From: Rugalucina vietnamica
Lineage: Eukaryota; Mollusca; Bivalvia; Lucinida; Lucinidae
DNA length: 64,000 nucleotides
Reading direction: 5' to 3'
NCBI GenBank assembly: GCA_964017185.1
Contig: OZ024874.1
Span: 55,717,356-55,781,355, forward strand
Shown here: one piece after another, positions 1 through 64,000 of the stretch
Layout of the letters: each line of letters begins with the position of its first letter
Position numbering within the stretch: position 1 is the stretch's first letter
Notes under the pieces: model-generated
The model's database searches: none
What the model saw: only the letters and a program-made list of their open reading frames with translations
What the model was told of the DNA's origin: nothing
Position numbers and translations under genes: made by a program

Positions 1-1855
1 ATTTAAAGTGAAAGTCTTGCAGGAAATGGGCAGTAGGACTGAGTATTAATGATTCTGAAAAAAATTGGACCCCAGGGGCTCATATGCCCCCACCTCGGGG
101 CAATATACATGTATATTACCATAATATTCAAACATCATCTCCTCTGAAACCGCTTGGCCAATCAAAGCCAAATTTTATGTGAAGCATCAATAGGAAGGGG
201 TAATCAATGTGTATATAAATAATCCAGGTCACATGACCAAGATGGCCGAGATGCCCATATATGGTAAAAACCCTTCAAAAATCTTCTTCTCCAGAACAGG
301 TGGATCGATTTCAAAGAAACTTGGCATGAAGCATCGATGGCTCAAGCACTACAATGTGTATATAAATCATGACCCTGTGATTACCTTGACATATTTTACG
401 GCAAGGTCAACATAGGTCGCCAATGCATTTGAATGGGGAAAACTTTTAAAATGTCATTTAAAGTCATTTAAAGTGAAAGTCTTGCAGGAAATGGGCAGTA
501 GGACTGAATATTAATGATTCTGAAAAAATTGGACCCCAGGGGCTCATATGCCCCCACCCCGGGGCAATATACATGTATATTACCATAATATTCAAACATC
601 ATCTCCTCTGAAACCGCTTGGCCAATCAAAGCCAAATTTTATGTGAAGCATCAATAGGAAGGGGTAATCAATATGTATATAAATAATCCAGGTCACATGA
701 CCAAGATGGCCGCGATGCCCATATATGGTAAAAACCCTTCAAAAATCTTCTTCTCCAGAACAGGTGGATCGATTTCAAAGAAACTTAGCATGAAGCATCG
801 ATGGCTGAAGTACTACAATGTGAGTATAAATCATGACCCTGTGATGACCTTGACCTTTTTTACGGCAAGGTCAACATAGGTCGCCAATGATTTGAATAGG
901 GAAAACTTTTAAAATGTTATTAAAGTGAAAGTCTTGCAGGAAATGGGCAGTAGGACTGAATATTAATGATTCTGAAAAAATTGGACCCCAGGGGCTCATC
1001 TGCCCCCACCCTGGGGCAATATACATGTATATTACCATAATATTCAAACATCTTCTCCTCTGTAACCGCTTGGCGAATCAAAGCCAAATTGTATGTGAAG
1101 CATTTATGGAATGGGGGAATTAATGTATATATAAATTATCTAGTTCACATAACCAAGATGGCTGCCATGCCCATATATGGTAAAAACCCTTCAAAAATCT
1201 TCTTCTCCGAATTTTGAGGACCGATTTCAAAGAAACTTGGTATGAAGCACCAATGGCTGAAGTACTACAATGTATATATAAATCATGACCCTGTGGTGAC
1301 CTTGACCTATTTTACGACAAGGTCAACATAGGTCGCCAATGCATTGGAATGGGGAAAACTTTTAAAAAGTCATTTGAGGTGAAAATCTTGCAGGAAATGG
1401 GTAGTAGGACTAAATATTAATGATTCTGAAAAAAAATGGACCTAAGGGCTCATATGTCCACACCCCGGGGCAATATACATGTATATTACCATAATATTCA
1501 AACATCTCCTCTAAAACCACTTGGCCAATTGAAGCCAAATTTTATGTGAAGCATCTATAGGATGGGGGAACCAATGTGTATATTAATAATCTAAGTCACA
1601 TGACCAAGATGGCCATCATGCCCATATATGGTAAAAACCCTTCAAATATCTTCTTCTCTGAAACCAATAGATTGATTTTAATGAAACTTGGCGTGAAGCA
1701 TCCATGGACAGAATATTGATTAGTCTGAAAAAAGAAAACGGCCCAAGGGCTTCATCTGCCCCTGCACTGGGGTTAAATACCATAATATTCAAACATGTTT
1801 ATTGGTATATGCAGCAGACTCAGGTGAGCGTTTACAGGACCATTGGTCCTCTGGT
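1..1855 (+). mobile_element. Family C element (464-bp monomers), left end outside window
   Basis: Tandem monomers with a 464-bp period (ATTTAAAGTGAAAG at 1 and about 464), each holding the GCTTGGCCAATCAAAGCC and AAGATGGCCG blocks. The end is a CAGGTGAGC block (an inverted copy of the family 5' terminus), then hairpin AGGACCATTGGTCCT and CTGGT ending at 1855. Open frames inside the monomers repeat with the period and are not genes. Confidence 0.85.
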
Positions 1856-2013
1856 ATAACTTTGCAGTGTTTCACTGATGGAAAAAAAATGTTTTCATCT
1901 AGCACAAATTTTCAGTAGCACATAAAACGTGTTGTATGTCTTTTCAAAGTATCTTGAGAAGTGGTACTCGTGGTGGCTTCGTCCCGACGACTGAAAAATT
2001 GTTGTCTGGGGTG

Positions 2014-2242
2014 TTAACCCATATTTGACGAATGGATTTTCCCATCGTTATCATTTGGATGAGTCCACTTTCACTTTTAGGGGCATCAGGAGTGATTTTT
2101 AAATTTTGTTCGATTTTTCGATGAAAATTCTCTAAGCAAACAGATTAGCCCCAGATGGGACGCCACGTTCTGCGGCGTCACATCTGGGGCTATTCTGTTT
2201 GCCTTTGTCCCATAAAAGGGACGCCAGGCTTATATGAGTTAA
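2014..2242 (+). mobile_element. Family B MITE, copy 1, TTAA ends
   Basis: Ends TTAACCCATATTTGACG and CAGGCTTATATGAGTTAA; internal hairpin AGCCCCAGATGGGACGCC / GGCGTCACATCTGGGGCT. TTAA at both boundaries suggests a Kolobok or piggyBac MITE. Confidence 0.83.
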
Positions 2243-2327
2243 ACTTCAATACAAACAAACAAATTAAGGTAAATCATCTTTGAAATGCCTGCTTGTCCTT
2301 ATCAAGTTTGCATTTTTTTGCTTTCAG

Positions 2328-2486
2328 CAAAGGTTTCAAGTGATGCCTACGACGGCGGGCTGCCTCGAACCTCCCCTGGGGAACACACGATTACAGACGT
2401 GCAGATTAATATCATCATTATTGTTAACAAATACACATTCTATAAATGTTGAACTAGCACAATTGGGGACCATAGGGCTTTTATTA
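2328..2486 (+). CDS. PPP6R3: PPP6R exon W1 (SAPS repeat)
   Basis: 53 codons, phase 0 at both ends. Acceptor ctttcag, donor gtgagt. Encodes [17 protein letters not shown], the most conserved SAPS block, then a segment ending GTIGLLL. It is the first PPP6R exon visible; everything to its left is repeat or unassigned intron. Confidence 0.93.
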
Positions 2487-5400
2487 GTGAGTAGAAAATT
2501 TAACATGTCTTTACATAACATTAATAGGTTTGTCGAAGATGAAGAAAGCAAGATTTTGATTTCTAAGCCAGCTTGTTTAGTCTTGAAACTAGACCATATA
2601 ACCTAATAACGTAACATAATAAATTTGAATTGACATTGCTCAATGTGGGTAAGTTGTTAGCATATTTTTGAGGACAAATTTAATAATATACTGAAAATGT
2701 CTTATTAAAATGTTATATTCATCATCATGTATTAAACATTCCGTTTCAGCATTTCTAACAAATTTCCTTTCTTCTTTTTCAGGAATTATATTATAAATAT
2801 AGTTTGAATAATTTTTTACATACCCATGTAACAGTGTGTATATATACAATACTCAATAATCCTCCTATAGAAGTAGAAGATAAAAAAGAATGCCCTCTAT
2901 TAGAACAGGTACGTTGATAAATGTTGGACCAGGCCCCGAGGTTATAAAACTTTTTTTCATGCTCAGCTCAGCTGAGACTAAAATTTATCCTGCTCATAAA
3001 TGTTAAAATGCCAACAACTGTTGGCATTTTAACATTTATTAGCACGATAAATTACAGACTTAGGAGTTCTAAACCTTCAATTTCAGTATATATAGGCTAC
3101 TCTGGTACTTGTGAGCAGTTTAAATTTTATGCTCAGCCGAGTTGAGCTTGGAAAAGGACCTGGTTTGTTAGATTTAAGCACTGTCCTTCTGTAAATGCAT
3201 TTCACCTTTTTTGATTGTAAGTCACACTCTCACTTTACTTGCAAATATTTTGTTATAAGGTTTTAGAATGAATACCCTTTATACCTTGTTGTTTAAAAGT
3301 TTATGTCTAGAATTGCTGGTGGAACACTGCATAACAATACAATACTAAATGAGTTTTCGGATGAGAAAACCCAACATTTTGCATATGCGAAAACAAAGAC
3401 ACAGATCAGCTGTGCAGTAATTGCACAGCTGATCAGCGGCTTTGTTTTCGCCACACAGATAGTACTATTCCTCTCCTGCTTATATCCAAAGTTTTTATGC
3501 TGTCACTATACAGGCTGGTTTGTGTCGGACCTGGTCGGAAACTTGAAGACCGGTTTTCTCACAGCGCGGCTCATGTAAATGTGCCATGTATTTCAGCTTC
3601 TGTGATTATCCATATGAGACGCCTCGTGGGAAAACCAACAATGTGGTTTCCAAACAGGTCTGACACAAACTGGTCTGTACAGTCACAGAAAAAGGCTAGA
3701 AGCTTGAAATTTCAGATTTAAGTAGAAGAGGAATTGTAATTACCGTGTAGCGAAAACAAAGGCGCTGATCAGCTTCGCGGTGACCTCGAAGCTGATCTGC
3801 GTCTTTGTTTTCGCCTATGCAGATTGTTGGTTTTCCCATGAGGCGGCTCATATGTTCATATTAAACCGTGCTTATCGCTTTTGTTTCAGTTATTTTCTGA
3901 TGTCAAAATAATACAGAGACTTCTAGATGAATGGGAATTAAATGACCAAGAGCAGTAAGTCATCTCGTACTTTGATGTGATTTCGAAGGGAAAAAAAAAA
4001 CTATTCATAGGAATTACTTCCCCACATTTAGATACAATAAAATGACCTAATTTTTTGCTTAAATGTACCCTTGAATCATCAGAATAAAGTACTTGAGAAC
4101 TTAAAAAAAATCAGCCTATACCCAATAGCATTGCCATATTTAAAACTCCATGAAAATACCCACACTAAGATATTGTTAGTTCAGAAATTTTCTTGTGACC
4201 TCTATTTCGCGAATTTTCCATTTCAGAATTATTATTAGGGAATTAGTACTTGTGCAGTCTATAAAGCTTATAGTAATTATTTATTAGCGAGAACTTAACT
4301 CATATAAGCCTGGCGTCCCTTTTGTGGGACATAGGCAAACAGAATAGCCCCAAATGGTCACATCTGGGGCTATTCTGTTTGCTTAGAGAATTTTCATAGA
4401 AAAATTGAATTTAAAAATCACTCCTGATGCCCCTAAACATGAAAGTGGACTCATCCAATTGATAATGATTGGAGAATCCATTCGTCAAATATGGGTTAAT
4501 TTTCATTACAGTAAAAAAAGGTTACCCCTTCAGTTGATATAAAATCAACATTATTTTGCAGGAATAAAGAAGGTATTGGTCACCGGAAAGGTTTTATGGG
4601 TCATCTCACCAAGACAGCCAATGATATTGTCAGTGCTGTGGAAAAGTTTGATCATGTCAAAGAACTTCTAAATGGTAAGCTAGTGCTCGAATATGGACCC
4701 CGGCCTTATACGTTACTGCCCAGGAAAAGTGGTTCAGGTCAAACAGCCTTATTGACTTCTTACTAGGGTGGTTATATTTAAAGCACTTTTTGGATGTCAT
4801 GACATCCTAATTTTGGGTAAAAGTCCTATAAAATGGAAGCAACGTTCCGACCTGACCATAGCTGTTGACTGAGACGTAAAATATCAACTGCGCCTCCAAA
4901 AAACATGTAAATTGGTCTCATGAGCTTTAATTGAAATGACACATGATTCTGTGTTTCAGATATACCTAAAGATGCAAGAGAAAGATGGGATAACTATGTA
5001 GCTAATTCTCTCGCAGATGCAAACAAGAAAAACACCATAGAACTTGTAAGAACTGTCATGCTATTATATTCAACAGCAACAAGATAGATAAAATGGGTTG
5101 CACTGTAAACTTTAAGAAAAGCTTATGATTTCCTTATTGGGTTTAGGAACTTGTAACTTATGATTGGTCAACTTAAGTCTTTTGTTCATACCATCTAGGC
5201 ATCTAGGCTCCGGACCCCCCCCCCCCTGGAATTGCCATATTATTAATTTTTGCCATGTTCAAATTTTCCGTCAGACCCCTTCTGGGACTTTGGAACCCCC
5301 CCCCCCCATCAGTAACTGTGAAGCTGATCAGCGCCTTTGTTTTCGCTACACGGATAGTACAATTTCTCTACTTTCTTAATCCAAAATTTCCAGCCTCTAA

Positions 5401-8064
5401 CCATCTTCTGTGCTTGTTAAAGCTTAGTTTGTGTCGGACCTGGTGGGAAACCCGGAAGACCGGTTTTCTTGCATCGCGGCACTTTTTATGTGAATTTTCT
5501 GTGTAGGTACGTGGTGGACATACGTTGGCTTCCAGTAGTGAGGACGATGACGCAGACTTCCGAGACATTCCATTCCCACAAGACACCGCTATGCAACAGG
5601 TACGGTGCTCCCAACAATCTGTATCTGTGTATTCTAACCCATTCATGATGAATGGACTTGCCCATATGAGCTGCGACGAGAGAAAATTTGTCGTCGGGGT
5701 CTCCGACCAGGTCTGACACAAACCGACATGTATGGTCTCGGAAAAAGGCTAGAAGCTTGAAACTTTGGATTTACGTAGAAGAGGAAGGGTGCTATCTGAA
5801 TAGCGAAAACAAAGATGCTGATCAGCTGTGCAGTTACTGCACAGCTGATCTGCGCCTTTGTTTTCGCATAGACAAAAATGTGGTTTTCTCATAACGCGGC
5901 TCACATCATTTGGGTGAGTTCACTATCATTTCGATGAAATTCCTCTTGATCAAAAAGAATAGCCCCAGATGGGGACAACTTGTTTTGTGGCGTCACATCT
6001 GGAGCTGTACTATTTGCCTTTATCCCACAAGAAGCATGCCAGGCTTCTGTTGGTAAAATTTCACTACAGGTGAAAACTGAAAATACACTTAAAAGGGTGA
6101 AGATTTTAGAATACAGATTGGTTGATAAAAACCTTTACTGTATCTCAAGGCTGCTAAAAGGTGACTAGTGTTAGGTTTTATTCTAACCTTTATTAGGTTT
6201 CTTGGCTAAATTCTCTTTTTGTCTTGCTGAATAATATAAGAGTTGTAATCAGATGATTCATTTCATTTAGTGTGACAAATAATGCAGATAAGCCTTATAG
6301 TATCTCATGAGAAATGTTCAACGTCAACGTTTTTAAGAAAAGTCATTTTTTTCACGGCTAATTATGGTCCAAAAAGACATCTTGATTGTTAATTTTTCTT
6401 TTGAAAAACCATATTGTTTTAATTAAGATATTTAAGCATTTAGATATGAGCTGTGTCATGAGAAAAACAGATTTTTGCCTATGTGAAAACAAATGTGCAG
6501 ATCAGCTTCGCAGTAACTGCGAATCTGTTCAGTGCCTTTGTTTTCGCTAGCTAGGATAGTACGATTCCTCTTGTTCCTAAATCAGAAATTTCAAGCAACT
6601 AGCCATCTTCTATGACTGTACAGGCCGGTTTGTGTTAGACCTGGTTGGGAACCCCGAAGACTGGTTTTTCTCATGGCGCAGCTCATATAATAGTTTTAGT
6701 GTAACTGTGTGGCAATAACCTGTTTCAAAGCCCTGTTTTAGGGCTCATGTTTTGTTTCTTTTCTTGCTTAAACATGGTGGAAGAGACACAAAAAATGAAC
6801 CTTTAAGAGTCTGGCTTATTAAGATTCTATTTCCCTGACTTGATGTGCAATTTAAATAGTCTCTGAATCCTGTCCAACAGTAATGCCGCTAGACAGATAA
6901 CATTTGAGCCACCACATGAGAAAACCAACAATCTGCATATGCGAAAACAAAGACGCAGATCAGCTTCGCGTTAACCGCGAAGCTGATCAGCGCCTTTGCT
7001 TTCGCTACACGGATAGTACAATTCCTCTACTTTCTAAATCCAAAATTTCAAGTCTCTAGCCATCTTCTGTGCTTGTAGAGCCTGATTTGTGTTGGGCCTG
7101 TTCGGAAACCACATTGTTGGTTTTCCCACGAGGCGGCTCATTTTTGTGACTTCCACATCTGATGCTATGTTTGACTGTCTTTGCTAGCAAAGCAAATTTT
7201 ACAAAAAAAGTATCTTTCACTTTAAGAACTTCATATTAATGATGTGTGATATGTTAAAGGTACAGATTTAGAGGTCAAATAAAGTTAGTTTCACAGACAT
7301 AACAAAAGTACAGGCTGCCCAGAGCTCCTATTTTTCCTATTTTTTCCTATATTTTCAGGGCTTCCTATTTTTTCCTATATTTTGATCCCAAATCCTATAT
7401 TTTTCCATCAAATTCCTATATTTTTCAAAATGCTGCAGATAATAATGAAATATCAAGGAAAAATCATGGAATTTTGGGTTGAAATGCCAGTTTTGATGTC
7501 TTGGCATTCATTTTTTTCTCGCTCGCTTCGCTCGCTCGTAACTTGATAAATAAAGTATTTTTTCTTCATCAGAAAACAAGATAATCCCGTGAAGTAAGTT
7601 ACTTCTACAACTTGAGTAGGTTTTAAAATAATGGATCACACACCTATACCAAAATTACACCAGTAAGATTTTCCTTCTTGCTGCTATATGCTAATATTTA
7701 TGGTTTTCAATGCTATAAAAAAAGCCATTTTAGGCCGATAATTTCCTATTTTACTCCTATTTTTTGGACATAAACTTCCTATTTTTTGAAGCCCAAAATA
7801 TATATTTTGTACCAAACTGCACTGGGCAGCCTGAAAGTATGGCTAGGATAATAATCGACTACCAGAGGACTGTATCACCTCGGTAAATCAATCAAACTGA
7901 ATATTTTGTAAATTTTGCTTTGCTCAATGTTTAATTTAAATATTCATGAATTTTATATGTTTAGACCAGTCACCATTTCTCACTAGCTTTTAGTGTGTGT
8001 GAGCATTATTTTAGTTGCAACTTTTCGAAGATTGGCTTTATGTGTTGTGTCAATACATAGGCTG

Positions 8065-8095
<31 letters not shown>

Positions 8096-11000
8096 TGGTG
8101 GGTATTTGATAATGTTTTGCTGAGAATGATTTTTCTCCATTTTACCTTTAATATGCATGCTGTGTCATTTCATCCGCTGCAATAGCAAAGATCAAATTTG
8201 ATCAAAACAACAACAAGTTCCATGGAGAACCGAGAAAACAGTTTTTCCTCTTAGGTTCAGTTTTGCAATCTTGCTCTGCAAGCAAATTAATCAGCACCAT
8301 GTTTTCTGTTTATAAGCGTGTCTTGACAGTCCTGAAAGATGAAAGACATGTTTCTCATGAGGAGGAACATAATTGAGCCACCTCATGGGAAAACCAACAA
8401 TCTGTTACACTACGAAGCTGATCAGCGCCTTTGTTTTCGCTACACGATAGTATGATTCATCTACTTTCTAAATCCAAAGTTTCCAGCCTCTAACTAGCTT
8501 ATTGCGCAGCACAGCTTGGTTGTGTCAGACCTGTTTGGAAACCACATTGTTGGTTTTCTCATGACACGGCTCAATTATCAAACATCCACCATATGCAGTT
8601 TTTGTTTTATTTTGATAATTCAATGCTTAAAGAAGTAACAGTAATCCTTTGTTTCATTAACCCATATTTGACGAATGGATTCTTCCATCATTATCAGTTG
8701 GATGAGTCCACTTTCATTTTTAGGGGTGTTAGGAGTGATTTTTATTTTTTTTTATCTGATTTTTGCGATGAAATTTCTCTGGGCAAACAGAATAGCCCCA
8801 GATGGGACGCCGCGTTCTGCGGCATCACATCTGCGGCTATGCCTTTTGCCTATGTCCCACAAAATGACCACCAGGCTTAACACATTTAAGCTTCAGCAAA
8901 ATCAATTGCTCAAGTTACACCGTCTATTATGCCCCATTTCTGCCGAGCCATAAAAATGCACAAATGTACAATGATCCAAGTAAGGATTTGCATCTCTAGT
9001 CCTATAGTGACCGGACTTCAGGCATGTGACACATAATGGTTTTGTTTGTGATCTAATATGAGCCGCCTCGTGGGAAAACAATGTGGTTTCCGAACAGGTC
9101 CGATACAAACCGACCTGTACAAGCACAGAAAAGAGCTAGAAGCTTGAAATTTCGGATTTAAGTAGAAGAACTGTAGTATCCGAGTAGCGAAAACAAAGGC
9201 GCTGATCAGCTTTGCGGTTACGCGAAGCTGATCTGCGCCTTTGTTTTCGCCTAGCAAGATTGTTGGTTTTCCCATGAGGTGGCTCATATTTTGATTTTGA
9301 GTCTGCTTTCTCGTCAAAGTATTAACATGCTCAGTGCATTACATCAATGTTTGAACCTAACCCCCTCAACGTATATTAATCAGACCAGCATAAGCATAAT
9401 GTTGCCAGAATATGCCAGCCATGCACCTCTATCTAAACTTTAGTATCCTCAAAAATAACAGCATGTTAGCAAGACTTTTATTTCTTTCCAACATTTTCAG
9501 TTGTAAGCATGATTATCGTTTGCTGACTTTGTTCTTTCTTCACGTCTCATTTCTCAAGTAATGCTACAAACAAGAAGATTAAAAGCAATGTTTGACGAAA
9601 ACGACTGTTGGATTAAAAAAAAAAGAGTATTTTGTTCTTAAAGTGCTTTTACATAGACCAAGTTCTCAAGAAGTTTATTACTTTTAAGTCCATATGCATT
9701 ATTAGAATCTTACACAATGGTCATTTCATATACCAAGTTCTCAAGAAGTTTATTACTTTTAAGTCCATATGCATTATTAGAATCTTACACAATGGTCATT
9801 TCATATGATATGACCATAAGTGTAATCATTTCATATGAAAAGACTACGAGTGTAAGATTCATTTTATCAAATGACTTCTGAAATAGGATCTATCGCCTTC
9901 ATGTTGGACATATTTTCAATGAAAATTAACATTGTTGTCATGGACTACTTATGTGGTCATAAGACTTTTTATTACATAACGGTTATGACCTTATCCACTG
10001 GAAAACAGCGGCGTCATATGATAAAATAAAGAAGACTTAACGAAGTACATAATTTTGAACCAAATTTTAAATAAGTTTGTGCCATTACTACCCCACCCTA
10101 CTCTTTTTCAGTTCCTTTTAGCACTCTTAGCTTGCTTTAAGTTTATTTCCCCTCCACACACCCACCCATGTATCCTTTATTTGGTGTATGCTGTGCGTGG
10201 CATTAGCTGGTGACGTTATGCGTGCCTGGTTTATTCATCAGGCGTTCTCTGATTATCAGCTGCAACAGATGACGTCCAACTTTATCGACCAGTTTGGCTT
10301 CAATGAAGAAGAGTTTGGGGAACAAGAAGAAAAAACAGAGTGAGTAACTTTAGTACCTGAGCCTGTGCATGAGAAAACCAACGATTTGGGTTAATGACCT
10401 GGTCCGACACAAACCAGGCTGTAAAGTCACAGAATAAAGCTAGAAGCTTGAAACTTTGGATATAAGTAAAAGAGGAATTGTACTATCCGAATGGCGAAAA
10501 CTAAGACGCTGATCAGCTGTGCAGTTACTGCACAGCTGACCTGTGTCTTTGTTTTCGCATAAGCAAATTGATGGTTTTCTCTTGCGAAGGCTCACCAAAT
10601 TTTAACATTGTCTTGAAAACATTTGCTTGTAAGATCCCATATATTCATGCTAGTGATTTTATAGCGTAAGTATTATAAATTAAAACTTGCCCAATGTCTT
10701 TGAAGGCTGTTTGAGATTCTTGAAAAAAACTCAACTGTGTTACAAAAATCCAACATACAACTTTAAAACTTTTTAAAGACTTAACAGTACTTATGTTTAT
10801 GTTAAATCATCATCATGTACATATTGGTGATTTTGTTTTGTACACAATTTCAGTTCCCCATTTGGAGAGAGAATATCCAGTATTGACTTCAGTGTTAGTG
10901 TGAATGATGATACCGTAAGTATAGTTACTTATTCATCCTCAGCTTTAATATGAGCCACAGCATGGGAAAAGAAACAATCTGCCCATGCCAAACCAAAGGC

Positions 11001-14000
11001 TTCGCGGTAAACGCTACACTGTTTTTGCTACACGGATATTACAATTCCTTTCTAAAACCATAATTTCCAGCCTCTAGCCATCTTCTGTGCTTGTACAGCT
11101 CGGTTTGTGCCTGACCTGTTCGAAAACCACATTGTTGGTTTTCTCTTGAGGCGGCTTATATGACTGTATGACCTTAGCTGATGTAAAGAAAGTTTAACAG
11201 GTGAGAATGTTCGTGAATTTGTTGCAATTACATAAACATTGCAGTCTTGTAAACTTTTGAATAAGGTCGGGCATAGTTGCTTAGTGGAAGAACATCAGAC
11301 TCCGGACTAGATGTTTGGGATTCAAATCCTGCGGCCTTGTATCTTCAACCCACTTTATCCTTAACTTTTGCACTCGGACTGACAACAGAAAGCTTTAGAT
11401 TTGTGTTTTATTCGGATAATCCTTTTGCTGCATATTTAATAGAAGTTGTTCTTCCTGTTACAGCGTGCCAATGCTTCCATGTTTGAGCAGGCTTGTAACG
11501 AGCGCCTGCAGCAGTTTGATAATGACAGCGACGAGGATATCTGGGAAGAAAAAGAGATCACATTCTCACCAACAACGCCACCAAAACGACAAGAGTGAGT
11601 ACTATTTTAGTCTATGGTTGTTAATCGTCAACCAAGTCCCCTGACATGAGCGGACCCTTCATAGAGGTTTCTAGCAAGTTCAGTGTAAACATTTGAGCCG
11701 GGACACAACTGGTCTTTGGGTTTCCGACCGGATCTGACATAAACCAGCCTATGCAATCACTGAAAATAGTTGGGAGCTTGAAATTTTGGATTCAAGTAGA
11801 AGAGGAATTGTACTATCAGAGTAGCGAAAACAAAGGCGCTGATCAGCTGTGCTTTGCAGTTACTGCACAGCTGATCTGCGCTTTTGTTTTCGCACTGACT
11901 ACTGATATAGTGCTTCAAAATGGATGCCACCTAGTTGCAGAAATTTAAAGTTACTTTCCTGATGAAGGCCTAGTGCCGAAAATTTGAAATAGAGTGAAAA
12001 ATTACCCTAGTGTATAAACTATTAATTGAAATGATTGTGCTTGGCCCCGGTTCATACAAAGTATTTGCAACACTTTTAGTCCTATGGATGTCACATTAAT
12101 AATGCTGTGCGTCTGACAAAAAGTTCCTGTGACAAAAACAGCTTGTCAAAACTAGGTCAAGGTCTTAAAGTGTGTCCAGGTCACGAGGTTATAAAACTTT
12201 TTTCATGCTCAGCTCAGCTCATGCTCAGACTAAAATTTATCCTGCTCGTAAATGTTAAATTGGCATTTTAGCATTTATTAGCAGCAGGATAAACTGGAGG
12301 CTTTGGCTTTCTGAACCTTCAATTTCAATATACATGTATTTGGGCTATTTTGGTATTTATGAGCACTTTAAATTTTATGCTCGGCTGAGTTGAGCATGAA
12401 AAAATTTTATAACCTTGGGACCAGATCATGAACATCCACATTTATCCACTCTGATCAACTCCTGTTGATATGCCGTTGTTTGTTTAAGAAGACTCCACGT
12501 GGCTCGGAGTAGTCGTGACAGCGATGATAGTACAGACTCAGAGGAGGAACTGGACTCGCCAAAACGTATCACACAACAACCAGCCACGGCCAGTCAAGGA
12601 GAAAACATGGATGTGGACTCCACTGAAGGTACATTTTCTGGAAATATAGAATCTACTTTTCTGACTAGCTTGGTTATATATTTTATATATTAAGGGAGTT
12701 AAAACTTGATCTAAGATATGCTTAAAAAACCCAAAGCATTAAATGAGCCGCGTCGTGGGAAAATCAACAATGTGGTTTCCAACCAGGTCTGACACAAACC
12801 AGGCTGTATAATCACAGAAGATGGCTAGAGGGTGGTCATTTTGGATTTAAAAAGTAGAAGAATTGTACTATCCGTGTAGCGAAATCAAAAGCGCTAAACA
12901 GCTTTGGAGATACTGTGAAGCTGATCTGCGCCTTTGGTTTCGCATATGCAGATTGTTGGTTTTCTCATGAGGTGGCTCGAATGATTAAGGCTTGTTTTCA
13001 AGTGCAATTCATTTTGCTGTGCTTGGGAACTAAGGTTGATAACGAAATTAAGTTATAAGGTTGATAATTTGATGCAAAAAGCGTCAACTGAAAAAAAAAA
13101 AAAAGTAATATATAAAATAACGAAAAAAGACAAAACAAACTGGTATTTGAATGCAAAATGAATATTTGTAACAGACAAATCCTTGCTTGTTCCTGGTAAA
13201 GACCCTCATTATACAGCTGTCCAAGGACAAACCAGCATTCTAAATTTTGAAAAAAAAAAAAAAAAATAAAAAAAAATAAAAAAAATCATATATATAAAAG
13301 GGAATGGAATACCATTATAACTTCTTATTTGTGTTATGTTGTATCATTATTTATGGAATGCTTCTACTACAGCAAACTGGACAGCCAATTTTGAAGAAGC
13401 ACCCGCCACCCCGGATGCTGGTCCCGTTGCCATGGATACATCACCGTGGGACGGCAATGCCAAAGAACAGCCGGAGAAGTGGGCAGACTTCACTAACAAA
13501 GTCCCGGACGAGGAGACGAAAGAAAACTGGGCAGATTTTAGTAATTTTTCCAATATCAGCAGGTGAGCAGGTGTTAAAGTATTACATAAAATTAAGTTAA
13601 AACCCTAAAATTCTCTTTTTTTAGCTCGACTGCACGAAGTGCATAGAGCTATTGCAGTCACCCCGGTCGTCCACGTTCCCGTTCCCGTTCCCGTGCGCGT
13701 GCGCGTGCGCGTCACACTTGCGTTAAAGTTTTCTAGAAGTCCATATCTTGACAACCACTCATCAGAAAGCATTCATACTTGGACCATAGATACCCTGTAG
13801 GGTTAGCTTTCATTCCATGGCATCGGGCCCCTGGGTCCAGGCCAGGGGGTGGGGCTGGAGGTTAAAATCTAGAACACCTTTAAAAATGGCAATTCTTGTG
13901 TTAAAGTTTTCTAGAAGTCCATATCTTGACAACCACTCATCAGAAAGCATTGATACTTGGGCCATTGACACCTTGTAGGGTCGGCTTTCATTCCATGGCA

Positions 14001-17000
14001 TCAGATCCCTGGGTCCATGCCAGGGGGTGGGGCTAGAGGTTAAAATCTAGAACACCATTAATAATAATGGCTTTTCTGTGATATAGTATTCTAGAAGTCT
14101 ATATCTTGAAAACTTTTTATCAGAGGGCTTTCATACTCGGACCATAGGTACCCTGTAGGGTTGAGTTTCATTCCATGGCATCGGGCCCCTGGGTCCATGC
14201 CTGGGGGGGTGGGGCTGGAGGTTAAAAACTAGAACACTAAAAAATAGATGTACTGCTGTGTAACTTTTACAAGGAGGCATATCTTGACAACAACTTATCA
14301 TAAAGCATTCATACTTCATACACTTTAGGTTCCATGACATCGGACCTCTGGGTCAGAGTCAGGGGGGGGGGGGGGGGGGGGGGGCTAGAGGTCAAAATCT
14401 AGAACTCCCCGAATTTTTTTTTCTTTTTATTTCTTAATAGAAACAACTTAGGAGGATGGTTGGTCATTGATCTTTTGACTTTGTGACACTGACTTGTGTG
14501 TCATGACGGTAAGGGTCAGTTGACCTACTTTCCATGGTTCAGTGATTTTGCCTTATATCTTGACACTCAATTAGTATATTTTCTTACTTCTTTCAGATTA
14601 TGAGTTAGTACGTCCAGGCCTTTGACCCCAACATACTTGTAGGTCACTGTGACCTAATTTCACGGTTCAGTGATTTTGCCTTATATCTTGACACTCGATT
14701 AGTATATTTTCATACTTTTTTCAGATTATGAGTGAGTATGACCAGACCTTTGACCCCAATATACTTATAGGTCACTGTGACCTAATTTCACGGTTCAGTG
14801 ATTTTGCCTTATATCTCGGTACTCAAATGGTTTATGAACAAACTTCTTTCAAAGTATGTTTGCGTATGACAAGACCTTTGACCCTGAAGTAGTCCTAGGT
14901 CACTGTGACCTAATTTCACGGTTCAGTGATTTTGCCTTATATATTGACACTCGATTAGTATATTTTCATACTTTTTTCAGATTATGAGTGAGTATGACCA
15001 GACCATTGACCCCAATATACTTATAGGTCACTGTGACCTAATTTCACGGTTCAGTGACTTTGCCTTATATCTCTGCACTCAAGTGGTTTATGAACAAACT
15101 TCTTTCACACTATGTTTGCATATGACAAGACCTTTGACCCTAAAGTAGTCCTAGGTCAATATGACCTAATTTCACGGTTCAGTGATTTTTCTTTATATCT
15201 CGGCACTCAATTGGTATATGAACATACTTCTTTCATGATATGTATGAGTATGACAAGACCTTTGACCGTAAAGTATTCCTGGGTCACTGTGACCTAATTT
15301 CATGGTTCAGTGATTTTGCCTTATATCTCGACACTCAGTTGGTATTTTTTCATACTTGTTTCTGATTATGAATGAGTATGACCACACCTTAAACCCAAAC
15401 ATACTTATAGGTCACTATGACCTAATTTCATGGTTCAGTGATTTTGCTTTATATCTCAACACTGAATGGGTATATGATCATTTTTCTTTCACATTATGAG
15501 TAAGTGTCACTAGACCTTTGACCCTGCAATACTTATAGGTCAGTGTGACCTTTTTTCACGGTTCAGTGATTTTGCCTTGTTTCTTGGCACTCACTTGGTA
15601 TATGAACACACTTCTTTCACAATATGAGTGAGACCTTTAAATCTTAGGTAGTTATAGTTAACTTTCATGGTTCAGTGATTTTGCCTTATTGCATCAAGGC
15701 AAAAAGATGTATGAGCATAATGCTTTGGGTTACTGGTCGGGTTTGGCCTTATGTTTGACAAAGGTCAGAAGCAGTCGAGCACGCTGTCCTGCGACAGCTC
15801 TTATTTTTTATTTTTTTTTTTTACATTAATATTGAGATTGAGATTAATAGCTTGTTCGAATCATATATTGAATAACAATTAGGGTATGCTTACAGTAGCT
15901 TTAAAAAATGACATATAAAAAGAGTCACCTTTCAACCTAAATGGTAGTACAATGCATTTGAAAATTCTGAAAAAAAATATATAAAAAATGAAGAGCCCTT
16001 GTTGCTTATAATGAAAACATTTTAAATGAGCCGCCCCATGGGAAAACCAACAATCTGCATAGGCGAAAACAAAGGCGCAGATCAGCTTCGCGGTAACCGC
16101 GAAGCTGATCAGCGCCTTTGTTTTCGCTACACGGATAGTACAATCCCTCTACTTCCTAAATACAAAATTTCAAGCTTCTAGCCGTTTTCTGTGCTTGTAC
16201 AGGCTGGTTTGTGTCAGACCTGGTCGGAAACCACATTGTTGGTTTTCCCACGAGGCGGCTCAAATGAAGGAAGTCAAGAGCCTGTAGGGTTTTGCCAAGC
16301 TGGAATTGAATTCTATTATGTAGATGCTGACGTTTGAGCCACCTCGTGGGAAAACCAACAATGTGGTTTCCGAACAGGTCAGACACAAACCGGCCTGTAA
16401 AAGCACAGAAAAGAGCTAGAATCTTGAAATTTCGGATTAAAGTAGAAGAGGAACTGTACTATCCGTGTGGCGAAAACAAAGGCGCTGATCAGCTTCGCGG
16501 TTACCGCGAAGCTGATCTGCGCCTTTGTTTTCGCCTATGCAGATTGTTGGTTTTCCCATGAGGCGGCTCATTTGTTTATTGATTGATTTCAGTGCCGAGA
16601 ACAACCCGAGGAGTAGTTCTCCAGTTGACATGGACACAACAGAAGTCAGCTCAAGAACAAACGCCTACTGTAAGTATTTTTTTTTACCCGAGTACATATT
16701 TGTAGCCTATGCAAAAAAGTAGATGTCAAAGCTAATGTGTGATGGGTGGTTTTATGCTTGCTTAAGTGATATTCTGGCAATAGTGGATATAAGTAAGGGA
16801 CACTGTGCTTATGTTGCAAAAACATCTAATTTGAATTTAACTTGATGTGCATCGAGTATAGATTTGCTTGTATGATGTTTGATGAAATTCACATGGCTCA
16901 AGTTAAAGTTTGATTTTCCAAACTTTTTCCGTGAAACCAATCTTGAGATGTTTTGACAGATTTGTTCATAAGGACTTGACAGATTTGTTCATAAGGACTT

Positions 17001-20000
17001 GTAGCAGATTTAATTATAGCCACTCAATTTTTTGGTACTTAAGCAAAGACTAAGTTGTTCAACATTGTTTTATTTTCAACTATTTTTAGTGGCAGACAAA
17101 AAAGAATCTGATCTTACTGTACAAAGTATAGACAGTACAGATACAGTAGACGTCGAGACCAAATCCCCGGCAACTACGGGAGCCACTGACGCCTCGTCAG
17201 ATCAGCAGAACTCTGAGGTTTCCTCGACCACAGACACTACAACACTGAACCAGTCTACGGAATCTCCGGTGAAACAAAATTCCTCCAGCGACCAGTCTTC
17301 TATACCGGAACCTTCTAACAGGTAAATGCAGATTCTATTACTCATTAGACTGTGTTTTGTAAAACCTCTGACTGCCAGTTAATAGTTTTGCATATGAAAA
17401 CAATGACAACCAGTGGCAGGTTGCATGCTTCAAGAAAAAAAAAGTACTTTTGCTTGTGCGGCAGTCTTTACAGACAGCATTTCTTAAAGCATAGAAACAT
17501 TGGAAAGAAGAAAGTACACAGTCATAAATTAAAATTGAGAAAGTGAAGCTTCTTTTCAGGAATATATTAGTCAGTTTGCCATTTAGTCTGTAAAGATTAC
17601 AATGTGTATTTTCAGTCCTCCAGACAAGCCTCCCACTCCCCCATCGGAGCCCCCACCGGACGACCTTGACCTCGATCCCCCTCAGTCCCCGCCCAGCCCC
17701 TCCAGTACCCCCACAAGTACCTCCTCCGTGACGTCCACAACTTCTACATCCGACTGTGATTCTACTACCGACCTAGCTACTGCTGCTGATACGGGCGACG
17801 ACCAGGCCAAACTGGGCCAGGGAGACACTGGGTAGGCACACATTGTCTTAGCATAGCAGAATTTGCTAGAATTTTAGAGGCATGAGCATAATCAGTTTTA
17901 ATAGCATGTTATATCATTCTCAAACCCTTAGATTATAACGCAGTCATCTTAAACATAAAGTTGACTGTAGATAGTAGTGATAACATTATTAATAATAGTC
18001 ATTATTATGTCATCATATGTATTGGATTCAAACATAGTATATGCTACAAAAAAAAAAAAGATTCTGATTTTGCTCTATTTATGTGTTCAAAGTGATGATT
18101 AATGTTTGATTTGAAGCCCAAATTGCATACAGCTTGTTTTTATGCAACACACATTGGACAGAACCATATGATTGGTACATGTGCTACAAGGATTGATTAA
18201 TATGTCAATGCAGAGTTGGTGTGTGGTCGTACACGGGTTGGTGTACACATAGCACATATTGATGTGACAAAGCAATATTTAGTTTGAAAAACAGAAAGCA
18301 CATATGAGCCGCGACACGAGAAAACCGGTCTTCGGGGTTTCCGACAAGGTCTCACACAAACCGGCCTGTGCAGTCACAGAAGCAGGCTAGAAGCTTGAAA
18401 TTTCGGATTTAAGAAGAAGAAAAATTGTACTATCCGTGTAGCGAAAACAAAGGCGCTGATCAGCTTCGCAGTTAGCGCTGATCAGCTTCGCAGTTACTGC
18501 GAAGCTGATCTGCGCCTTTGTTTTCGCATAGGCAAATATCCGTTTTTCTCACGACGTGGCTCATATGGCAGACTTCAAGATTCTTATTCAGAGCATTAAA
18601 GATGCAGGAAAATTGGGGGAAGAAATGGTTGTTGTTAATCACTGAACCAGTGAATGCATTTTGATTTGCATGAAAAATGTAGATTTATAAGCATTTTGCT
18701 GCATGGGGTGCAATTTTAATCATTTATTCAACTTTTAGCTGAGCTGCCACATAAGAAAACCAACGATTTGCATATTCGAAAACAAAGGCACAGATCAACT
18801 GTGCAGTGACTGCACAGGTGATCAGCGTCTTTGTTTTAACTACACGGATAGTACAGTCCCTCTTCTTTTCAAATCTGAAATTTCAAGCTTCTAGCCTGCT
18901 TCTGTGACTGTACAGGCTGGTTTGTGTCGGACATGGTCGGAAACTGAGATTGTTTGTTTTCTCAGGCAAGGCTCAGCTTATATCACCATTATTTTACTGT
19001 TTGTTGCTGGCTTCATGTTTGTGTGTCTGTATGTCTGCACTGTTTTTGAAGGTTTAATCAGCCAATAACAGAGGATGCGGAAATTGAAGGAGGTGGTGAC
19101 CTCAATTTGAATTTTAAGTGAGTGATATGCCATTGCCGTGGTGAACAGTGTTAGTTAACAATAGCTTATATTTATTTGAGCCGCCTCTTGGCCCGACACA
19201 AACCGACCTGTACAAGCACAGGAAAGATAGAAGCTTGAAATTTCGGATTTAAGTAGAAGAGGAATTGTACTATCCGAGTAGGGAAAACAAAGGCGCTGAT
19301 CAGCTTCGCGGTTACCGCGAAGCTGATCTGCGTCTTTGTTTTCGCCATTGCAGATTGTTGGTTTTCCCACGAGGCGGCTCATTTCCTGTTATTTCTTGTT
19401 AATAACCGTATCCCGAAGTTTGTAATCCCAGTTTTTCAGTGCCTTGTTTTGAAATAAAAGTTCTTTTGCAATCATGGGTACTAACACTCTTTGGCTTTTC
19501 GGATACCTTCAGCTAGCAAAGAGGCGTACAAAAGTAGTTTCTTTCCACAGACTATCAGGGACTGGAATGACCTCCCTGATTCTTTGATCTCCTCTATGAC
19601 TGTGTGTCTCAGTTCGCATCTCTTGTGAGAGCCAGGGACTAATTTCCCTCCTGGCGCACTCCCCCCTGGTGAAATATTGTCAATTTGGCGTTATTGTCAA
19701 TTTGGCGTATCACCAGTAAACCATTTAGATTCAGAACACACCATAAACACATTTTAAGTAAATCAAAATAAAGAAATAAAGTAGATGCATTTGATTGAGT
19801 GAGTATGCACGGCTATATTGTAACAAAATGCTTTCAAAGGCAAATGTACCCTGAAAATGCTTTTTAATGCAGCTTATTTGTAAACTCATTGATTTAAAAG
19901 CTTTCACAAAAAATTACAAAATGGATGAAAAACAGGTACAGTGGCTTGATTAGTATGAGCCACCCCATGGGAAAACCAACAATCTGCATAGGCGAAAACA

Positions 20001-22646
20001 AAGGTGCAGATCAGCTTCGCGGTCAGCACCTTTGTTTTCGCTACTCGGATAGTCCAATTCCTCTTCTACTTAAATCCAAAATTTCAAGCTTCTAGCTCTT
20101 TTCTGTGCTTGTACAGGCCAGTTTGTGTCAGACCTGTTCGGAAACCACATTGCTGGTTTTCCCACGAGGCGGCTCATATAGTGTGTCTTGATTTGCGTTC
20201 AAGACTTGAAGCAGACCTTGTCAAGTCACATTTGAGCCGCCTCGTGGGAAAACCAACAATGTGGTTTCCGAACGGGTCTGACACAAACTGGGCTGTACAA
20301 GCACAGAAGATGGCTGGAGACTGGAAATTTTGGATTTAGAAAGTAGAGGAATTGTACTATCCGTGTAGCGAAAACAAAGGCGCTGATCAGCTTCGCGGTT
20401 ACCGCGAAGCTGATCTGCGCCTTTGTTTTCGCATAAGCAGATTGTTGGTTTTCTCATGAGGCGGCTCATTTCTTCTATGGGTAAGATTACTGACCATCCT
20501 GACCTGACATTTTGTTGACCATGGATGTAAAGCAAAAAACCTTTAATACAAACAAATGAAAACCTCCCATCTTATTAAAACATTAATTAATAATAAGCAA
20601 ACATCTAGTACTGGTAAGCATAATTTGTACTACAAAAGATGGACAAAATGTCTCTTTATTTCAATGCAAAAACACTTTTCACAGCAAGGCACTGTATTGA
20701 AAGACGATTATTACTTGTTTGTTTTGTTATATGGCCCAGTTTTCTGGGTGGTTCCTGTGTTCATGGTATGCAAGTATTTTAGCTGAAACTTTGAAGAATG
20801 TATGAATTTTCTAACAAATTGTCAAGTTCACCAGCATCTGCCATCCATATTGTGAAAGAAAAATAATTAACTGTTTTTGTGAGGCTTGTTCAATGAAGAG
20901 GCTTGTTCAATAATTTCATTGATCTGAATGTAGGAGTTATGCCATATTCAAAATGGGCAGATGTCTTTAAAAAGTTCCAGTCTGACATCTGACAGTGAAT
21001 TATTTTTAAAGTTACTTATTTCATGCAAGGTGTAATGCAATAGGGAAACATTAAAATTTGATAAGAATTTTATGAATCATTGAAATTGTCAGCCACTTCT
21101 TAAGTGACCTACAAATTCTGGTGCCTTCTGGGGAAGTCAAAGAACAATATAAAAAAAAACTAGAAATGCGTGTTTGTAAAACACTATGCCCCCAACTGTA
21201 TGCTTGTCCCTAAACTGGTAGCCTGTATGATTCATTTATTTCATTTGAATGAAGTGAAATTTAATTTCCTAAAGAAGCTGTTCGGTTGCCTATGTTTTTG
21301 ACCTCGATCCAGAAACAGAATGTAAGCTTTTTGCATACAAGTTAGAAATGGAGTAAAAATTTCAAAATGGAGTTATTTTGTCAAAATTTGATGGAAAGTC
21401 CTAAAAAAATTAATCAGGTGATCTTCTTCTCTGACAGCCCCAACCAGTATACAAAATATGAAGGCTCTAGCTTAAATACTTTTTCAGATATCTTGCACAC
21501 AAGATTTTCAAATTTTGTTTTAAAATTTTCAAATTTTGTTTTAAAAGGGGCATAACTCCAAAAAGGCGCATAACTTGAACATGAAAAAAAATACGGGTCA
21601 ACTATTTTTTCATGAGGAATGTGTATATAAAATTTCAAAACCCTAGCGTTCACCGTTCAAAAGTTTCAAATTTCACCGAAAAGTGGAAAAATCAATCAAA
21701 ACTTGAAAATTCCGTATTTTTGTCAAAATTTGACGGAAAGTTCTCAAAATTTGATCAGGTCATCTACTCATCAGCCCCAACCAGTATACCAAATATGAAG
21801 GCTCTAGCTTAAATACTGTTCGATATATCTTGCACACAAGATTTTCAAATTTTGTTTTCAAAGGGACATAACTCATAAAAGGGGCATAACTTGGACATGA
21901 AAAAAAATACGGGTCAACTATTTTTTCATGAGGAATCTGTATATAAAATTTCAAAACCCTAGCATTCACCATTCAAAAGTTTCAAATTCCACCGAAAAGT
22001 GGAAAAATCAATCAAAATTTCAAAATTCCGTATTTTTGTCAAAATTTGACGGAAAGTTCTCAAAAGTTGATCAGGTCATCTACTCATCAGCCCCAACCAG
22101 TATACCAAATATGAAGGCTCTAGCTTAAATACTGTTCGAGATATCTTGCACACAAGATTTTCAAATTTTGTTTTCAAAGGGACATAACTCATAAAAGGGG
22201 CATAACTTGGACATGAAAAAAAATACGGGTCAACTATTTTTTCATGAGGAATCTGGATATAAAATTTCAAAACCCTAGCATTCACCATTCAAAAGTTTCA
22301 AATTCCACCGAAAAGTGGAAAAATCAATCAAAATTTCAAAATTCCGTATTTTTGTCAAAATTTGACGGAAAGTTCTCAAAAGTTAATCAGGTCATCTACT
22401 CATCAGCCCCAACCAGTATACCAAATATGAAGTCTCTAGCTTAAATACTTTTCGAGATATCTTGCACACAAGATTTTCAAATTTTGTTTTCAAAGGGAAA
22501 TAACTCAGAAAAGGGGCATAACTCAGACAAGAAAAAAAATACGGGTCAACTATTTTTTCATGAGGAATACACACATGAAATTTCAAATCCCTAACATTCA
22601 CCATTCAAAAGTTAACAGACGTACACACGCACACACACACACACAC

Positions 22647-22679
<33 letters not shown>

Positions 22680-23118
22680 CCGAAAGCAATATGCCCTTCC
22701 AACTTTTTCAAAGTTGGGGGCATAAAAATAGAAAGAAAAATCAAAATCTAGTTGTTAGTTTTAAGAATCTTTGAAGACAGATTTTTTTATGAAACTTCAT
22801 AGAACTGTATTGTAACCTGTAGATTTTCCTCATCCCTTGGGCTCTATGTGAGCCGTAACATGAGAAAACTGCAGTAACAAAAGGCGCAGATCAGCTTGGC
22901 AGCAACTGCCAAGCTGATCAGTGCCTTTGTTTTCACTACATGGATAGTACAATTCCTCTTCTTTCCAAATCTAAAATTTCCAGCCTCTAGCCATCTTCTG
23001 TGCTTGTGCAGGCCTGTTTGTGCCGGACCTGGTCGTAAACCCTGAAGACAGGTTTTCTCGTGTGGTGGCTCATGTTGTATTTTGCATTGTTTTTGTTTCA
23101 GCTCATTGGTTACAACAT

Positions 23119-23152
<34 letters not shown>

Positions 23153-26100
23153 TAATAATACATTTATGTGCATGATTCTTCACTGAGATGTATTGTATGG
23201 ATTCTTCAGTTATGCATGCATCTGTGTTCTTAATCGACTGCACAATGTATGTTGTATAATTATTTACAGCCCTTTTCACTCGAGCTTACCATTTCAGCAT
23301 TTAGGTCAATCAAGTTTTTGTGTATAAATCAGGTAATTATTATAGAACTGAAACAGTGTCCTAGGTGCCAGGTGTTCTTAAAATCTATACAGTATTTATC
23401 TTTAAGTAATGTTTTTACCTCTTCTGATATAATCATTGTAATTGTTTGGTTAAAGCACATTTTTATTTCAAAATTCTTTGCACAACATATACACCTGGAC
23501 CTCTTTATAATATAGGGTTATTGCACTGATATCGGTGAATATTGTCCCGAGTTGGGATATCGAAGGACGCGAGCTTGCGAGCGGCCGTAGATATCCCAAC
23601 GAGGGACAATATTCACCGATATCAGTGCAATAACCCTTTTATTATATAGCTATAAATACTTACTTCTCATTTTTTATGATTTGTTGATTGTTTATATTAA
23701 AAAAATGAAAAAAATTACGGGAAGACATAACCCTTTTATTATATAGCTATAAATACTTACTTCTCATTTTTTATGATTTGTTGATTGTTTATATTAAAAA
23801 AATGAAAAAAATTACGGGAAGACAGCGGCAATATCCATGAGTGATATCATTTTTGCACTAGTGCAATATCAAATGATATCATTTTTGCACTGTTACTATT
23901 CTGAAGCATATTTTGCAATAATATCATTATTTCCGACATTTTATTTCTTCTTTTGACTTTAATTACTTAAATCTTTAAGTGCCAAACTTCAGTTGACGTT
24001 TAGTTTCGCTATGACGTCATTTTCAGCGTGACGTCAGATAAAGATGACGTCATCAGAGTTGGCGTCCAAAAATTACAACTTTCCATGATGGTCGTCAAGT
24101 AAAAAATCGGCAATGCTTTACAGAAAGATTTTTTCCCCTTTTAACAAAGTGTGCAATATCATAAAAGTGTGCCGATATCGTATGATATCTGCACACTTGT
24201 TACTCGGCTTTTATCGCTATGTTTTATTCATTTGATATTTATAGCTATATAATAACACAGTTCGTTACAGCACGGTTTCGGATATAACACGGACCATTCA
24301 TGGACCCCAAATGGTCTAATTTTGCTATGTATCTATATATTTTACTCTCTTTATAACACGGATTGGATAGCTAACAAGGAAATTGTCTTGGACCCCAACA
24401 ATAGTGTTATAAAGAGGTTGAGTTGTACAATGCATATTAAAAACACACACTTGAAGTTGGATATGAATGAAATCGGACTTTCATTAATTTTAGCAGTTAC
24501 CTATTGGTATTTACATGGCCAAAACTCCACATAGTAAGCTAAAGAATTTCACTGGAGAAAACTGTTTTAAAGGGAATTTAGTTTGAAACGCTAACTCAAA
24601 TCAGCAGATCAATCAATCCAGATGTCTTTGTGGACAACATGAAAAGAAACTCAGATCTTCAGAACACATGGTCTTCTTGTGTAATACAGATGCTCTAACG
24701 GCAAGCTCAAGTGAAAAGGGCTGTTACAGTCACAAAATCAAAATATCTGAAGATTAGAAAATACTTGGCTATTGAGTAACAAATGGCACCATATCTTTTT
24801 CATTGCATGTTTCTAAATAATGCAGCTTTGGGTATAACAATTACATGGCCGTATCGCTCAAAATCTCATTTAAATCGATGACATTCATTTTACTCCAGAT
24901 AATTGTAGCAAGCATACTTAATTTGCTTATACTGGCATTTGTTACAAATTCACTGGCCTATGCATATTTTGACTGACAGGCAGCATTTGGTCAATCGAAT
25001 GTATGTATAAAACTTCTGTACACCAGTTACCCTGACAGCAGAGTATGTACTGAATATCTATGCGCCTTGTAGTTTGAAGTTCAGGGGCAAATTGTTCACA
25101 ACTTTGTCAGCTTAACCTCAACTCGTCAACTACATAAGCAAATAGACTGTTATATTTTGTTGATAAAATGTGAGAATCCTTTGCAAATGCAAAGGATTCT
25201 CACATTTTATCAACAAAATATAACAATGTATTTGCAATATGCATGTTTGAAATTTTAACGAATCGTTAACTAAAGATGTCGTTAATTTTGATCAACTGGC
25301 CCCTGGTATCGACAGAAGGAGTCTTGATTTTGTTTGAATATGTTGAGTAACACTCATTATTGAGTCAATCAAGACTAGAATTCTAAGTTTTCTGTATGTT
25401 TGTTTACAGTTTCCTGACCAAGACAGGCTTGATGAAGTCAGCTGCCCCACCCCCTAACTGTAAGCCCTCGGAGAAGGTGGAGGACCCCCCTGTGTCAGAG
25501 AACGGACCAACGAACGAAGATCCTGCGGCTCCTGATAGCTGTAAAATGGCTCAGGTCGAAGAACTTAGGTGAGCTTTGATTAATGAGCCATGACATGAGA
25601 AAACCTTTTTTCGGGGTTTCCGACCCAGTTCGACACAAATGGGCCTGTACAGTCACAGAAAAAGGCTGGAAGCTTGAAACAAAGGGGCTGATCAGCTGTG
25701 CAGTGCAGTTACTGCACAGCCGATCTGCATCTTTGTTTTTGCATACGCAGATTGTTGGTTCTCTCATGATACCGCCCATTTTTAGTTGCTAATGACCTAC
25801 AACACAGTGTTTGGAATTGAATTAAGATAATATCTGATAATTTCATGCATGTAAAACTGTATTTTGCATACCTTGGCCTTTTTAGCTCACCTGAGCCGAA
25901 GGCTCATAGGTGAGCTTATAGTATACCCATGCTCCGGCGTCCGTCCATCCGTCCGTCCGTCGTCCGTCGTCGTCCACAATGTCAAAGATCTTCTTCTCTG
26001 AAACCGATGGGCCGATTGTTCTCATATTACACATACACCATCTACAGGTAGGGGGAAAGAATAATTGTGTTTTTTGTTTTGATCGGATAAGGACTCTGGT

Positions 26101-27742
26101 TGCTATGGCAACTTATGCTTCCCATAGACTTATAATGGAAAAAAAGTGAAAATTGCCAGTTTTTGCTGTCTTGTTGGAGATATTTGAATTTTGTTTTTGC
26201 AGAAATGTTTATTGAGTAGTCCTCTACGTTTCATGTGACTTTTGTCCTAATCCTTCATTTTGATTGGTTGCAGGGGCCCCATATAGGGCAAAATTTCGAA
26301 AAACATTCAAAAATCTTCTTCTCAGAAACTGTCAAGGGGATGAAGCCTATACTTTGTATACATGTCCCTGACAGTGGCCTCTACATAATTTGTGTTTTTT
26401 ATTCCAGGCGGATAAGAACTCTGGTTGCTATGGCAACTTAAAGTTTCCATAGACTTATAATGGGAAAAGTGGAAATCGGCTATTTTTCCGCTAAAATTGC
26501 AGACATTTGAATTTTGTTTTTGCAGAAATGTTTATTGAGTAGTGTTTGACGTTTCTTGCAAGTTTTGTCCTAATCCTTTATTTTGATTGGTTGCTGGGGC
26601 TCCATAAAGGGCAAAATTTTGAAAAAAAAATAAAAAAATCAAAAATCTCCTCAGAAACTGTCAAGTGGATGAATCCTGTACTTTGTATACATGTTTCTGA
26701 CAGTAGCCTCTACATAATTTGTGTTTTTATTCCAGTCGGATAAGAACTCTGGTTGCTATGGTAACTTAAAGTTTCCATAGACTTATAATGGGAAAAGTGG
26801 AAATTAGCTATTTTTTGAAAACTATTGCAGCCTGAGATCTGAAAAGTTGTAGATGCAAACAACTAATGGATTAGATGAAGGTATATGATTAATTTAGGTC
26901 AAGGTCATCTCTTGACCTTGGCCGGTCTGTCGTCCATACACACTTTTCAAAGATTTTTTTCTCTGAAACCGCTTGGCCAATCAAAGCCAAATTTTATATG
27001 AAGCATCTTTAGGAAGTGGGAACCAATGTATATATAAATAATCCAGGTCACATGACCAAGATGGCCGCCATGCCCATATATGGTAAAAAACCTTAAAATA
27101 TCTTCTTCTCCAGAACCGGTGAACCGATTTCAACGAAACTTTGCATGAAAAAAATGGATGACTCAAGTTCTACAATGTATATATAAAGCATGACCCTGTG
27201 GTGACCTTGACCTATTTTATGGCAAGGTCAACATAGGTCGTCAATGCATTTGAATGGGGAAAACTTTTAAAATGTCATTTTAAGTGAAAGTCTTGCAGGA
27301 AATGGGTAGTAGGACTGGAATTTAATGATTCTGAAAAAAAAATTGACCCCAGGGGCTCATCTGCTTTTAAAATGTTATTTGAAGGGGAAAATCAGCAGGA
27401 AATTGGCAAATAGACAGAATATTGATTATTCTGAAAAAAGAAAATGTCCCAAGGGCTTCATCTGCCCCTGCACTGGGGTTAAATACCATAATATTCAAAT
27501 ATGTTTATTGGTATATGAAGCAGATCTCAGGTGAGCGTTTACAGGACCATTGGTCCTCTGGTATTTTTACACCTTCAGTGGTATCAGTAAATCGTCATTA
27601 AAACTTGATGATAAACAATGTATTTATTTGATGTTTAATCAGTTTTTCCCATCTGTTTTTCAGGGCTCAAGCTAAAGAGGCTTTAGAATCGTATGATAAT
27701 GCAATTGTTACCGGTGCCTCAGTACAGAATGGACCTGTGTGA
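2328..27742 (+). CDS. PPP6R3: PPP6R family (SAPS domain) phosphatase 6 regulatory subunit, 3' part, 17 exons
   Basis: Partial gene; its first exons lie before the window. SAPS subunits bind the PP6 catalytic subunit and direct it to substrates in cytoplasm and nucleus. Seventeen exons (2091 nt, 696 residues plus stop) join without a frame break. Landmarks in order, in residues of this fragment: [10 protein letters not shown] (about 13-22) and NNFLHTHV (about 62-69) of the SAPS helical repeats; [10 protein letters not shown] (about 123-132); ANKKNTIEL (175-183); an acidic [10 protein letters not shown] stretch; [15 protein letters not shown] (about 226-240); [20 protein letters not shown]; two W-A-D-F motifs (KWADF, NWADF); a Ser/Thr/Pro-rich acidic tail; and a C-terminus ending NGPV as in vertebrate paralogues. 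All joins are GT-AG. The tail is low in hydrophobics and probably disordered. Family assignment is firm. Which vertebrate paralogue (R1, R2 or R3) is closest cannot be settled, since invertebrates usually have one gene, so the symbol is nominal. Confidence 0.93.
2783..2908 (+). CDS. PPP6R3: PPP6R exon W2 (SAPS repeat)
   Basis: 42 codons, phase 0 at both ends. Acceptor tttttcag, donor gtacgt. Encodes [16 protein letters not shown], matching the family block that normally reads LFFxYxxNNFLHxQV, then an acidic linker ending LLEQ. A family E MITE starts about 24 nt after the donor. Confidence 0.93.
2932..3162. mobile_element. Family E MITE, copy 1
   Basis: Starts GGCCCCGAGGTTATAAAAC, central palindrome TGTTAAAATGCCAACA / TGTTGGCATTTTAACA; right end shortened. 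Starts 24 nt after exon W2. Confidence 0.75.
3350..3574 (-). mobile_element. Family A foldback MITE, copy 1
   Basis: Inner hairpin on the left with TGTGCA/TGCACA arms; outer arm CGGTTTTCTCACAGCGCGGCTCA at right, left end worn. Sits in the intron after exon W2, next to copy 2 in opposite orientation. Confidence 0.8.
3614..3851 (+). mobile_element. Family A foldback MITE, copy 2
   Basis: Complete, hairpin right with TTCG/CGAA arms. Ends GCCTCGTGGGAAAACC and GGTTTTCCCATGAGGCGGC. Acceptor of exon W3 follows 38 nt later. Confidence 0.85.
3890..3954 (+). CDS. PPP6R3: PPP6R exon W3
   Basis: 65 nt, phase 0 start, two bases left over. Acceptor ttgtttcag, donor gtaagt. Encodes [17 protein letters not shown], the family block that in vertebrates reads like CRLVxRILExWE. 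Its acceptor lies 38 nt after a family A MITE. Confidence 0.9.
3963..4294. other. Intron, nothing recognised
   Basis: AT-rich unique intron sequence between exon W3 and family B copy 2. Confidence 0.5.
4295..4499 (-). mobile_element. Family B MITE, copy 2
   Basis: Reverse orientation, TTAACTCATATAAGCC to AAATATGGGTTAA; the hairpin tip (GGGACGCC... segment) is deleted. Confidence 0.82.
4562..4674 (+). CDS. PPP6R3: PPP6R exon W4
   Basis: 113 nt. Acceptor ttttgcag, donor gtaagc. Encodes [17 protein letters not shown], the conserved RKGxMGHLTxxAN signature. One base is carried to the next exon. Confidence 0.93.
4690..4895 (+). mobile_element. Diverged copy of the 288-bp retroelement
   Basis: Shares TTGGATGTCATGACATCCTA, TTTTGGGTAAAAGTCC, TAAAATGGAAGCAACG and AGCTGTTGACTGAGACGTAA with the complement of 44140-44427. 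PPP6R intron. Confidence 0.72.
4960..5045 (+). CDS. PPP6R3: PPP6R exon W5
   Basis: 86 nt. Acceptor gtgtttcag, donor gtaaga. With the carried base it gives [14 protein letters not shown] and ends ANKKNTIEL, matching the family W-x-x-(F/Y)-V...TNKKN(T/M)V(D/E)L block. Confidence 0.92.
5203..5309. repeat. Family O poly-C repeat fragment
   Basis: GGCTCCGGACC plus C-run, AATTGCCATATTATTAAT, GTCAGACCCCTTCTGGGA, second C-run. Matches 48751-48908. Confidence 0.65.
5311..5482 (-). mobile_element. Family A MITE, copy 3, 5' truncated
   Basis: The left third, including the left hairpin arm, is missing and replaced by the C-run of an O repeat. The right end runs directly into the acceptor region of exon W6 (5507). 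Confidence 0.75.
5507..5599 (+). CDS. PPP6R3: PPP6R exon W6 (acidic Ser segment)
   Basis: 31 codons, phase 0 at both ends. Acceptor ctgtgtag, donor gtacgg. Encodes [17 protein letters not shown] and ends TAMQQ. The Ser-Asp/Glu run corresponds to the HHLHSSSxDED segment of vertebrate subunits and is a plausible CK2 target (inference). The sequence just before the acceptor is the degraded right end of a family A MITE. Confidence 0.93.
5665..5904 (+). mobile_element. Family A MITE, copy 4
   Basis: Complete, hairpin right with TGTGCAG/CTGCACA arms; ends of the CGACGAGAGAAAA / TTTTCTCATAACGCGGC type. Confidence 0.82.
5906..6040 (+). mobile_element. Family B MITE, copy 3, fragment
   Basis: Contains ATAGCCCCAGATGGGGAC and GGCGTCACATCTGG with worn ends. 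Confidence 0.65.
6447..6686 (-). mobile_element. Family A MITE, copy 5
   Basis: Hairpin left with TTCGCAG/CTGCGAA arms; ends GTGTCATGAGAAAA and TTTCTCATGGCGCAGC. Confidence 0.82.
6904..7141 (-). mobile_element. Family A MITE, copy 6
   Basis: Hairpin left with TTCGCG/CGCGAA arms; ends CATGAGAAAACCAACAAT and ATTGTTGGTTTTCCCACGAGG. Confidence 0.85.
7311..7833. mobile_element. MITE with CAGGCTGCCC ends, 6-bp target duplication
   Basis: Ends CAGGCTGCCCAG and CTGGGCAGCCTG, flanked by AAAGTA on both sides. The interior has CCTATTTTTTCC repeats and a CTCGCTTCGCTCGCTCG stretch. In the intron before exon W7. Confidence 0.8.
7834..8372. other. Intron, only the A-run recognised
   Basis: Unique AT-rich sequence; no splice-consistent exon and no repeat family seen apart from the A-run. 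Confidence 0.5.
8066..8091. repeat. A-homopolymer run
   Basis: About 25 consecutive A residues in the intron before exon W7; no retroposed body recognised upstream. Confidence 0.8.
8373..8574 (-). mobile_element. Family A MITE, copy 7, left hairpin arm deleted
   Basis: Both ends present, but the sequence jumps from AACAATCTGTTACAC straight to the right arm GAAGCTGATCAGCGCC. Confidence 0.8.
8657..8880 (+). mobile_element. Family B MITE, copy 4
   Basis: TTAACCCATATTTGACG to CACCAGGCTTAA; hairpin AGCCCCAGATGGGACGCC / GGCATCACATCTGCGGC. Confidence 0.82.
9058..9288 (+). mobile_element. Family A MITE, copy 8
   Basis: Hairpin right, TTTGCG/CGCGAA arms (one unpaired change). Flanked by TA on both sides. 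Confidence 0.83.
9657..9805 (+). repeat. 74-bp direct tandem duplication
   Basis: ACCAAGTTCTCAAGAAGTTT to TGGTCATTTCATAT occurs twice without an evident mismatch, indicating a recent duplication. CATATGAAATGA palindromes follow. Confidence 0.8.
9806..10241. other. Intron before exon W7
   Basis: Contains CATATGA palindromes continuing from the duplication, then CT-rich sequence leading to the exon W7 acceptor. Confidence 0.45.
10242..10339 (+). CDS. PPP6R3: PPP6R exon W7
   Basis: 98 nt. Acceptor ttcatcag, donor gtgagt. Encodes [14 protein letters not shown] and then [17 protein letters not shown], among the strongest family signatures. The preceding intron (4.6 kb) is filled with MITEs. Confidence 0.95.
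10358..10594 (+). mobile_element. Family A MITE, copy 9
   Basis: Hairpin right with TGTGCAG/CTGCACA arms; end type TGTGCATGAGAAAACC. CC flanks both sides. Begins 18 nt after exon W7. Confidence 0.83.
10854..10914 (+). CDS. PPP6R3: PPP6R exon W8
   Basis: 61 nt. Acceptor cacaatttcag, donor gtaagt. Encodes [20 protein letters not shown], equivalent to the family APFD...INFxxxADE segment. Confidence 0.9.
10950..11160 (-). mobile_element. Family A MITE, copy 10, eroded
   Basis: Ends recognisable (TGAGCCACAGCATGGGAAAA, TTGTTGGTTTTCTCTTGAGGC); most of the hairpin is lost. TA on both sides. Confidence 0.75.
11267..11338 (+). mobile_element. tRNA-like relic (SINE head)
   Basis: AGTTGCTTAGTGGAAGAAC and GGGATTCAAATCC resemble A and B boxes, with CTCCGGA in the anticodon-loop position. 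Stems are imperfect. Confidence 0.4.
11464..11594 (+). CDS. PPP6R3: PPP6R exon W9
   Basis: 131 nt. Acceptor ctgttacag, donor gtgagt. Encodes [20 protein letters not shown] followed by WEEKE. The ERLQQFDxDxDEDIWE block is diagnostic for PPP6R. Confidence 0.94.
11693..11894 (+). mobile_element. Family A MITE, copy 11, right end lost
   Basis: Hairpin with TGTG/CACA arms and a small internal insertion (TTTG); the right terminus is missing after TTTTCGCA. Confidence 0.75.
12177..12424. mobile_element. Family E MITE, copy 2
   Basis: CACGAGGTTATAAAACTTTT left, AAAATTTTATAACCTTGGG right; palindrome centre reduced. Confidence 0.78.
12489..12628 (+). CDS. PPP6R3: PPP6R exon W10 (acidic, Ser-rich)
   Basis: 140 nt. 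Acceptor ttgtttaag, donor gtacat. Encodes [20 protein letters not shown] second AG three bases downstream (12490-12491) could be used as a NAGNAG-like alternative, removing one residue. Ends [10 protein letters not shown]. Confidence 0.88.
12743..12979 (+). mobile_element. Family A MITE, copy 12
   Basis: Ends intact (GTCGTGGGAAAA, TTTTCTCATGAGGTGGC); left hairpin arm decayed (GCTAAACAGCTTTGG). Confidence 0.8.
12980..13372. other. Intron with A-runs
   Basis: Two A-rich tracts (about 13091-13104 and 13250-13285); otherwise unassigned. Confidence 0.5.
13373..13562 (+). CDS. PPP6R3: PPP6R exon W11 (WADF motifs)
   Basis: 190 nt. Acceptor ctactacag, donor gtgagc. Encodes [17 protein letters not shown], then [10 protein letters not shown] and [10 protein letters not shown]. 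WTAxFDE and WADF motifs are typical of PPP6R tails. A family F element begins about 55 nt after the donor. Confidence 0.93.
13616..15805 (+). mobile_element. Family F element with two kinds of tandem monomer
   Basis: 5' hairpin TAGCTCGACTGCAC/GTGCATAGAGCTA (13622-13652), tract of TTCCCG and GTGCGC repeats (13675-13710), four monomers of about 180 bp (13720-14410, with a G-run at about 14364-14384), then about nine monomers of about 128 bp with CACGGTTCAGTGATTTTGCC (14520-15690). Near the end GCAGTCGAGC (15771-15780) is the inverted 5' terminus, then hairpin GCTGTCCTGCGACAGC and TCTTAT. Lies in the PPP6R intron after exon W11. Confidence 0.85.
16026..16263 (-). mobile_element. Family A MITE, copy 13
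   Basis: Near-consensus copy. Perfect TTCGCGGTAACCGCGAA hairpin on the left; ends CCCCATGGGAAAACCAAC and GTTGGTTTTCCCACGAGG. AA flanks. Forms an inverted pair with copy 14, about 70 bp away. Confidence 0.88.
16334..16571 (+). mobile_element. Family A MITE, copy 14
   Basis: Near-consensus copy, opposite to copy 13, with the same perfect TTCGCGG/CCGCGAA hairpin. TT flanks. Ends 21 nt before exon W12. Confidence 0.88.
16593..16669 (+). CDS. PPP6R3: PPP6R exon W12
   Basis: 77 nt. Acceptor gatttcag, donor gtaagt. Encodes [19 protein letters not shown], like the vertebrate SSPVDxE segment. The acceptor is only 21 nt downstream of a complete family A MITE, so the polypyrimidine tract is squeezed against it. 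Confidence 0.9.
16949..17003 (+). repeat. 26-bp tandem duplication
   Basis: GACAGATTTGTTCATAAGGA followed by CTT, twice, about 90 nt upstream of exon W13. Confidence 0.7.
17090..17321 (+). CDS. PPP6R3: PPP6R exon W13 (Ser/Thr-rich)
   Basis: 232 nt. Acceptor tatttttag, donor gtaaat. Low-complexity Ser, Thr, Asp and Gln sequence such as [17 protein letters not shown]. Identified by open frame, splice sites and phase continuity rather than by homology. Confidence 0.85.
17616..17831 (+). CDS. PPP6R3: PPP6R exon W14 (Pro/Ser-rich)
   Basis: 216 nt. Acceptor tattttcag, donor gtaggc. Encodes [14 protein letters not shown], then a Ser/Thr run and [10 protein letters not shown]. Contains several SP/TP sites. 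GC-richer than the neighbouring intron, as expected of an exon. Confidence 0.87.
17832..18303. other. Intron, nothing recognised
   Basis: AT-rich unique sequence between exon W14 and family A copy 15. Confidence 0.5.
18304..18565 (+). mobile_element. Family A MITE, copy 15, duplicated hairpin arm
   Basis: TTCGCAG/CTGCGAA hairpin; the left arm segment GCGCTGATCAGCTTCGCAGT occurs twice in a row. Ends of the CGACACGAGAAAACCGG type. TA flanks. Confidence 0.85.
18739..18976 (-). mobile_element. Family A MITE, copy 16
   Basis: Hairpin left with CTGTGCAG/CTGCACAG arms; ends somewhat decayed. 75 nt before exon W15. Confidence 0.8.
19052..19117 (+). CDS. PPP6R3: PPP6R exon W15
   Basis: 66 nt. Acceptor ttttgaag (weak polypyrimidine tract), donor gtgagt. 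Encodes [20 protein letters not shown]. Supported by phase continuity with both neighbours. Confidence 0.8.
19176..19382 (+). mobile_element. Family A MITE, copy 17, internal deletion near left end
   Basis: About 30 nt lost after GAGCCGCCTCTTGG; hairpin TTCGCGG/CCGCGAA perfect; TT flanks. Confidence 0.83.
19512..19628 (+). pseudogene. 3' end of a non-LTR retrotransposon reverse transcriptase ORF
   Basis: One frame reads [20 protein letters not shown] and ends at TGA, the C-terminal signature (S-F-F-P-x-T-I-R-x-W-N-x-L-P) of many LINE ORF2 proteins. The rest of the LINE is absent: a 5'-truncated relic in the PPP6R intron. Confidence 0.7.
19955..20178 (-). mobile_element. Family A MITE, copy 18, half hairpin deleted
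   Basis: The arm reads AGCTTCGCGGTCAGCACC, losing part of the right arm. TA flanks. Inverted pair with copy 19, about 55 bp away. Confidence 0.82.
20232..20469 (+). mobile_element. Family A MITE, copy 19
   Basis: Complete with perfect TTCGCGG/CCGCGAA hairpin; TT flanks. Confidence 0.87.
20470..21158. other. Intron, nothing recognised
   Basis: Unique sequence with a short duplication (GAGGCTTGTTCAATGAAGAG near 20881); no gene or element signature. Confidence 0.45.
21159..22727 (-). mobile_element. Family D element, exact 316-bp monomers
   Basis: Read on the minus strand: TATGCCCCCAACTTTG hairpin (22690-22725), GTCTGTCTG tract and GT repeat (22624-22677), three monomers of exactly 316 bp plus a fragment, inverted terminus AGTTGGGGGCATA (21185-21197), hairpin GTGTTTTACAAACAC, GCATTTCTAGT. 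Open frames on both strands recur every 316 bp and are repeat artefacts. Confidence 0.87.
22624..22677. repeat. CA and GACA microsatellite
   Basis: A CACA run then AGAC units, inside the family D element, at the place occupied by CCGTCC tracts in related elements. Confidence 0.8.
22858..23073 (-). mobile_element. Family A MITE, copy 20
   Basis: A distinct hairpin version, TTGGCAG/CTGCCAA, perfectly paired. TG flanks both ends. Confidence 0.83.
23117..23162. repeat. AAT microsatellite
   Basis: AATAATAATAAT run of about 45 nt next to family A copy 20. Confidence 0.85.
23492..24425. mobile_element. Family M (mariner-like) element in family I, itself interrupted
   Basis: Ends CACCTGGACCTCTTTATAA and TTATAAAGAGGTTGAGTTG, flanked by TA. 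The family I copy at 41.5 kb gives the empty site (ACATATACAATGCAT). It contains a palindromic insert of about 740 bp starting near 23515. Confidence 0.8.
23515..24255. mobile_element. Palindromic insert with CRE-like motifs
   Basis: Begins with a palindrome (23515-23636) whose arms include GGGTTATTGCACTGATATCG and its complement. Then comes a direct duplication of about 98 bp (from about 23630 and 23728), and three TGACGTCA-type motifs near 24012-24054. Confidence 0.65.
24727..25082. other. Intron, nothing recognised
   Basis: Unique AT-rich sequence between family I copy 1 and family L copy 1. Confidence 0.45.
25083..25305. mobile_element. Family L MITE, copy 1, with a 76-bp palindrome
   Basis: Ends GGGGCAAATTGTTCA and TGATCAACTGGCCCC. 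Positions 25149-25224 are a perfect palindrome: two 36-nt arms around a 4-nt centre. Confidence 0.75.
25410..25568 (+). CDS. PPP6R3: PPP6R exon W16
   Basis: 159 nt. Acceptor tgtttacag, donor gtgagc. Encodes [15 protein letters not shown] and [17 protein letters not shown]. Preceded by the largest intron in the window part of the gene (6.3 kb). A family A MITE starts about 15 nt after the donor. Confidence 0.9.
25583..25779 (+). mobile_element. Family A MITE, copy 21
   Basis: TGTGCAG/CTGCACA hairpin with a short duplication (GTGCAGTGCAG); about 40 nt of the middle are deleted. Starts 15 nt after exon W16. Confidence 0.8.
25881..27562 (+). mobile_element. Family C element, complete
   Basis: Starts TTTAGCTCACCTGAGCC, folding with GGCTCATAGGTGAGCT; then a CCGTCC/GTCGTCC tract (about 25938-25975), leader, diverged monomers, inverted 5' copy CTCAGGTGAGC (about 27524-27534), hairpin AGGACCATTGGTCCT, CTGGT. 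It occupies the last PPP6R intron just before the terminal coding exon. Confidence 0.85.
27664..27742 (+). CDS. PPP6R3: PPP6R terminal coding exon W17
   Basis: Acceptor tttttcag. Encodes [17 protein letters not shown] and ends QNGPV then TGA at 27740-27742. Vertebrate PPP6R proteins end with the same NGPV, which fixes the C-terminus. Confidence 0.93.
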
Positions 27743-29379
27743 TGATAGATTATGTCCCTTACGAGGGTCGAACTTATAGTCTGTGATGTGCTAAAACGGA
27801 CCAGTTTACGGCCTATCAGCACTCTATCTAGAATACAGCAGGTCGGGCGTAACGGCCCGGAGTTTAGTATTAACAGAGTTGCCCCCCAATTACAATTACA
27901 TGAAATAATATTCTGTGTACAGACTAACCGTAAATCCCAGGAGTTTGTTTTGCAGAAGTTTTTAACTAATTTTTACGCAGATTGTGTTACAAACAGTTTG
28001 AATTGTGATTTATTTGGACATGGTTAATGTTATTTGTTGACTGATTGTATAGTGAAAATATATTCTTAAGTTAGGCCTTAACTGGTAAAAAATTTAATCA
28101 AGGGCCTAAAAGAATGTGATTTTTTCATGATGGTGTTTTATGCGGTAAAATCTTGACCGTCGGTTCTAATAATTATCTCCCTTGCATATGCCAAATGAGA
28201 TTTATGCACAAAGACTGGTTACATATGCCTATTTATAGTGGGACCTCATACAATCTGCAGGGAAAATACAAAGTGTATATTGCTTGAATCTGTCCAATAC
28301 TGTTTTATTCATGTGACTCGTTTTAATCGAGAAGTGACGGAACAATGTATTGTTTTATTGGATTAAAATGGGAAGGCATAATGAACAAGCAGATAGAGCT
28401 CGTCAGAAACGCTGGTTGTCATGATGTACTCAAGAGTTATCAAGATGTAGTGGGTTTGCAAGAGAAAAGGAGCAATATGCGGATGTTTGAAAAAGAAAAG
28501 TTGCTGCGCATTAGACACACTTACAGGGTTGCCATGTGTCAGGGAAAAGCCTAGAGCCAGTTGTTCAAAATTAACGACATGGTTAGTTAACTATTCGTCA
28601 AAATTTCAAACATGAATATGACAAATAAACTGTTATTTTTTGTTGATGAAATGTGAGAATTCTCACATATTATCAACAGAAAAATAATGGTGTATTTATG
28701 TATTCGGTATTAACAAGTTGGGGTCTTAACAATGACGTTAAGCTAACGAAGTTTTGAACAACTGAAGAATTGGAATCAGTGCTGTATCACTGGTTCTGTT
28801 GCACAGTGGCTCCTTTTTGCGAGTTCTACCCTGTTACAGTGCATACGATGGAAATTTCTATGTTGCAGATGCATACAATGTAAGCAGAATTCGACAAAGA
28901 AGATAAAATGGCATGTGGACATGAAATAGGAATAGGATTTAACAATTAATGGCTGTCAAATGAGGATTGTGGGTAAATGGACTACTTGTAGTAGCCAGAA
29001 CGTGGAAAGGACCTATCATATATGGGAAGAAGTGAAAAAAGCTGTTGATGGAATGATAAAAGAATCATGAACAAAGTACATAAACTCTACATCGTTTATA
29101 TAATATGAAAAGTATATAGCAAAGTGTGACTTAACATTTTGTATAAACCAAAGTGTTGTAAATATATTTTGTTAGCCGACCTGTGAATGCATGAAAACAG
29201 TTATTAACATAATGTGTTAAGAGTGAAATTGGATTAATTGTTAGTTATTTTGAAACATTGTATTCACATTCTTTATCTATTGATAGGCTCCTAGAAAACT
29301 TATATGAATGATGTTGGGTTGACCATATGCTTACACATGGTGCTGTATCTACAAGAATTAAATGCATAATGAATATTAC
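27743..29379 (+). other. PPP6R 3' UTR and flank
   Basis: No splice-consistent coding sequence follows the stop. The stretch is AT-rich and largely unique apart from a family L MITE near 28.56-28.76 kb. I could not fix a polyadenylation site; candidate AATAAA boxes occur further on (for example near 35.08 and 37.87 kb), so UTR length is unknown. Confidence 0.5.
28555..28765. mobile_element. Family L MITE, copy 2
   Basis: Ends AGCCAGTTGTTCAAAA and TTTTGAACAACTG, with a shorter central palindrome (TGAGAATTCTCA). Lies in the PPP6R 3' flank. Confidence 0.75.
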
Positions 29380-29616
29380 TTGAGCCTGTGCATGAGAAAA
29401 CCAACAATTTGGGTTTCGAACCAGGTCCCACACAAACCAGTCTGTACAGTCGCAGCATAAAGCTAGAGGCTTGAAACTGCATACAAGTAGAAGAGGAATA
29501 GTTCAGTCTGTGTGGCGAAAACAAAGGCGCTGATCAGCCGTGCATTTACTGCACAGCTGATCTGCCGCTTTGTTTTAGCATATGTAGATTGTTGGTTTTC
29601 TTATGCAGTGGCTCAG
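29380..29616 (+). mobile_element. Family A MITE, copy 22
   Basis: CGTGCA/TGCACA hairpin right; TGTGCATGAGAAAACC end type. Downstream of the PPP6R stop. Confidence 0.82.
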
Positions 29617-29880
29617 TTATAAAACACCTACAGATAAAATGCTGTGATTTAATAAAATCCTTACAAAACAATTTATTATGTAAAACTTAATTGTTGAGTA
29701 ACTTTTCCGAAGTAATTGTAGGGCGATCTTATTTCTTTTTACCATAAAGGTCTTCAAAATGCATAAAAACTATGACAGTGTACTTAAAATGCATATCTTA
29801 CCATTGAAAACAATCTTGCATCTGGTTTTAGTAAATTTATTTTCATATTTTATTTTATAAGATTCTCATGTTTTTAGAAT

Positions 29881-30113
29881 ATGAGCCTGTGCATGAGAAA
29901 ACCAACAATTTGCATAGGCGAAAACAAAGACGCAGATCAGCTTTCACCGCGAAGCTGATCAGCGCCTTTGTTTTCGCTACACGGATTGTACACTTCCTCT
30001 TCTTCTTAAATCCGAAATTTCAAGATTCTAGCCTGCTTCTGTGACTGTGCAGCCTGGTTTGTGTCAGACCTGGTCGGAACCCCAAATTGTTGGTTTTCTC
30101 ATGCACAGGCTCA
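29881..30113 (-). mobile_element. Family A MITE, copy 23
   Basis: TGTGCATGAG / CTCATGCACAGG ends mirror each other; the hairpin left arm is partly deleted (CAGCTTTCACCGCGAAGCTG). Confidence 0.82.
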
Positions 30114-30149
30114 ATTATAAAAAGTGCTTAGTGTTCATTACTTATTATT

Positions 30150-30374
30150 TGAGCCACGTCATGAGAAAACCGACATTTTGAATATGAAAACAAGGCGCAG
30201 ATCAGCTTGGCAGTTAGCTGATCAGGGCCTTTGTTTTTGCACATGGATAGTACAATTCCTCTACTTCCTAAATCTAAAATTTCCAGCCTCTAGTCGTCTT
30301 CTGTGCAGGTACAGCTTGGTTTGTGTCGGACCTGTTCTGAAACCACATTGTTGGTTTTCTCATGACACGGCTCA
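30150..30374 (-). mobile_element. Family A MITE, copy 24
   Basis: TTGGCAG hairpin version with a shortened right arm; ends ACGTCATGAGAAAACC and GGTTTTCTCATGACACGG. Confidence 0.8.
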
Positions 30375-30634
30375 ACTTTGTAACAGCCAGATAGATTGTT
30401 TATATTGTCAGAATGTTGCATCTTTGTTGGGTACAGGTACATCCCCCCTCAGACTAACTGTTTGGCGTCATTAAATTCGCCAAGTGATACTAAACACTCA
30501 ACCAGAAACACACCTCTAGCTAACTTATATATAGCCTGATTTATGTGTGGCTTGTTTAGAAGCTCTGAGGTGGTTGTTGTATGAAGTAAAAACTATGATC
30601 TCGAGAATTACTATGTTTTAAACAAGATGTGTAA

Positions 30635-30884
30635 ATGAGCCGCGACGCGAGAAAACCGGTCTTCAGGGTTTTCGTCCAGGTCTGACACAAACCGGCCTGT
30701 ACAATAACAGAAGCAGGCTAGAACATTGAAATTCCGGTTTTGAGAAGAAGAGGGATTGTACTATCTGTGTAGCGAAAACAAAGGCGCTGATCAGCTTCGC
30801 AGTTACTGCGAAGTAACTGCGAAGCTGATCTGCGCCTTTGTTTTTGCCTAGGCAAAACTCCGGTTTTCTCCTGGTTCGGCTCAA
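30635..30884 (+). mobile_element. Family A MITE, copy 25, duplicated hairpin tip
   Basis: TTCGCAG/CTGCGAA hairpin with tip segment AGTAACTGCGA duplicated; CGACGCGAGAAAACCGG ends; AA flanks. Confidence 0.82.
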
Positions 30885-31269
30885 ATTTTGTGAATGCTCT
30901 TTTGTTATATGTACATTATCAAATAAAACTAACACTTGTATTAATCTTGCCTAACACGGTCATGGTCAAAGGCTTAGATGAAATGTCAGTCTTGATCAAT
31001 GAATCATAGAACATGTAGAATTAATTGAATCTAAATCTTTCATTATAGTACACTTAAATTTCTTATTCCAAAGTGTGTATATAGTTATTGGTAGCATATA
31101 AAGCATTTGTAAAACGGTTTTCGTTATACAAGGCCCTGCAAAAATTATCAGATTAAACAAGTTCTTGACAAGTAGCAACGTGGTACTTCACCAAGCATTT
31201 ACATGCTATTGCCATTGCATAGAAGTATAAAGTACATGTATATGGTAAGAACATAACATGAACTACAGA

Positions 31270-32128
31270 TTCTGAGGCACTTGAAACGAGATGACATAGA
31301 CATGCAGAGTTCATGGCCAGAAATTCCAATTATTGCTTTGAAATGTTGCCATATTACTGAGACAGTGTTGCTGTGGCAATTGAATGTAGATTTGGATTTC
31401 ATGGCCAGGAATTATGATTGCTGCGGCAATGTTCTCTTTTTACTTAGGCCATCTAGTTGCCATGGCAACTAAGTAGATACAGGTTTCATGCTGAGGAATT
31501 CTAATTGCTATAACAACATTGAGGCAATAAAGTTGCTATGGCAAGTAGATGCAGGTTTCATGGCCAAGAATTCTAATTGCTATGGCAATGTTGTCTTTTA
31601 CTTAGGCAATGTAGTTGCCATAGCAAGTAGATAAGGGTTTCATGGCTAGGAAGTCTAATTGCTATGGCAATGTTGCTGAGACAATGTAGTTGCCATGGCA
31701 AGTAGATAAGGGTTTCATGTTGTAGTTGCCATGGCAAGTAGATAAGGGTTTCATGTTCTGGGATTCTAATTGCTATAGCAATGTTGGGGCAATAAAGTTG
31801 CCATGGCAAGTAGATGCAGTTTTCATGGGCAGGTATTCTAATCGCTATGGCAATGTTGCTGAGACAAGGTTGTAACCATGGCAAGCTGATGCAGGTTTCA
31901 TTATTAAGAATTCTAATTGCTATATAGCAATGTTGTCTTACTACTGAGACATTGTAGTTGTCATGGCAAGTAGATTCGGGTTTTATGGTCTGGGATTCTA
32001 ATTGCTATGACACTGTCAAGGCAATAAAGTTGCTATGGCAAGTAGATACAGGTTTCATGGCCAAGAATTCTAATTGCTATTACAATGTCTTATTACTGAG
32101 GCAATGTAGTTGCCATGGCTAGTAGATA
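31270..32128 (+). repeat. Diverged tandem array with GTTGCCATGGCAA palindrome, left part
   Basis: Irregular units of about 60-90 bp: AGTTGCCATGGCAAGTAGAT, AGGTTTCATGG, GAATTCTAATTGCTATGGC, AATGTTG. One site, GTTGCCATGGCAAC (31456-31469), is a perfect palindrome. Open frames across it are repeat artefacts. Confidence 0.8.
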
Positions 32129-33650
32129 TTTAGCTCACCTGAGCCAAAGGCTCACAGGTGAGCTTATAGTATACCCATGCTCCGGCGTCCGTCGTCGTCC
32201 GTCGTCGTCCGTCGTCCGTCGTCCGTCGTTCACAATTTCAAAGATCTTCTTCTCTGAAACCACTAGGCCAATCAAAGCCAAACTTCATGTGGAGCATCCT
32301 TAGGAAGGGGGAACGAAAGTTTGTATAAATGGTCATGGTCACATGACCAAGATGGCCGCCATGGCTATAAATAGCAAAAACCTTTAAAAATCTTCTTCTC
32401 CAGAACCAGAAGGCCTATGATTTTGAAACTTAGCATGAAGCATCAGGCAATGGAGCTCTACAAAAGTTGTATAAATCATGACCCTGGGATGACCTTGACC
32501 TTTTTTACGGCAAGGTCAACTTAGGCCGCCCATGCATTTTAATGGGAAAAAATAGGAAAATGTCAATTATTGGCAAAAAAACTTGCTAGGAATGAGCAAA
32601 TGGACAGAATATTCATGGTTATGAAAATATTTTGGGCCCAGAGGGTTGTCTGCCCCTGCCCCGGGGCTATCTACATGTGTATGACAATAATATTCAAACA
32701 TCTTCTTCTCTGAAACCGCTTGGCCAATCAAAGCCAAACTTTATGTGGAGCATTCTTAGGAAGGGTGAATGAAATTTTGTATAAATGATCACGGTCACAT
32801 GACCAAGATGGCCGCCATGGCTATAAATAGCAAAAACCTTTAAAAATCTTCTTCTCCAGAACCAGAAGGCCTATGATTTTGAAACTTGGCATGAAGCATC
32901 AGGCAATGGAGCTCTACAAAGTTTGTATAAATCATGACCCTGGGATGACCTTGACCTTTTTTACAGCAAGGTCAACTTAGGCCACCCAAGCATTTGAATG
33001 GGAAAAAATAGGAAAATTGTCATTTAATGGCAAAAAACTTGCTAGGAATGAGCAAATGGACAGAAGATTTATGTTTATAAAAATGTTTTGGGCCCAGAGG
33101 GTTGTCTGCCCCTGCCCTGGGGCTATATACATGTGTATGAACATAATATTCAAACATCTTCTTCTCCGAAACCGCTTGGCCAATCAAAGCCAAACTTTAT
33201 GTGGAGCATTCTTAGGAAGGGTGAATGAAATTTTGTATAAATGGTCAAGGTCACATGACCAAGATGGCCGCCATGGCTTTAAATAGTAAAAACCTTTAAA
33301 AATCTTCTTCTCCAGAACCAGAAGGCCTATGATTTTGAATCTTGGCATGAAGCATCAGGCAATGGAGCTCTACAAAAGTTGTATAAATCATGACCCTGGG
33401 ATGATCTTGACCTTTTTTATTACAAGGTCAACTTAGGTTGCCCATGCATTTGAATGGGGAATATTGTTACAATGTCATTTTAGGGCAAAACTTGCAGTAA
33501 ATTGGCAAATGGACTGAATCTTTATGATTTAAAAAAGAAATTGACTCCAGAGGTTGCTCTGACCCTGCCCTGGGGTTATATACTTGTATATTACCATTCT
33601 AGTCAAACAAGGTCTCAGGTGAGCGTTTTCAGGACCATTGGTCCTCTGGT
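32129..33650 (+). mobile_element. Family C element inserted in a tandem array
   Basis: Same 5' hairpin, GTCGTCC tract, about three 450-bp monomers, inverted CTCAGGTGAGC and terminal hairpin. It interrupts the GTTGCCATGGCAA array; GTAGATA is found on both sides, either a target duplication or coincidence within the array. Confidence 0.87.
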
Positions 33651-34430
33651 TTGTAGATACAGGTTTCATGGTCTGGAATTCTAATTGCTATGGCAACATT
33701 GACGCAATGAAGTTGCTATGGCAAGTAGATACAGGCCTCATGGTCAAGAATTCTGCTTGCTATGGCACTGTTGTCTGAGGCAATGTAGTTGCCATGTCAA
33801 GTAGATTCTGGTTTCATGGTCTGGAATTCTAGTTCCTATGGCAATGTTGTCTTTTACTTAGGCAGTGTAGTTGCCATGGCAAGTAGATAAGGGTTTCATG
33901 TTCTGGGATTCTAATTGCAATAGCAATGTTGGGGCAATAAAGTTGCTATGCAAGCAGATGCAGGTTTCATGGCCAGGTATTCTAATCGCTATGCCAATGT
34001 TGCTGAGACAATGTAGTTGCCATGGCAAGCAGATGCAGGTTTCATTATTAAGAATTCTAATTGCTATGGCAATGTAGTTGCCAAAGCAAGTAGATTCAGG
34101 TAAGAGTTGCATAACGCGAGTGCTACGTAGCGCTTTGTAGATGGCTCCCGACGTCACGATGACGTCATTTTGTGCAGACGCATACAAGCAACAAAGCGCT
34201 ACGTAGCGCTTGCGTGATGCAACTCTTACCAGGTTTCATGGTCTGGAATTCTAATTGCTATGGCAATATTGAGGCAATAAAATAGCTATGGCAAGTAGAT
34301 GCAGGCCTCATGGTCAGGAATTCTAATTGCTATAGCACTGTTGTCTGAAGCAATGTAGTTGCTATTGCAAGTAGGGGCAGATTTCATATCCAGGCTATAG
34401 CACTGTTGTCTTATTACTGAGATATTGTTG
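33651..34430 (+). repeat. Same GTTGCCATGGCAA array, right part
   Basis: Continues the array after the inserted family C element, with the same palindrome variants at about 33790, 33870 and 34016. Interrupted once by the 129-bp MITE. Confidence 0.8.
34101..34229. mobile_element. 129-bp palindromic MITE, CAGG target duplication
   Basis: Long inverted arms, outer TAAGAGTTGCAT and inner GCTACGTAGCGCTTTGT, around a centre with GACGTCACGATGACGTCA. CAGG is duplicated; removal restores the array unit GATTCAGGTTTCATGG. Confidence 0.82.
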
Positions 34431-35508
34431 CTCTGGCAGCAGGTAAATGGAAGGTCTAGTGATAGCTACAATAAAATATTGAAACCTACCGAAAGCACCC
34501 TGAGGCAACTCCCTGTTCAACACAAACAACAATACACACATTCTCTGGTAAAAAATCAACAAACAAACAGCAATCCATTCCTCAGAAAGGTAATTAATCC
34601 ACCACAGTCTGCTATAAGTAGATGCAGGTTTTTAGTTTCAAAAATTTTGATTGCTGTGCGTACTTGCAGTAGATTTCTTCTTGTTAAGGACTCTTGGAAT
34701 CAATTAGTTTGTACATGTACTTGTCACATACTTTGTTCTAATAATTTAGTCATCATTGGTACAAGGATGGGTCAGAAAGTTCTGTCATAGGTGTTATAAC
34801 TTTGTTACTAGACATGATAGGTTACTGTATTAAGAGCTACATTTCTCCTTTATAATGATGCCAAAATATAAATGCAGGAAAGAAATAAATACTTCGAAAT
34901 AGATGCCTTGAAAGACACCTGGGGTAAAACCACTGGCACGTTTTCTTGAATTTGTGAATATTGTGTGCGTTTATAACTACCAATCAAATTTTCTCCAGAT
35001 TGACAGTGATAAATAATAGTACATTTAGAAAAGCAATGTGACAAAAATTACTGTTATCGACGCTATGCTGACTTTATAATAAAGTGATGTATATGATGTC
35101 ATTAAAATGTATGCCCCTATAGCATTTCTGGTATGGCTGAACCATTATTATTGTTTTTTTTTTATTATTTTTATGAGTTTACTATAGAGCACTCTAGGAT
35201 GAAACCAAAAAAATGGTTAAATGCATTTTAAGCTCCCCTGGTCTCTGTGTAGATGTCAATAAGTTACTGAGTAATGAAGGGAGTGACAGAACTTTTGGAC
35301 CGATCCTCATATGCAGTCACCTTGCTCTCCTTCAGCTTTGCAGTAGTTGGCCAATGCTGTGTTTGCTTGTTTTCAATTCAGCAATGATTTTCGTAATAAC
35401 AGACCTATGCAAGTAATGTCACTCATCACAAAACACACATAATTCCATTTGAACCTGCCCTGAAATTGAGTTTAGACCATTTCCAGATTGCCTTTGCTAC
35501 AGACGCAA
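34431..35508. other. Intergenic, no feature
   Basis: Mostly unique. ATAATAAAG near 35077 is a possible polyadenylation box but no transcript can be assigned. Confidence 0.4.
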
Positions 35509-35685
35509 TTGAGCCGCAACACAAGAAAACCGGTCTTTTGGGTTTCCGACAAGGTCTGACACAAACTAGCCTGTACAGTCACAGAAGCAGGCTAGAAGCT
35601 TGAAATTTCAGAGCCGCTGAAAAGCTGCAGCTGCGCCTTTGTTTTCGCATAGGCAAAAATTTGATTTTCTCACGATGCGGCTCGA
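35509..35685 (+). mobile_element. Family A MITE, copy 26, hairpin mostly lost
   Basis: Ends GCAACACAAGAAAACCGG and TTTTCTCACGATGCGGC; about 60 nt around the hairpin missing; AT flanks. Confidence 0.77.
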
Positions 35686-36185
35686 TTTGGACATGATAGG
35701 TTTTTATGAGATCTTAATTGTGGGAACCCATAGAAGTGTCTTGCTCGCCGTGATTGCAAAGGATACCCCCAGCTTATTGCTGGCCAAAAGTTTTACATGA
35801 TCACCCTATAGATTGTGAGAACTTCTTGGCTGTTTTAGATATTATTGATAAATAATGGGATATCAAAATATCATTTCTGTCAATTTTTGATAGAAAAGTG
35901 ACAAATTTGACCTTTAAAATAATAAAGGCTTTATTTACCATTAAAAAAAATCACAATAAATGTTCTGTTGTTATTTGTATGGGAAAAGCCTATTTTGTTT
36001 GCCAGAATATGCAAGTTGTGTTTTAAAATAGGGCTACTTCATTCTACTGTATTTTCTAAAATTCATCTTTTCCATAAATTTTTGCTTATTTATTTCATAA
36101 ATTCAGTCATTTCATTTTGTCTACTCCCATGATAGACGGCTGATTTAATAGATGAAGATTCATTTGTTTGTCACATTCACCATTT
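35686..36185. other. Intergenic, no feature
   Basis: AT-rich unique sequence; no open frame with coding character. Confidence 0.45.
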
Positions 36186-36487
36186 TTGCATTATCGGCTG
36201 GTTTCCAGTTTACAAGAAATCAATATTGGAAATACAGGTAACCAAAACCACCCTGACCTCAAGGTCAGTGTGCTTTTGGTTACCTGTATTTCCAATATTA
36301 ATTAGTTCAAAGCTGGAAACCAGCAGATAATGCAAAAAGCATTATCGGCTGGTTTCCAGCTTACATGAAATCAATATTGGAATGCAGGTAACCAAAACCA
36401 CCCTGAACTCAAGGTCAGGGTGGTTTTAGTTACCTGTATTTCCAATATTGATTATTTCAAAGCTGGAAACCAGCCAATAATGCAAAA
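36186..36487. repeat. Two tandem palindromes of about 150 bp
   Basis: Each reads GCTGGTTTCCAG, ATTGGAA, GGTAACCAAAACC, a CTCAAGGTCAG tip, then the complement back to CTGGAAACCAG. The second (36338-36487) pairs better than the first (36186-36344). Both are bounded by GCATTATC/ATAATGC. Confidence 0.78.
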
Positions 36488-37275
36488 ATGGTAAATTCTC
36501 ATTTTGTGTTTGCAGCTTTCACTGTGTAGCATTACTTTTGAGTGTTTGGCCTAATGACATCGTTGGTATAGTTCAAGCGCCAGTTTTACACTGACATGAA
36601 ACATCATAGGAAAAACTTCTCACGGCTCCAAACACAACGGGTGTTGATCAAACTGTTTTCTATGTTTCCTTTTTGCAGTGTTATAAAAAGTGTATGACTA
36701 AATGCAGTCTGATCATTGCTTTTATTGTTGATTCATCTCCTGTTTAATACTTGCATTTTAATGAGCAGTTTGAATACATTTTGTTGTTTTTCTATGATAA
36801 CTTTTAATATCTTAAAATATAAATAATGAATTATTTTGCATTTACATCAGGGCCAGTCTGAGTGTTTTTGATTTAATTGCCAAACCATATTTTCACCAGT
36901 ACAACTCCCCATACACATAATTTTAACATGTGGTTAAGGTATATGCATGCAACTGAGAGGATATAACATTTTTGGACAAGCTGTAAAGTTAAATTGCAGT
37001 TCTTTGTATAAAATGGAAATGGACTTTGTAAATATTGTACAAGAAGTTTTGAAGCTACTGTAGAATGAAGTGTCTTTTTGTTGTATTTATTACAGAAATA
37101 TGTATATAACTGTTATTTTAACTGTAGCATGACAAATTTAAAATGATGCCTTTTGAAAACATTGATCAGCCTTGAAAATTATCCACTTGATCAGTCTTTT
37201 TAGATTTAGGGGCTGTGCACTCTCCAGAAAGCTTTTCCCAGTATGACTCTGAGCCCCACCAAATTGCTATGAAAT
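36488..37275. other. Intergenic, no feature
   Basis: AT-rich unique sequence reminiscent of a long 3' UTR, but nothing in it proves transcription. Confidence 0.4.
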
Positions 37276-37732
37276 CAGGTCTCGAGGTATAAAACTTTTT
37301 TCTTGCCCAACTAAGCTGAGCATGAAATTTCAATAGCTCATAAAAACTGAAATAACCAAATTCAGTTGAAACCCTTAAGACAGTAATCTATCCTGCTGAT
37401 AAATGAGCCGCCTCATGGGAAAACCAACAATCTGCATATGCGAAAACAAAGGCGCGGAACAGCTTCGCGGTAACCACGAAGCTGATCAGCGCCTTTGATT
37501 TCGCTACTCGGACAGTACAATTCCTCCTCTACTTAACTCCAAAACTTCAAGCTTCTAGCCTGCTTCTATAGCTGTACAGGCCAGTTTGTGTCAGACCTGT
37601 TCGGAAGCCACATTGTTGGTTTTCCCACGAGACTGCTCAAATGTTAAAATGCCATCAATTGTTGGCATTTTAACATTTATGAGCAGGATAAATTTTAGTC
37701 CATGAAAAAAGTCTTATGACCTCAGGTCCAGG
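37276..37732. mobile_element. Family E MITE, copy 3, split by family A copy 27
   Basis: CTCGAGGTATAAAACTTTTT left; TGTTGGCATTTTAACATT after the insertion; right end CTTATGACCTCAGG. Confidence 0.72.
37403..37640 (-). mobile_element. Family A MITE, copy 27, inserted in a family E MITE
   Basis: TTCGCGG/CCACGAA hairpin left. The host sequence CTGATAAATGTTAAAATGCC is split, with AA (or AAAT) repeated at the junctions. Confidence 0.85.
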
Positions 37733-39683
37733 CTTTCTGGCAGTATTGACTGGTACAAATGTATGTGCCATGGCTGATCTTAATGTTCAAGTGGAGGTCG
37801 TAGATCATTTTGTAGACTTGTCATGTTTCAGCCCATTTTATGTGTAAATCAAACAAAATATGCTGTAAAATAAAGAGTGTTTATTTTGTCTCGGTCGATC
37901 ATAGATTTCCACATAATTGTACCTGTATCATAAAAAGAATTATTAAAATGCTGATACAGATGAAAATCTTGTTCATCCATCCCTGTTAAATTTTAAGCAA
38001 ATGCCCTCATCTCCATATGATCTCAGCTGTTGAGTGGGACAACCAACCAAAATATGCAGTCCTTGATAGCATAGCATAGTCTTTAATTATAGCCCCGCTT
38101 TGAAAAAGTGGGGCTATACTGGATTCACCCTGTCCTTCCGTCGTTCTGTCCTTCCGATATTCCGTTATTCTGTTATTCCGTTCTTCCGTCCATAAATCTG
38201 TAACCACTCATAAATTGTGAACCAGTTGTTAGACTTTAACCAAATTTGGCATATGCATCAATATTGACAATATTAACTTATGTATAAATGCATGTCAGTT
38301 TCCCCAAATTTGCATAAGAGTTATTGCCCTTGGATGGCCCTATATTGACATCAGAGTTTCGTTTCCGCTCAATATCTTGAGAACGAATTGACAGAATCCG
38401 ACCAAATTTTGTATGCACATCATCATTGACAAGATCTAGCTTGGGATTGTTACCCGTCATTTTTCGCAAAATTTTGACGGAGTTACGGCCCTTATTTGAC
38501 GTCAGAATTTCGTTTCCGCTCAATATCTTGAGAACGAATTGACAGAATCCGACCAAATTTTGTATGCACATCATCATGGACAAGATCTAGCTTGGGATTG
38601 TTACCCGTCATTTTTCGCAAAATTTTGACGGAGTTACGGCCCTTGATTGACGTCAGAATTTCGTTTCCGCTCAATATCTTGAGAACGAATTGACAGAATC
38701 CGACCAAATTTTGTGTGCACATCATCATTGACAAGATCTAGCTGGGGATTGTTACCCGTCATTTTTCGCAAAATTTTGACGGAGTTACGGCCCTTGATTG
38801 ACGTCAGAATTTCATTTCTGCTCAATATCTTGTGAACGAATTGACAGAATCCGACCATATTTTGTGTGCACATCAACATTGACAAGATCTAGCTTGGGAT
38901 TGTTACCCGTCATTTTTCGCAAAATTTTGACGGAGTTACAGCCCTTAATTGACATCAGAATTTCGTTTCCGCTCAATATCTTGAGAACGAATTGACAGAA
39001 TAAGACCAAATTTTGTATGCATGTCATCATTGACAAGATCTAGCTTGAGATTGTTACCCGTCATTTTTCGCAAAATTTTGACGGAGTTACGGCCCTTGAC
39101 TGACGTCAGAATTTTGTTTCCGCTCAATATCTTGAGAACGAATTGACAGAATCCAACCAAATTTTGTGTGCACATAAACATTGACAAGATCTAGCTTGGG
39201 ATTGTTACCCGTCATTTTTCGCAAAATTTTGACGGAGTTACGGCCCTTAATTGACGTCAGAATTTCGTTTCCGCTCAATATCTTGAGAAAGAATTGACAG
39301 AATCCGACCAAATTTTGTGTGCACATCATCATTGACAAGATCTAGCTTGGGATTGTTACCCATCATTTTTCGCAAAATTTTGACGGAGCATAGCGTACAC
39401 ATCTCTTATAAATTTTTTGTGCATTTTTTCTTCGCTGAACCATGAAGTTAGCATATGGTTTCAACTGTACAACTGGGCAATAAAGTGTTGGTGATGCTGC
39501 AGCTCACTGCAGGGGGTGTGTAATTAGCTGAACATATCAGATAAAAAGCTATTTTCATTAAGGTGCAAAATCGTTAATATTTCACGTAGAAAACGGATTG
39601 AAAATGCAAAGTTATTCAAAAGATTCTGATAATTATGAATTTTTACTTTGTTTTCGTCTAAAATGTACAATTATGTATTCTGA

Positions 39684-40862
39684 TTTTTATCGCACCTGCT
39701 TATAGCAGGGTGCGATATAGGAGTCCAAATTTCTGTCCGTCCGTCCGTCCGTCAACATTTACGTCGAAGTATGGTTTTCTCGACATCAGAGATAGCTGCG
39801 AGTCTGAAACCTTGCATAGTAATTGTCCCTGACATACCCTTCAAGCACGCACCTTAACCCAGTGGCTTTGACCTATATTTCACGGTCCACTGACTTTGAG
39901 AATTTTTACGTCGAAGTTTTGTCAACATTACGTTTCTCGACATCAGAGATAGCTGCGAGTCTGAAACCTTGCATAGTAATTGTCCTTGACATACCCTTCA
40001 AGCACGCACCTTAACCCGGTGCCCTTGACCTATATTTCACGGTCCACTGACTTTGATAATTTTTAAGTCGAAGTTTGGTTTTCTCGACATCAGAGATAGC
40101 TGCAAGTCTGAAACCTTGCATAGTAATTGTCCTTGACATACCCTTCAAGCACGCACCTCAACCCGGTGCCCTTGACCTATATTTCATGGTCCACTGACTT
40201 TGAAAATTTTTACATCGAAGTTTGGTTTTCTCGACATCAGAAATAGTTGGAATCTGAAACTTTGCATAGTAACTGTCCTTGACATGCCCTTTAAGGTGGA
40301 ACACCGGTAAAAAAATATCACTCCGCCGTACCCCATGAAAATAGTGCATTTAAAAATCTCATCCACACATGTTTGATGCTGAATAGTGAGAACATTTCCT
40401 ACATTCTGTGTAAGATCTCGCATTTACTACAAAGTGTCGCCATAATACGACATGTTAGTGCACAAATCACCATGCCAAAGCGGACTATATCTCATCGGAG
40501 GCTTCTGTTTGTACACTACCCCCTAGTAAAATCCGGACCATTCTAGAGTGTAAAATCCACCCATAGGTATATTGCAAAATGGAATACCGGAAAATCGAGA
40601 TGGTCAACCCCCCTAGGTAGTGGCACCTTTGGGTAGGAGTGTGGCTGGGCTATCAAGTTAGAGAAGACCTTTTGGTGGTGCAACGTTGGGTACTAGCTGG
40701 GAGTGTCACAAAGTGAGGGAATTTGCATTGCAGCCTATGGGAGATTTTTTACTGGTGTTGGACCTTAAGCACGCACCTTGACCCGATGCCCTTGAACTAT
40801 ATTTCACGGTCTGTTGACTTTGCCCGATGCAGGTGCGATATCGACCTCCGCGGAGTTCTTGT
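39684..40862 (+). mobile_element. Family H element, copy 1
   Basis: 5' hairpin TATCGCACCTGC/GCAGGGTGCGATA (39689-39718), CCGTCCGTCCGTCCGTC tract, monomers of about 146-159 bp starting GACATCAGAGATAGCTGCGA, inverted terminus GCAGGTGCGATA (40829-40840), hairpin CTCCGCGGAG, TTCTTGT. Interrupted by a MITE at 40291-40769. Confidence 0.85.
40291..40769. mobile_element. TTAA-flanked MITE inside family H copy 1
   Basis: Inverted ends GGTGGAACACCGGTAAAAAA and TTTTTTACTGGTGTTGGACC, flanked by TTAA. The uninterrupted family H monomer reads CCCTTCAAGCACGC, so the empty site is clear. TTAA target use fits piggyBac or Kolobok MITEs. Confidence 0.8.
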
Positions 40863-41291
40863 TATATACATATATCAATTATCAACAGATAATTAATCAC
40901 GAGATAACCAAACCAAAATTTGCATAATGACCGCAGTAGCTCTGTGGTAGTTAATTATTTCATAACTCTGTAATGTGCACCATCTGAACCGGAGATACCT
41001 ATCATCTCAGGCAGAGTGAAAGGTATCTCGGGGTCAAAAACAATAAGAGATGTGTACGCTATGTATGGCCATTTTTTGAGGTCAGAATTTCGTTTCCGCT
41101 CAATATCTTGAGAACGAATTGACATAATCAGACCAAATTTTGTATGTGCATCAATATTGACGAGATCTAGCTTGTGATAGTTACCTGTCATTGTTTTTTT
41201 CACCCTGCAAAAAAGCTGAGAAGCGGGGCTATAGTCAGATTCTCTGACAATTCTAGTTCCACCTAAAATAAGTGTGAAAAAGGTGCTAATA

Positions 41292-42704
41292 CAGCCCCTT
41301 TCACTTGAGTTTGCCGTTTGAGCATTTAGGTCAATCAAGTTTGTAAGTAAACAAGGACAACTTTGTATTCTATTTTAGAACTGAAACACTGTCCCAGGTG
41401 TCAGGTGTTCTTAAAATCTATTTAGCATTTATCTTTAGGTAATGTCACTTCTTCTGATAAAACATAATTGGTTAAAGCACAGTTTATTTCAAAATTCTTC
41501 GCAAAACATATACAATGCATACTAAGAACACACATTTGAAATAGGATAGGGAAAAAAGCAGCATTGTATAAATTTTTATCGCACCTGCTTATAGCAGGGT
41601 GCGATGTAGGAGTCCAAATTTCTGTCCGTTCGTGCGTGCATTCGTCCATCCGTCAACATTTACGTCGAAGTTTGGTTTTCTCGACATCAGAGATAGCTGC
41701 GAGCCTGAAACCTTGCATAATAATTGTCCCTGACATACCCTTCAAGCACGCACCTTAACCCAGTGCCCTTGACCTATATTTCATGGTCCACTGACTTTGA
41801 ACATTTTTACGTTGAAGTTTTGTCAACATTTATGTCGAAGTTTGTTTTTTTCGACATCAGAGATAGCTGCGAGTCTGAAACCTTGCATAGTAATTGTCCT
41901 TGACATACCCTTCAAGCATGCACCTTAACCCGGTGCCCTTGACCTATATTTCACGGTCCACTGACTTTGAAAATTTTTACGTCAAAGTTTTGTCAACATT
42001 TATGTCGAAGTTTGGTTTTCTCGACATCAGAGATAGCTGCGAGTCTGATACCTTGCATAGTAATTGTCCTTGATATACCCTTCAAGCACGCACCTTAACC
42101 CAGTGCCCTAGACCTATATTTCACTGTCCACTGACTTTGAAAATTTTTATGTCGAAGTTTGGTTTTCTCGACATCAGAGATAGCTGCGAGTCTGAAACCT
42201 TGCATAGTAATTGTCCTTGACACACCCTTCAAGCACGCACCTTAACCAGGTGCCCTTGACCTATATTTCACGGTCCACTGACTTTGAAAATTTTTACGTC
42301 GAAGTTTGGTTTTCTCGACATCAGAGATAGCTGTGAGTCTGCAACCTTGCATGGTAATTGTCCTTGACATGCCCTTCAAGCACGCACCTTGACCCGGTGC
42401 CCTTGAACTATATTTCACGGTCTATTGACTTTGCCCGATGCAGGTGCGATATCGACCTCCGCGGAGTTCTTGTAGCAGTTACTTATCGGTATCTACATGG
42501 CCAAAATCTCACATTGTAAGATAAAAAATTCACTTGAGTTTGCCGTTTTAAAGGTCATTCAGTTTGAAACTGTCACTCAATTCAGCAGTTCGATCAATCC
42601 AGATGTCTTTGTGGACAACATGAAAAGAAACTCAGATCTTCAGAGCACATGGTCTTAATGTGTGATGCAAATGCTCAAACGGCAAACTCGAGTGAAAAGG
42701 GCTG
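41292..42704. mobile_element. Family I element, copy 2
   Basis: Ends CAGCCCCTTTCACTTGAG and CTCGAGTGAAAAGGGCTG. Carries family H copy 2. No clear 3-bp duplication here. Confidence 0.78.
41573..42473 (+). mobile_element. Family H element, copy 2, inside a family I element
   Basis: Same hairpin, tract (CCGTTCGTGCGTGC form), five monomers, inverted terminus GCAGGTGCGATA, hairpin CTCCGCGGAG, TTCTTGT. The family I copy at 23.3-24.7 kb shows the empty site (ATTTTAGCAGTTAC). Confidence 0.85.
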
Positions 42705-42791
42705 CAAGAAGATGTGATATATTTCCACCTGTTGCATTGAATATCCTGAACTTACGAGTACAATTTAAATGTTTTCTATGGCAATGATAGC

Positions 42792-42958
42792 TGGAGGTTC
42801 CAGTGGCGGATTAAGTGTGAGTTCGCTCGAACCCCCCTCTTGGACCAAATTTTTTCATGGTGAAATTTAGAAAAATCTGCAAAAATGTCAAAAACGAACT
42901 CCCTTGGTGGATTTGAACCACCCCTCCAGAAATCCTGGATCCCCTGCTGGGATCCTGG
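42792..42958. repeat. Related poly-C/GGATCC repeat, diverged
   Basis: CAGTGGCGGATTAAG, GAACCCCCCTC and CCAGAAATCCTGGATCCCC recall family O. Weak match. Confidence 0.4.
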
Positions 42959-43031
42959 ATGATAAATGACGGTAACATGCTTTTCAAGCCTTCACACTTC
43001 AATGACCTTTCTCCATAGCATTGACATTCAT

Positions 43032-43272
43032 TTTTTTTTTAATTCAGTTTTACGTCCCTTTCAAGATTATTTCAGCTCATATGAGATGGGCCAATCAGTA
43101 GGTGGGCGAAAATGGGAGAACCCCGAGAAAAACCACCTGACACACCCGCAAGCAGAACTTGGCTTGTCTCACATGTGGCCAGAGCGGGTTCGAACCCACA
43201 CCAGACACAGCGGTGAGATGAACGAGTGATTAAGAAACAGCGCTCTTAACCGCTCGGCCACGGGGGCCGCAT
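43032..43272 (-). mobile_element. tRNA-derived SINE, 13-bp target duplication
   Basis: On the minus strand it begins GGCCCCCGTGGCCGAGCGG (A box), has GGGTTCGAACCC (B box) and ends GGGACGTAAAACTGAATT plus an A-run. CATTGACATTCAT is repeated at 43019-43031 and 43273-43285. The long spacing before the B box resembles a Leu/Ser-type tRNA with a variable arm. Confidence 0.85.
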
Positions 43273-43285
43273 CATTGACATTCAT

Positions 43286-44050
43286 GAATGTGGACCCCCT
43301 ACATACATGTAGTTAAAAAAATGTCCTTGACATGTCTTGATCCAGCACCATTTATCTTGACTTTGGTCATTTCGCAGTTAAAATGTTTGTTTGTTTTTTA
43401 ACTTTGTTACCATTTACATTGTATTATTGTATTAAACTTGGTGGGATGTTAAACCCCAAATCAACCTACCAAAAATTGCTCTGTTCTTAAAATATACAAT
43501 TAAGCAGGCTGCTTCACCCATTGACGTTACCTTATTATTTTGCCATGCAGAGCAATATTAACCTCTGCAACTTTCTTGTTCTTTAGCTCTTTGAGGTCCA
43601 GAATCGAATACTAATTCATGAGCTGTTATAAGTTAAAGGAGGCACACAAAGTACTGATGATCTGCTTCTGAAAGGCTTGTCCAGGAACTGTGTGGAACCA
43701 TCTTGACATGACCATAGTTAAAACAATCCTAATTGGTGGTTTAATCCAAGGATTATGCATTTTATTGTCATCCTTGCAAATGACACTTGTAGCATCAAAA
43801 TTCCTCATAGCCTGTGGTAATTGATGCAGATCTTGTTTCTGAGGAATACTTAGTGGGTAACTTGCAGTCAAAGACTACAAGTTGGGAGCCCAAACTACAA
43901 GTACCTTAGTCCTAATGTTGGATTAACACACTTTTCTCATAACCACAAACCCCTGACTGAGGCTTAAACCTTTCAACCTAGTCCTAGGCATCGCTGTGCC
44001 AGTTTGCTCTGCTATGAGGCTTATGGTACTTCAAAAAACAATCTGCATTT
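43286..44050. other. Intergenic, no gene
   Basis: Unique sequence between two SINEs; open frames here lack splice or homology support. Confidence 0.45.
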
Positions 44051-44549
44051 CCGGAGCTCAGTGGCCTAGTGGTAGTGTGTCGGACTCCGAATCCAGAGGT
44101 CCTGGGCTCGATCCACTGGGGCACTGTGTTGTGTCCTTGTTTGTTTGAATCGATGCTTTACATCCCAGTCAACAGCTAGGGTCATGTCAGAATGTTGCCT
44201 CCATTTTATGGGACTTTTACCCAAAATTAAGATGTCATGACATCCAAAAAGGTGTTCTGAAAATAGCCACTAAGGCTTATATGATGAGTGGTTTTGACTT
44301 GGACCACTTTTCTTGTGCATACTCAAACCTGAGCGGTTAACTAGTAATTAGACGGTCAGTCAGCTTTGCCTGGAGGCACAAGCAGCCCATCTATTTTGTC
44401 AGGCCCCAGTAGGCGGGGAGCCAATTTTGTTGTGTCCTTGAGTGAGTCTTATTTACTCCGTAGAGAAATGGTTGGTACCCAAGAAGTGGCATGACATGAC
44501 TGAAATGTTGTTTGCTGGGACGTTAAATCTCAATATAAATAAATTAAAG
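44051..44549 (+). mobile_element. tRNA-derived SINE split by another retroelement
   Basis: Head GTGGCCTAGTGGTAGTGTG and GGGCTCGATCC are A and B boxes; the tail GACATGACTGAAATGTTG, GGGACGTTAAATC, AATAAAT resembles a V-type SINE domain. CAATCTGC(A/T)TTT flanks both ends. Ends about 275 nt before the MDN1 ATG. Confidence 0.82.
44140..44427 (-). mobile_element. Retroelement inserted in the SINE, 13-bp duplication
   Basis: 288 bp flanked by TGTTGTGTCCTTG at 44127-44139 and 44428-44440. On the minus strand it ends GGGATGTAAAGCATCGATTC plus AAAC, a SINE-like tail. A related copy lies at 4690-4895. Confidence 0.8.
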
Positions 44550-44729
44550 CAATCTGCTTTTTTCGAAATTATTTTGGTGTCAGTGATCAGAAACAGAACC
44601 GGAATAGTGAAACGTCAAACTGATAAATACCACACCAGGGGGATAGGGCTTGACCGGAGGGGGATGATCACTACTGATTGAGCGAAGCGACCAGATACTG
44701 ACACGATGATCATACCACTAGTTGTATTG

Positions 44730-44825
44730 ACACGATAATCGAGCCGTAAGTCAATCAAAAACAAATACACGTGCTTCCGGTTAACTGCCAAAATGTGAAT
44801 CTTCAGACAAAACTCCGTTTTCAAG
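44730..44825 (+). promoter_or_regulatory. Putative MDN1 promoter: abutting E-box and ETS motif
   Basis: CACGTG (44768-44773) is directly followed by CTTCCGG (44774-44780), 46 nt before the ATG. CACGTG is the Myc/Max/USF site and CTTCCGG/CCGGAAG the ETS core; both are common in housekeeping and ribosome-biogenesis promoters. No TATA box is evident. The function is inferred. Confidence 0.5.
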
Positions 44826-44933
44826 ATGACAGAGAGAACAGTTTGGGGTTGGAATGTATTTAATGCTATAGAATCAATTGGCAAACGTAGCCCAGTAATA
44901 TCGAAAGAACTGTCGAAATATTTACACAAACAG
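44826..44933 (+). CDS. MDN1: MDN1 exon 1 (start codon)
   Basis: 36 codons from ATG, ending phase 0 at donor gtaaat. Encodes FNAIESIGKRSPVISKELSK and ends YLHKQ; joined to exon 2 this gives LHKQ-IWSPADR, parallel to vertebrate LAKQ-VWTPQDR. An in-frame stop at 44796-44798 rules out an upstream start in this frame. Intron 1 is 9.25 kb and mostly transposons. Confidence 0.88.
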
Positions 44934-47900
44934 GTAAATAAATTATTTTACAAGTACAAGCTTTTAAAAAAATCTGAGATTCTACTGATTGTTTGAACAT
45001 ATCCCTAGGTCTATGGTGGCTGATAAGAGGGCAGATGAGGTAAAGAGCTGGTAGATCTACAGTCAATATTTTTATTTTATTTAAGAAATAGTGTTACTGT
45101 GATTATCGTGATTAACGGCTGAGGCTATCCGCACGACGGTCGTGCCGATAAGTGGCGTTATCCGCACGACGGTCGTGCCGATAAGCGGCGTTATCGGCCC
45201 GACTGTCGTGCGGATAGCCAATGCTACAGGTATTGGCTATCGGCACGACGGGAGTATAAGATTTTCTAACAAGCTTACGTATATATGCATTAAACTTTTA
45301 ATTTGTCATTAAATAAATTAATTATGTGTTTAGCTATTGAAATACATTCAAAATTGACATTTTTTTTTAAATTATGAATAAGAAAACTAGTTTGACTTGA
45401 TCAGGGACAGTAGACAGATCACTGACTTGATTATTCCAGCTGATGTAAACTTAATCAAAGTAGATTTGTAACAGCGGATAAAAATATAATCATTGCATTT
45501 ATTGTGTTACTGAAATGTTTCCATACTCCATTGTTAAAATCAAAGGCTGTTTATTCTTTTGGATAACCACATTATTTCATTATTTAGGTAACATAATTAC
45601 TGTCTCACGACTGATTTTTACAGGTAAATTTACAGGTAAGCCAATTTCAGCAAAATAACAATTTTGTTAATTAAAAAATCCTGCATGTGTAATATTCTGT
45701 TTCAGTTTTGAAGCCAGTGTAATATATTATTCAACTTAAAATGTATCAATTTCTAAACATATTTAACATTTGGATATCGATTTCCCTGTCGTGCGGATAA
45801 CGCCGCTTATCCGCACGACGGTCGTGCGGATAACGCCGCTTATCGGCACGACCGTCGTGCGGATAGCCAGTGTTGTGATTAACACTGGATGTTGGCGGGC
45901 AGATTGCGATGTATTAAATTAATCAGGCTCAGGACAAGTCAAAATTTAGCTACAGAGCTCGATTTAGCTATAGTAGCTAAAAGGAGCTTTAAAAATTGTG
46001 TATATTTCATACATATATCATTATAAAAAGACTCATTGAAAAAATTGCAAATAAATGATTAATAAAAAATGTTAACTACCTTGTATGTGTTGTGTAAACA
46101 TCAAATTTGAGAAAATCCAGCCAAGAATTTTTTGCAAAACCTTCATTTTATAATTGCAGGAAATGAGATGCTACAAAATACCTTATTGTGGCAGTCAGCG
46201 CAAAAAATGGAATGCCGAACATAGAACACAATTTATGCAGCAGAAAAAATATGATAGCATATCTAACTGTTGACCGAGTTTATATGAATTGTCATTTTCT
46301 GAAATAAACAAAAATGGTGTTTTTTGCAGAAATTTCTTCTCTCGATTTTCCCCCAAAATGTTGTTTACATAACATATTTAAAGTTGTTAACAGTTTTAAT
46401 CAAGTGTTTGCCTGCATTTTTTCGCAATGTTTAAGTTTAATAAAACATTTTATGAAATATACATATTTTTAAAGCTCCTTTTAACTACAATAGCTAAATC
46501 GAGCTCTGTAGCTAAATTTTGACTTGTCCTGAGCCTGTTAATGACGGTGCACCTGGAGGAAGTGAGGTAGCTCAGTGGTTAGCGCACTGGCCTCTGGTGC
46601 TAGAGGTCTCGGGTTTGATCCCCGCCAGAGGCGAGGAAAATTTGGTGGGATGTCCTGTCATTTGCAGGTATGACATGAACAGGTGCGCCATCCTTCGGAT
46701 CGGGACATTAATTGGAGGACCCCTGTGCAGGGACAGTCATCCCCTGTGCAGGTTAAAGATCTCTACACAGGTTCTATCCTCATGCATGTAGGTTAACAGG
46801 TCAGGTGCAAGTCCAGATTGAGGTAGTATACCTCAATCGAGGTTTTTAACCTCCACTGAGGTTTGAAAATTACATGAAATTACTTATATTGGGAAAAACA
46901 AAAAGCTATGCAAAAATTGCAACATCATTCCCAGCAAAAGTTGCTTGCAAAATGTGCAGCTTTCAAATGAAACATTTTTCAACTCAACCTGTTCGGGATT
47001 TTTTTTGCAAATTCCTCCAATTTCATTTGTGGAAAGAGTAATTTTTGAAATTTAAGACAATATTTTTCAATGTATGGCATATATTTAAATAGTGTATCAG
47101 TATTTCTGCTGCCATTACGAAAACACGCTCATGTAATATACAGAAATTTTTTTGGTTTTAAAAAATGAAAATTTTCACAGGAAAAAAATTGATATTTTTC
47201 TTATTTTTGCTCAAAACATAGATTGTGGGTACAAGTTAGAACCGCCTCTTTTCTTATTTTTGCTCCAAAACATAGATTGTGGGTACAAGTTAGAACCGCC
47301 TCACATAGATTGTGGGTACAAGTTAGAACCGCCTCTGCGATTTTGATTGTAACCAGACCTGTTATTGATTACTTTCAAAGTTAATCACTAACGATTACAA
47401 TTACTTTCAATCTTACGATTAACGATTACGATTGAAAATAATTTTTTCCACAATGTAATCGATTACAATTACAATTGATTTGCAAAAGTAATCGAATAAT
47501 CAATCGATTAGTTTTGCAGTTATAATCTAGCCAGTCTTGAGTTACGCAGTTATGATTTAACTGTATATATAGTATTATGTTGGCATGTAGGAATCCTCTT
47601 GGTATATTGGACACTTTATCTTCAGATTGTAGTCTTTATAAAACAGTGAATCATAAACATAATTTTAGGTCTCATGATGCTGTGTGTGTGTTTATAATTT
47701 GGCTAACAACTCCAAATTGGACAAAAAATGTTACTTGATTTGAATGTTGCAGTAATTTTGAAATCAGTTTTGTAATATGTCTCTTAAAGTTGTTGATTCT
47801 GTCATGGTCTCTCTATAGACAGAGAGACATTGATTATGTTAATCCCTTGTATATTGTGACTAACTTGCTCTAGGATGTTTTGACAACACAAACCATATGG

Positions 47901-50900
47901 CACCTGTTTGTTAGTTAATCTGTAAAGGTGTTAACAACCAGGTAACAGTAGGTTTAGACTTTTGCAATAGGTTTCAAAACCTATTTATAATGAGGTCAAT
48001 TCTATGTTTACAGGCATGATGAGGTCAAAGAAATGTAAGCAAAACATAGTGTTCTAAGAAGACTTTTGCAATGATATGGAAAGTGCCAGAGAGAATTTCC
48101 ATAAAGAGAATTTCCATAAAAAATATCAATAAGAGAAAAGAAAAAGATATAATGATGTCAAATTTGTTGACCAGTATGCATGAATAACTTTATTAATTAT
48201 GTGCCCATGTCATTTTCATAAAGAATTTTTTTTTCACATGTAGAGATTAAAGCCAAAAATAATGGCATCCTGCACAGTCTGATCTGTTACTTTATCAGAA
48301 TTCCCATTTGATATATTAAAAATTCTTGAAAATCACAGAATTCTTGTTGTGGGCATAATCTTAGATATTTATTTATTTACTTTCTTTCTTTTACTTTCTT
48401 TTTTTTTTTTATGAAAATTTTTTTTTTCAGCAAACTTGGAATTTAATCGAAATTTATTCATAAAATCAATCACGATTACAGGCATTTTCGAAAAGTATTC
48501 GAATAAGAATAAGATTAATTTTAATCGCAAAAATCTACGATTACAGAATAATTTTCGATTGAAAAAAATTTCAATCGAATAAAAGTAATCATGATTAACG
48601 ACTAAGATTAACCCAGGTCTGATTGTAACACGACTTGTAAATAAATGCTTACATTATAAAATGTTTTCCAGTGGACTCATTCTCGGTTGACATGAATGTT
48701 TATGTGTGATGCACAAAAACGCCCCCTTACATGCATAATTTTATTTCATGGGCGGATCCAGAGGGGGGGGGGACAGGGGGTCCGGACCCCCCCCCCCTGG
48801 AATTGCCAGATTATTAATTCTTGCCAAGTTGCCATGTTGAAATTTTGCGTCAGACCCCTTCTGGGAATTTGGACCCCTCCCCCCCCCTGAGAAAATTTTC
48901 TGGATCCGTGCATGTATTTACAGTGAATTATTGTTAATTTGCAAATTGTGACGTTTCCATTAGGTTCAATGGGAAAGATGATAATGTCCTGTTAGAATTT
49001 TAATTCACACAGTAATATTTTCATTTTTGTTGACTTGGTCAAGTCGATGCCTAATGGATATTTCAACAGGAACATTAAGAAACATGTTGTCTCTCATGTT
49101 ATGGGAATAGAGAGTTAGTAGATACTTTTAAGTGTTTCAAGCAGCCTCATCACCCTAAGCATACTAAGCTATCAAGCCTCATAAATCAGCCCTATTTAAT
49201 TAGAAGAGTCTGAATTTGCTGCTCGCAGCCTGGGCTACCAAATGCTATGCGAGCCGAACTAGGAATAGCATTAAGTGTCATTGGAAAAACATTAATTATT
49301 TAAAAATGATGACAACTGAAGTTCGAACTTTGGATCACATATATATGTACCAAAGTCAGGATCTGAATTTTTCCATCAGAACATTTGCTTAAAACAACAA
49401 TGGAAATTTTTTATTATTAACTTTAGGATGAAAAAGTGTCCTCTTATCTTGTAGTGTTCCCACTTCAAATTATTTTATTGTGGCACAGTCTTGACTCTTG
49501 AGACATATAAAGTCTGTTACTTCTGACACTGTATTTGGCACAGTTATCTCTAGATCAGCTGGCTAACTGTCACTCCGCTCCACTTCGGTACCTCGTTCCA
49601 CTTCCCTGACAGCTTAGCATAGGCTGCGTTTAAACCAATGTCGAACTGATTGCGGATTTCGTAAGCGACTTCCAGCTATGTTCAGTACCTCAATTAGGCT
49701 GCGTATTTGCGTAATTACCCAATTAAAATATGAAAAAACGCAATTAATAACGATCTGGTAGCGTAAGAAAACGCAAAAGAAATCGCCGATACGCAATACC
49801 GGAAAAATCAATTGCGTACGGGTTTTTATCGGTGTGCGCCGCACAACGGCTTACGCCATCAACATTAAACAAAAATGTCATTGGACATGCGCAAATCGAT
49901 CGATTGGAAGCCATTTCTTTTCTGTTTTTTTCGTTGGTTGACTGCGATTTTAGTTAATTCTCTCAACCAATCAATGTTTCCCTTTTATTTTATGCTATGC
50001 AAAAGCGAAAGTAGAAGAAAATAAGGAAAGTACACCTCGAACATCATTTTTACCAAATTGTTTTCCATTTTACCCAATTGATTGAAAATAGAGTGCGTAA
50101 CAGAATTGAACCTACCCAATTAAAATTCCAGATAGGCAATTGAATGAAAAAAGGGTGCGTAAATACCCTATAGGCTAAAAAATTAATTAAGGTACTGAAT
50201 GTTATTTTGCTATTAATCGTATTATTTTTGTTATGTATTTGTAACAGTGCCGAAGATCTTCTGGTAAACACATAAAATTGCCTAAAACGTTTAAACTATT
50301 ACTAATGTAGAAAAACAAACGATTTTCGACTTTGAGTCGCTAATTCTACAGTAGTCTCCCCTGGTCTATTTATAGACACAGGCCTCCTAGCGAAACCTAT
50401 AAAACCTGTAAAAACCTATAATTTTATTGTCAAATTAGTAAAAACCCATATAACCTTTATTTTGCCCCAAAACATACATGTGATCCATCTGGGAAGCCAG
50501 ATAGGGAGATTTGTTTTTCAAAATAGGGAGAATGATTAAACAAAGAAAGAATTTCTTGATTTTTAATAGGGTGATCTGAAATTCCAAATAGGGAGATGTA
50601 TAAGATATATAAGGGAATTCTGAAATTCCAAATAGGGAGATTTGCTCAAAAATAGGGAGATCCCTCCGAAATAGGGAGATATCACATGTATGCCCCAAAA
50701 ATGGCTAAAAACCTATAAATACCGTAAAAATTCTATTAAACGCCCATACTCTAATAAACGCCCATCCCCCTATTTGGATGCCCTAAACGGCCACTTTATC
50801 TGCGCGGTTTGGAATTCCAGGAACCTCTAATTAACGCCCACTTTGAAAATGTTGGGAAAATCCTATATTTTTAAGCAGTAAATTTCTAACTTAGCTCTTT

Positions 50901-53900
50901 AACCATATAACATACAAGTCAATTTTTTTCTCTTGTAGTCTGAATAAACCGCAATTCATCAGGAAAACAAGTCCGTGAATTGTATACCCCCTTAAACCCC
51001 AATTTTGTATAGCAGAACTGGGGTATGGAGCGGTATACCTATTTTTCTTATTTTTGCTCCAAAACATAGATTGTGGGTACTCATTAGAACCACCTCGCCG
51101 AAGCGGTTCTAATGTGTACCAACAATCTATGTTTTGAGCAAAAATAAGAAAAACTATCAAAAAATTTCTAGTGAAAATTTTCAATTTTTACAACTTAGAA
51201 AAATTCAATATACCACATGGGCGTGTTTTCGTGATAAACAAAAGTCCTTTCTGAGGTAGATCTAGGACCACCAATAATTTCAAATCCTATATATTATTGC
51301 TAGAACAGTGCCAAACAATGTAGCCTCCAATAAAGGCCCATCCCTTTCTATAGAAAATGCATTATTTATAATAAACGCCCGGGCGTTTAATAGAATTTTT
51401 ACGGTAACCTATATTTTTCTACAAAAACCTATAATTTTTGCAGAAAAGTAAGATAAATCATTTTAAGACCAGTGTTTGTTTTCTGGTGCGTGTAAATGTT
51501 TTGAGGATGCATTCTTTGAACAGCTGTTCATGATTTTGTTTTTCTTTTGAGCTGCTGACAGGTATATTCATTCTATTTTGGTTGCAATATCAATTCACAA
51601 TAATGAAGCTCCAGGATTTGGAAGAAAGCAGCTTTCTTTCAAAATCTGCTCAAGTCATATCTATTAAAGACTCCAGGCTTATTAAGCAGAAAATTTAAAT
51701 TCATATAAATATGGGTTATTGTTATTAAACGATAAGGGGACACACAGGCTTACATTTCTTTCAGACCAAGGTGGCGATACACATACAGCTTCACAATATT
51801 TCACATAATTAGAAATATACATGATATATACAGATAATGAGTTTGTCATTTACATGTTTTCTGAACTTGAAAAAAGCGGGGTTTATTTTGTAAAGTCATC
51901 TTCCTCTCTGGAATGCCCTCCGAAAGCTTGAAATCTATTTCATTTTCACAAAATTTTCCTCAAAAGGCTCACTCGTTCAAAGATTTCCAAGTAGTAAATT
52001 TGTGCCGTATCCCCAGATATTAAAGCCCAATGTTTCATGAAATCTGACTGTTTTACTTTATAAAATGTCTCTAAAACGATCTAAAAAATACGGCCTGTAG
52101 ACATCTCTGAAATTTTTCATAGAAAAAATGAAGTATTTTTAGCTCACCTGAGCCGTCAGGCTCACAAGGTGAGCTTATAGTATACCCATGCTCCATCGTC
52201 CGTCCGTCCGTCGTCCGTCCGTCCGTCGTCCACCATTTTCAAAGATCTTCTTCTCTGAAACAGCTTGGCCAATCAAAGCCAAATTTTACATCTATGGGAA
52301 GGGGGAACCAATGTGTATATAAATAATCCAGGTCACATGACCAAGATGGCCGCCATGCCCATATATGGTAAAAACCCTTCAAAAATCTTCTTCTCCGGAA
52401 CCACTGGACCGATTTCAACCAAACTTGGCATGAAGCATCGATGACTCAAGTACTACAATGTATATATAAATCATGACCTTGCGGTGACCTTGACCTATTT
52501 TACGGCAAGGTCAACATAGGTCGCCTTTGCATTTGAATGGGAAAAATTGTTAAATTGTCATTTAAAGGAAAAATCTTGCAGAAAATGAGCAGTAGGACTG
52601 AATATTAATGATTCTGAAAAAAATTGGGCACCAGGGGCTCATCCGCCCCCATCCCGGGGCAATATACATGTATATTATCATAATATTCAAACATCTTCTT
52701 CTCTGAAACCGCTTGGCCAATCAAAGCCAAATTTTACATGAAGCATCTATGGGAAGGGGGAACCAATGTATATATAAATAATCCAGGTCACATGACCAAG
52801 ATGGCCGCCATGCCCATATATGGTAAAAACCCTTCAAAAATCTTCTCCAGAACCAGTGGACCGATTTCAACAAAACTTGGCATGAAGCATCGATGGCTCA
52901 AGCACTACAATGTGTATATAAATCATGACCCTGTGATGACCTTGATCTATTTTACGGCAAGGTCAACATAGGTTGCCAATGCATTTGAATGGGGAAAACT
53001 TTTAAAATGTAATTGAAAGTGAAAGTCTTGCAGGAAATTGGAAGTAGGACTGAATATTAATGATTCTGAAAAAAATTGGACCCCAGGGGCTCATGTGCCC
53101 CCACCCCGCGGCAATATACATGTATATTTCCATAATATTCAAACATCTTCTCCTCTGAAATCGCTTGGCCAATCAAAGCCAAATTTTATGTGAAGCATCT
53201 ATAGAATGGGGGAATCAATGTGTATATAAATAATCTAGATCACATGACAAAGATGGCCGCCATGCCCACAATGGTAAAAACCCTTCAAAAATCTTCTTCT
53301 CTGAAACCAATAGACTGATTTCAAGGAAACTTGGCTTGAAGCATCGATGGCTAAAGTACTCCCATGCATATATAAATCATGACCCTGTGATGACCTTGAC
53401 CAAGTTTATGGCAAGGTCAACATGGGTTGCCTATGCATTTGAATTGGGAAAACTGTTAAAATGTCATTTGAAGGGAGAAGCCAGCAGGAAATTGGCAAAT
53501 GGACAGAATATTGAAGATTCTGAAAAAAAGAAAATGGCCCAAGGGCTTCATCTGCCCCTGCACTGGAGTTAAATATCATAATATTCAAACATGTCTATTG
53601 GTATATGCAGCAGATCTCAGGTGAGCGTTTACAGGACCATTGGTCCTCTGGTATGATTCTGCGTACTATAACAACTAGAATATTTTTAATTTATGTCAGT
53701 ATATGCAAGAAAAGATCTAACATAAGTTAGAATAACACAGTTTTGCAGTTTTGCTGAATTTTCATTTTCGACCAAGGGCTCAATATATCCCATTTCCGTC
53801 GGTATGGAGAAGTTTAACGGAATACCGATGGAAATATTCCGTCTAAGTTATCTCAAGCGTTTTTTTTACAGTTTGTTGTCTAATTACTACACTATTATGC

Positions 53901-56900
53901 TCTCTGATAGTAGAGATATGGTAGGATATATGATGCAAACTTTGGAACTATCTGAATGCCTGTTTGCAAACGTTTGAACCTCTGATATGGCACTAAACGA
54001 CAACTCTAATTTAAATCACTTACATCAGTTAGATTAACATATTTATATGTGTCACACATAAATACCACAAAGAGAAGTCTTCTATAGAAGCCTCCATGGC
54101 ACAGTGGTTAAGCCACTCGCCTTGCAATCCAGCAGTCACAGGTTCAATCCTGAGCTTCTTTTAATCTTTTCATGTTCTTATAGATATGGAGCCCTGCTGA
54201 CAGAAGTGACCTACTCCAGAGCCTTAGTAGATTGTTCGTAGAAGAATCTGACACCCATATAGGTCAGACATTGAGGCCTTTGCTGCTGGATCTTGTATCA
54301 AGATATAGAGATGCAGTGATAAGAAAGGGTAATACCTCGGACAGTCTTCCACATCAACAGTTTTGTGTGGCTCTCAGCAAGTGTCTACACTGGCCAGACA
54401 TAAAAAGGTGGGTGCTGATGTTTATCAACAATTTCTACTTAATTTGATAAGTGTGTGTAATATGACTCAGCTGTAATTAACAGATTTACGGCCATACAAT
54501 TTTTAAAACATTCAACGGAATAAAACAGCTGACTTCAGATCTGTTGTTTGAAGTAAAATCAGAAGGTTTGGGAATTGATAGAATTAAATCTTAAAGCCCA
54601 ATACAGACACACCAGGGGCCAGTTGTTCAAAACTTCGATAGCTTAACATCATCAAGACAACTCAAGTTAATGCCATCTACATAAGCAAATACACTGTTAT
54701 TTTTTTGTAGTATTCATGTTTGAAATTTTAACAAATCGTTAACTAACGATGTCATTAATTTTGAACAACTGGTCCCAGGTTGGAAAGTAATGACAATACA
54801 AGACTACAAATAATTCCAGGGATTGATACATTTAATGAAGCCTCATCCGTGGCCCTTTTAGACTCGCAAAAAGAGCTTCAAAAAAGTACCACCATTTGCA
54901 CAGAAAATGACATGACGATAGAAAATGTTTCAGGTTTGCCTTGGAGTATGTGCAGTCACATGGCAGTTTCCTTGGAGATTCCAGCCAGTCCGACTCTGAG
55001 GAACCAAAGAAAAAGAAACAAAAGAAATCCAAGGTATAGTGGCAAATATAAATGAGCCGGATTTCTGCATGTGCTAATTTGCTAAAACAAAGAGGCAGAT
55101 CAGCTGTGAAGTAACTGATAGTACTATCCCTCTTCACCTTAAATCGGGACATTCAGACTTCAAGCCTTTTTCTATGACAGGTACAGACAGGTTTCTTTCG
55201 GACCTGATTGTAAACCCTGAAAGCCGGTTTTCTCGCGTCACAGCTCAAATGGTCATTATTAAGGATGGGAACGATTATTCGAACATTCGAATATTCGTAT
55301 TTCTAACAAATATTCGAATGCGTTTCCGAATTCGAATATTCGTATTTTTTCATGTTCATATTTTTCATTCTTCTTTCTCTCGAGTTTTTGCCTAAAATTT
55401 GCATTCATTCTCGTGGTGCCTTTCTCTCTTAACGCAGTTTTCCGTTTTCCGTCAAAGTCGGCATGTATCATCCTTGCAAATTGCGTTGTCAGTTTGACAC
55501 TTTGTTGTTTTAACAATTACTTTAATTAGTCAAAAGTCGATCATTACCTATCTCAGACAAGTTTGTTTTTGGAAGGTGCGAACGGTCTGCGTTTGATTTA
55601 TTGTGCATGTAATTGACACCTTAAACAAGCAATTAGCAGAAGATGCCACCCAGAACGAATTGCGGCAGCTAACAGAAAAACAGCAAACCAATCAAACAGT
55701 ATTACTCATTGAAATACAGCCAATCACGGAGCGTGGCATCATTTTCGTTCTAGCGTTTCTTCAAATTTACACAACCAAATTATTCATTTCATACACGTAG
55801 TTCTGAAAGAAGAAAGTCATTCATTACAAATCCAAAATGCCGCCATCAACGCTGTCATGTGCGCTCACAAAACACCTTGGGTAAGGGAACTTACTCTTAA
55901 CATCTCTCCAAGTTGAAATCTCAATGAAAACATTGATGATTTCTCTATCCGAATATTCGAATACATTCGAATAACGTATACGAATATTCGAATAGCATAT
56001 TTGTCATTCGTTCCCATCCTTAGTCATTATATAATACAACAGAGTAACTGACGAGACATTATGGCAGTATGCTGTATCCATATTAATGAAGGTTTCTTTT
56101 AATTCAGCAGTTAAACGAGCTGCCACATCATAAGAAAACCAAGTGTGATTTCTGAACAGGTCTGACACAAACTGGTCTCTACCATCACAGAAAAAGGCCA
56201 GAAGCATGAAATTTTGGATTTAGAAAGTAGAGGAATTGTACTATCCATGCAGCGAAAATAAAGGTGCTGATCAGCTTCGCGGTTACCGATTTGCGTCTTT
56301 GTTTTTGCATATGCATATTGCTGGTTTTCTCATGATGTGGCTCAAATATTGAAAAGGAATATACACACATACAATGTTATTGTTTTTATCATTCGGAACT
56401 CCTCGCCTAATCAAAAATCAATGAACTCTGATTGGACGAGGCAGTTCCGATTGTGTTTACATTTGCTATGCGCATGCGCACAGATCCAGAGATAACTCCG
56501 ATTACCTGGATTGTCTCCCCTTCTGGTGGGCAGAAAGTGCCGATCGTCATATAAACACATTATGATATAGGTTCAATTTGTCGCTTTATTTTGTAGAAAT
56601 ATCAAATAAAAACTTTGTTTGAAGACAATGGATAAATAAATAAACATCTTTAATTGTAAGTTCCAGCCAATTTCACCTTTTAAATTAAATATTTATGTTA
56701 TATTTGGGGTCAGATATTGCGGAAATATTGTCAAGAAAGGAGGTATTCAATAAAAAAATCAATGGAAATCTTATAAAAGACTACTAATTCGTCAAATATG
56801 GATTAGATAAGTAAATCAACAATTATCAAATCTATATACATGTGAAAAACATGGAATTGGGCGAAATAATTAACACAGACTTTCCATACTCCACTATGGC

Positions 56901-59900
56901 CGATATTGATGTTTTGCCACCCACTGGAATTGGCGTTCGATACCGGAAAATAGTAACATTGTCTGATGACGTAAGCCTTGTACTTGTCTATAGAAAATTT
57001 TCAACTGTTACAACAATGGCTTTTCAGAAGGAGGCAACATTATAATACAGTAATTGTTAAAATATAAAATGATCCTTTGGAAGCATTGAAATTATTCAAA
57101 GGGAGAAAGTGTGAGCCATATTGTGCATTATTGAGTCTTTAAATGATTTAGTTAGCTGTTGAAAAGAAAACAGTATATTGTGGGCATGTGTTTTAGTGGG
57201 TTCAAAAGCTCCACTGAGCTGATGTTCGATGTTATATCTACCTTGCCACACAAAATAAATCTAGCCTCGTGATTTATTTCATTCTTTCAGGTCAGTGATG
57301 CAGCTTTGGTTGAGGCTGCCTGGTTGTTTTCCTATCATCTGGGAGACATGGCAGTACAGGTCATTACTCTGGACAGCCTGTTGCCATACTTGTCTAGTGA
57401 GAATGATGTGGTACGCTGGTAAGTCTTCAGAGGGGGGGGGGGGGTGTTGGTTGAGGCTACCTGGTTGTTTTCCTATCATCTGGGAGACATGGCAGTACAG
57501 GTCATTACTCTGGACAGCCTGTTGCCATACTTGTCTAGTGAGAATGATGTGGTACGCTGGTAAGTCTTCAGAGGGGGGGGGGGGGGGTGTTGGTTGAGGC
57601 TACCTGGTTGTTTTCCTATCATTTTGGAGACAGGGCAGTACAGGTCATAACTCTGGACAGCCTGTTGCCATACTTGTCTAATGAGAATGATGTGGTACGC
57701 TGGTAAGTCTTCTGAGGGAGGCCTTTCGGGACAAAATCTTTTGTTCAGAATATTAAGTTAGGTACTTTGATTATCATAAATGAGCCAGATATACATACTT
57801 CCAGGGAAAATGTCAGTGAACTGGACCCGAGGTTTTAAAACTTTTTTCAGCTCTACAAACCGCTGAAAAACGCCAAAGCGGTTCTAACATGTACCCACAA
57901 TCAATGTTTTGAGCAAAAAAAAAAAAAAAAAAAACATGTAAAAAAAATATTGAAATTTTTCCAGTAAAATTTTCAATTTTTACAGCTGAAAAAAATCTCT
58001 GTATATTGCATGGGAAAGTTTTCATAATATTTATACACATATTGCAGGTTTGCGTGTCACGCTGTGATGCAGTTACAGCACATGTCATCAACATCTAGGG
58101 AGACATTCTTACGCAAACATTTCACAGAACAAGACTGTATCACACTGAAACTCAGGTAAGTTAACCTGTTTGTGATGAATGAATGAACTTGCCTATCATT
58201 ATCGTTTAGGTGAGTCTACTTACATAGGGGTATCGGGAGTGATTTTAATTTTTTAATTAATTTTTCAGTGAAATTCTATTAATAGAACAGCCCCAGATGA
58301 AACATAGCATTCTATGCTGATTGCATATGTTCCACAGGTTTATGTAGGTTAAGGGCTCTGCTTTATAGTAAAGAGGCCCTCCTAGGGGTTTTGGGGATTC
58401 AGGGAGAAGGGCTATTTGTTTTCAGGGATTTGGGGAGAAGGGTCATTTATTTTCAGGGATTTGGGGAGAAAGCGAGGTTTCAGGGAGCAGGGGGCTGAGG
58501 AAAAAACATTTTAGGGAGCTGGGGAGAAAGGTCATTTTTCTTTCAGGGAGCAGGGAGCAAAGACCCCCCGGGGGGTGGGGGGAGAATTGGACTCCATCCA
58601 GGTTTCAAACCCCACTGGCACTCAGTTGTGTCCCTGAGCAAGTCATATTTACTCCAAATAAAATATTATACCACAATACAAATTCAAATGTAAAACTCAA
58701 ACAAATAAGAGCAGCAATAGAATTTAGCTAGTGTCTTTCAAGTTTTTAATATAAGACATAAAGATATAAAACCACAACTCAAGGTCTAAGGTGGATATGC
58801 ACCACTTTAAATAAAAAAAGCACATGTAGTTTGCATTATTACAGCTCTGTTCAGTCAAGTATCAGTGTCAAGTGCCATTACACTGATCATTTAAATAGAG
58901 ATTATTATATGATCTCTATTTATGACCTCGGGCTGATACGAGAGTCTCGGGCAGATACGGGATTCTCGGGTTGATACGAGGTACAATATGAAATTTTTTA
59001 TTTATTATACCCCCCCGCCAAAACGAAGTTTTAAGGGGGTATACTGTTTTCACGTTGTCCGTGCGTCCGTAACATTTTGTTTCTTTAATATCTTGAAGAC
59101 CCATTGATGGAATTTCATGAAACTTTGCAAGCATCTGCATATCTATGGGGCAAATATGTACATGCAAAAATAAGGGGTTAAGGGCCAGTCCCTTTTGAGT
59201 TACTTCCCTTTATAGTTCTTGATGGCTTTTGTATACAGTGCATTTACGGGCCGATCAACTCCTACCACAGTTTTTGTTGAAACTTTCTGATATTATGTCT
59301 ACATGATGTACACCCATTGGACATTTGGATAAAGAAATATTATTGCCAAAAAGCAATTTTTGACAAAATGACAGCTAAGAGAACATAGACAATTTTTCTT
59401 AGTTTTTTACAGGTAAGGGCTCTCACGGGCCGATCAACTCCTAACACAGTTTTTGGTGGAACTTCTTGATACTATGCCTACATGATGCAGACCCATTGGA
59501 TATTTGCATGAAGAAGTATTATTGGGAAAAAATATTTTTTTACAAAATGACAGCTATGAGAACTTAGACAATTTTTCTTACTTTTTTACAGGTAATGGCA
59601 TTCATGGGCCGATCAACTCCTACTACAGTTTTTGATGGAACAATTTAATATCATGCCTACATGATGTTCACTAATTGGACATTTGCATGAAGAAGTATTA
59701 TTGCGAAAAAGTAATTTTTGAAAAACTGACAGCTATGAGAACCTAGACAATTTTTCTTACTTTTTTTACGGGAAAAGGCATTCACGGGCCAATCAACTCC
59801 TACTACAGTTTTTCATGGAACATTTTGATATTATGCCTACATGATGTACACCAATTGGACATTTGCATGAAGAAGTATTATTGCGAAAAAATATTTTTTT

Positions 59901-62900
59901 ACAAAATGACAGCTATGAGAACTTAGACAATTTTTCTTACTTTTTTACAGGTACAGTTCAACCTCATTATAACGCGCCTCACTATAGTGCAGTTTTCAAT
60001 ATAACGCGGCCATGCCATGGCTCCCAAATTAATTATTTTGCTATATATCTATTGTAAATAACCGCATTATAACACAGTTCACTTATAACACGGTCTGTTT
60101 TCATGGACCCCAAAGATAGCGTTATAATGAGGTTGACCTGTAATGGCATTCATGGTTTTTGATGGAACTTCTTGATATCGTGCCTACATGATGTTCACTA
60201 ATTGGACATTTGCATGAAGAAGTATTATTGCGAAAAAGTAATTTTTGACAAAATGACAGCTAAGAGAAGGGCATTCATGGGCCGATCAACTCCTACTACA
60301 GTTTTTGATGGAACAATTTGATATTATGCCTACATAATGTACACCCATTGGGCATTTGCATGAAGAAATTTTATTGTGAAAATATAATTTTTGACAAAAT
60401 TACTGCTATGAGAACTTAGACAATATGTCCTAATACAATTCAATTTGTCTTAGCTTTTTTTTACAGGTGAGGGCATGGTTTTCTTAGCTTTATTATAGGT
60501 ATAGGCATTCACATGCCGATCAACTCTACCACAGTTTTTGATGGAACTATTTGATATGAGAACATGTAGGCCTATAGGACATTTGCATGAAGAAATTTTA
60601 TTGTGAAAAATTAATGTTTGTGGTAAACAGTTACACTGCGGGGGGTATTTAATAAGTATTGCTTATTGACACTTTTTTCATTCATTTTGACATACCGCCC
60701 AAAGCGTGCAGTAGAGCGCATATTATTTCCACATTAGCACAAATCGAAAATTTGTCTCGACATGACAAAATACTGTTGCCTGTGACATAGAACCACAATC
60801 CAAACAAATTTAACATGCCTGCGGTACACTACGTAATGAACTCAATACAATAGGAGCCGAGTTCTCCGAATATAATTTTATTAGCCAATCATTTGGTGAT
60901 ACGGCTTTTTCTCCCAAGGGATGATATGGGTCACGTGGGTATGTGATACGAGTCGAGTGATATGGCTTTTTCTCCCAAGGGAATGATATGGGTTTTATCA
61001 ATTTTTGAACGGATATGGCTTTTGAGATATTGTGCTGCGATACGTGAACGTAACTCTTGTCTGTATCGCATCTGCAAAAAGAACATATTTTGTAGTAAAT
61101 ATATGATAAGTGTAATTACTTTGCTACCATATCAATTTCAGATACAACATGCAACCCAGAAAGACCTCATCACAGCCAAGTAGTCAGATTACGCCAGAAA
61201 AAGTAGATCCTCAGACTCACACTATGGGACTTGTTTTAGAGACAGACTTAAGTAGTTCTGTGACTTGTGTTGGTGGGATACTACTTACAAAACAACAGGG
61301 GTCATCTAGAGAGGCCATTGTAAGTGATATTCAGACTGTTTGGAGTTACTTCTACTATGAAAATTCATAATATTAGACAGTTTTTGTTGTTGATAGGTAC
61401 CTCTGCCGTGTAGTGCCTTGAGCAAGACACACTCCCCATGAGTACTTGTTCACACCACAGAAGCTGTGGCTCCATCCTGACATTACTGAAACATTGTTGA
61501 CTGAAGCGATTCCATCAATTCGCATCTACAACATTTTTTGTTTAAGAAATAAGCAAAATTGTCCCTTAATTAACATGATTAATATCATAAAATTTTCTAG
61601 CTAGTCTTCTGAAGATCTGAATAACTTTTAGATAACCCCTTTTAGATAATCCACTGCCAGTTCCCTCTAACAAGACCAATTTTTATAGTCTGGCCCTGGC
61701 TGTGTCCTCTGGGAGTCCTGTACTACTACAGGGGTTGATGGGGTCCGGGTACAATTCTCTAGTAGTCTCTTATTATACATTACAGGTAACAGAGCTGCTA
61801 CCAGTTCCCTCTAACGAGACCAACCTGTACAGCCTGGCCCTGGCTGTGTCCTCTGGGAGCCCCATACTACTACAGGGGGTGGTGGGGTCAGGGAAGACGT
61901 CCCTGGTGGAGCATCTGGCCAAGTTGACAGGGCGGTCAGGACCACCACAGTTGATGAAAATACAGTTGGGAGACCAGATGGACAGCAAGGTTTTGTATTT
62001 GTGGCATTTTCATCATGATCAAAAAATTGGCTTCACGGCTATGGTGTAGGCCATTGTACCCATGGAGTATAAGAGTTGCACTATCTTCATTTCCGTTTTT
62101 ATAATCTTAGTAATATCAACTGTATCATAAAAACTGAACAAATTCTTATTTTAAGGAAAATTATGTTCAGGGTAGTATGTTATTTGAGATACTGATTTTA
62201 GGACATAAAAGTATTTTTCTGAGCACTGTATTGAATTACACATGTTCTTCCTGATGTACTGAAGATAAAATATTATGTAGACTAACATAATCTATTTGTT
62301 TCCAATCTTTATTTGGAAATGCAGAAACATATAAATTTTAGAATTGCATTATTTATGACAAACAATTAAACCACCTTGGCAGGGTTTATTTATTACTTTT
62401 CAGGCATTACTTGGGACATACCGCTGCACAGAAGTACCCGGAGAGTTTGTATGGCAACCAGGTGTTCTGACCCAGGCTGTAACCAATGGTTACTGGGTCC
62501 TGCTGGAGGACATAGATTATGCCCCCATGGAGGTCGTGTCAGTGTTACTGCCCCTGTTGGAGACCAGATGTTTGTCAGTCCCAGGGCATGGGGATAATAT
62601 CATGGCTGCTCCTGGGTTTCATCTTTTCGCCACACAGAGGTATGAATTTTTAAACTTTATCTATCTGGGCCCAGTTGTTGAAAACTTTGATAGCTTAACG
62701 CTGTTGTTAAACCCTCAATTTGTTAACTATATATCGACTTTAAAAGCAAATACACTGTTATTTTTTTTTGTTGAAAAAATGTGAGAATCCTTTGCAATGC
62801 AAAAAAACCCAGTGTATTTGTAATATTGCCATTTAAAAAAAATCATTCACTAACGACATCGTTAATTTTGAACAACTGGTCCCTGATGCCCATGGTTCGG

Positions 62901-63630
62901 TTGATATTGTCACTGTCATATAGCCGTATATTAACATTTGACAGTGGTGTAATCTTCCTCGTGAAATAATTGTTCTTCTTGAAAATGATGAAAACTTGTT
63001 CTTACAACATAACAAGCATGTGCTTCACAGATTTCTTGTGGTAATTTAATGGCAATTTCTTTTGACTTGGAAAACCGATTCCCGAAAATGTGAATGAAAA
63101 TTTGTTGCAATGATTGCTAGAAATGCTGAGAATTATTAGGAAAACATGTCTGTGAAATGTATACCCCCTTAGACCCCACTTTTATATAGAAAAAAACGGG
63201 GTTTGCAGGGGTATACCTAATTTTCTTATTTTTGATCCAAAACATACATTGTGGGTACTCGTTAGAACCGCCTTGGCGAGGCGGTTCTAACCTGTACCCA
63301 CAATGTTTGTTTTCAGTGAAAATATCAAAAATTTTCCGATGAAATTTTCAATTTTTGCTTCTGAAAAAAATATCTGTATATTGTATTGGCAATGTATCAG
63401 GGCCTTTTCTTTATGCAAAATGTTTGCCTTACATCTACAAATTGTTACTAAAATGCAAGGCTACTTAATCTGGATCTTTATTTTACTAAAGTTTTATAAA
63501 ACTATTTGTGTTCAGGTTGATGGGTGGTAGCTCAGGTTGGCATCTACAGCAGACTGGTAGTAGTGTTCTACTGGAGAAACTGTGGACCAAGATACTGGTG
63601 GAGCCTTTATCCAGGACAGAGCTAGCACAG
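44826..63630 (+). CDS. MDN1: Midasin (MDN1), 5' part: exons 1-9, residues 1-467
   Basis: Midasin is the dynein-like AAA ATPase of about 5000 residues that pulls assembly factors off pre-60S ribosomal particles in nucleolus and nucleoplasm. Nine exons (1401 nt, phases all consistent) encode the N-terminal domain and part of AAA1; the gene runs off the right edge. Residues 37-50 begin IWSPADRSDLLQSL and are followed by GQTLRPLLLDL, matching the vertebrate N-terminus. Residues 313-320 are the Walker A GVVGSGKT (Lys 319), followed by SLVEHLA and QLGDQMDSK. PGEFVWQPG and the Walker B region VLLEDID (about 382-388) follow, so AAA1 looks intact. A Lys-rich run after residue 130 could be a nuclear signal (inference). 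Start: ATG 44826, with an in-frame TGA 30 nt upstream. No alternative family fits. Confidence 0.94.
45108..45880. mobile_element. MITE with clustered palindromic ends (TATCCGCACGACGG)
   Basis: Left end (45108-45250) and right end (45785-45880) each hold several copies of CGCACGACGGTCGTGC joined by GATAAGCGGCGTTATC spacers; AT-rich interior. It lies 175 nt after MDN1 exon 1. Confidence 0.72.
45924..46537. mobile_element. MITE with long TIRs, TTAAT duplication
   Basis: CAGGCTCAGGACAAGTC and its complement begin terminal inverted repeats of about 70 bp; TTAAT occurs on both sides. Subterminal AGCTACAGAGCTC and CTAAATCGAGCTC repeats. Confidence 0.8.
46553..46820 (+). mobile_element. tRNA-derived SINE
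   Basis: GAGGTAGCTCAGTGGTTAGC (A box) and CGGGTTTGATCCCCG (B box) form a tRNA-like head, followed by a body with CATCCTTCGGATCGGGACAT and GTGCAGGTTAAAGATC, blocks typical of conserved SINE central domains. Not a working tRNA gene: the acceptor stem is incomplete. Confidence 0.75.
47199..47340. repeat. Family J palindromic repeat, tandem partial units
   Basis: Three direct copies of CATAGATTGTGGGTACAAG followed by TTAGAACCGCCTC; only one arm of the usual palindrome is present. Confidence 0.7.
47354..48621. mobile_element. hAT-like element, 8-bp target duplication ATTGTAAC
   Basis: Ends CAGACCTG and CAGGTCTG with perfect ATTGTAAC at 47346-47353 and 48622-48629. Eight-bp duplications and CAG...CTG ends fit hAT. 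The 1268-bp interior has no transposase frame; its flanks are rich in GATTA/TAATC blocks. Confidence 0.85.
48751..48908. repeat. Family O poly-C repeat with GCGGATCCAGA ends
   Basis: GCGGATCCAGA at left and TCTGGATCCGTGC at right are inverted ends around G-run, GGGTCCGGACC, C-run and GTCAGACCCCTTCTGGGA. Confidence 0.68.
48922..49680. other. MDN1 intron 1, nothing recognised
   Basis: Unique sequence; a short palindrome-rich bit near 49580 only. Confidence 0.4.
49681..50199. mobile_element. MITE-like inverted repeat element, CAGTACCT ends
   Basis: TTCAGTACCTCAATTA and TAATTAAGGTACTGAA are terminal inverted repeats; CAATTGCG/ACCCAATT blocks inside. Target duplication unclear. Confidence 0.65.
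50473..50692. mobile_element. hAT-like MITE, 8-bp target duplication CCCCAAAA
   Basis: Ends CATACATGTGAT and ATCACATGTATG, CCCCAAAA on both sides; interior of repeated AATAGGGAGA units. Confidence 0.82.
50722..51404. mobile_element. TA-flanked element with CCGTAAAAATTCTATTAAAC ends
   Basis: Terminal inverted repeats of about 23 bp, with subterminal CGCCC/GGGCG, and TA on both sides. Contains a family J repeat. Confidence 0.78.
50985..51235. repeat. Family J palindromic repeat, nested in a TA-flanked element
   Basis: Arms CATAGATTGTGGGTACTC and GTACCAACAATCTATG around GGTTCTAA blocks, preceded by a TATACCCCC/GGTATACC pair. Confidence 0.7.
51410..52136. other. MDN1 intron 1, nothing recognised
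   Basis: Unique AT-rich sequence between two elements. Confidence 0.45.
52137..53652 (+). mobile_element. Family C element in MDN1 intron 1
   Basis: Complete: TTTTTAGCTCACCTGAGCC hairpin, CCGTCCGTCC tract (about 52199-52231), 464-bp class monomers, CTCAGGTGAGC, hairpin AGGACCATTGGTCCT, CTGGT at the end. Confidence 0.87.
53653..54086. other. MDN1 intron 1, small inverted repeat
   Basis: ATTTCCGTCGGTAT and ATACCGATGGAAAT (about 53790-53842) form an imperfect hairpin; nothing else seen. Confidence 0.45.
54087..54158 (+). mobile_element. tRNA-like SINE head or tRNA relic before MDN1 exon 2
   Basis: CATGGCACAGTGGTTAAGCC (A box) and ACAGGTTCAATCCTG (B box), with AGAAGC/GCTTCT as a possible acceptor stem and TTGCAA in the anticodon loop. 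Ends about 25 nt before the exon 2 acceptor. Confidence 0.6.
54184..54407 (+). CDS. MDN1: MDN1 exon 2
   Basis: 224 nt. Acceptor gttcttatag, donor gtgggt. Encodes IWSPADRSDLLQSLSRLF and IGQTLRPLLLDLVSRY, a clear midasin N-terminal match. A tRNA-like sequence ends only about 25 nt upstream of the acceptor. Confidence 0.93.
54612..54778. mobile_element. Family L MITE, copy 3
   Basis: Ends GGGGCCAGTTGTTCAAAA and TTTTGAACAACTGGTCCC; the palindrome centre is deleted. MDN1 intron 2. Confidence 0.8.
54934..55033 (+). CDS. MDN1: MDN1 exon 3 (Lys-rich end)
   Basis: 100 nt. Acceptor atgtttcag, donor gtatag. Encodes FALEYVQSHGSFLGD, matching vertebrate FALRYFKD, then SEEPKKKKQKKSK, a plausible basic nuclear signal not obvious at this place in the vertebrate protein. 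A family A MITE begins about 20 nt after the donor. Confidence 0.88.
55053..55247 (-). mobile_element. Family A MITE, copy 28, eroded
   Basis: Right end CGGTTTTCTCGCGTCACAGCTCA; hairpin reduced. AA flanks. Begins 20 nt after MDN1 exon 3; an hAT-like MITE follows 12 nt later. Confidence 0.75.
55260..56022. mobile_element. hAT-like MITE, 8-bp target duplication GTCATTAT
   Basis: Ends TAAGGATGGGAACGA and TCGTTCCCATCCTTA, flanked by GTCATTAT at 55252-55259 and 56023-56030. Subterminal CGAATATTCG repeats on both sides resemble transposase-binding clusters. Confidence 0.87.
56115..56345 (+). mobile_element. Family A MITE, copy 29
   Basis: TTCGCGG left arm intact, right arm shortened (GGTTACCGATTTGCG); end GGTTTTCTCATGATGTGGC. 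Confidence 0.78.
56346..57290. other. MDN1 intron 3, no assigned exon
   Basis: Contains GGAACTCCTCGCC..GACGAGGCAGTTCC inverted pair (56395-56450) and an open frame of 67 codons at 56842-57045 with no recognised homology; not called as a gene. Confidence 0.4.
57291..57418 (+). CDS. MDN1: MDN1 exon 4
   Basis: 128 nt. Acceptor attctttcag, donor gtaagt. Encodes VSDAALVEAAWLFSY and LPYLSSENDVVRW, matching the vertebrate LMEAAFKF...LLRSHDTLVRW segment. The last 111 nt plus the donor recur twice immediately downstream. Confidence 0.92.
57449..57559 (+). pseudogene. Partial tandem copy 2 of MDN1 exon 4
   Basis: 111 nt nearly identical to 57308-57418 and followed by the same gtaagtcttcag donor region and a G-run. 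It lacks the first 17 nt of the exon and the authentic acceptor, so it should be skipped in splicing. A visible difference is GAGGCTGCC changed to GAGGCTACC (Ala to Thr). Confidence 0.85.
57592..57702 (+). pseudogene. Partial tandem copy 3 of MDN1 exon 4
   Basis: Third 111-nt copy with intact frame and donor gtaagt but no acceptor. It is more diverged: CATCTGGGAGACATG has become CATTTTGGAGACAGG, and TCTAGTGAG has become TCTAATGAG. It shares the ACC variant with copy 2, which suggests copies 2 and 3 share a common ancestor unit. Confidence 0.82.
57826..57848. mobile_element. Family E fragment
   Basis: Only the terminal CCCGAGGTTTTAAAACTTTT remains, joined to a family J repeat. Confidence 0.55.
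57855..58015. repeat. Family J repeat, one arm
   Basis: GCGGTTCTAACATGTACCC, ACAATCAATGTTTTGAGC, A-run, then AAAATTTTCAATTTTTAC. Just upstream of MDN1 exon 5. Confidence 0.65.
58048..58155 (+). CDS. MDN1: MDN1 exon 5
   Basis: 108 nt. Acceptor tattgcag, donor gtaagt. The carried TG gives Trp across the junction, then FACHAVMQLQHMSSTSRETF and HFTEQDCITLKLR, matching the vertebrate RWYTANCLALV...FRLR segment. Confidence 0.92.
58170..58352 (+). mobile_element. Family B MITE, copy 5, diverged
   Basis: Degenerate order of the same blocks (GGGAGTGATTTTAAT, AGCCCCAGATG) ending TATGTAGGTTAA. Directly after MDN1 exon 5. Confidence 0.6.
58370..58600 (+). repeat. G-rich imperfect repeats
   Basis: TTTCAGGGATTTGGGGAGAA variants repeated about five times, then CCCCCCGGGGGGTGGGGGG. 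Potential quadruplex former (inference). Confidence 0.6.
58997..60668 (+). mobile_element. Family K element, about 180-bp monomers
   Basis: 5' hairpin TATACCCCCCCGCC/GGGGGTATA (59006-59044), GTCCGTGCGTCCGT tract, monomers of 179-180 bp containing GGGCCGATCAACTCCTAC, inverted terminus GCGGGGGGTAT (60638-60648), then possible hairpin AATAAGTATTGCTTATT. The 3' end fits the shared plan less well. Contains a TA-flanked MITE at 59954-60140. Lies in the MDN1 intron before exon 6. Confidence 0.8.
59954..60140. mobile_element. Tc1/mariner-like MITE (family M) with TA duplication, in family K
   Basis: Ends CAGTTCAACCTCATTATAAC and GTTATAATGAGGTTGACCTG, flanked by TA on both sides. Removing it and one TA restores the monomer TTACAGGTAATGGCATTC. 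Confidence 0.85.
60669..61141. other. MDN1 intron 5, short direct repeat
   Basis: ATATGGCTTTTTCTCCCAAG recurs (about 60901 and 60961), around GATATGGGT; function unknown. Confidence 0.45.
61142..61319 (+). CDS. MDN1: MDN1 exon 6
   Basis: 178 nt. Acceptor tcaatttcag, donor gtaagt. Encodes YNMQPRKTSSQPSSQ, then LETDLSSSVTCVGGILL, matching the vertebrate LVSSDLSPRVTAVCGVVL segment. Ends SREAI in phase 0. Confidence 0.9.
61652..61770 (+). pseudogene. Decayed partial duplicate of MDN1 exon 7
   Basis: About 119 nt resembling the first part of exon 7. Its reading gives AVSSGSPVLLQGLMGSGYNS: the Walker A lysine and threonine (GSGKTS) are replaced by Tyr-Asn, and similarity stops there. No good acceptor precedes it. 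The open frame runs into the true exon 7 through its acceptor. Confidence 0.85.
61786..61989 (+). CDS. MDN1: MDN1 exon 7 (AAA1 Walker A)
   Basis: 68 codons, phase 0 at both ends. Acceptor acattacag, weak donor gttttg. Encodes ILLQGVVGSGKTSLVEHLA and PQLMKIQLGDQMDSK, an almost exact match to vertebrate AAA1. GVVGSGKT is the P-loop; its lysine is residue 319. Confidence 0.93.
61990..62403. other. MDN1 intron 7, nothing recognised
   Basis: AT-rich unique sequence between the Walker A and Walker B exons. Confidence 0.5.
62404..62639 (+). CDS. MDN1: MDN1 exon 8 (AAA1 Walker B)
   Basis: 236 nt. Acceptor acttttcag, donor gtatga. Encodes CTEVPGEFVWQPGVLTQA and WVLLEDIDYAPMEVVSVLL. LLEDID is the Walker B motif with both acidic residues, followed by PGFHLFATQ. 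Confidence 0.95.
62666..62884. mobile_element. Family L MITE, copy 4
   Basis: Ends GGGCCCAGTTGTTGAAAAC and TTTTGAACAACTGGTCCC. MDN1 intron 8. Confidence 0.78.
63150..63400. repeat. Family J palindromic repeat, full
   Basis: TATACCCCC/GGGGTATACC outer pair, then ACATTGTGGGTACTCG / CTGTACCCACAATG around GAACCGCC/GGCGGTTC. MDN1 intron 8. Confidence 0.72.
63516..63630 (+). CDS. MDN1: MDN1 exon 9
   Basis: 115 nt. Acceptor tgtgttcag, donor gttaga. Encodes RLMGGSSGWHL and VLLEKLWTKILVEPLSRTEL, matching the vertebrate LLDKYWTKIHLDNLDKREL segment. Ends phase 0; the next exon is outside the window. A family E MITE begins 9 nt after the exon end. Confidence 0.92.
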
Positions 63631-63638
63631 GTTAGACT

Positions 63639-63881
63639 GGCCCCGAGGCTATAAAACTTTTTTCATGCTCAGCTCAGCTGAAATTAAGATTTATCCTGCT
63701 CATAAATGTTGAAAGGCCAACACTTGTTGGCATTTTAACATTAATTAGCAGGATAAATTACAGCTTTTGGTGATTTAGACCCAAATATTCAATTTATTTT
63801 GGCTAATTCACTAAGAATGGACAATTTAAATTTCAGTCTCAGCTGAGATGAGCATGAAAAAAGTTTTATAACCTCGGACCT
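63639..63881. mobile_element. Family E MITE, copy 4
   Basis: Most complete: GGCCCCGAGGCTATAAAAC and GTTTTATAACCTCGGACC form terminal inverted repeats of about 35 bp with matching CAGCTCAGCTGA blocks. Confidence 0.82.
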
Positions 63882-63898
63882 GATTTCTTTTCTACTGT

Positions 63899-63990
63899 GC
63901 TCCCGTTTTCGTCCACCTACTGATTGGCCCGTCTCATATGAGCTGAAATTATCTTGAAAAGGAACGTAAAACTGAATAAAAAAAACCCAG
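63899..63990 (+). mobile_element. 5'-truncated copy of the same SINE
   Basis: CCACCTACTGATTGGCCCGT, ATATGAGCTGAAATTATC and GGAACGTAAAACTGAAT match the 3' half of the SINE at 43.03-43.27 kb; A-rich tail. Confidence 0.75.
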
Positions 63991-64000
63991 ATAAATAACT

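Follow-up and report, generated by a model that had tools for sequence, protein, structure and literature searches.

The window analysed here, a stretch of 64,000 nucleotides from the genome of Rugalucina vietnamica, carries copies of six repeat families, designated C, D, F, G, H and K. Family C is represented by three complete copies and one cut by the window start, and family H by two copies, one of them within G. The copies are as follows.

1..1855, plus strand: family C copy, truncated by the window start; monomers of ~452 bp, 3' end CTCTGGT
13621..15804, plus strand: family F copy; arrays of 178 bp (13717-14316) and 128 bp (14514-15632), 3' end TCTTAT
21159..22727, minus strand: family D copy; 316-bp array (21525-22613), 3' end TTTCTAGT
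25882..27562, plus strand: family C copy; inner array partly of a different, 323-bp monomer (26061-26830)
32130..33650, plus strand: family C copy; array 32237-33609, in a repetitive stretch of ~75-bp units, with an ambiguous 7-bp flank repeat
38086..41257, plus strand: family G copy; 151-bp array (38336-39388), contains one H copy, 3' end TTCTAGT
39687..40862, plus strand: family H copy 1, nested in G; 147-bp array (39933-40295), 3' end TTCTTGT
41576..42473, plus strand: family H copy 2; array 41652-42433, related H-free site at 24432-24548
52139..53652, plus strand: family C copy; array 52238-53529, empty site at locus L019
59002..60668, plus strand: family K copy; 179-bp array (59240-59953), 5' edge backed by copies elsewhere, 3' edge uncertain

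Shared layout of the families

A sequence-only reading of the window had described one layout for all six families, and this observation was largely right, as the layout is present in every one of them. The 5' ends start T-rich, with TTAGC, TTATC or a TATA-like sequence, and the terminal hairpin folds in every family (z relative to 200 dinucleotide shuffles: C -7.5, F -2.7, G -8.0, H -6.8, D -5.9, K -2.5). The CCGTCC-like tract comes after this hairpin, with the variants GTCTGTC in D and TTCCCG in F, and the tandem monomers measure ~452-456 (C), 316 (D), 178 and 128 (F), 151 (G), 147 (H) and 179 bp (K). The D copy is oriented on the minus strand, with its 5' end at 22727 and the 3' end TTTCTAGT at 21159, which corrects an earlier reading. 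The 5' terminus is repeated in inverted orientation near the 3' end of all six families as an exact match of 9-13 nt. The longest such match between the first 18 nt and the family's own 3' region is 11 nt in C, 10 in F, 12 in H, 13 in G, 13 in D and 9 in K, versus at most 6 nt for the 3' region of any other family. Subterminal inverted repeats (subTIRs) near both termini, a feature of Helentrons and of Helentron-associated non-autonomous elements (HINEs), are therefore found in six of six families, together with the 5' inverted repeat, GTCC-like microsatellite and satellite-like array of the oyster Cg_HINE type. The 3' subterminal repeat is a direct repeat of the hairpin's inner arm at the 5' end.

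Other parts of the description need qualification. Short palindromes are visible at the 3' ends, where a last hairpin had been described, but the folding energy of these ends is at best slightly better than that of shuffles (z: C -0.8, F -0.5, G -2.0, H +0.8, D -1.8, K -1.8), and the fold predicted for the H 3' end differs from the CTCCGCGGAG palindrome. The TCTNGT-type end was seen in the other families but is absent from the K copy of the window; K-type ends elsewhere in the genome carry TTTCTAGT. The families were also said to share no obvious sequence, which does not hold for D, G and K, whose 5' sequences are alike (first 60 nt: G-D z 8.6, G-K z 7.9; next highest, H-G, z 3.9). Because these three are related at their 5' ends, "six independent families" is an overcount. 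In a blind scan for a word with a nearby inverted copy and the same copy far downstream (k=9), 24 plus-strand and 19 minus-strand loci were obtained, compared with a shuffle mean of 0.13 per strand. The scan recovered C and H; most of the loci belong to another palindromic repeat, and for this reason the scan was not counted as proof of six families.

Boundaries and insertion sites

Boundaries lying away from the hairpins and consistent long target duplications had both been named as evidence against a Helentron-like origin; both were looked for and neither was seen, one C copy being ambiguous with respect to the duplication. At the K 5' edge, 30 of the 40 copies scored (from 1234 candidates) start matching at query positions 5-10, which correspond to 59000-59005 in the window. 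At the C 3' edge, none of 40 rows stops short of the final T in CTCTGGT (query 122); 11 stop exactly there, and the remainder extend at most 9 nt beyond. The usable empty sites (n=8; five of H, two of C and one of F, none of D, G or K) place the insertions at T and reveal no target duplication, since nothing but T residues is in doubt. Over the flanks of 38 copies, the longest shared word averaged 3.50, versus 3.44 (sd 0.15) in shuffled flanks, again consistent with T-rich insertion without duplication.

MITEs carry a target site duplication, a feature not found for these families. That the repeats are MITEs, or DNA transposons of another cut-and-paste kind that bear subterminal repeats, has one point in its favour: the C copy in the repetitive array is flanked by GTAGATA on both sides. 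However, the absence of target duplication over 38 copies and in the eight empty sites, and the Rep and PIF1 helicase encoded by the coding partners described below, make such an origin very improbable.

Coding Helentrons with matching ends

The sequence-only reading had proposed a search of the host genome for autonomous Rep/helicase/endonuclease elements sharing the ends of the repeats. Of the six families, four have a coding partner with such ends: C, D and G are linked through both ends, and K through the 3' end only. The C element lies on contig C5 (54459544-54472620) and includes a 5' end (locus L031), an ORF of 2621 codons and a 3' end (L030). The D element is on contig C13 (5' end L042, 3' end L032) and the G element on contig C12 (5' end L056, 3' end L037); for these two, the sequence read comprises both ends and Rep, not the element end to end. 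The C ORF contains the domains DUF6570, Helitron_like_N and PIF1. A C-terminal endonuclease, which was examined in this ORF only, is a borderline assignment: the last 245 residues match Exo_endo_phos with E 2.7e-5 and 24.5 bits, equal to the curated cut-off, the domain is missing from the whole-ORF scan at E 0.001, and no solved structure was matched by sequence to the region. Each of the five Rep segments read (C, two D, G and K-type) carries the Helentron-type signature (F/Y)xR..QxRGSPHxH, with (F/Y)xR and the S of RGSPH in Rep motif 2.

The best genome-wide matches to the 3' ends lie downstream of Rep genes in 28 of 40 rows for C, in all 13 strong rows (seven loci) for D, and in four of four for both G and K. 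Of 20 short 3' windows taken next to further Rep genes, 11 lacked any known end; the ends of five of these Rep loci were later placed outside the short window examined. One K link, to contig C2:24431665 through an end at L044rc:970, was rejected: its 40 scored matches are 98-100% identical copies, among which only the query's own place was near a listed Rep by inspection. The other K-type end at the same locus, L044rc:512, held up. A search of viral contigs with the C 5' end gave zero matches.

For H, variant 3' ends were inspected for nearby Rep genes. None of the 16 places with a non-T at -1 and, among 100 listed of 225, none with a non-C at -4 is near a listed Rep by inspection; among 100 listed of 117 with a non-C at -5, a script found no Rep within 15 kb. 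A partner whose upstream bases are unchanged, or whose Rep lies outside the 150 of 409 candidates scored, would escape these searches. Since partners were identified for C, D, G and K only, cross-mobilisation of H and F is possible.

The earlier interpretation invoked a machinery recognising structure rather than sequence. A single Helentron machinery that reads the 5' hairpin, subterminal repeats and 3' palindrome and moves all families would account for six families of the same plan in different letters, and for the insertion preference, which looks similar among H, C and F. It would also suit H, the richest in motif hits examined here, and F, as no partner was found for either. Nevertheless, the 3' palindromes are weak folds, and four families are matched by coding elements with their own end sequence. 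Pairing of the 71 five-prime and the 45 three-prime matches gave 41 paired ends, 40 of them within one family, and many 5' matches have no partner within 6 kb in this analysis; one C 5'/F 3' chimera exists (locus L025). Structure-only reading is thus unsupported for C, D, G and K, each of these being linked to a Rep lineage of its own; it is possible for H and F; as one machinery for all families it is improbable. Rep similarity and end similarity broadly agree, which favours family-specific ends. That four of six families have coding Helentrons with matching end sequences suggests family-specific engines, one for the movement of each.

The repeats as probable HINEs, and the possible origin of their arrays

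The layout, the insertion at T without target duplication (H, C and F), the boundaries, the ends shared with coding Helentrons (C, D and G; K at the 3' end) and the shared arrays (C, D and G) support the Helentron/HINE interpretation. The repeats are very probably HINEs (probability roughly 0.85) that carry the cis parts of their own lineage's coding Helentron, with Rep supplied in trans. Each HINE would keep the hairpin-bearing 5' terminus, the GTCC-like tract and the tandem array, together with ~40-60 nt of 3' end comprising the subterminal repeat, a short palindrome and the TCTNGT-type end. The lineage's Rep/helicase/endonuclease would act in trans and recognise end sequence specific to the family. 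Its two putative binding sites are the hairpin's inner arm on the 5' side and the subterminal repeat on the 3' side. Rep may nick at both ends, so that one strand is copied out and inserted at T-rich sites.

In all three coding elements whose 5' side was read (C, D and G), tandem monomers of the corresponding HINE begin 108-259 nt from the 5' end. The window HINEs are 78-84% (C), 90% (D) and 91-93% (G) identical to the 5' parts of these elements; at only 78-84%, the window C copies are not recent deletion products of that coding copy. The arrays might instead be filler DNA captured by HINEs and foreign to coding Helentrons, a model discussed in the oyster paper (PMC7492417). The C copy at 25882-27562, with its other inner array, indicates that arrays are replaceable, but the own-family array in all three coding elements makes capture unlikely. 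Tentatively, the array may rather be an inherited working part of the coding Helentron, located just inside its 5' end, with each lineage's Rep, ends and array diverging as a set; Helentrons would then export the satellite-like arrays of such genomes, in place of a capture by HINEs.

Canonical Helitrons have a 5' TC, a 3' CTRR and no subTIRs, a combination not found here. They share with the present elements the Rep and PIF1 helicase, the lack of target duplication and a CTRR|T-type 3' end, seen here in C, D and G (CTGG|T, CTAG|T). Unlike them, the elements described here have subTIRs, a 5' hairpin, a 5' end other than TC and a Rep with Helentron-type residues, and H ends in CTTG and F in CTTA.

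The closest described elements are the Cg_HINEs of Crassostrea gigas. They share with the present families the 5' subTIR, the complementary inverted repeat forming a 5' hairpin, the GTCC-like microsatellite, the short tandem array, the 3' subTIR, T-rich insertion without target duplication, and related and unrelated families side by side (PMC7492417); their 3' palindrome has a counterpart here that is visible in the sequence but weak as a fold. In that study, none of 10 Repbase autonomous Helentrons could be related to a Cg_HINE, and the questions of which Helentrons move array-bearing HINEs and where the arrays originate were left open; here, coding partners are available for C, D, G and K, the first three with the array. 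HINEs and Helentrons of mite, mosquito and Drosophila, including DINE-1, likewise have subTIRs, T-rich insertion and a Rep/helicase partner sharing ends; they are also described with a 3' palindrome and with an endonuclease in the partner, features that here are weak as folds and borderline, respectively (PMC4067079). In the portions of that paper treating them, the HINEs are mostly 84-99.9% identical to their partner, versus 78-93% here, and tandem repeats are mentioned for some HINE copies but, unlike here, not for coding elements. The bivalve elements Pearl (CvA, CvE, CvG), DTC84 and MgE have a comparable architecture in their available descriptions; the short arrays of Pearl (at most six repeats of ~160 bp) resemble those found here.

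The HINE plan itself is already published, and what is added is the coding partners for array-bearing HINEs, which had eluded the oyster study. In the open-licence literature, outside which most subscription journals lie, no account was seen of coding Helentrons that bear arrays and correspond to bivalve HINEs. The partners of four families can now be placed on one genome, with the array already in three coding elements (C, D and G), and it can be tested whether Rep recognises its ends by sequence or by structure, and whether Helentrons are where satellite-like repeats arise.

Apart from this, H copies were observed in head-to-tail junctions (n=11), allowing 0-12 free positions from CTTG to the following TATCGC, with gaps of 1 to 11. 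Rough arithmetic for 2,800 randomly placed copies gives an expectation of ~0.05; a T-rich target preference or later tandem duplication could raise the count, and these junctions therefore only hint at rolling-circle read-through.

Architecture of the six repeat families

All six repeat families (C, D, F, G, H and K), read as non-autonomous Helentron-associated elements (HINEs), were placed in the window (C6:55717356-55781355) and their ends read; the surrounding genome comprises 1.09 Gb in 47 contigs. Re-measurement of the tandem monomers in the window gave lengths in agreement with the sequence-only reading. The proposed layout also holds for D once its strand is corrected: D lies on the minus strand, so its 3' end (TTTCTAGT) matches the pattern of the other families. 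In each family, the first 18 nt of the 5' end have an inverted match of 9-13 nt in their own 3' region, and of at most 6 nt in that of any other family. The 5' hairpins outdo those of shuffled sequences by a wide margin in four families (C, D, G and H) and moderately in F and K; the 3' ends fold weakly. The 5' end of G has sequence in common with those of D and of K, so the six families cannot be counted as independent inventions, as had been supposed.

The G copy in the window contains one nested H copy, and a hybrid C copy (window 25882-27562) has an inner array partly of a different 323-bp monomer. Elsewhere in the genome, the H 5' hairpin is tandemly duplicated in two copies (L011:6118-6175; L020:1609-1700), and a head-to-tail row of three H copies (L009:2422-4584) has 38-bp spacers of similar sequence. 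The genome is rich in H: the counts for its end motif are 2851 and 2792, versus 5 and 9 for the reversed control. At base -4 of H 3' ends genome-wide, the non-C cases among the matches listed are mostly C to T in CG context (TGATGCAGG), as expected from methylated CpG decay.

Coding Helentrons and their ends

A genome search with PF14214 gave 409 candidates; scores were obtained for 150 of them, and every one exceeded the cut-off. Three elements with predicted coding capacity, judged from open frames, carry ends of the window families.

Coding elements
Contig C5, C element, read end to end in adjoining stretches: 5' to 3', C-type 5' end with its tract; array of 3.2 monomers (454 bp each); open reading frame; C-type 3' end
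Flanks of the C5 element, L031 (5' side) about 2702-2724 and L030 (3' side) about 2022-2045: inverted repeat GGTCATTTCATATGAAATTTAT
Contig C13, D element, read at both ends and at Rep: array of at least 3.3 copies of a 317-bp monomer
Contig C12, G element, read at both ends and at Rep: array of at least 16.3 copies of a 151-bp monomer

The C5 frame of 2621 codons contains DUF6570, Helitron_like_N and PIF1 domains and a borderline endonuclease match. Near its N-terminus (residues 269-419), this C-type protein also matches the protease-like domain Herpes_teg_N (E 1.1e-5, just over the cut-off). The inverted repeat encloses the element, each flank holding the reverse complement of the other. Window copies are 78-84% (C), 90% (D) and 91-93% (G) identical to the 5' parts of the coding elements, and 90-97% over about 40 nt to their 3' ends. 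The other C-array matches, at the G and K loci, represent separate C insertions beside those elements. A known end was present in 9 of 20 short 3' windows near further Rep genes and absent from the other 11. Genome searches, which could miss one, found no coding partner for H; none was found for F, which was scarcely searched.

Each family's query was the 3' end of one coding copy plus upstream sequence, with 40 matches scored. As matches were ranked by likeness to the coding copy, the following fractions indicate association and are not unbiased rates: 28 of 40 C matches sit downstream of a listed Rep, 6-12 kb away and on the same strand; all 13 D matches of at least 93 bits fall at seven Rep loci, and none of the 27 weaker ones; full-length G matches accompany Rep in 4/4 cases and terminal-only ones in 0/36; and K gave 4/4 with Rep and 1/36 in the remainder. 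None of the 40 C matches was upstream of a listed Rep or on the opposite strand. The script for D was strand-blind; by inspection, the strands agree. Terminal-only matches extend over about 40-60 nt at the extreme 3' end, the length to be expected if HINEs share no more than this stretch with coding elements on that side.

The K-type 3' end and upstream sequence at L044 (reverse strand, about 970) recurs at 39 other genome places; across these 40 copies, the ones scored among 1327 candidates, identity is 98-100% throughout. This near-identity suggests a recent burst.

Matching of Rep and end sequences

Identity of the Rep segments is 61% for G with the K-type, 51% for D with G and 47% for D with K; C is 40-42% identical to the others, and two D copies are 98% identical. 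The 5' ends group in a similar way, in that G-D and G-K are alike and C stands apart; the departures are that G-D slightly exceeds G-K and that D-K are barely alike (z 2.6). When each 5' end in the window and L009-L028 was paired with a 3' end no more than 6 kb away, 40 of 41 pairs were of the same family. The sole mixed pair is a C/F chimera (L025:5516-7550), in which a C 5' terminus with roughly one C monomer runs directly into an array and 3' end of F. Unpaired 5' matches were numerous, especially for C (24 C 5' matches versus 8 C 3' matches). Recognition of structure rather than sequence had been proposed; the Rep/5'-end agreement and the same-family pairing instead support matched Rep and end sequences, for which the hairpin would be a common requirement, the four lineages being too few for a formal test.

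Insertion sites and other features of the window

A pattern search of the window and L009-L054 recovered 38 copies having both ends: 27 of H, five of C, three of G, two of F and one of D. The longest word common to both flanks averaged 3.50, versus 3.44 (sd 0.15) for exchanged flanks in 300 shuffles, and six copies had at least five letters in common versus 4.88 expected. The left T-run was four in 20/38 copies, and the right flank started with T in 25/38. A match spanning the joined flanks was obtained for 13/38. Eight of these matches are empty sites that can be used: five for H, two for C and one, with a diverged right side, for F; no empty site was obtained for D, G or K. Among the other matches, three fall on sequence adjoining the copy itself and one is weak. 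For the C copy at 32130, within a repetitive array, a 7-bp duplication is an alternative reading of the match.

Other features (window coordinates)
3615-3859, 6901-7144, 12744-12988, 16023-16266, 16335-16579, 20233-20477, 37400-37643, and others: dispersed family of about 245 nt, both orientations
45126-45216 and 45788-45865: pair of arrays, unit length 33 bp
61636-62784: two open frames, exon-like by translation

The dispersed family has a palindromic core (GATCAGCTTCGC...GCGAAGCTGATC) and copies up to 93% alike; by eye, it appears MITE-like. The two arrays are mutually reverse complementary (TATCCGCACGAC core). The two open frames presumably resemble exons of the AAA ATPase midasin.
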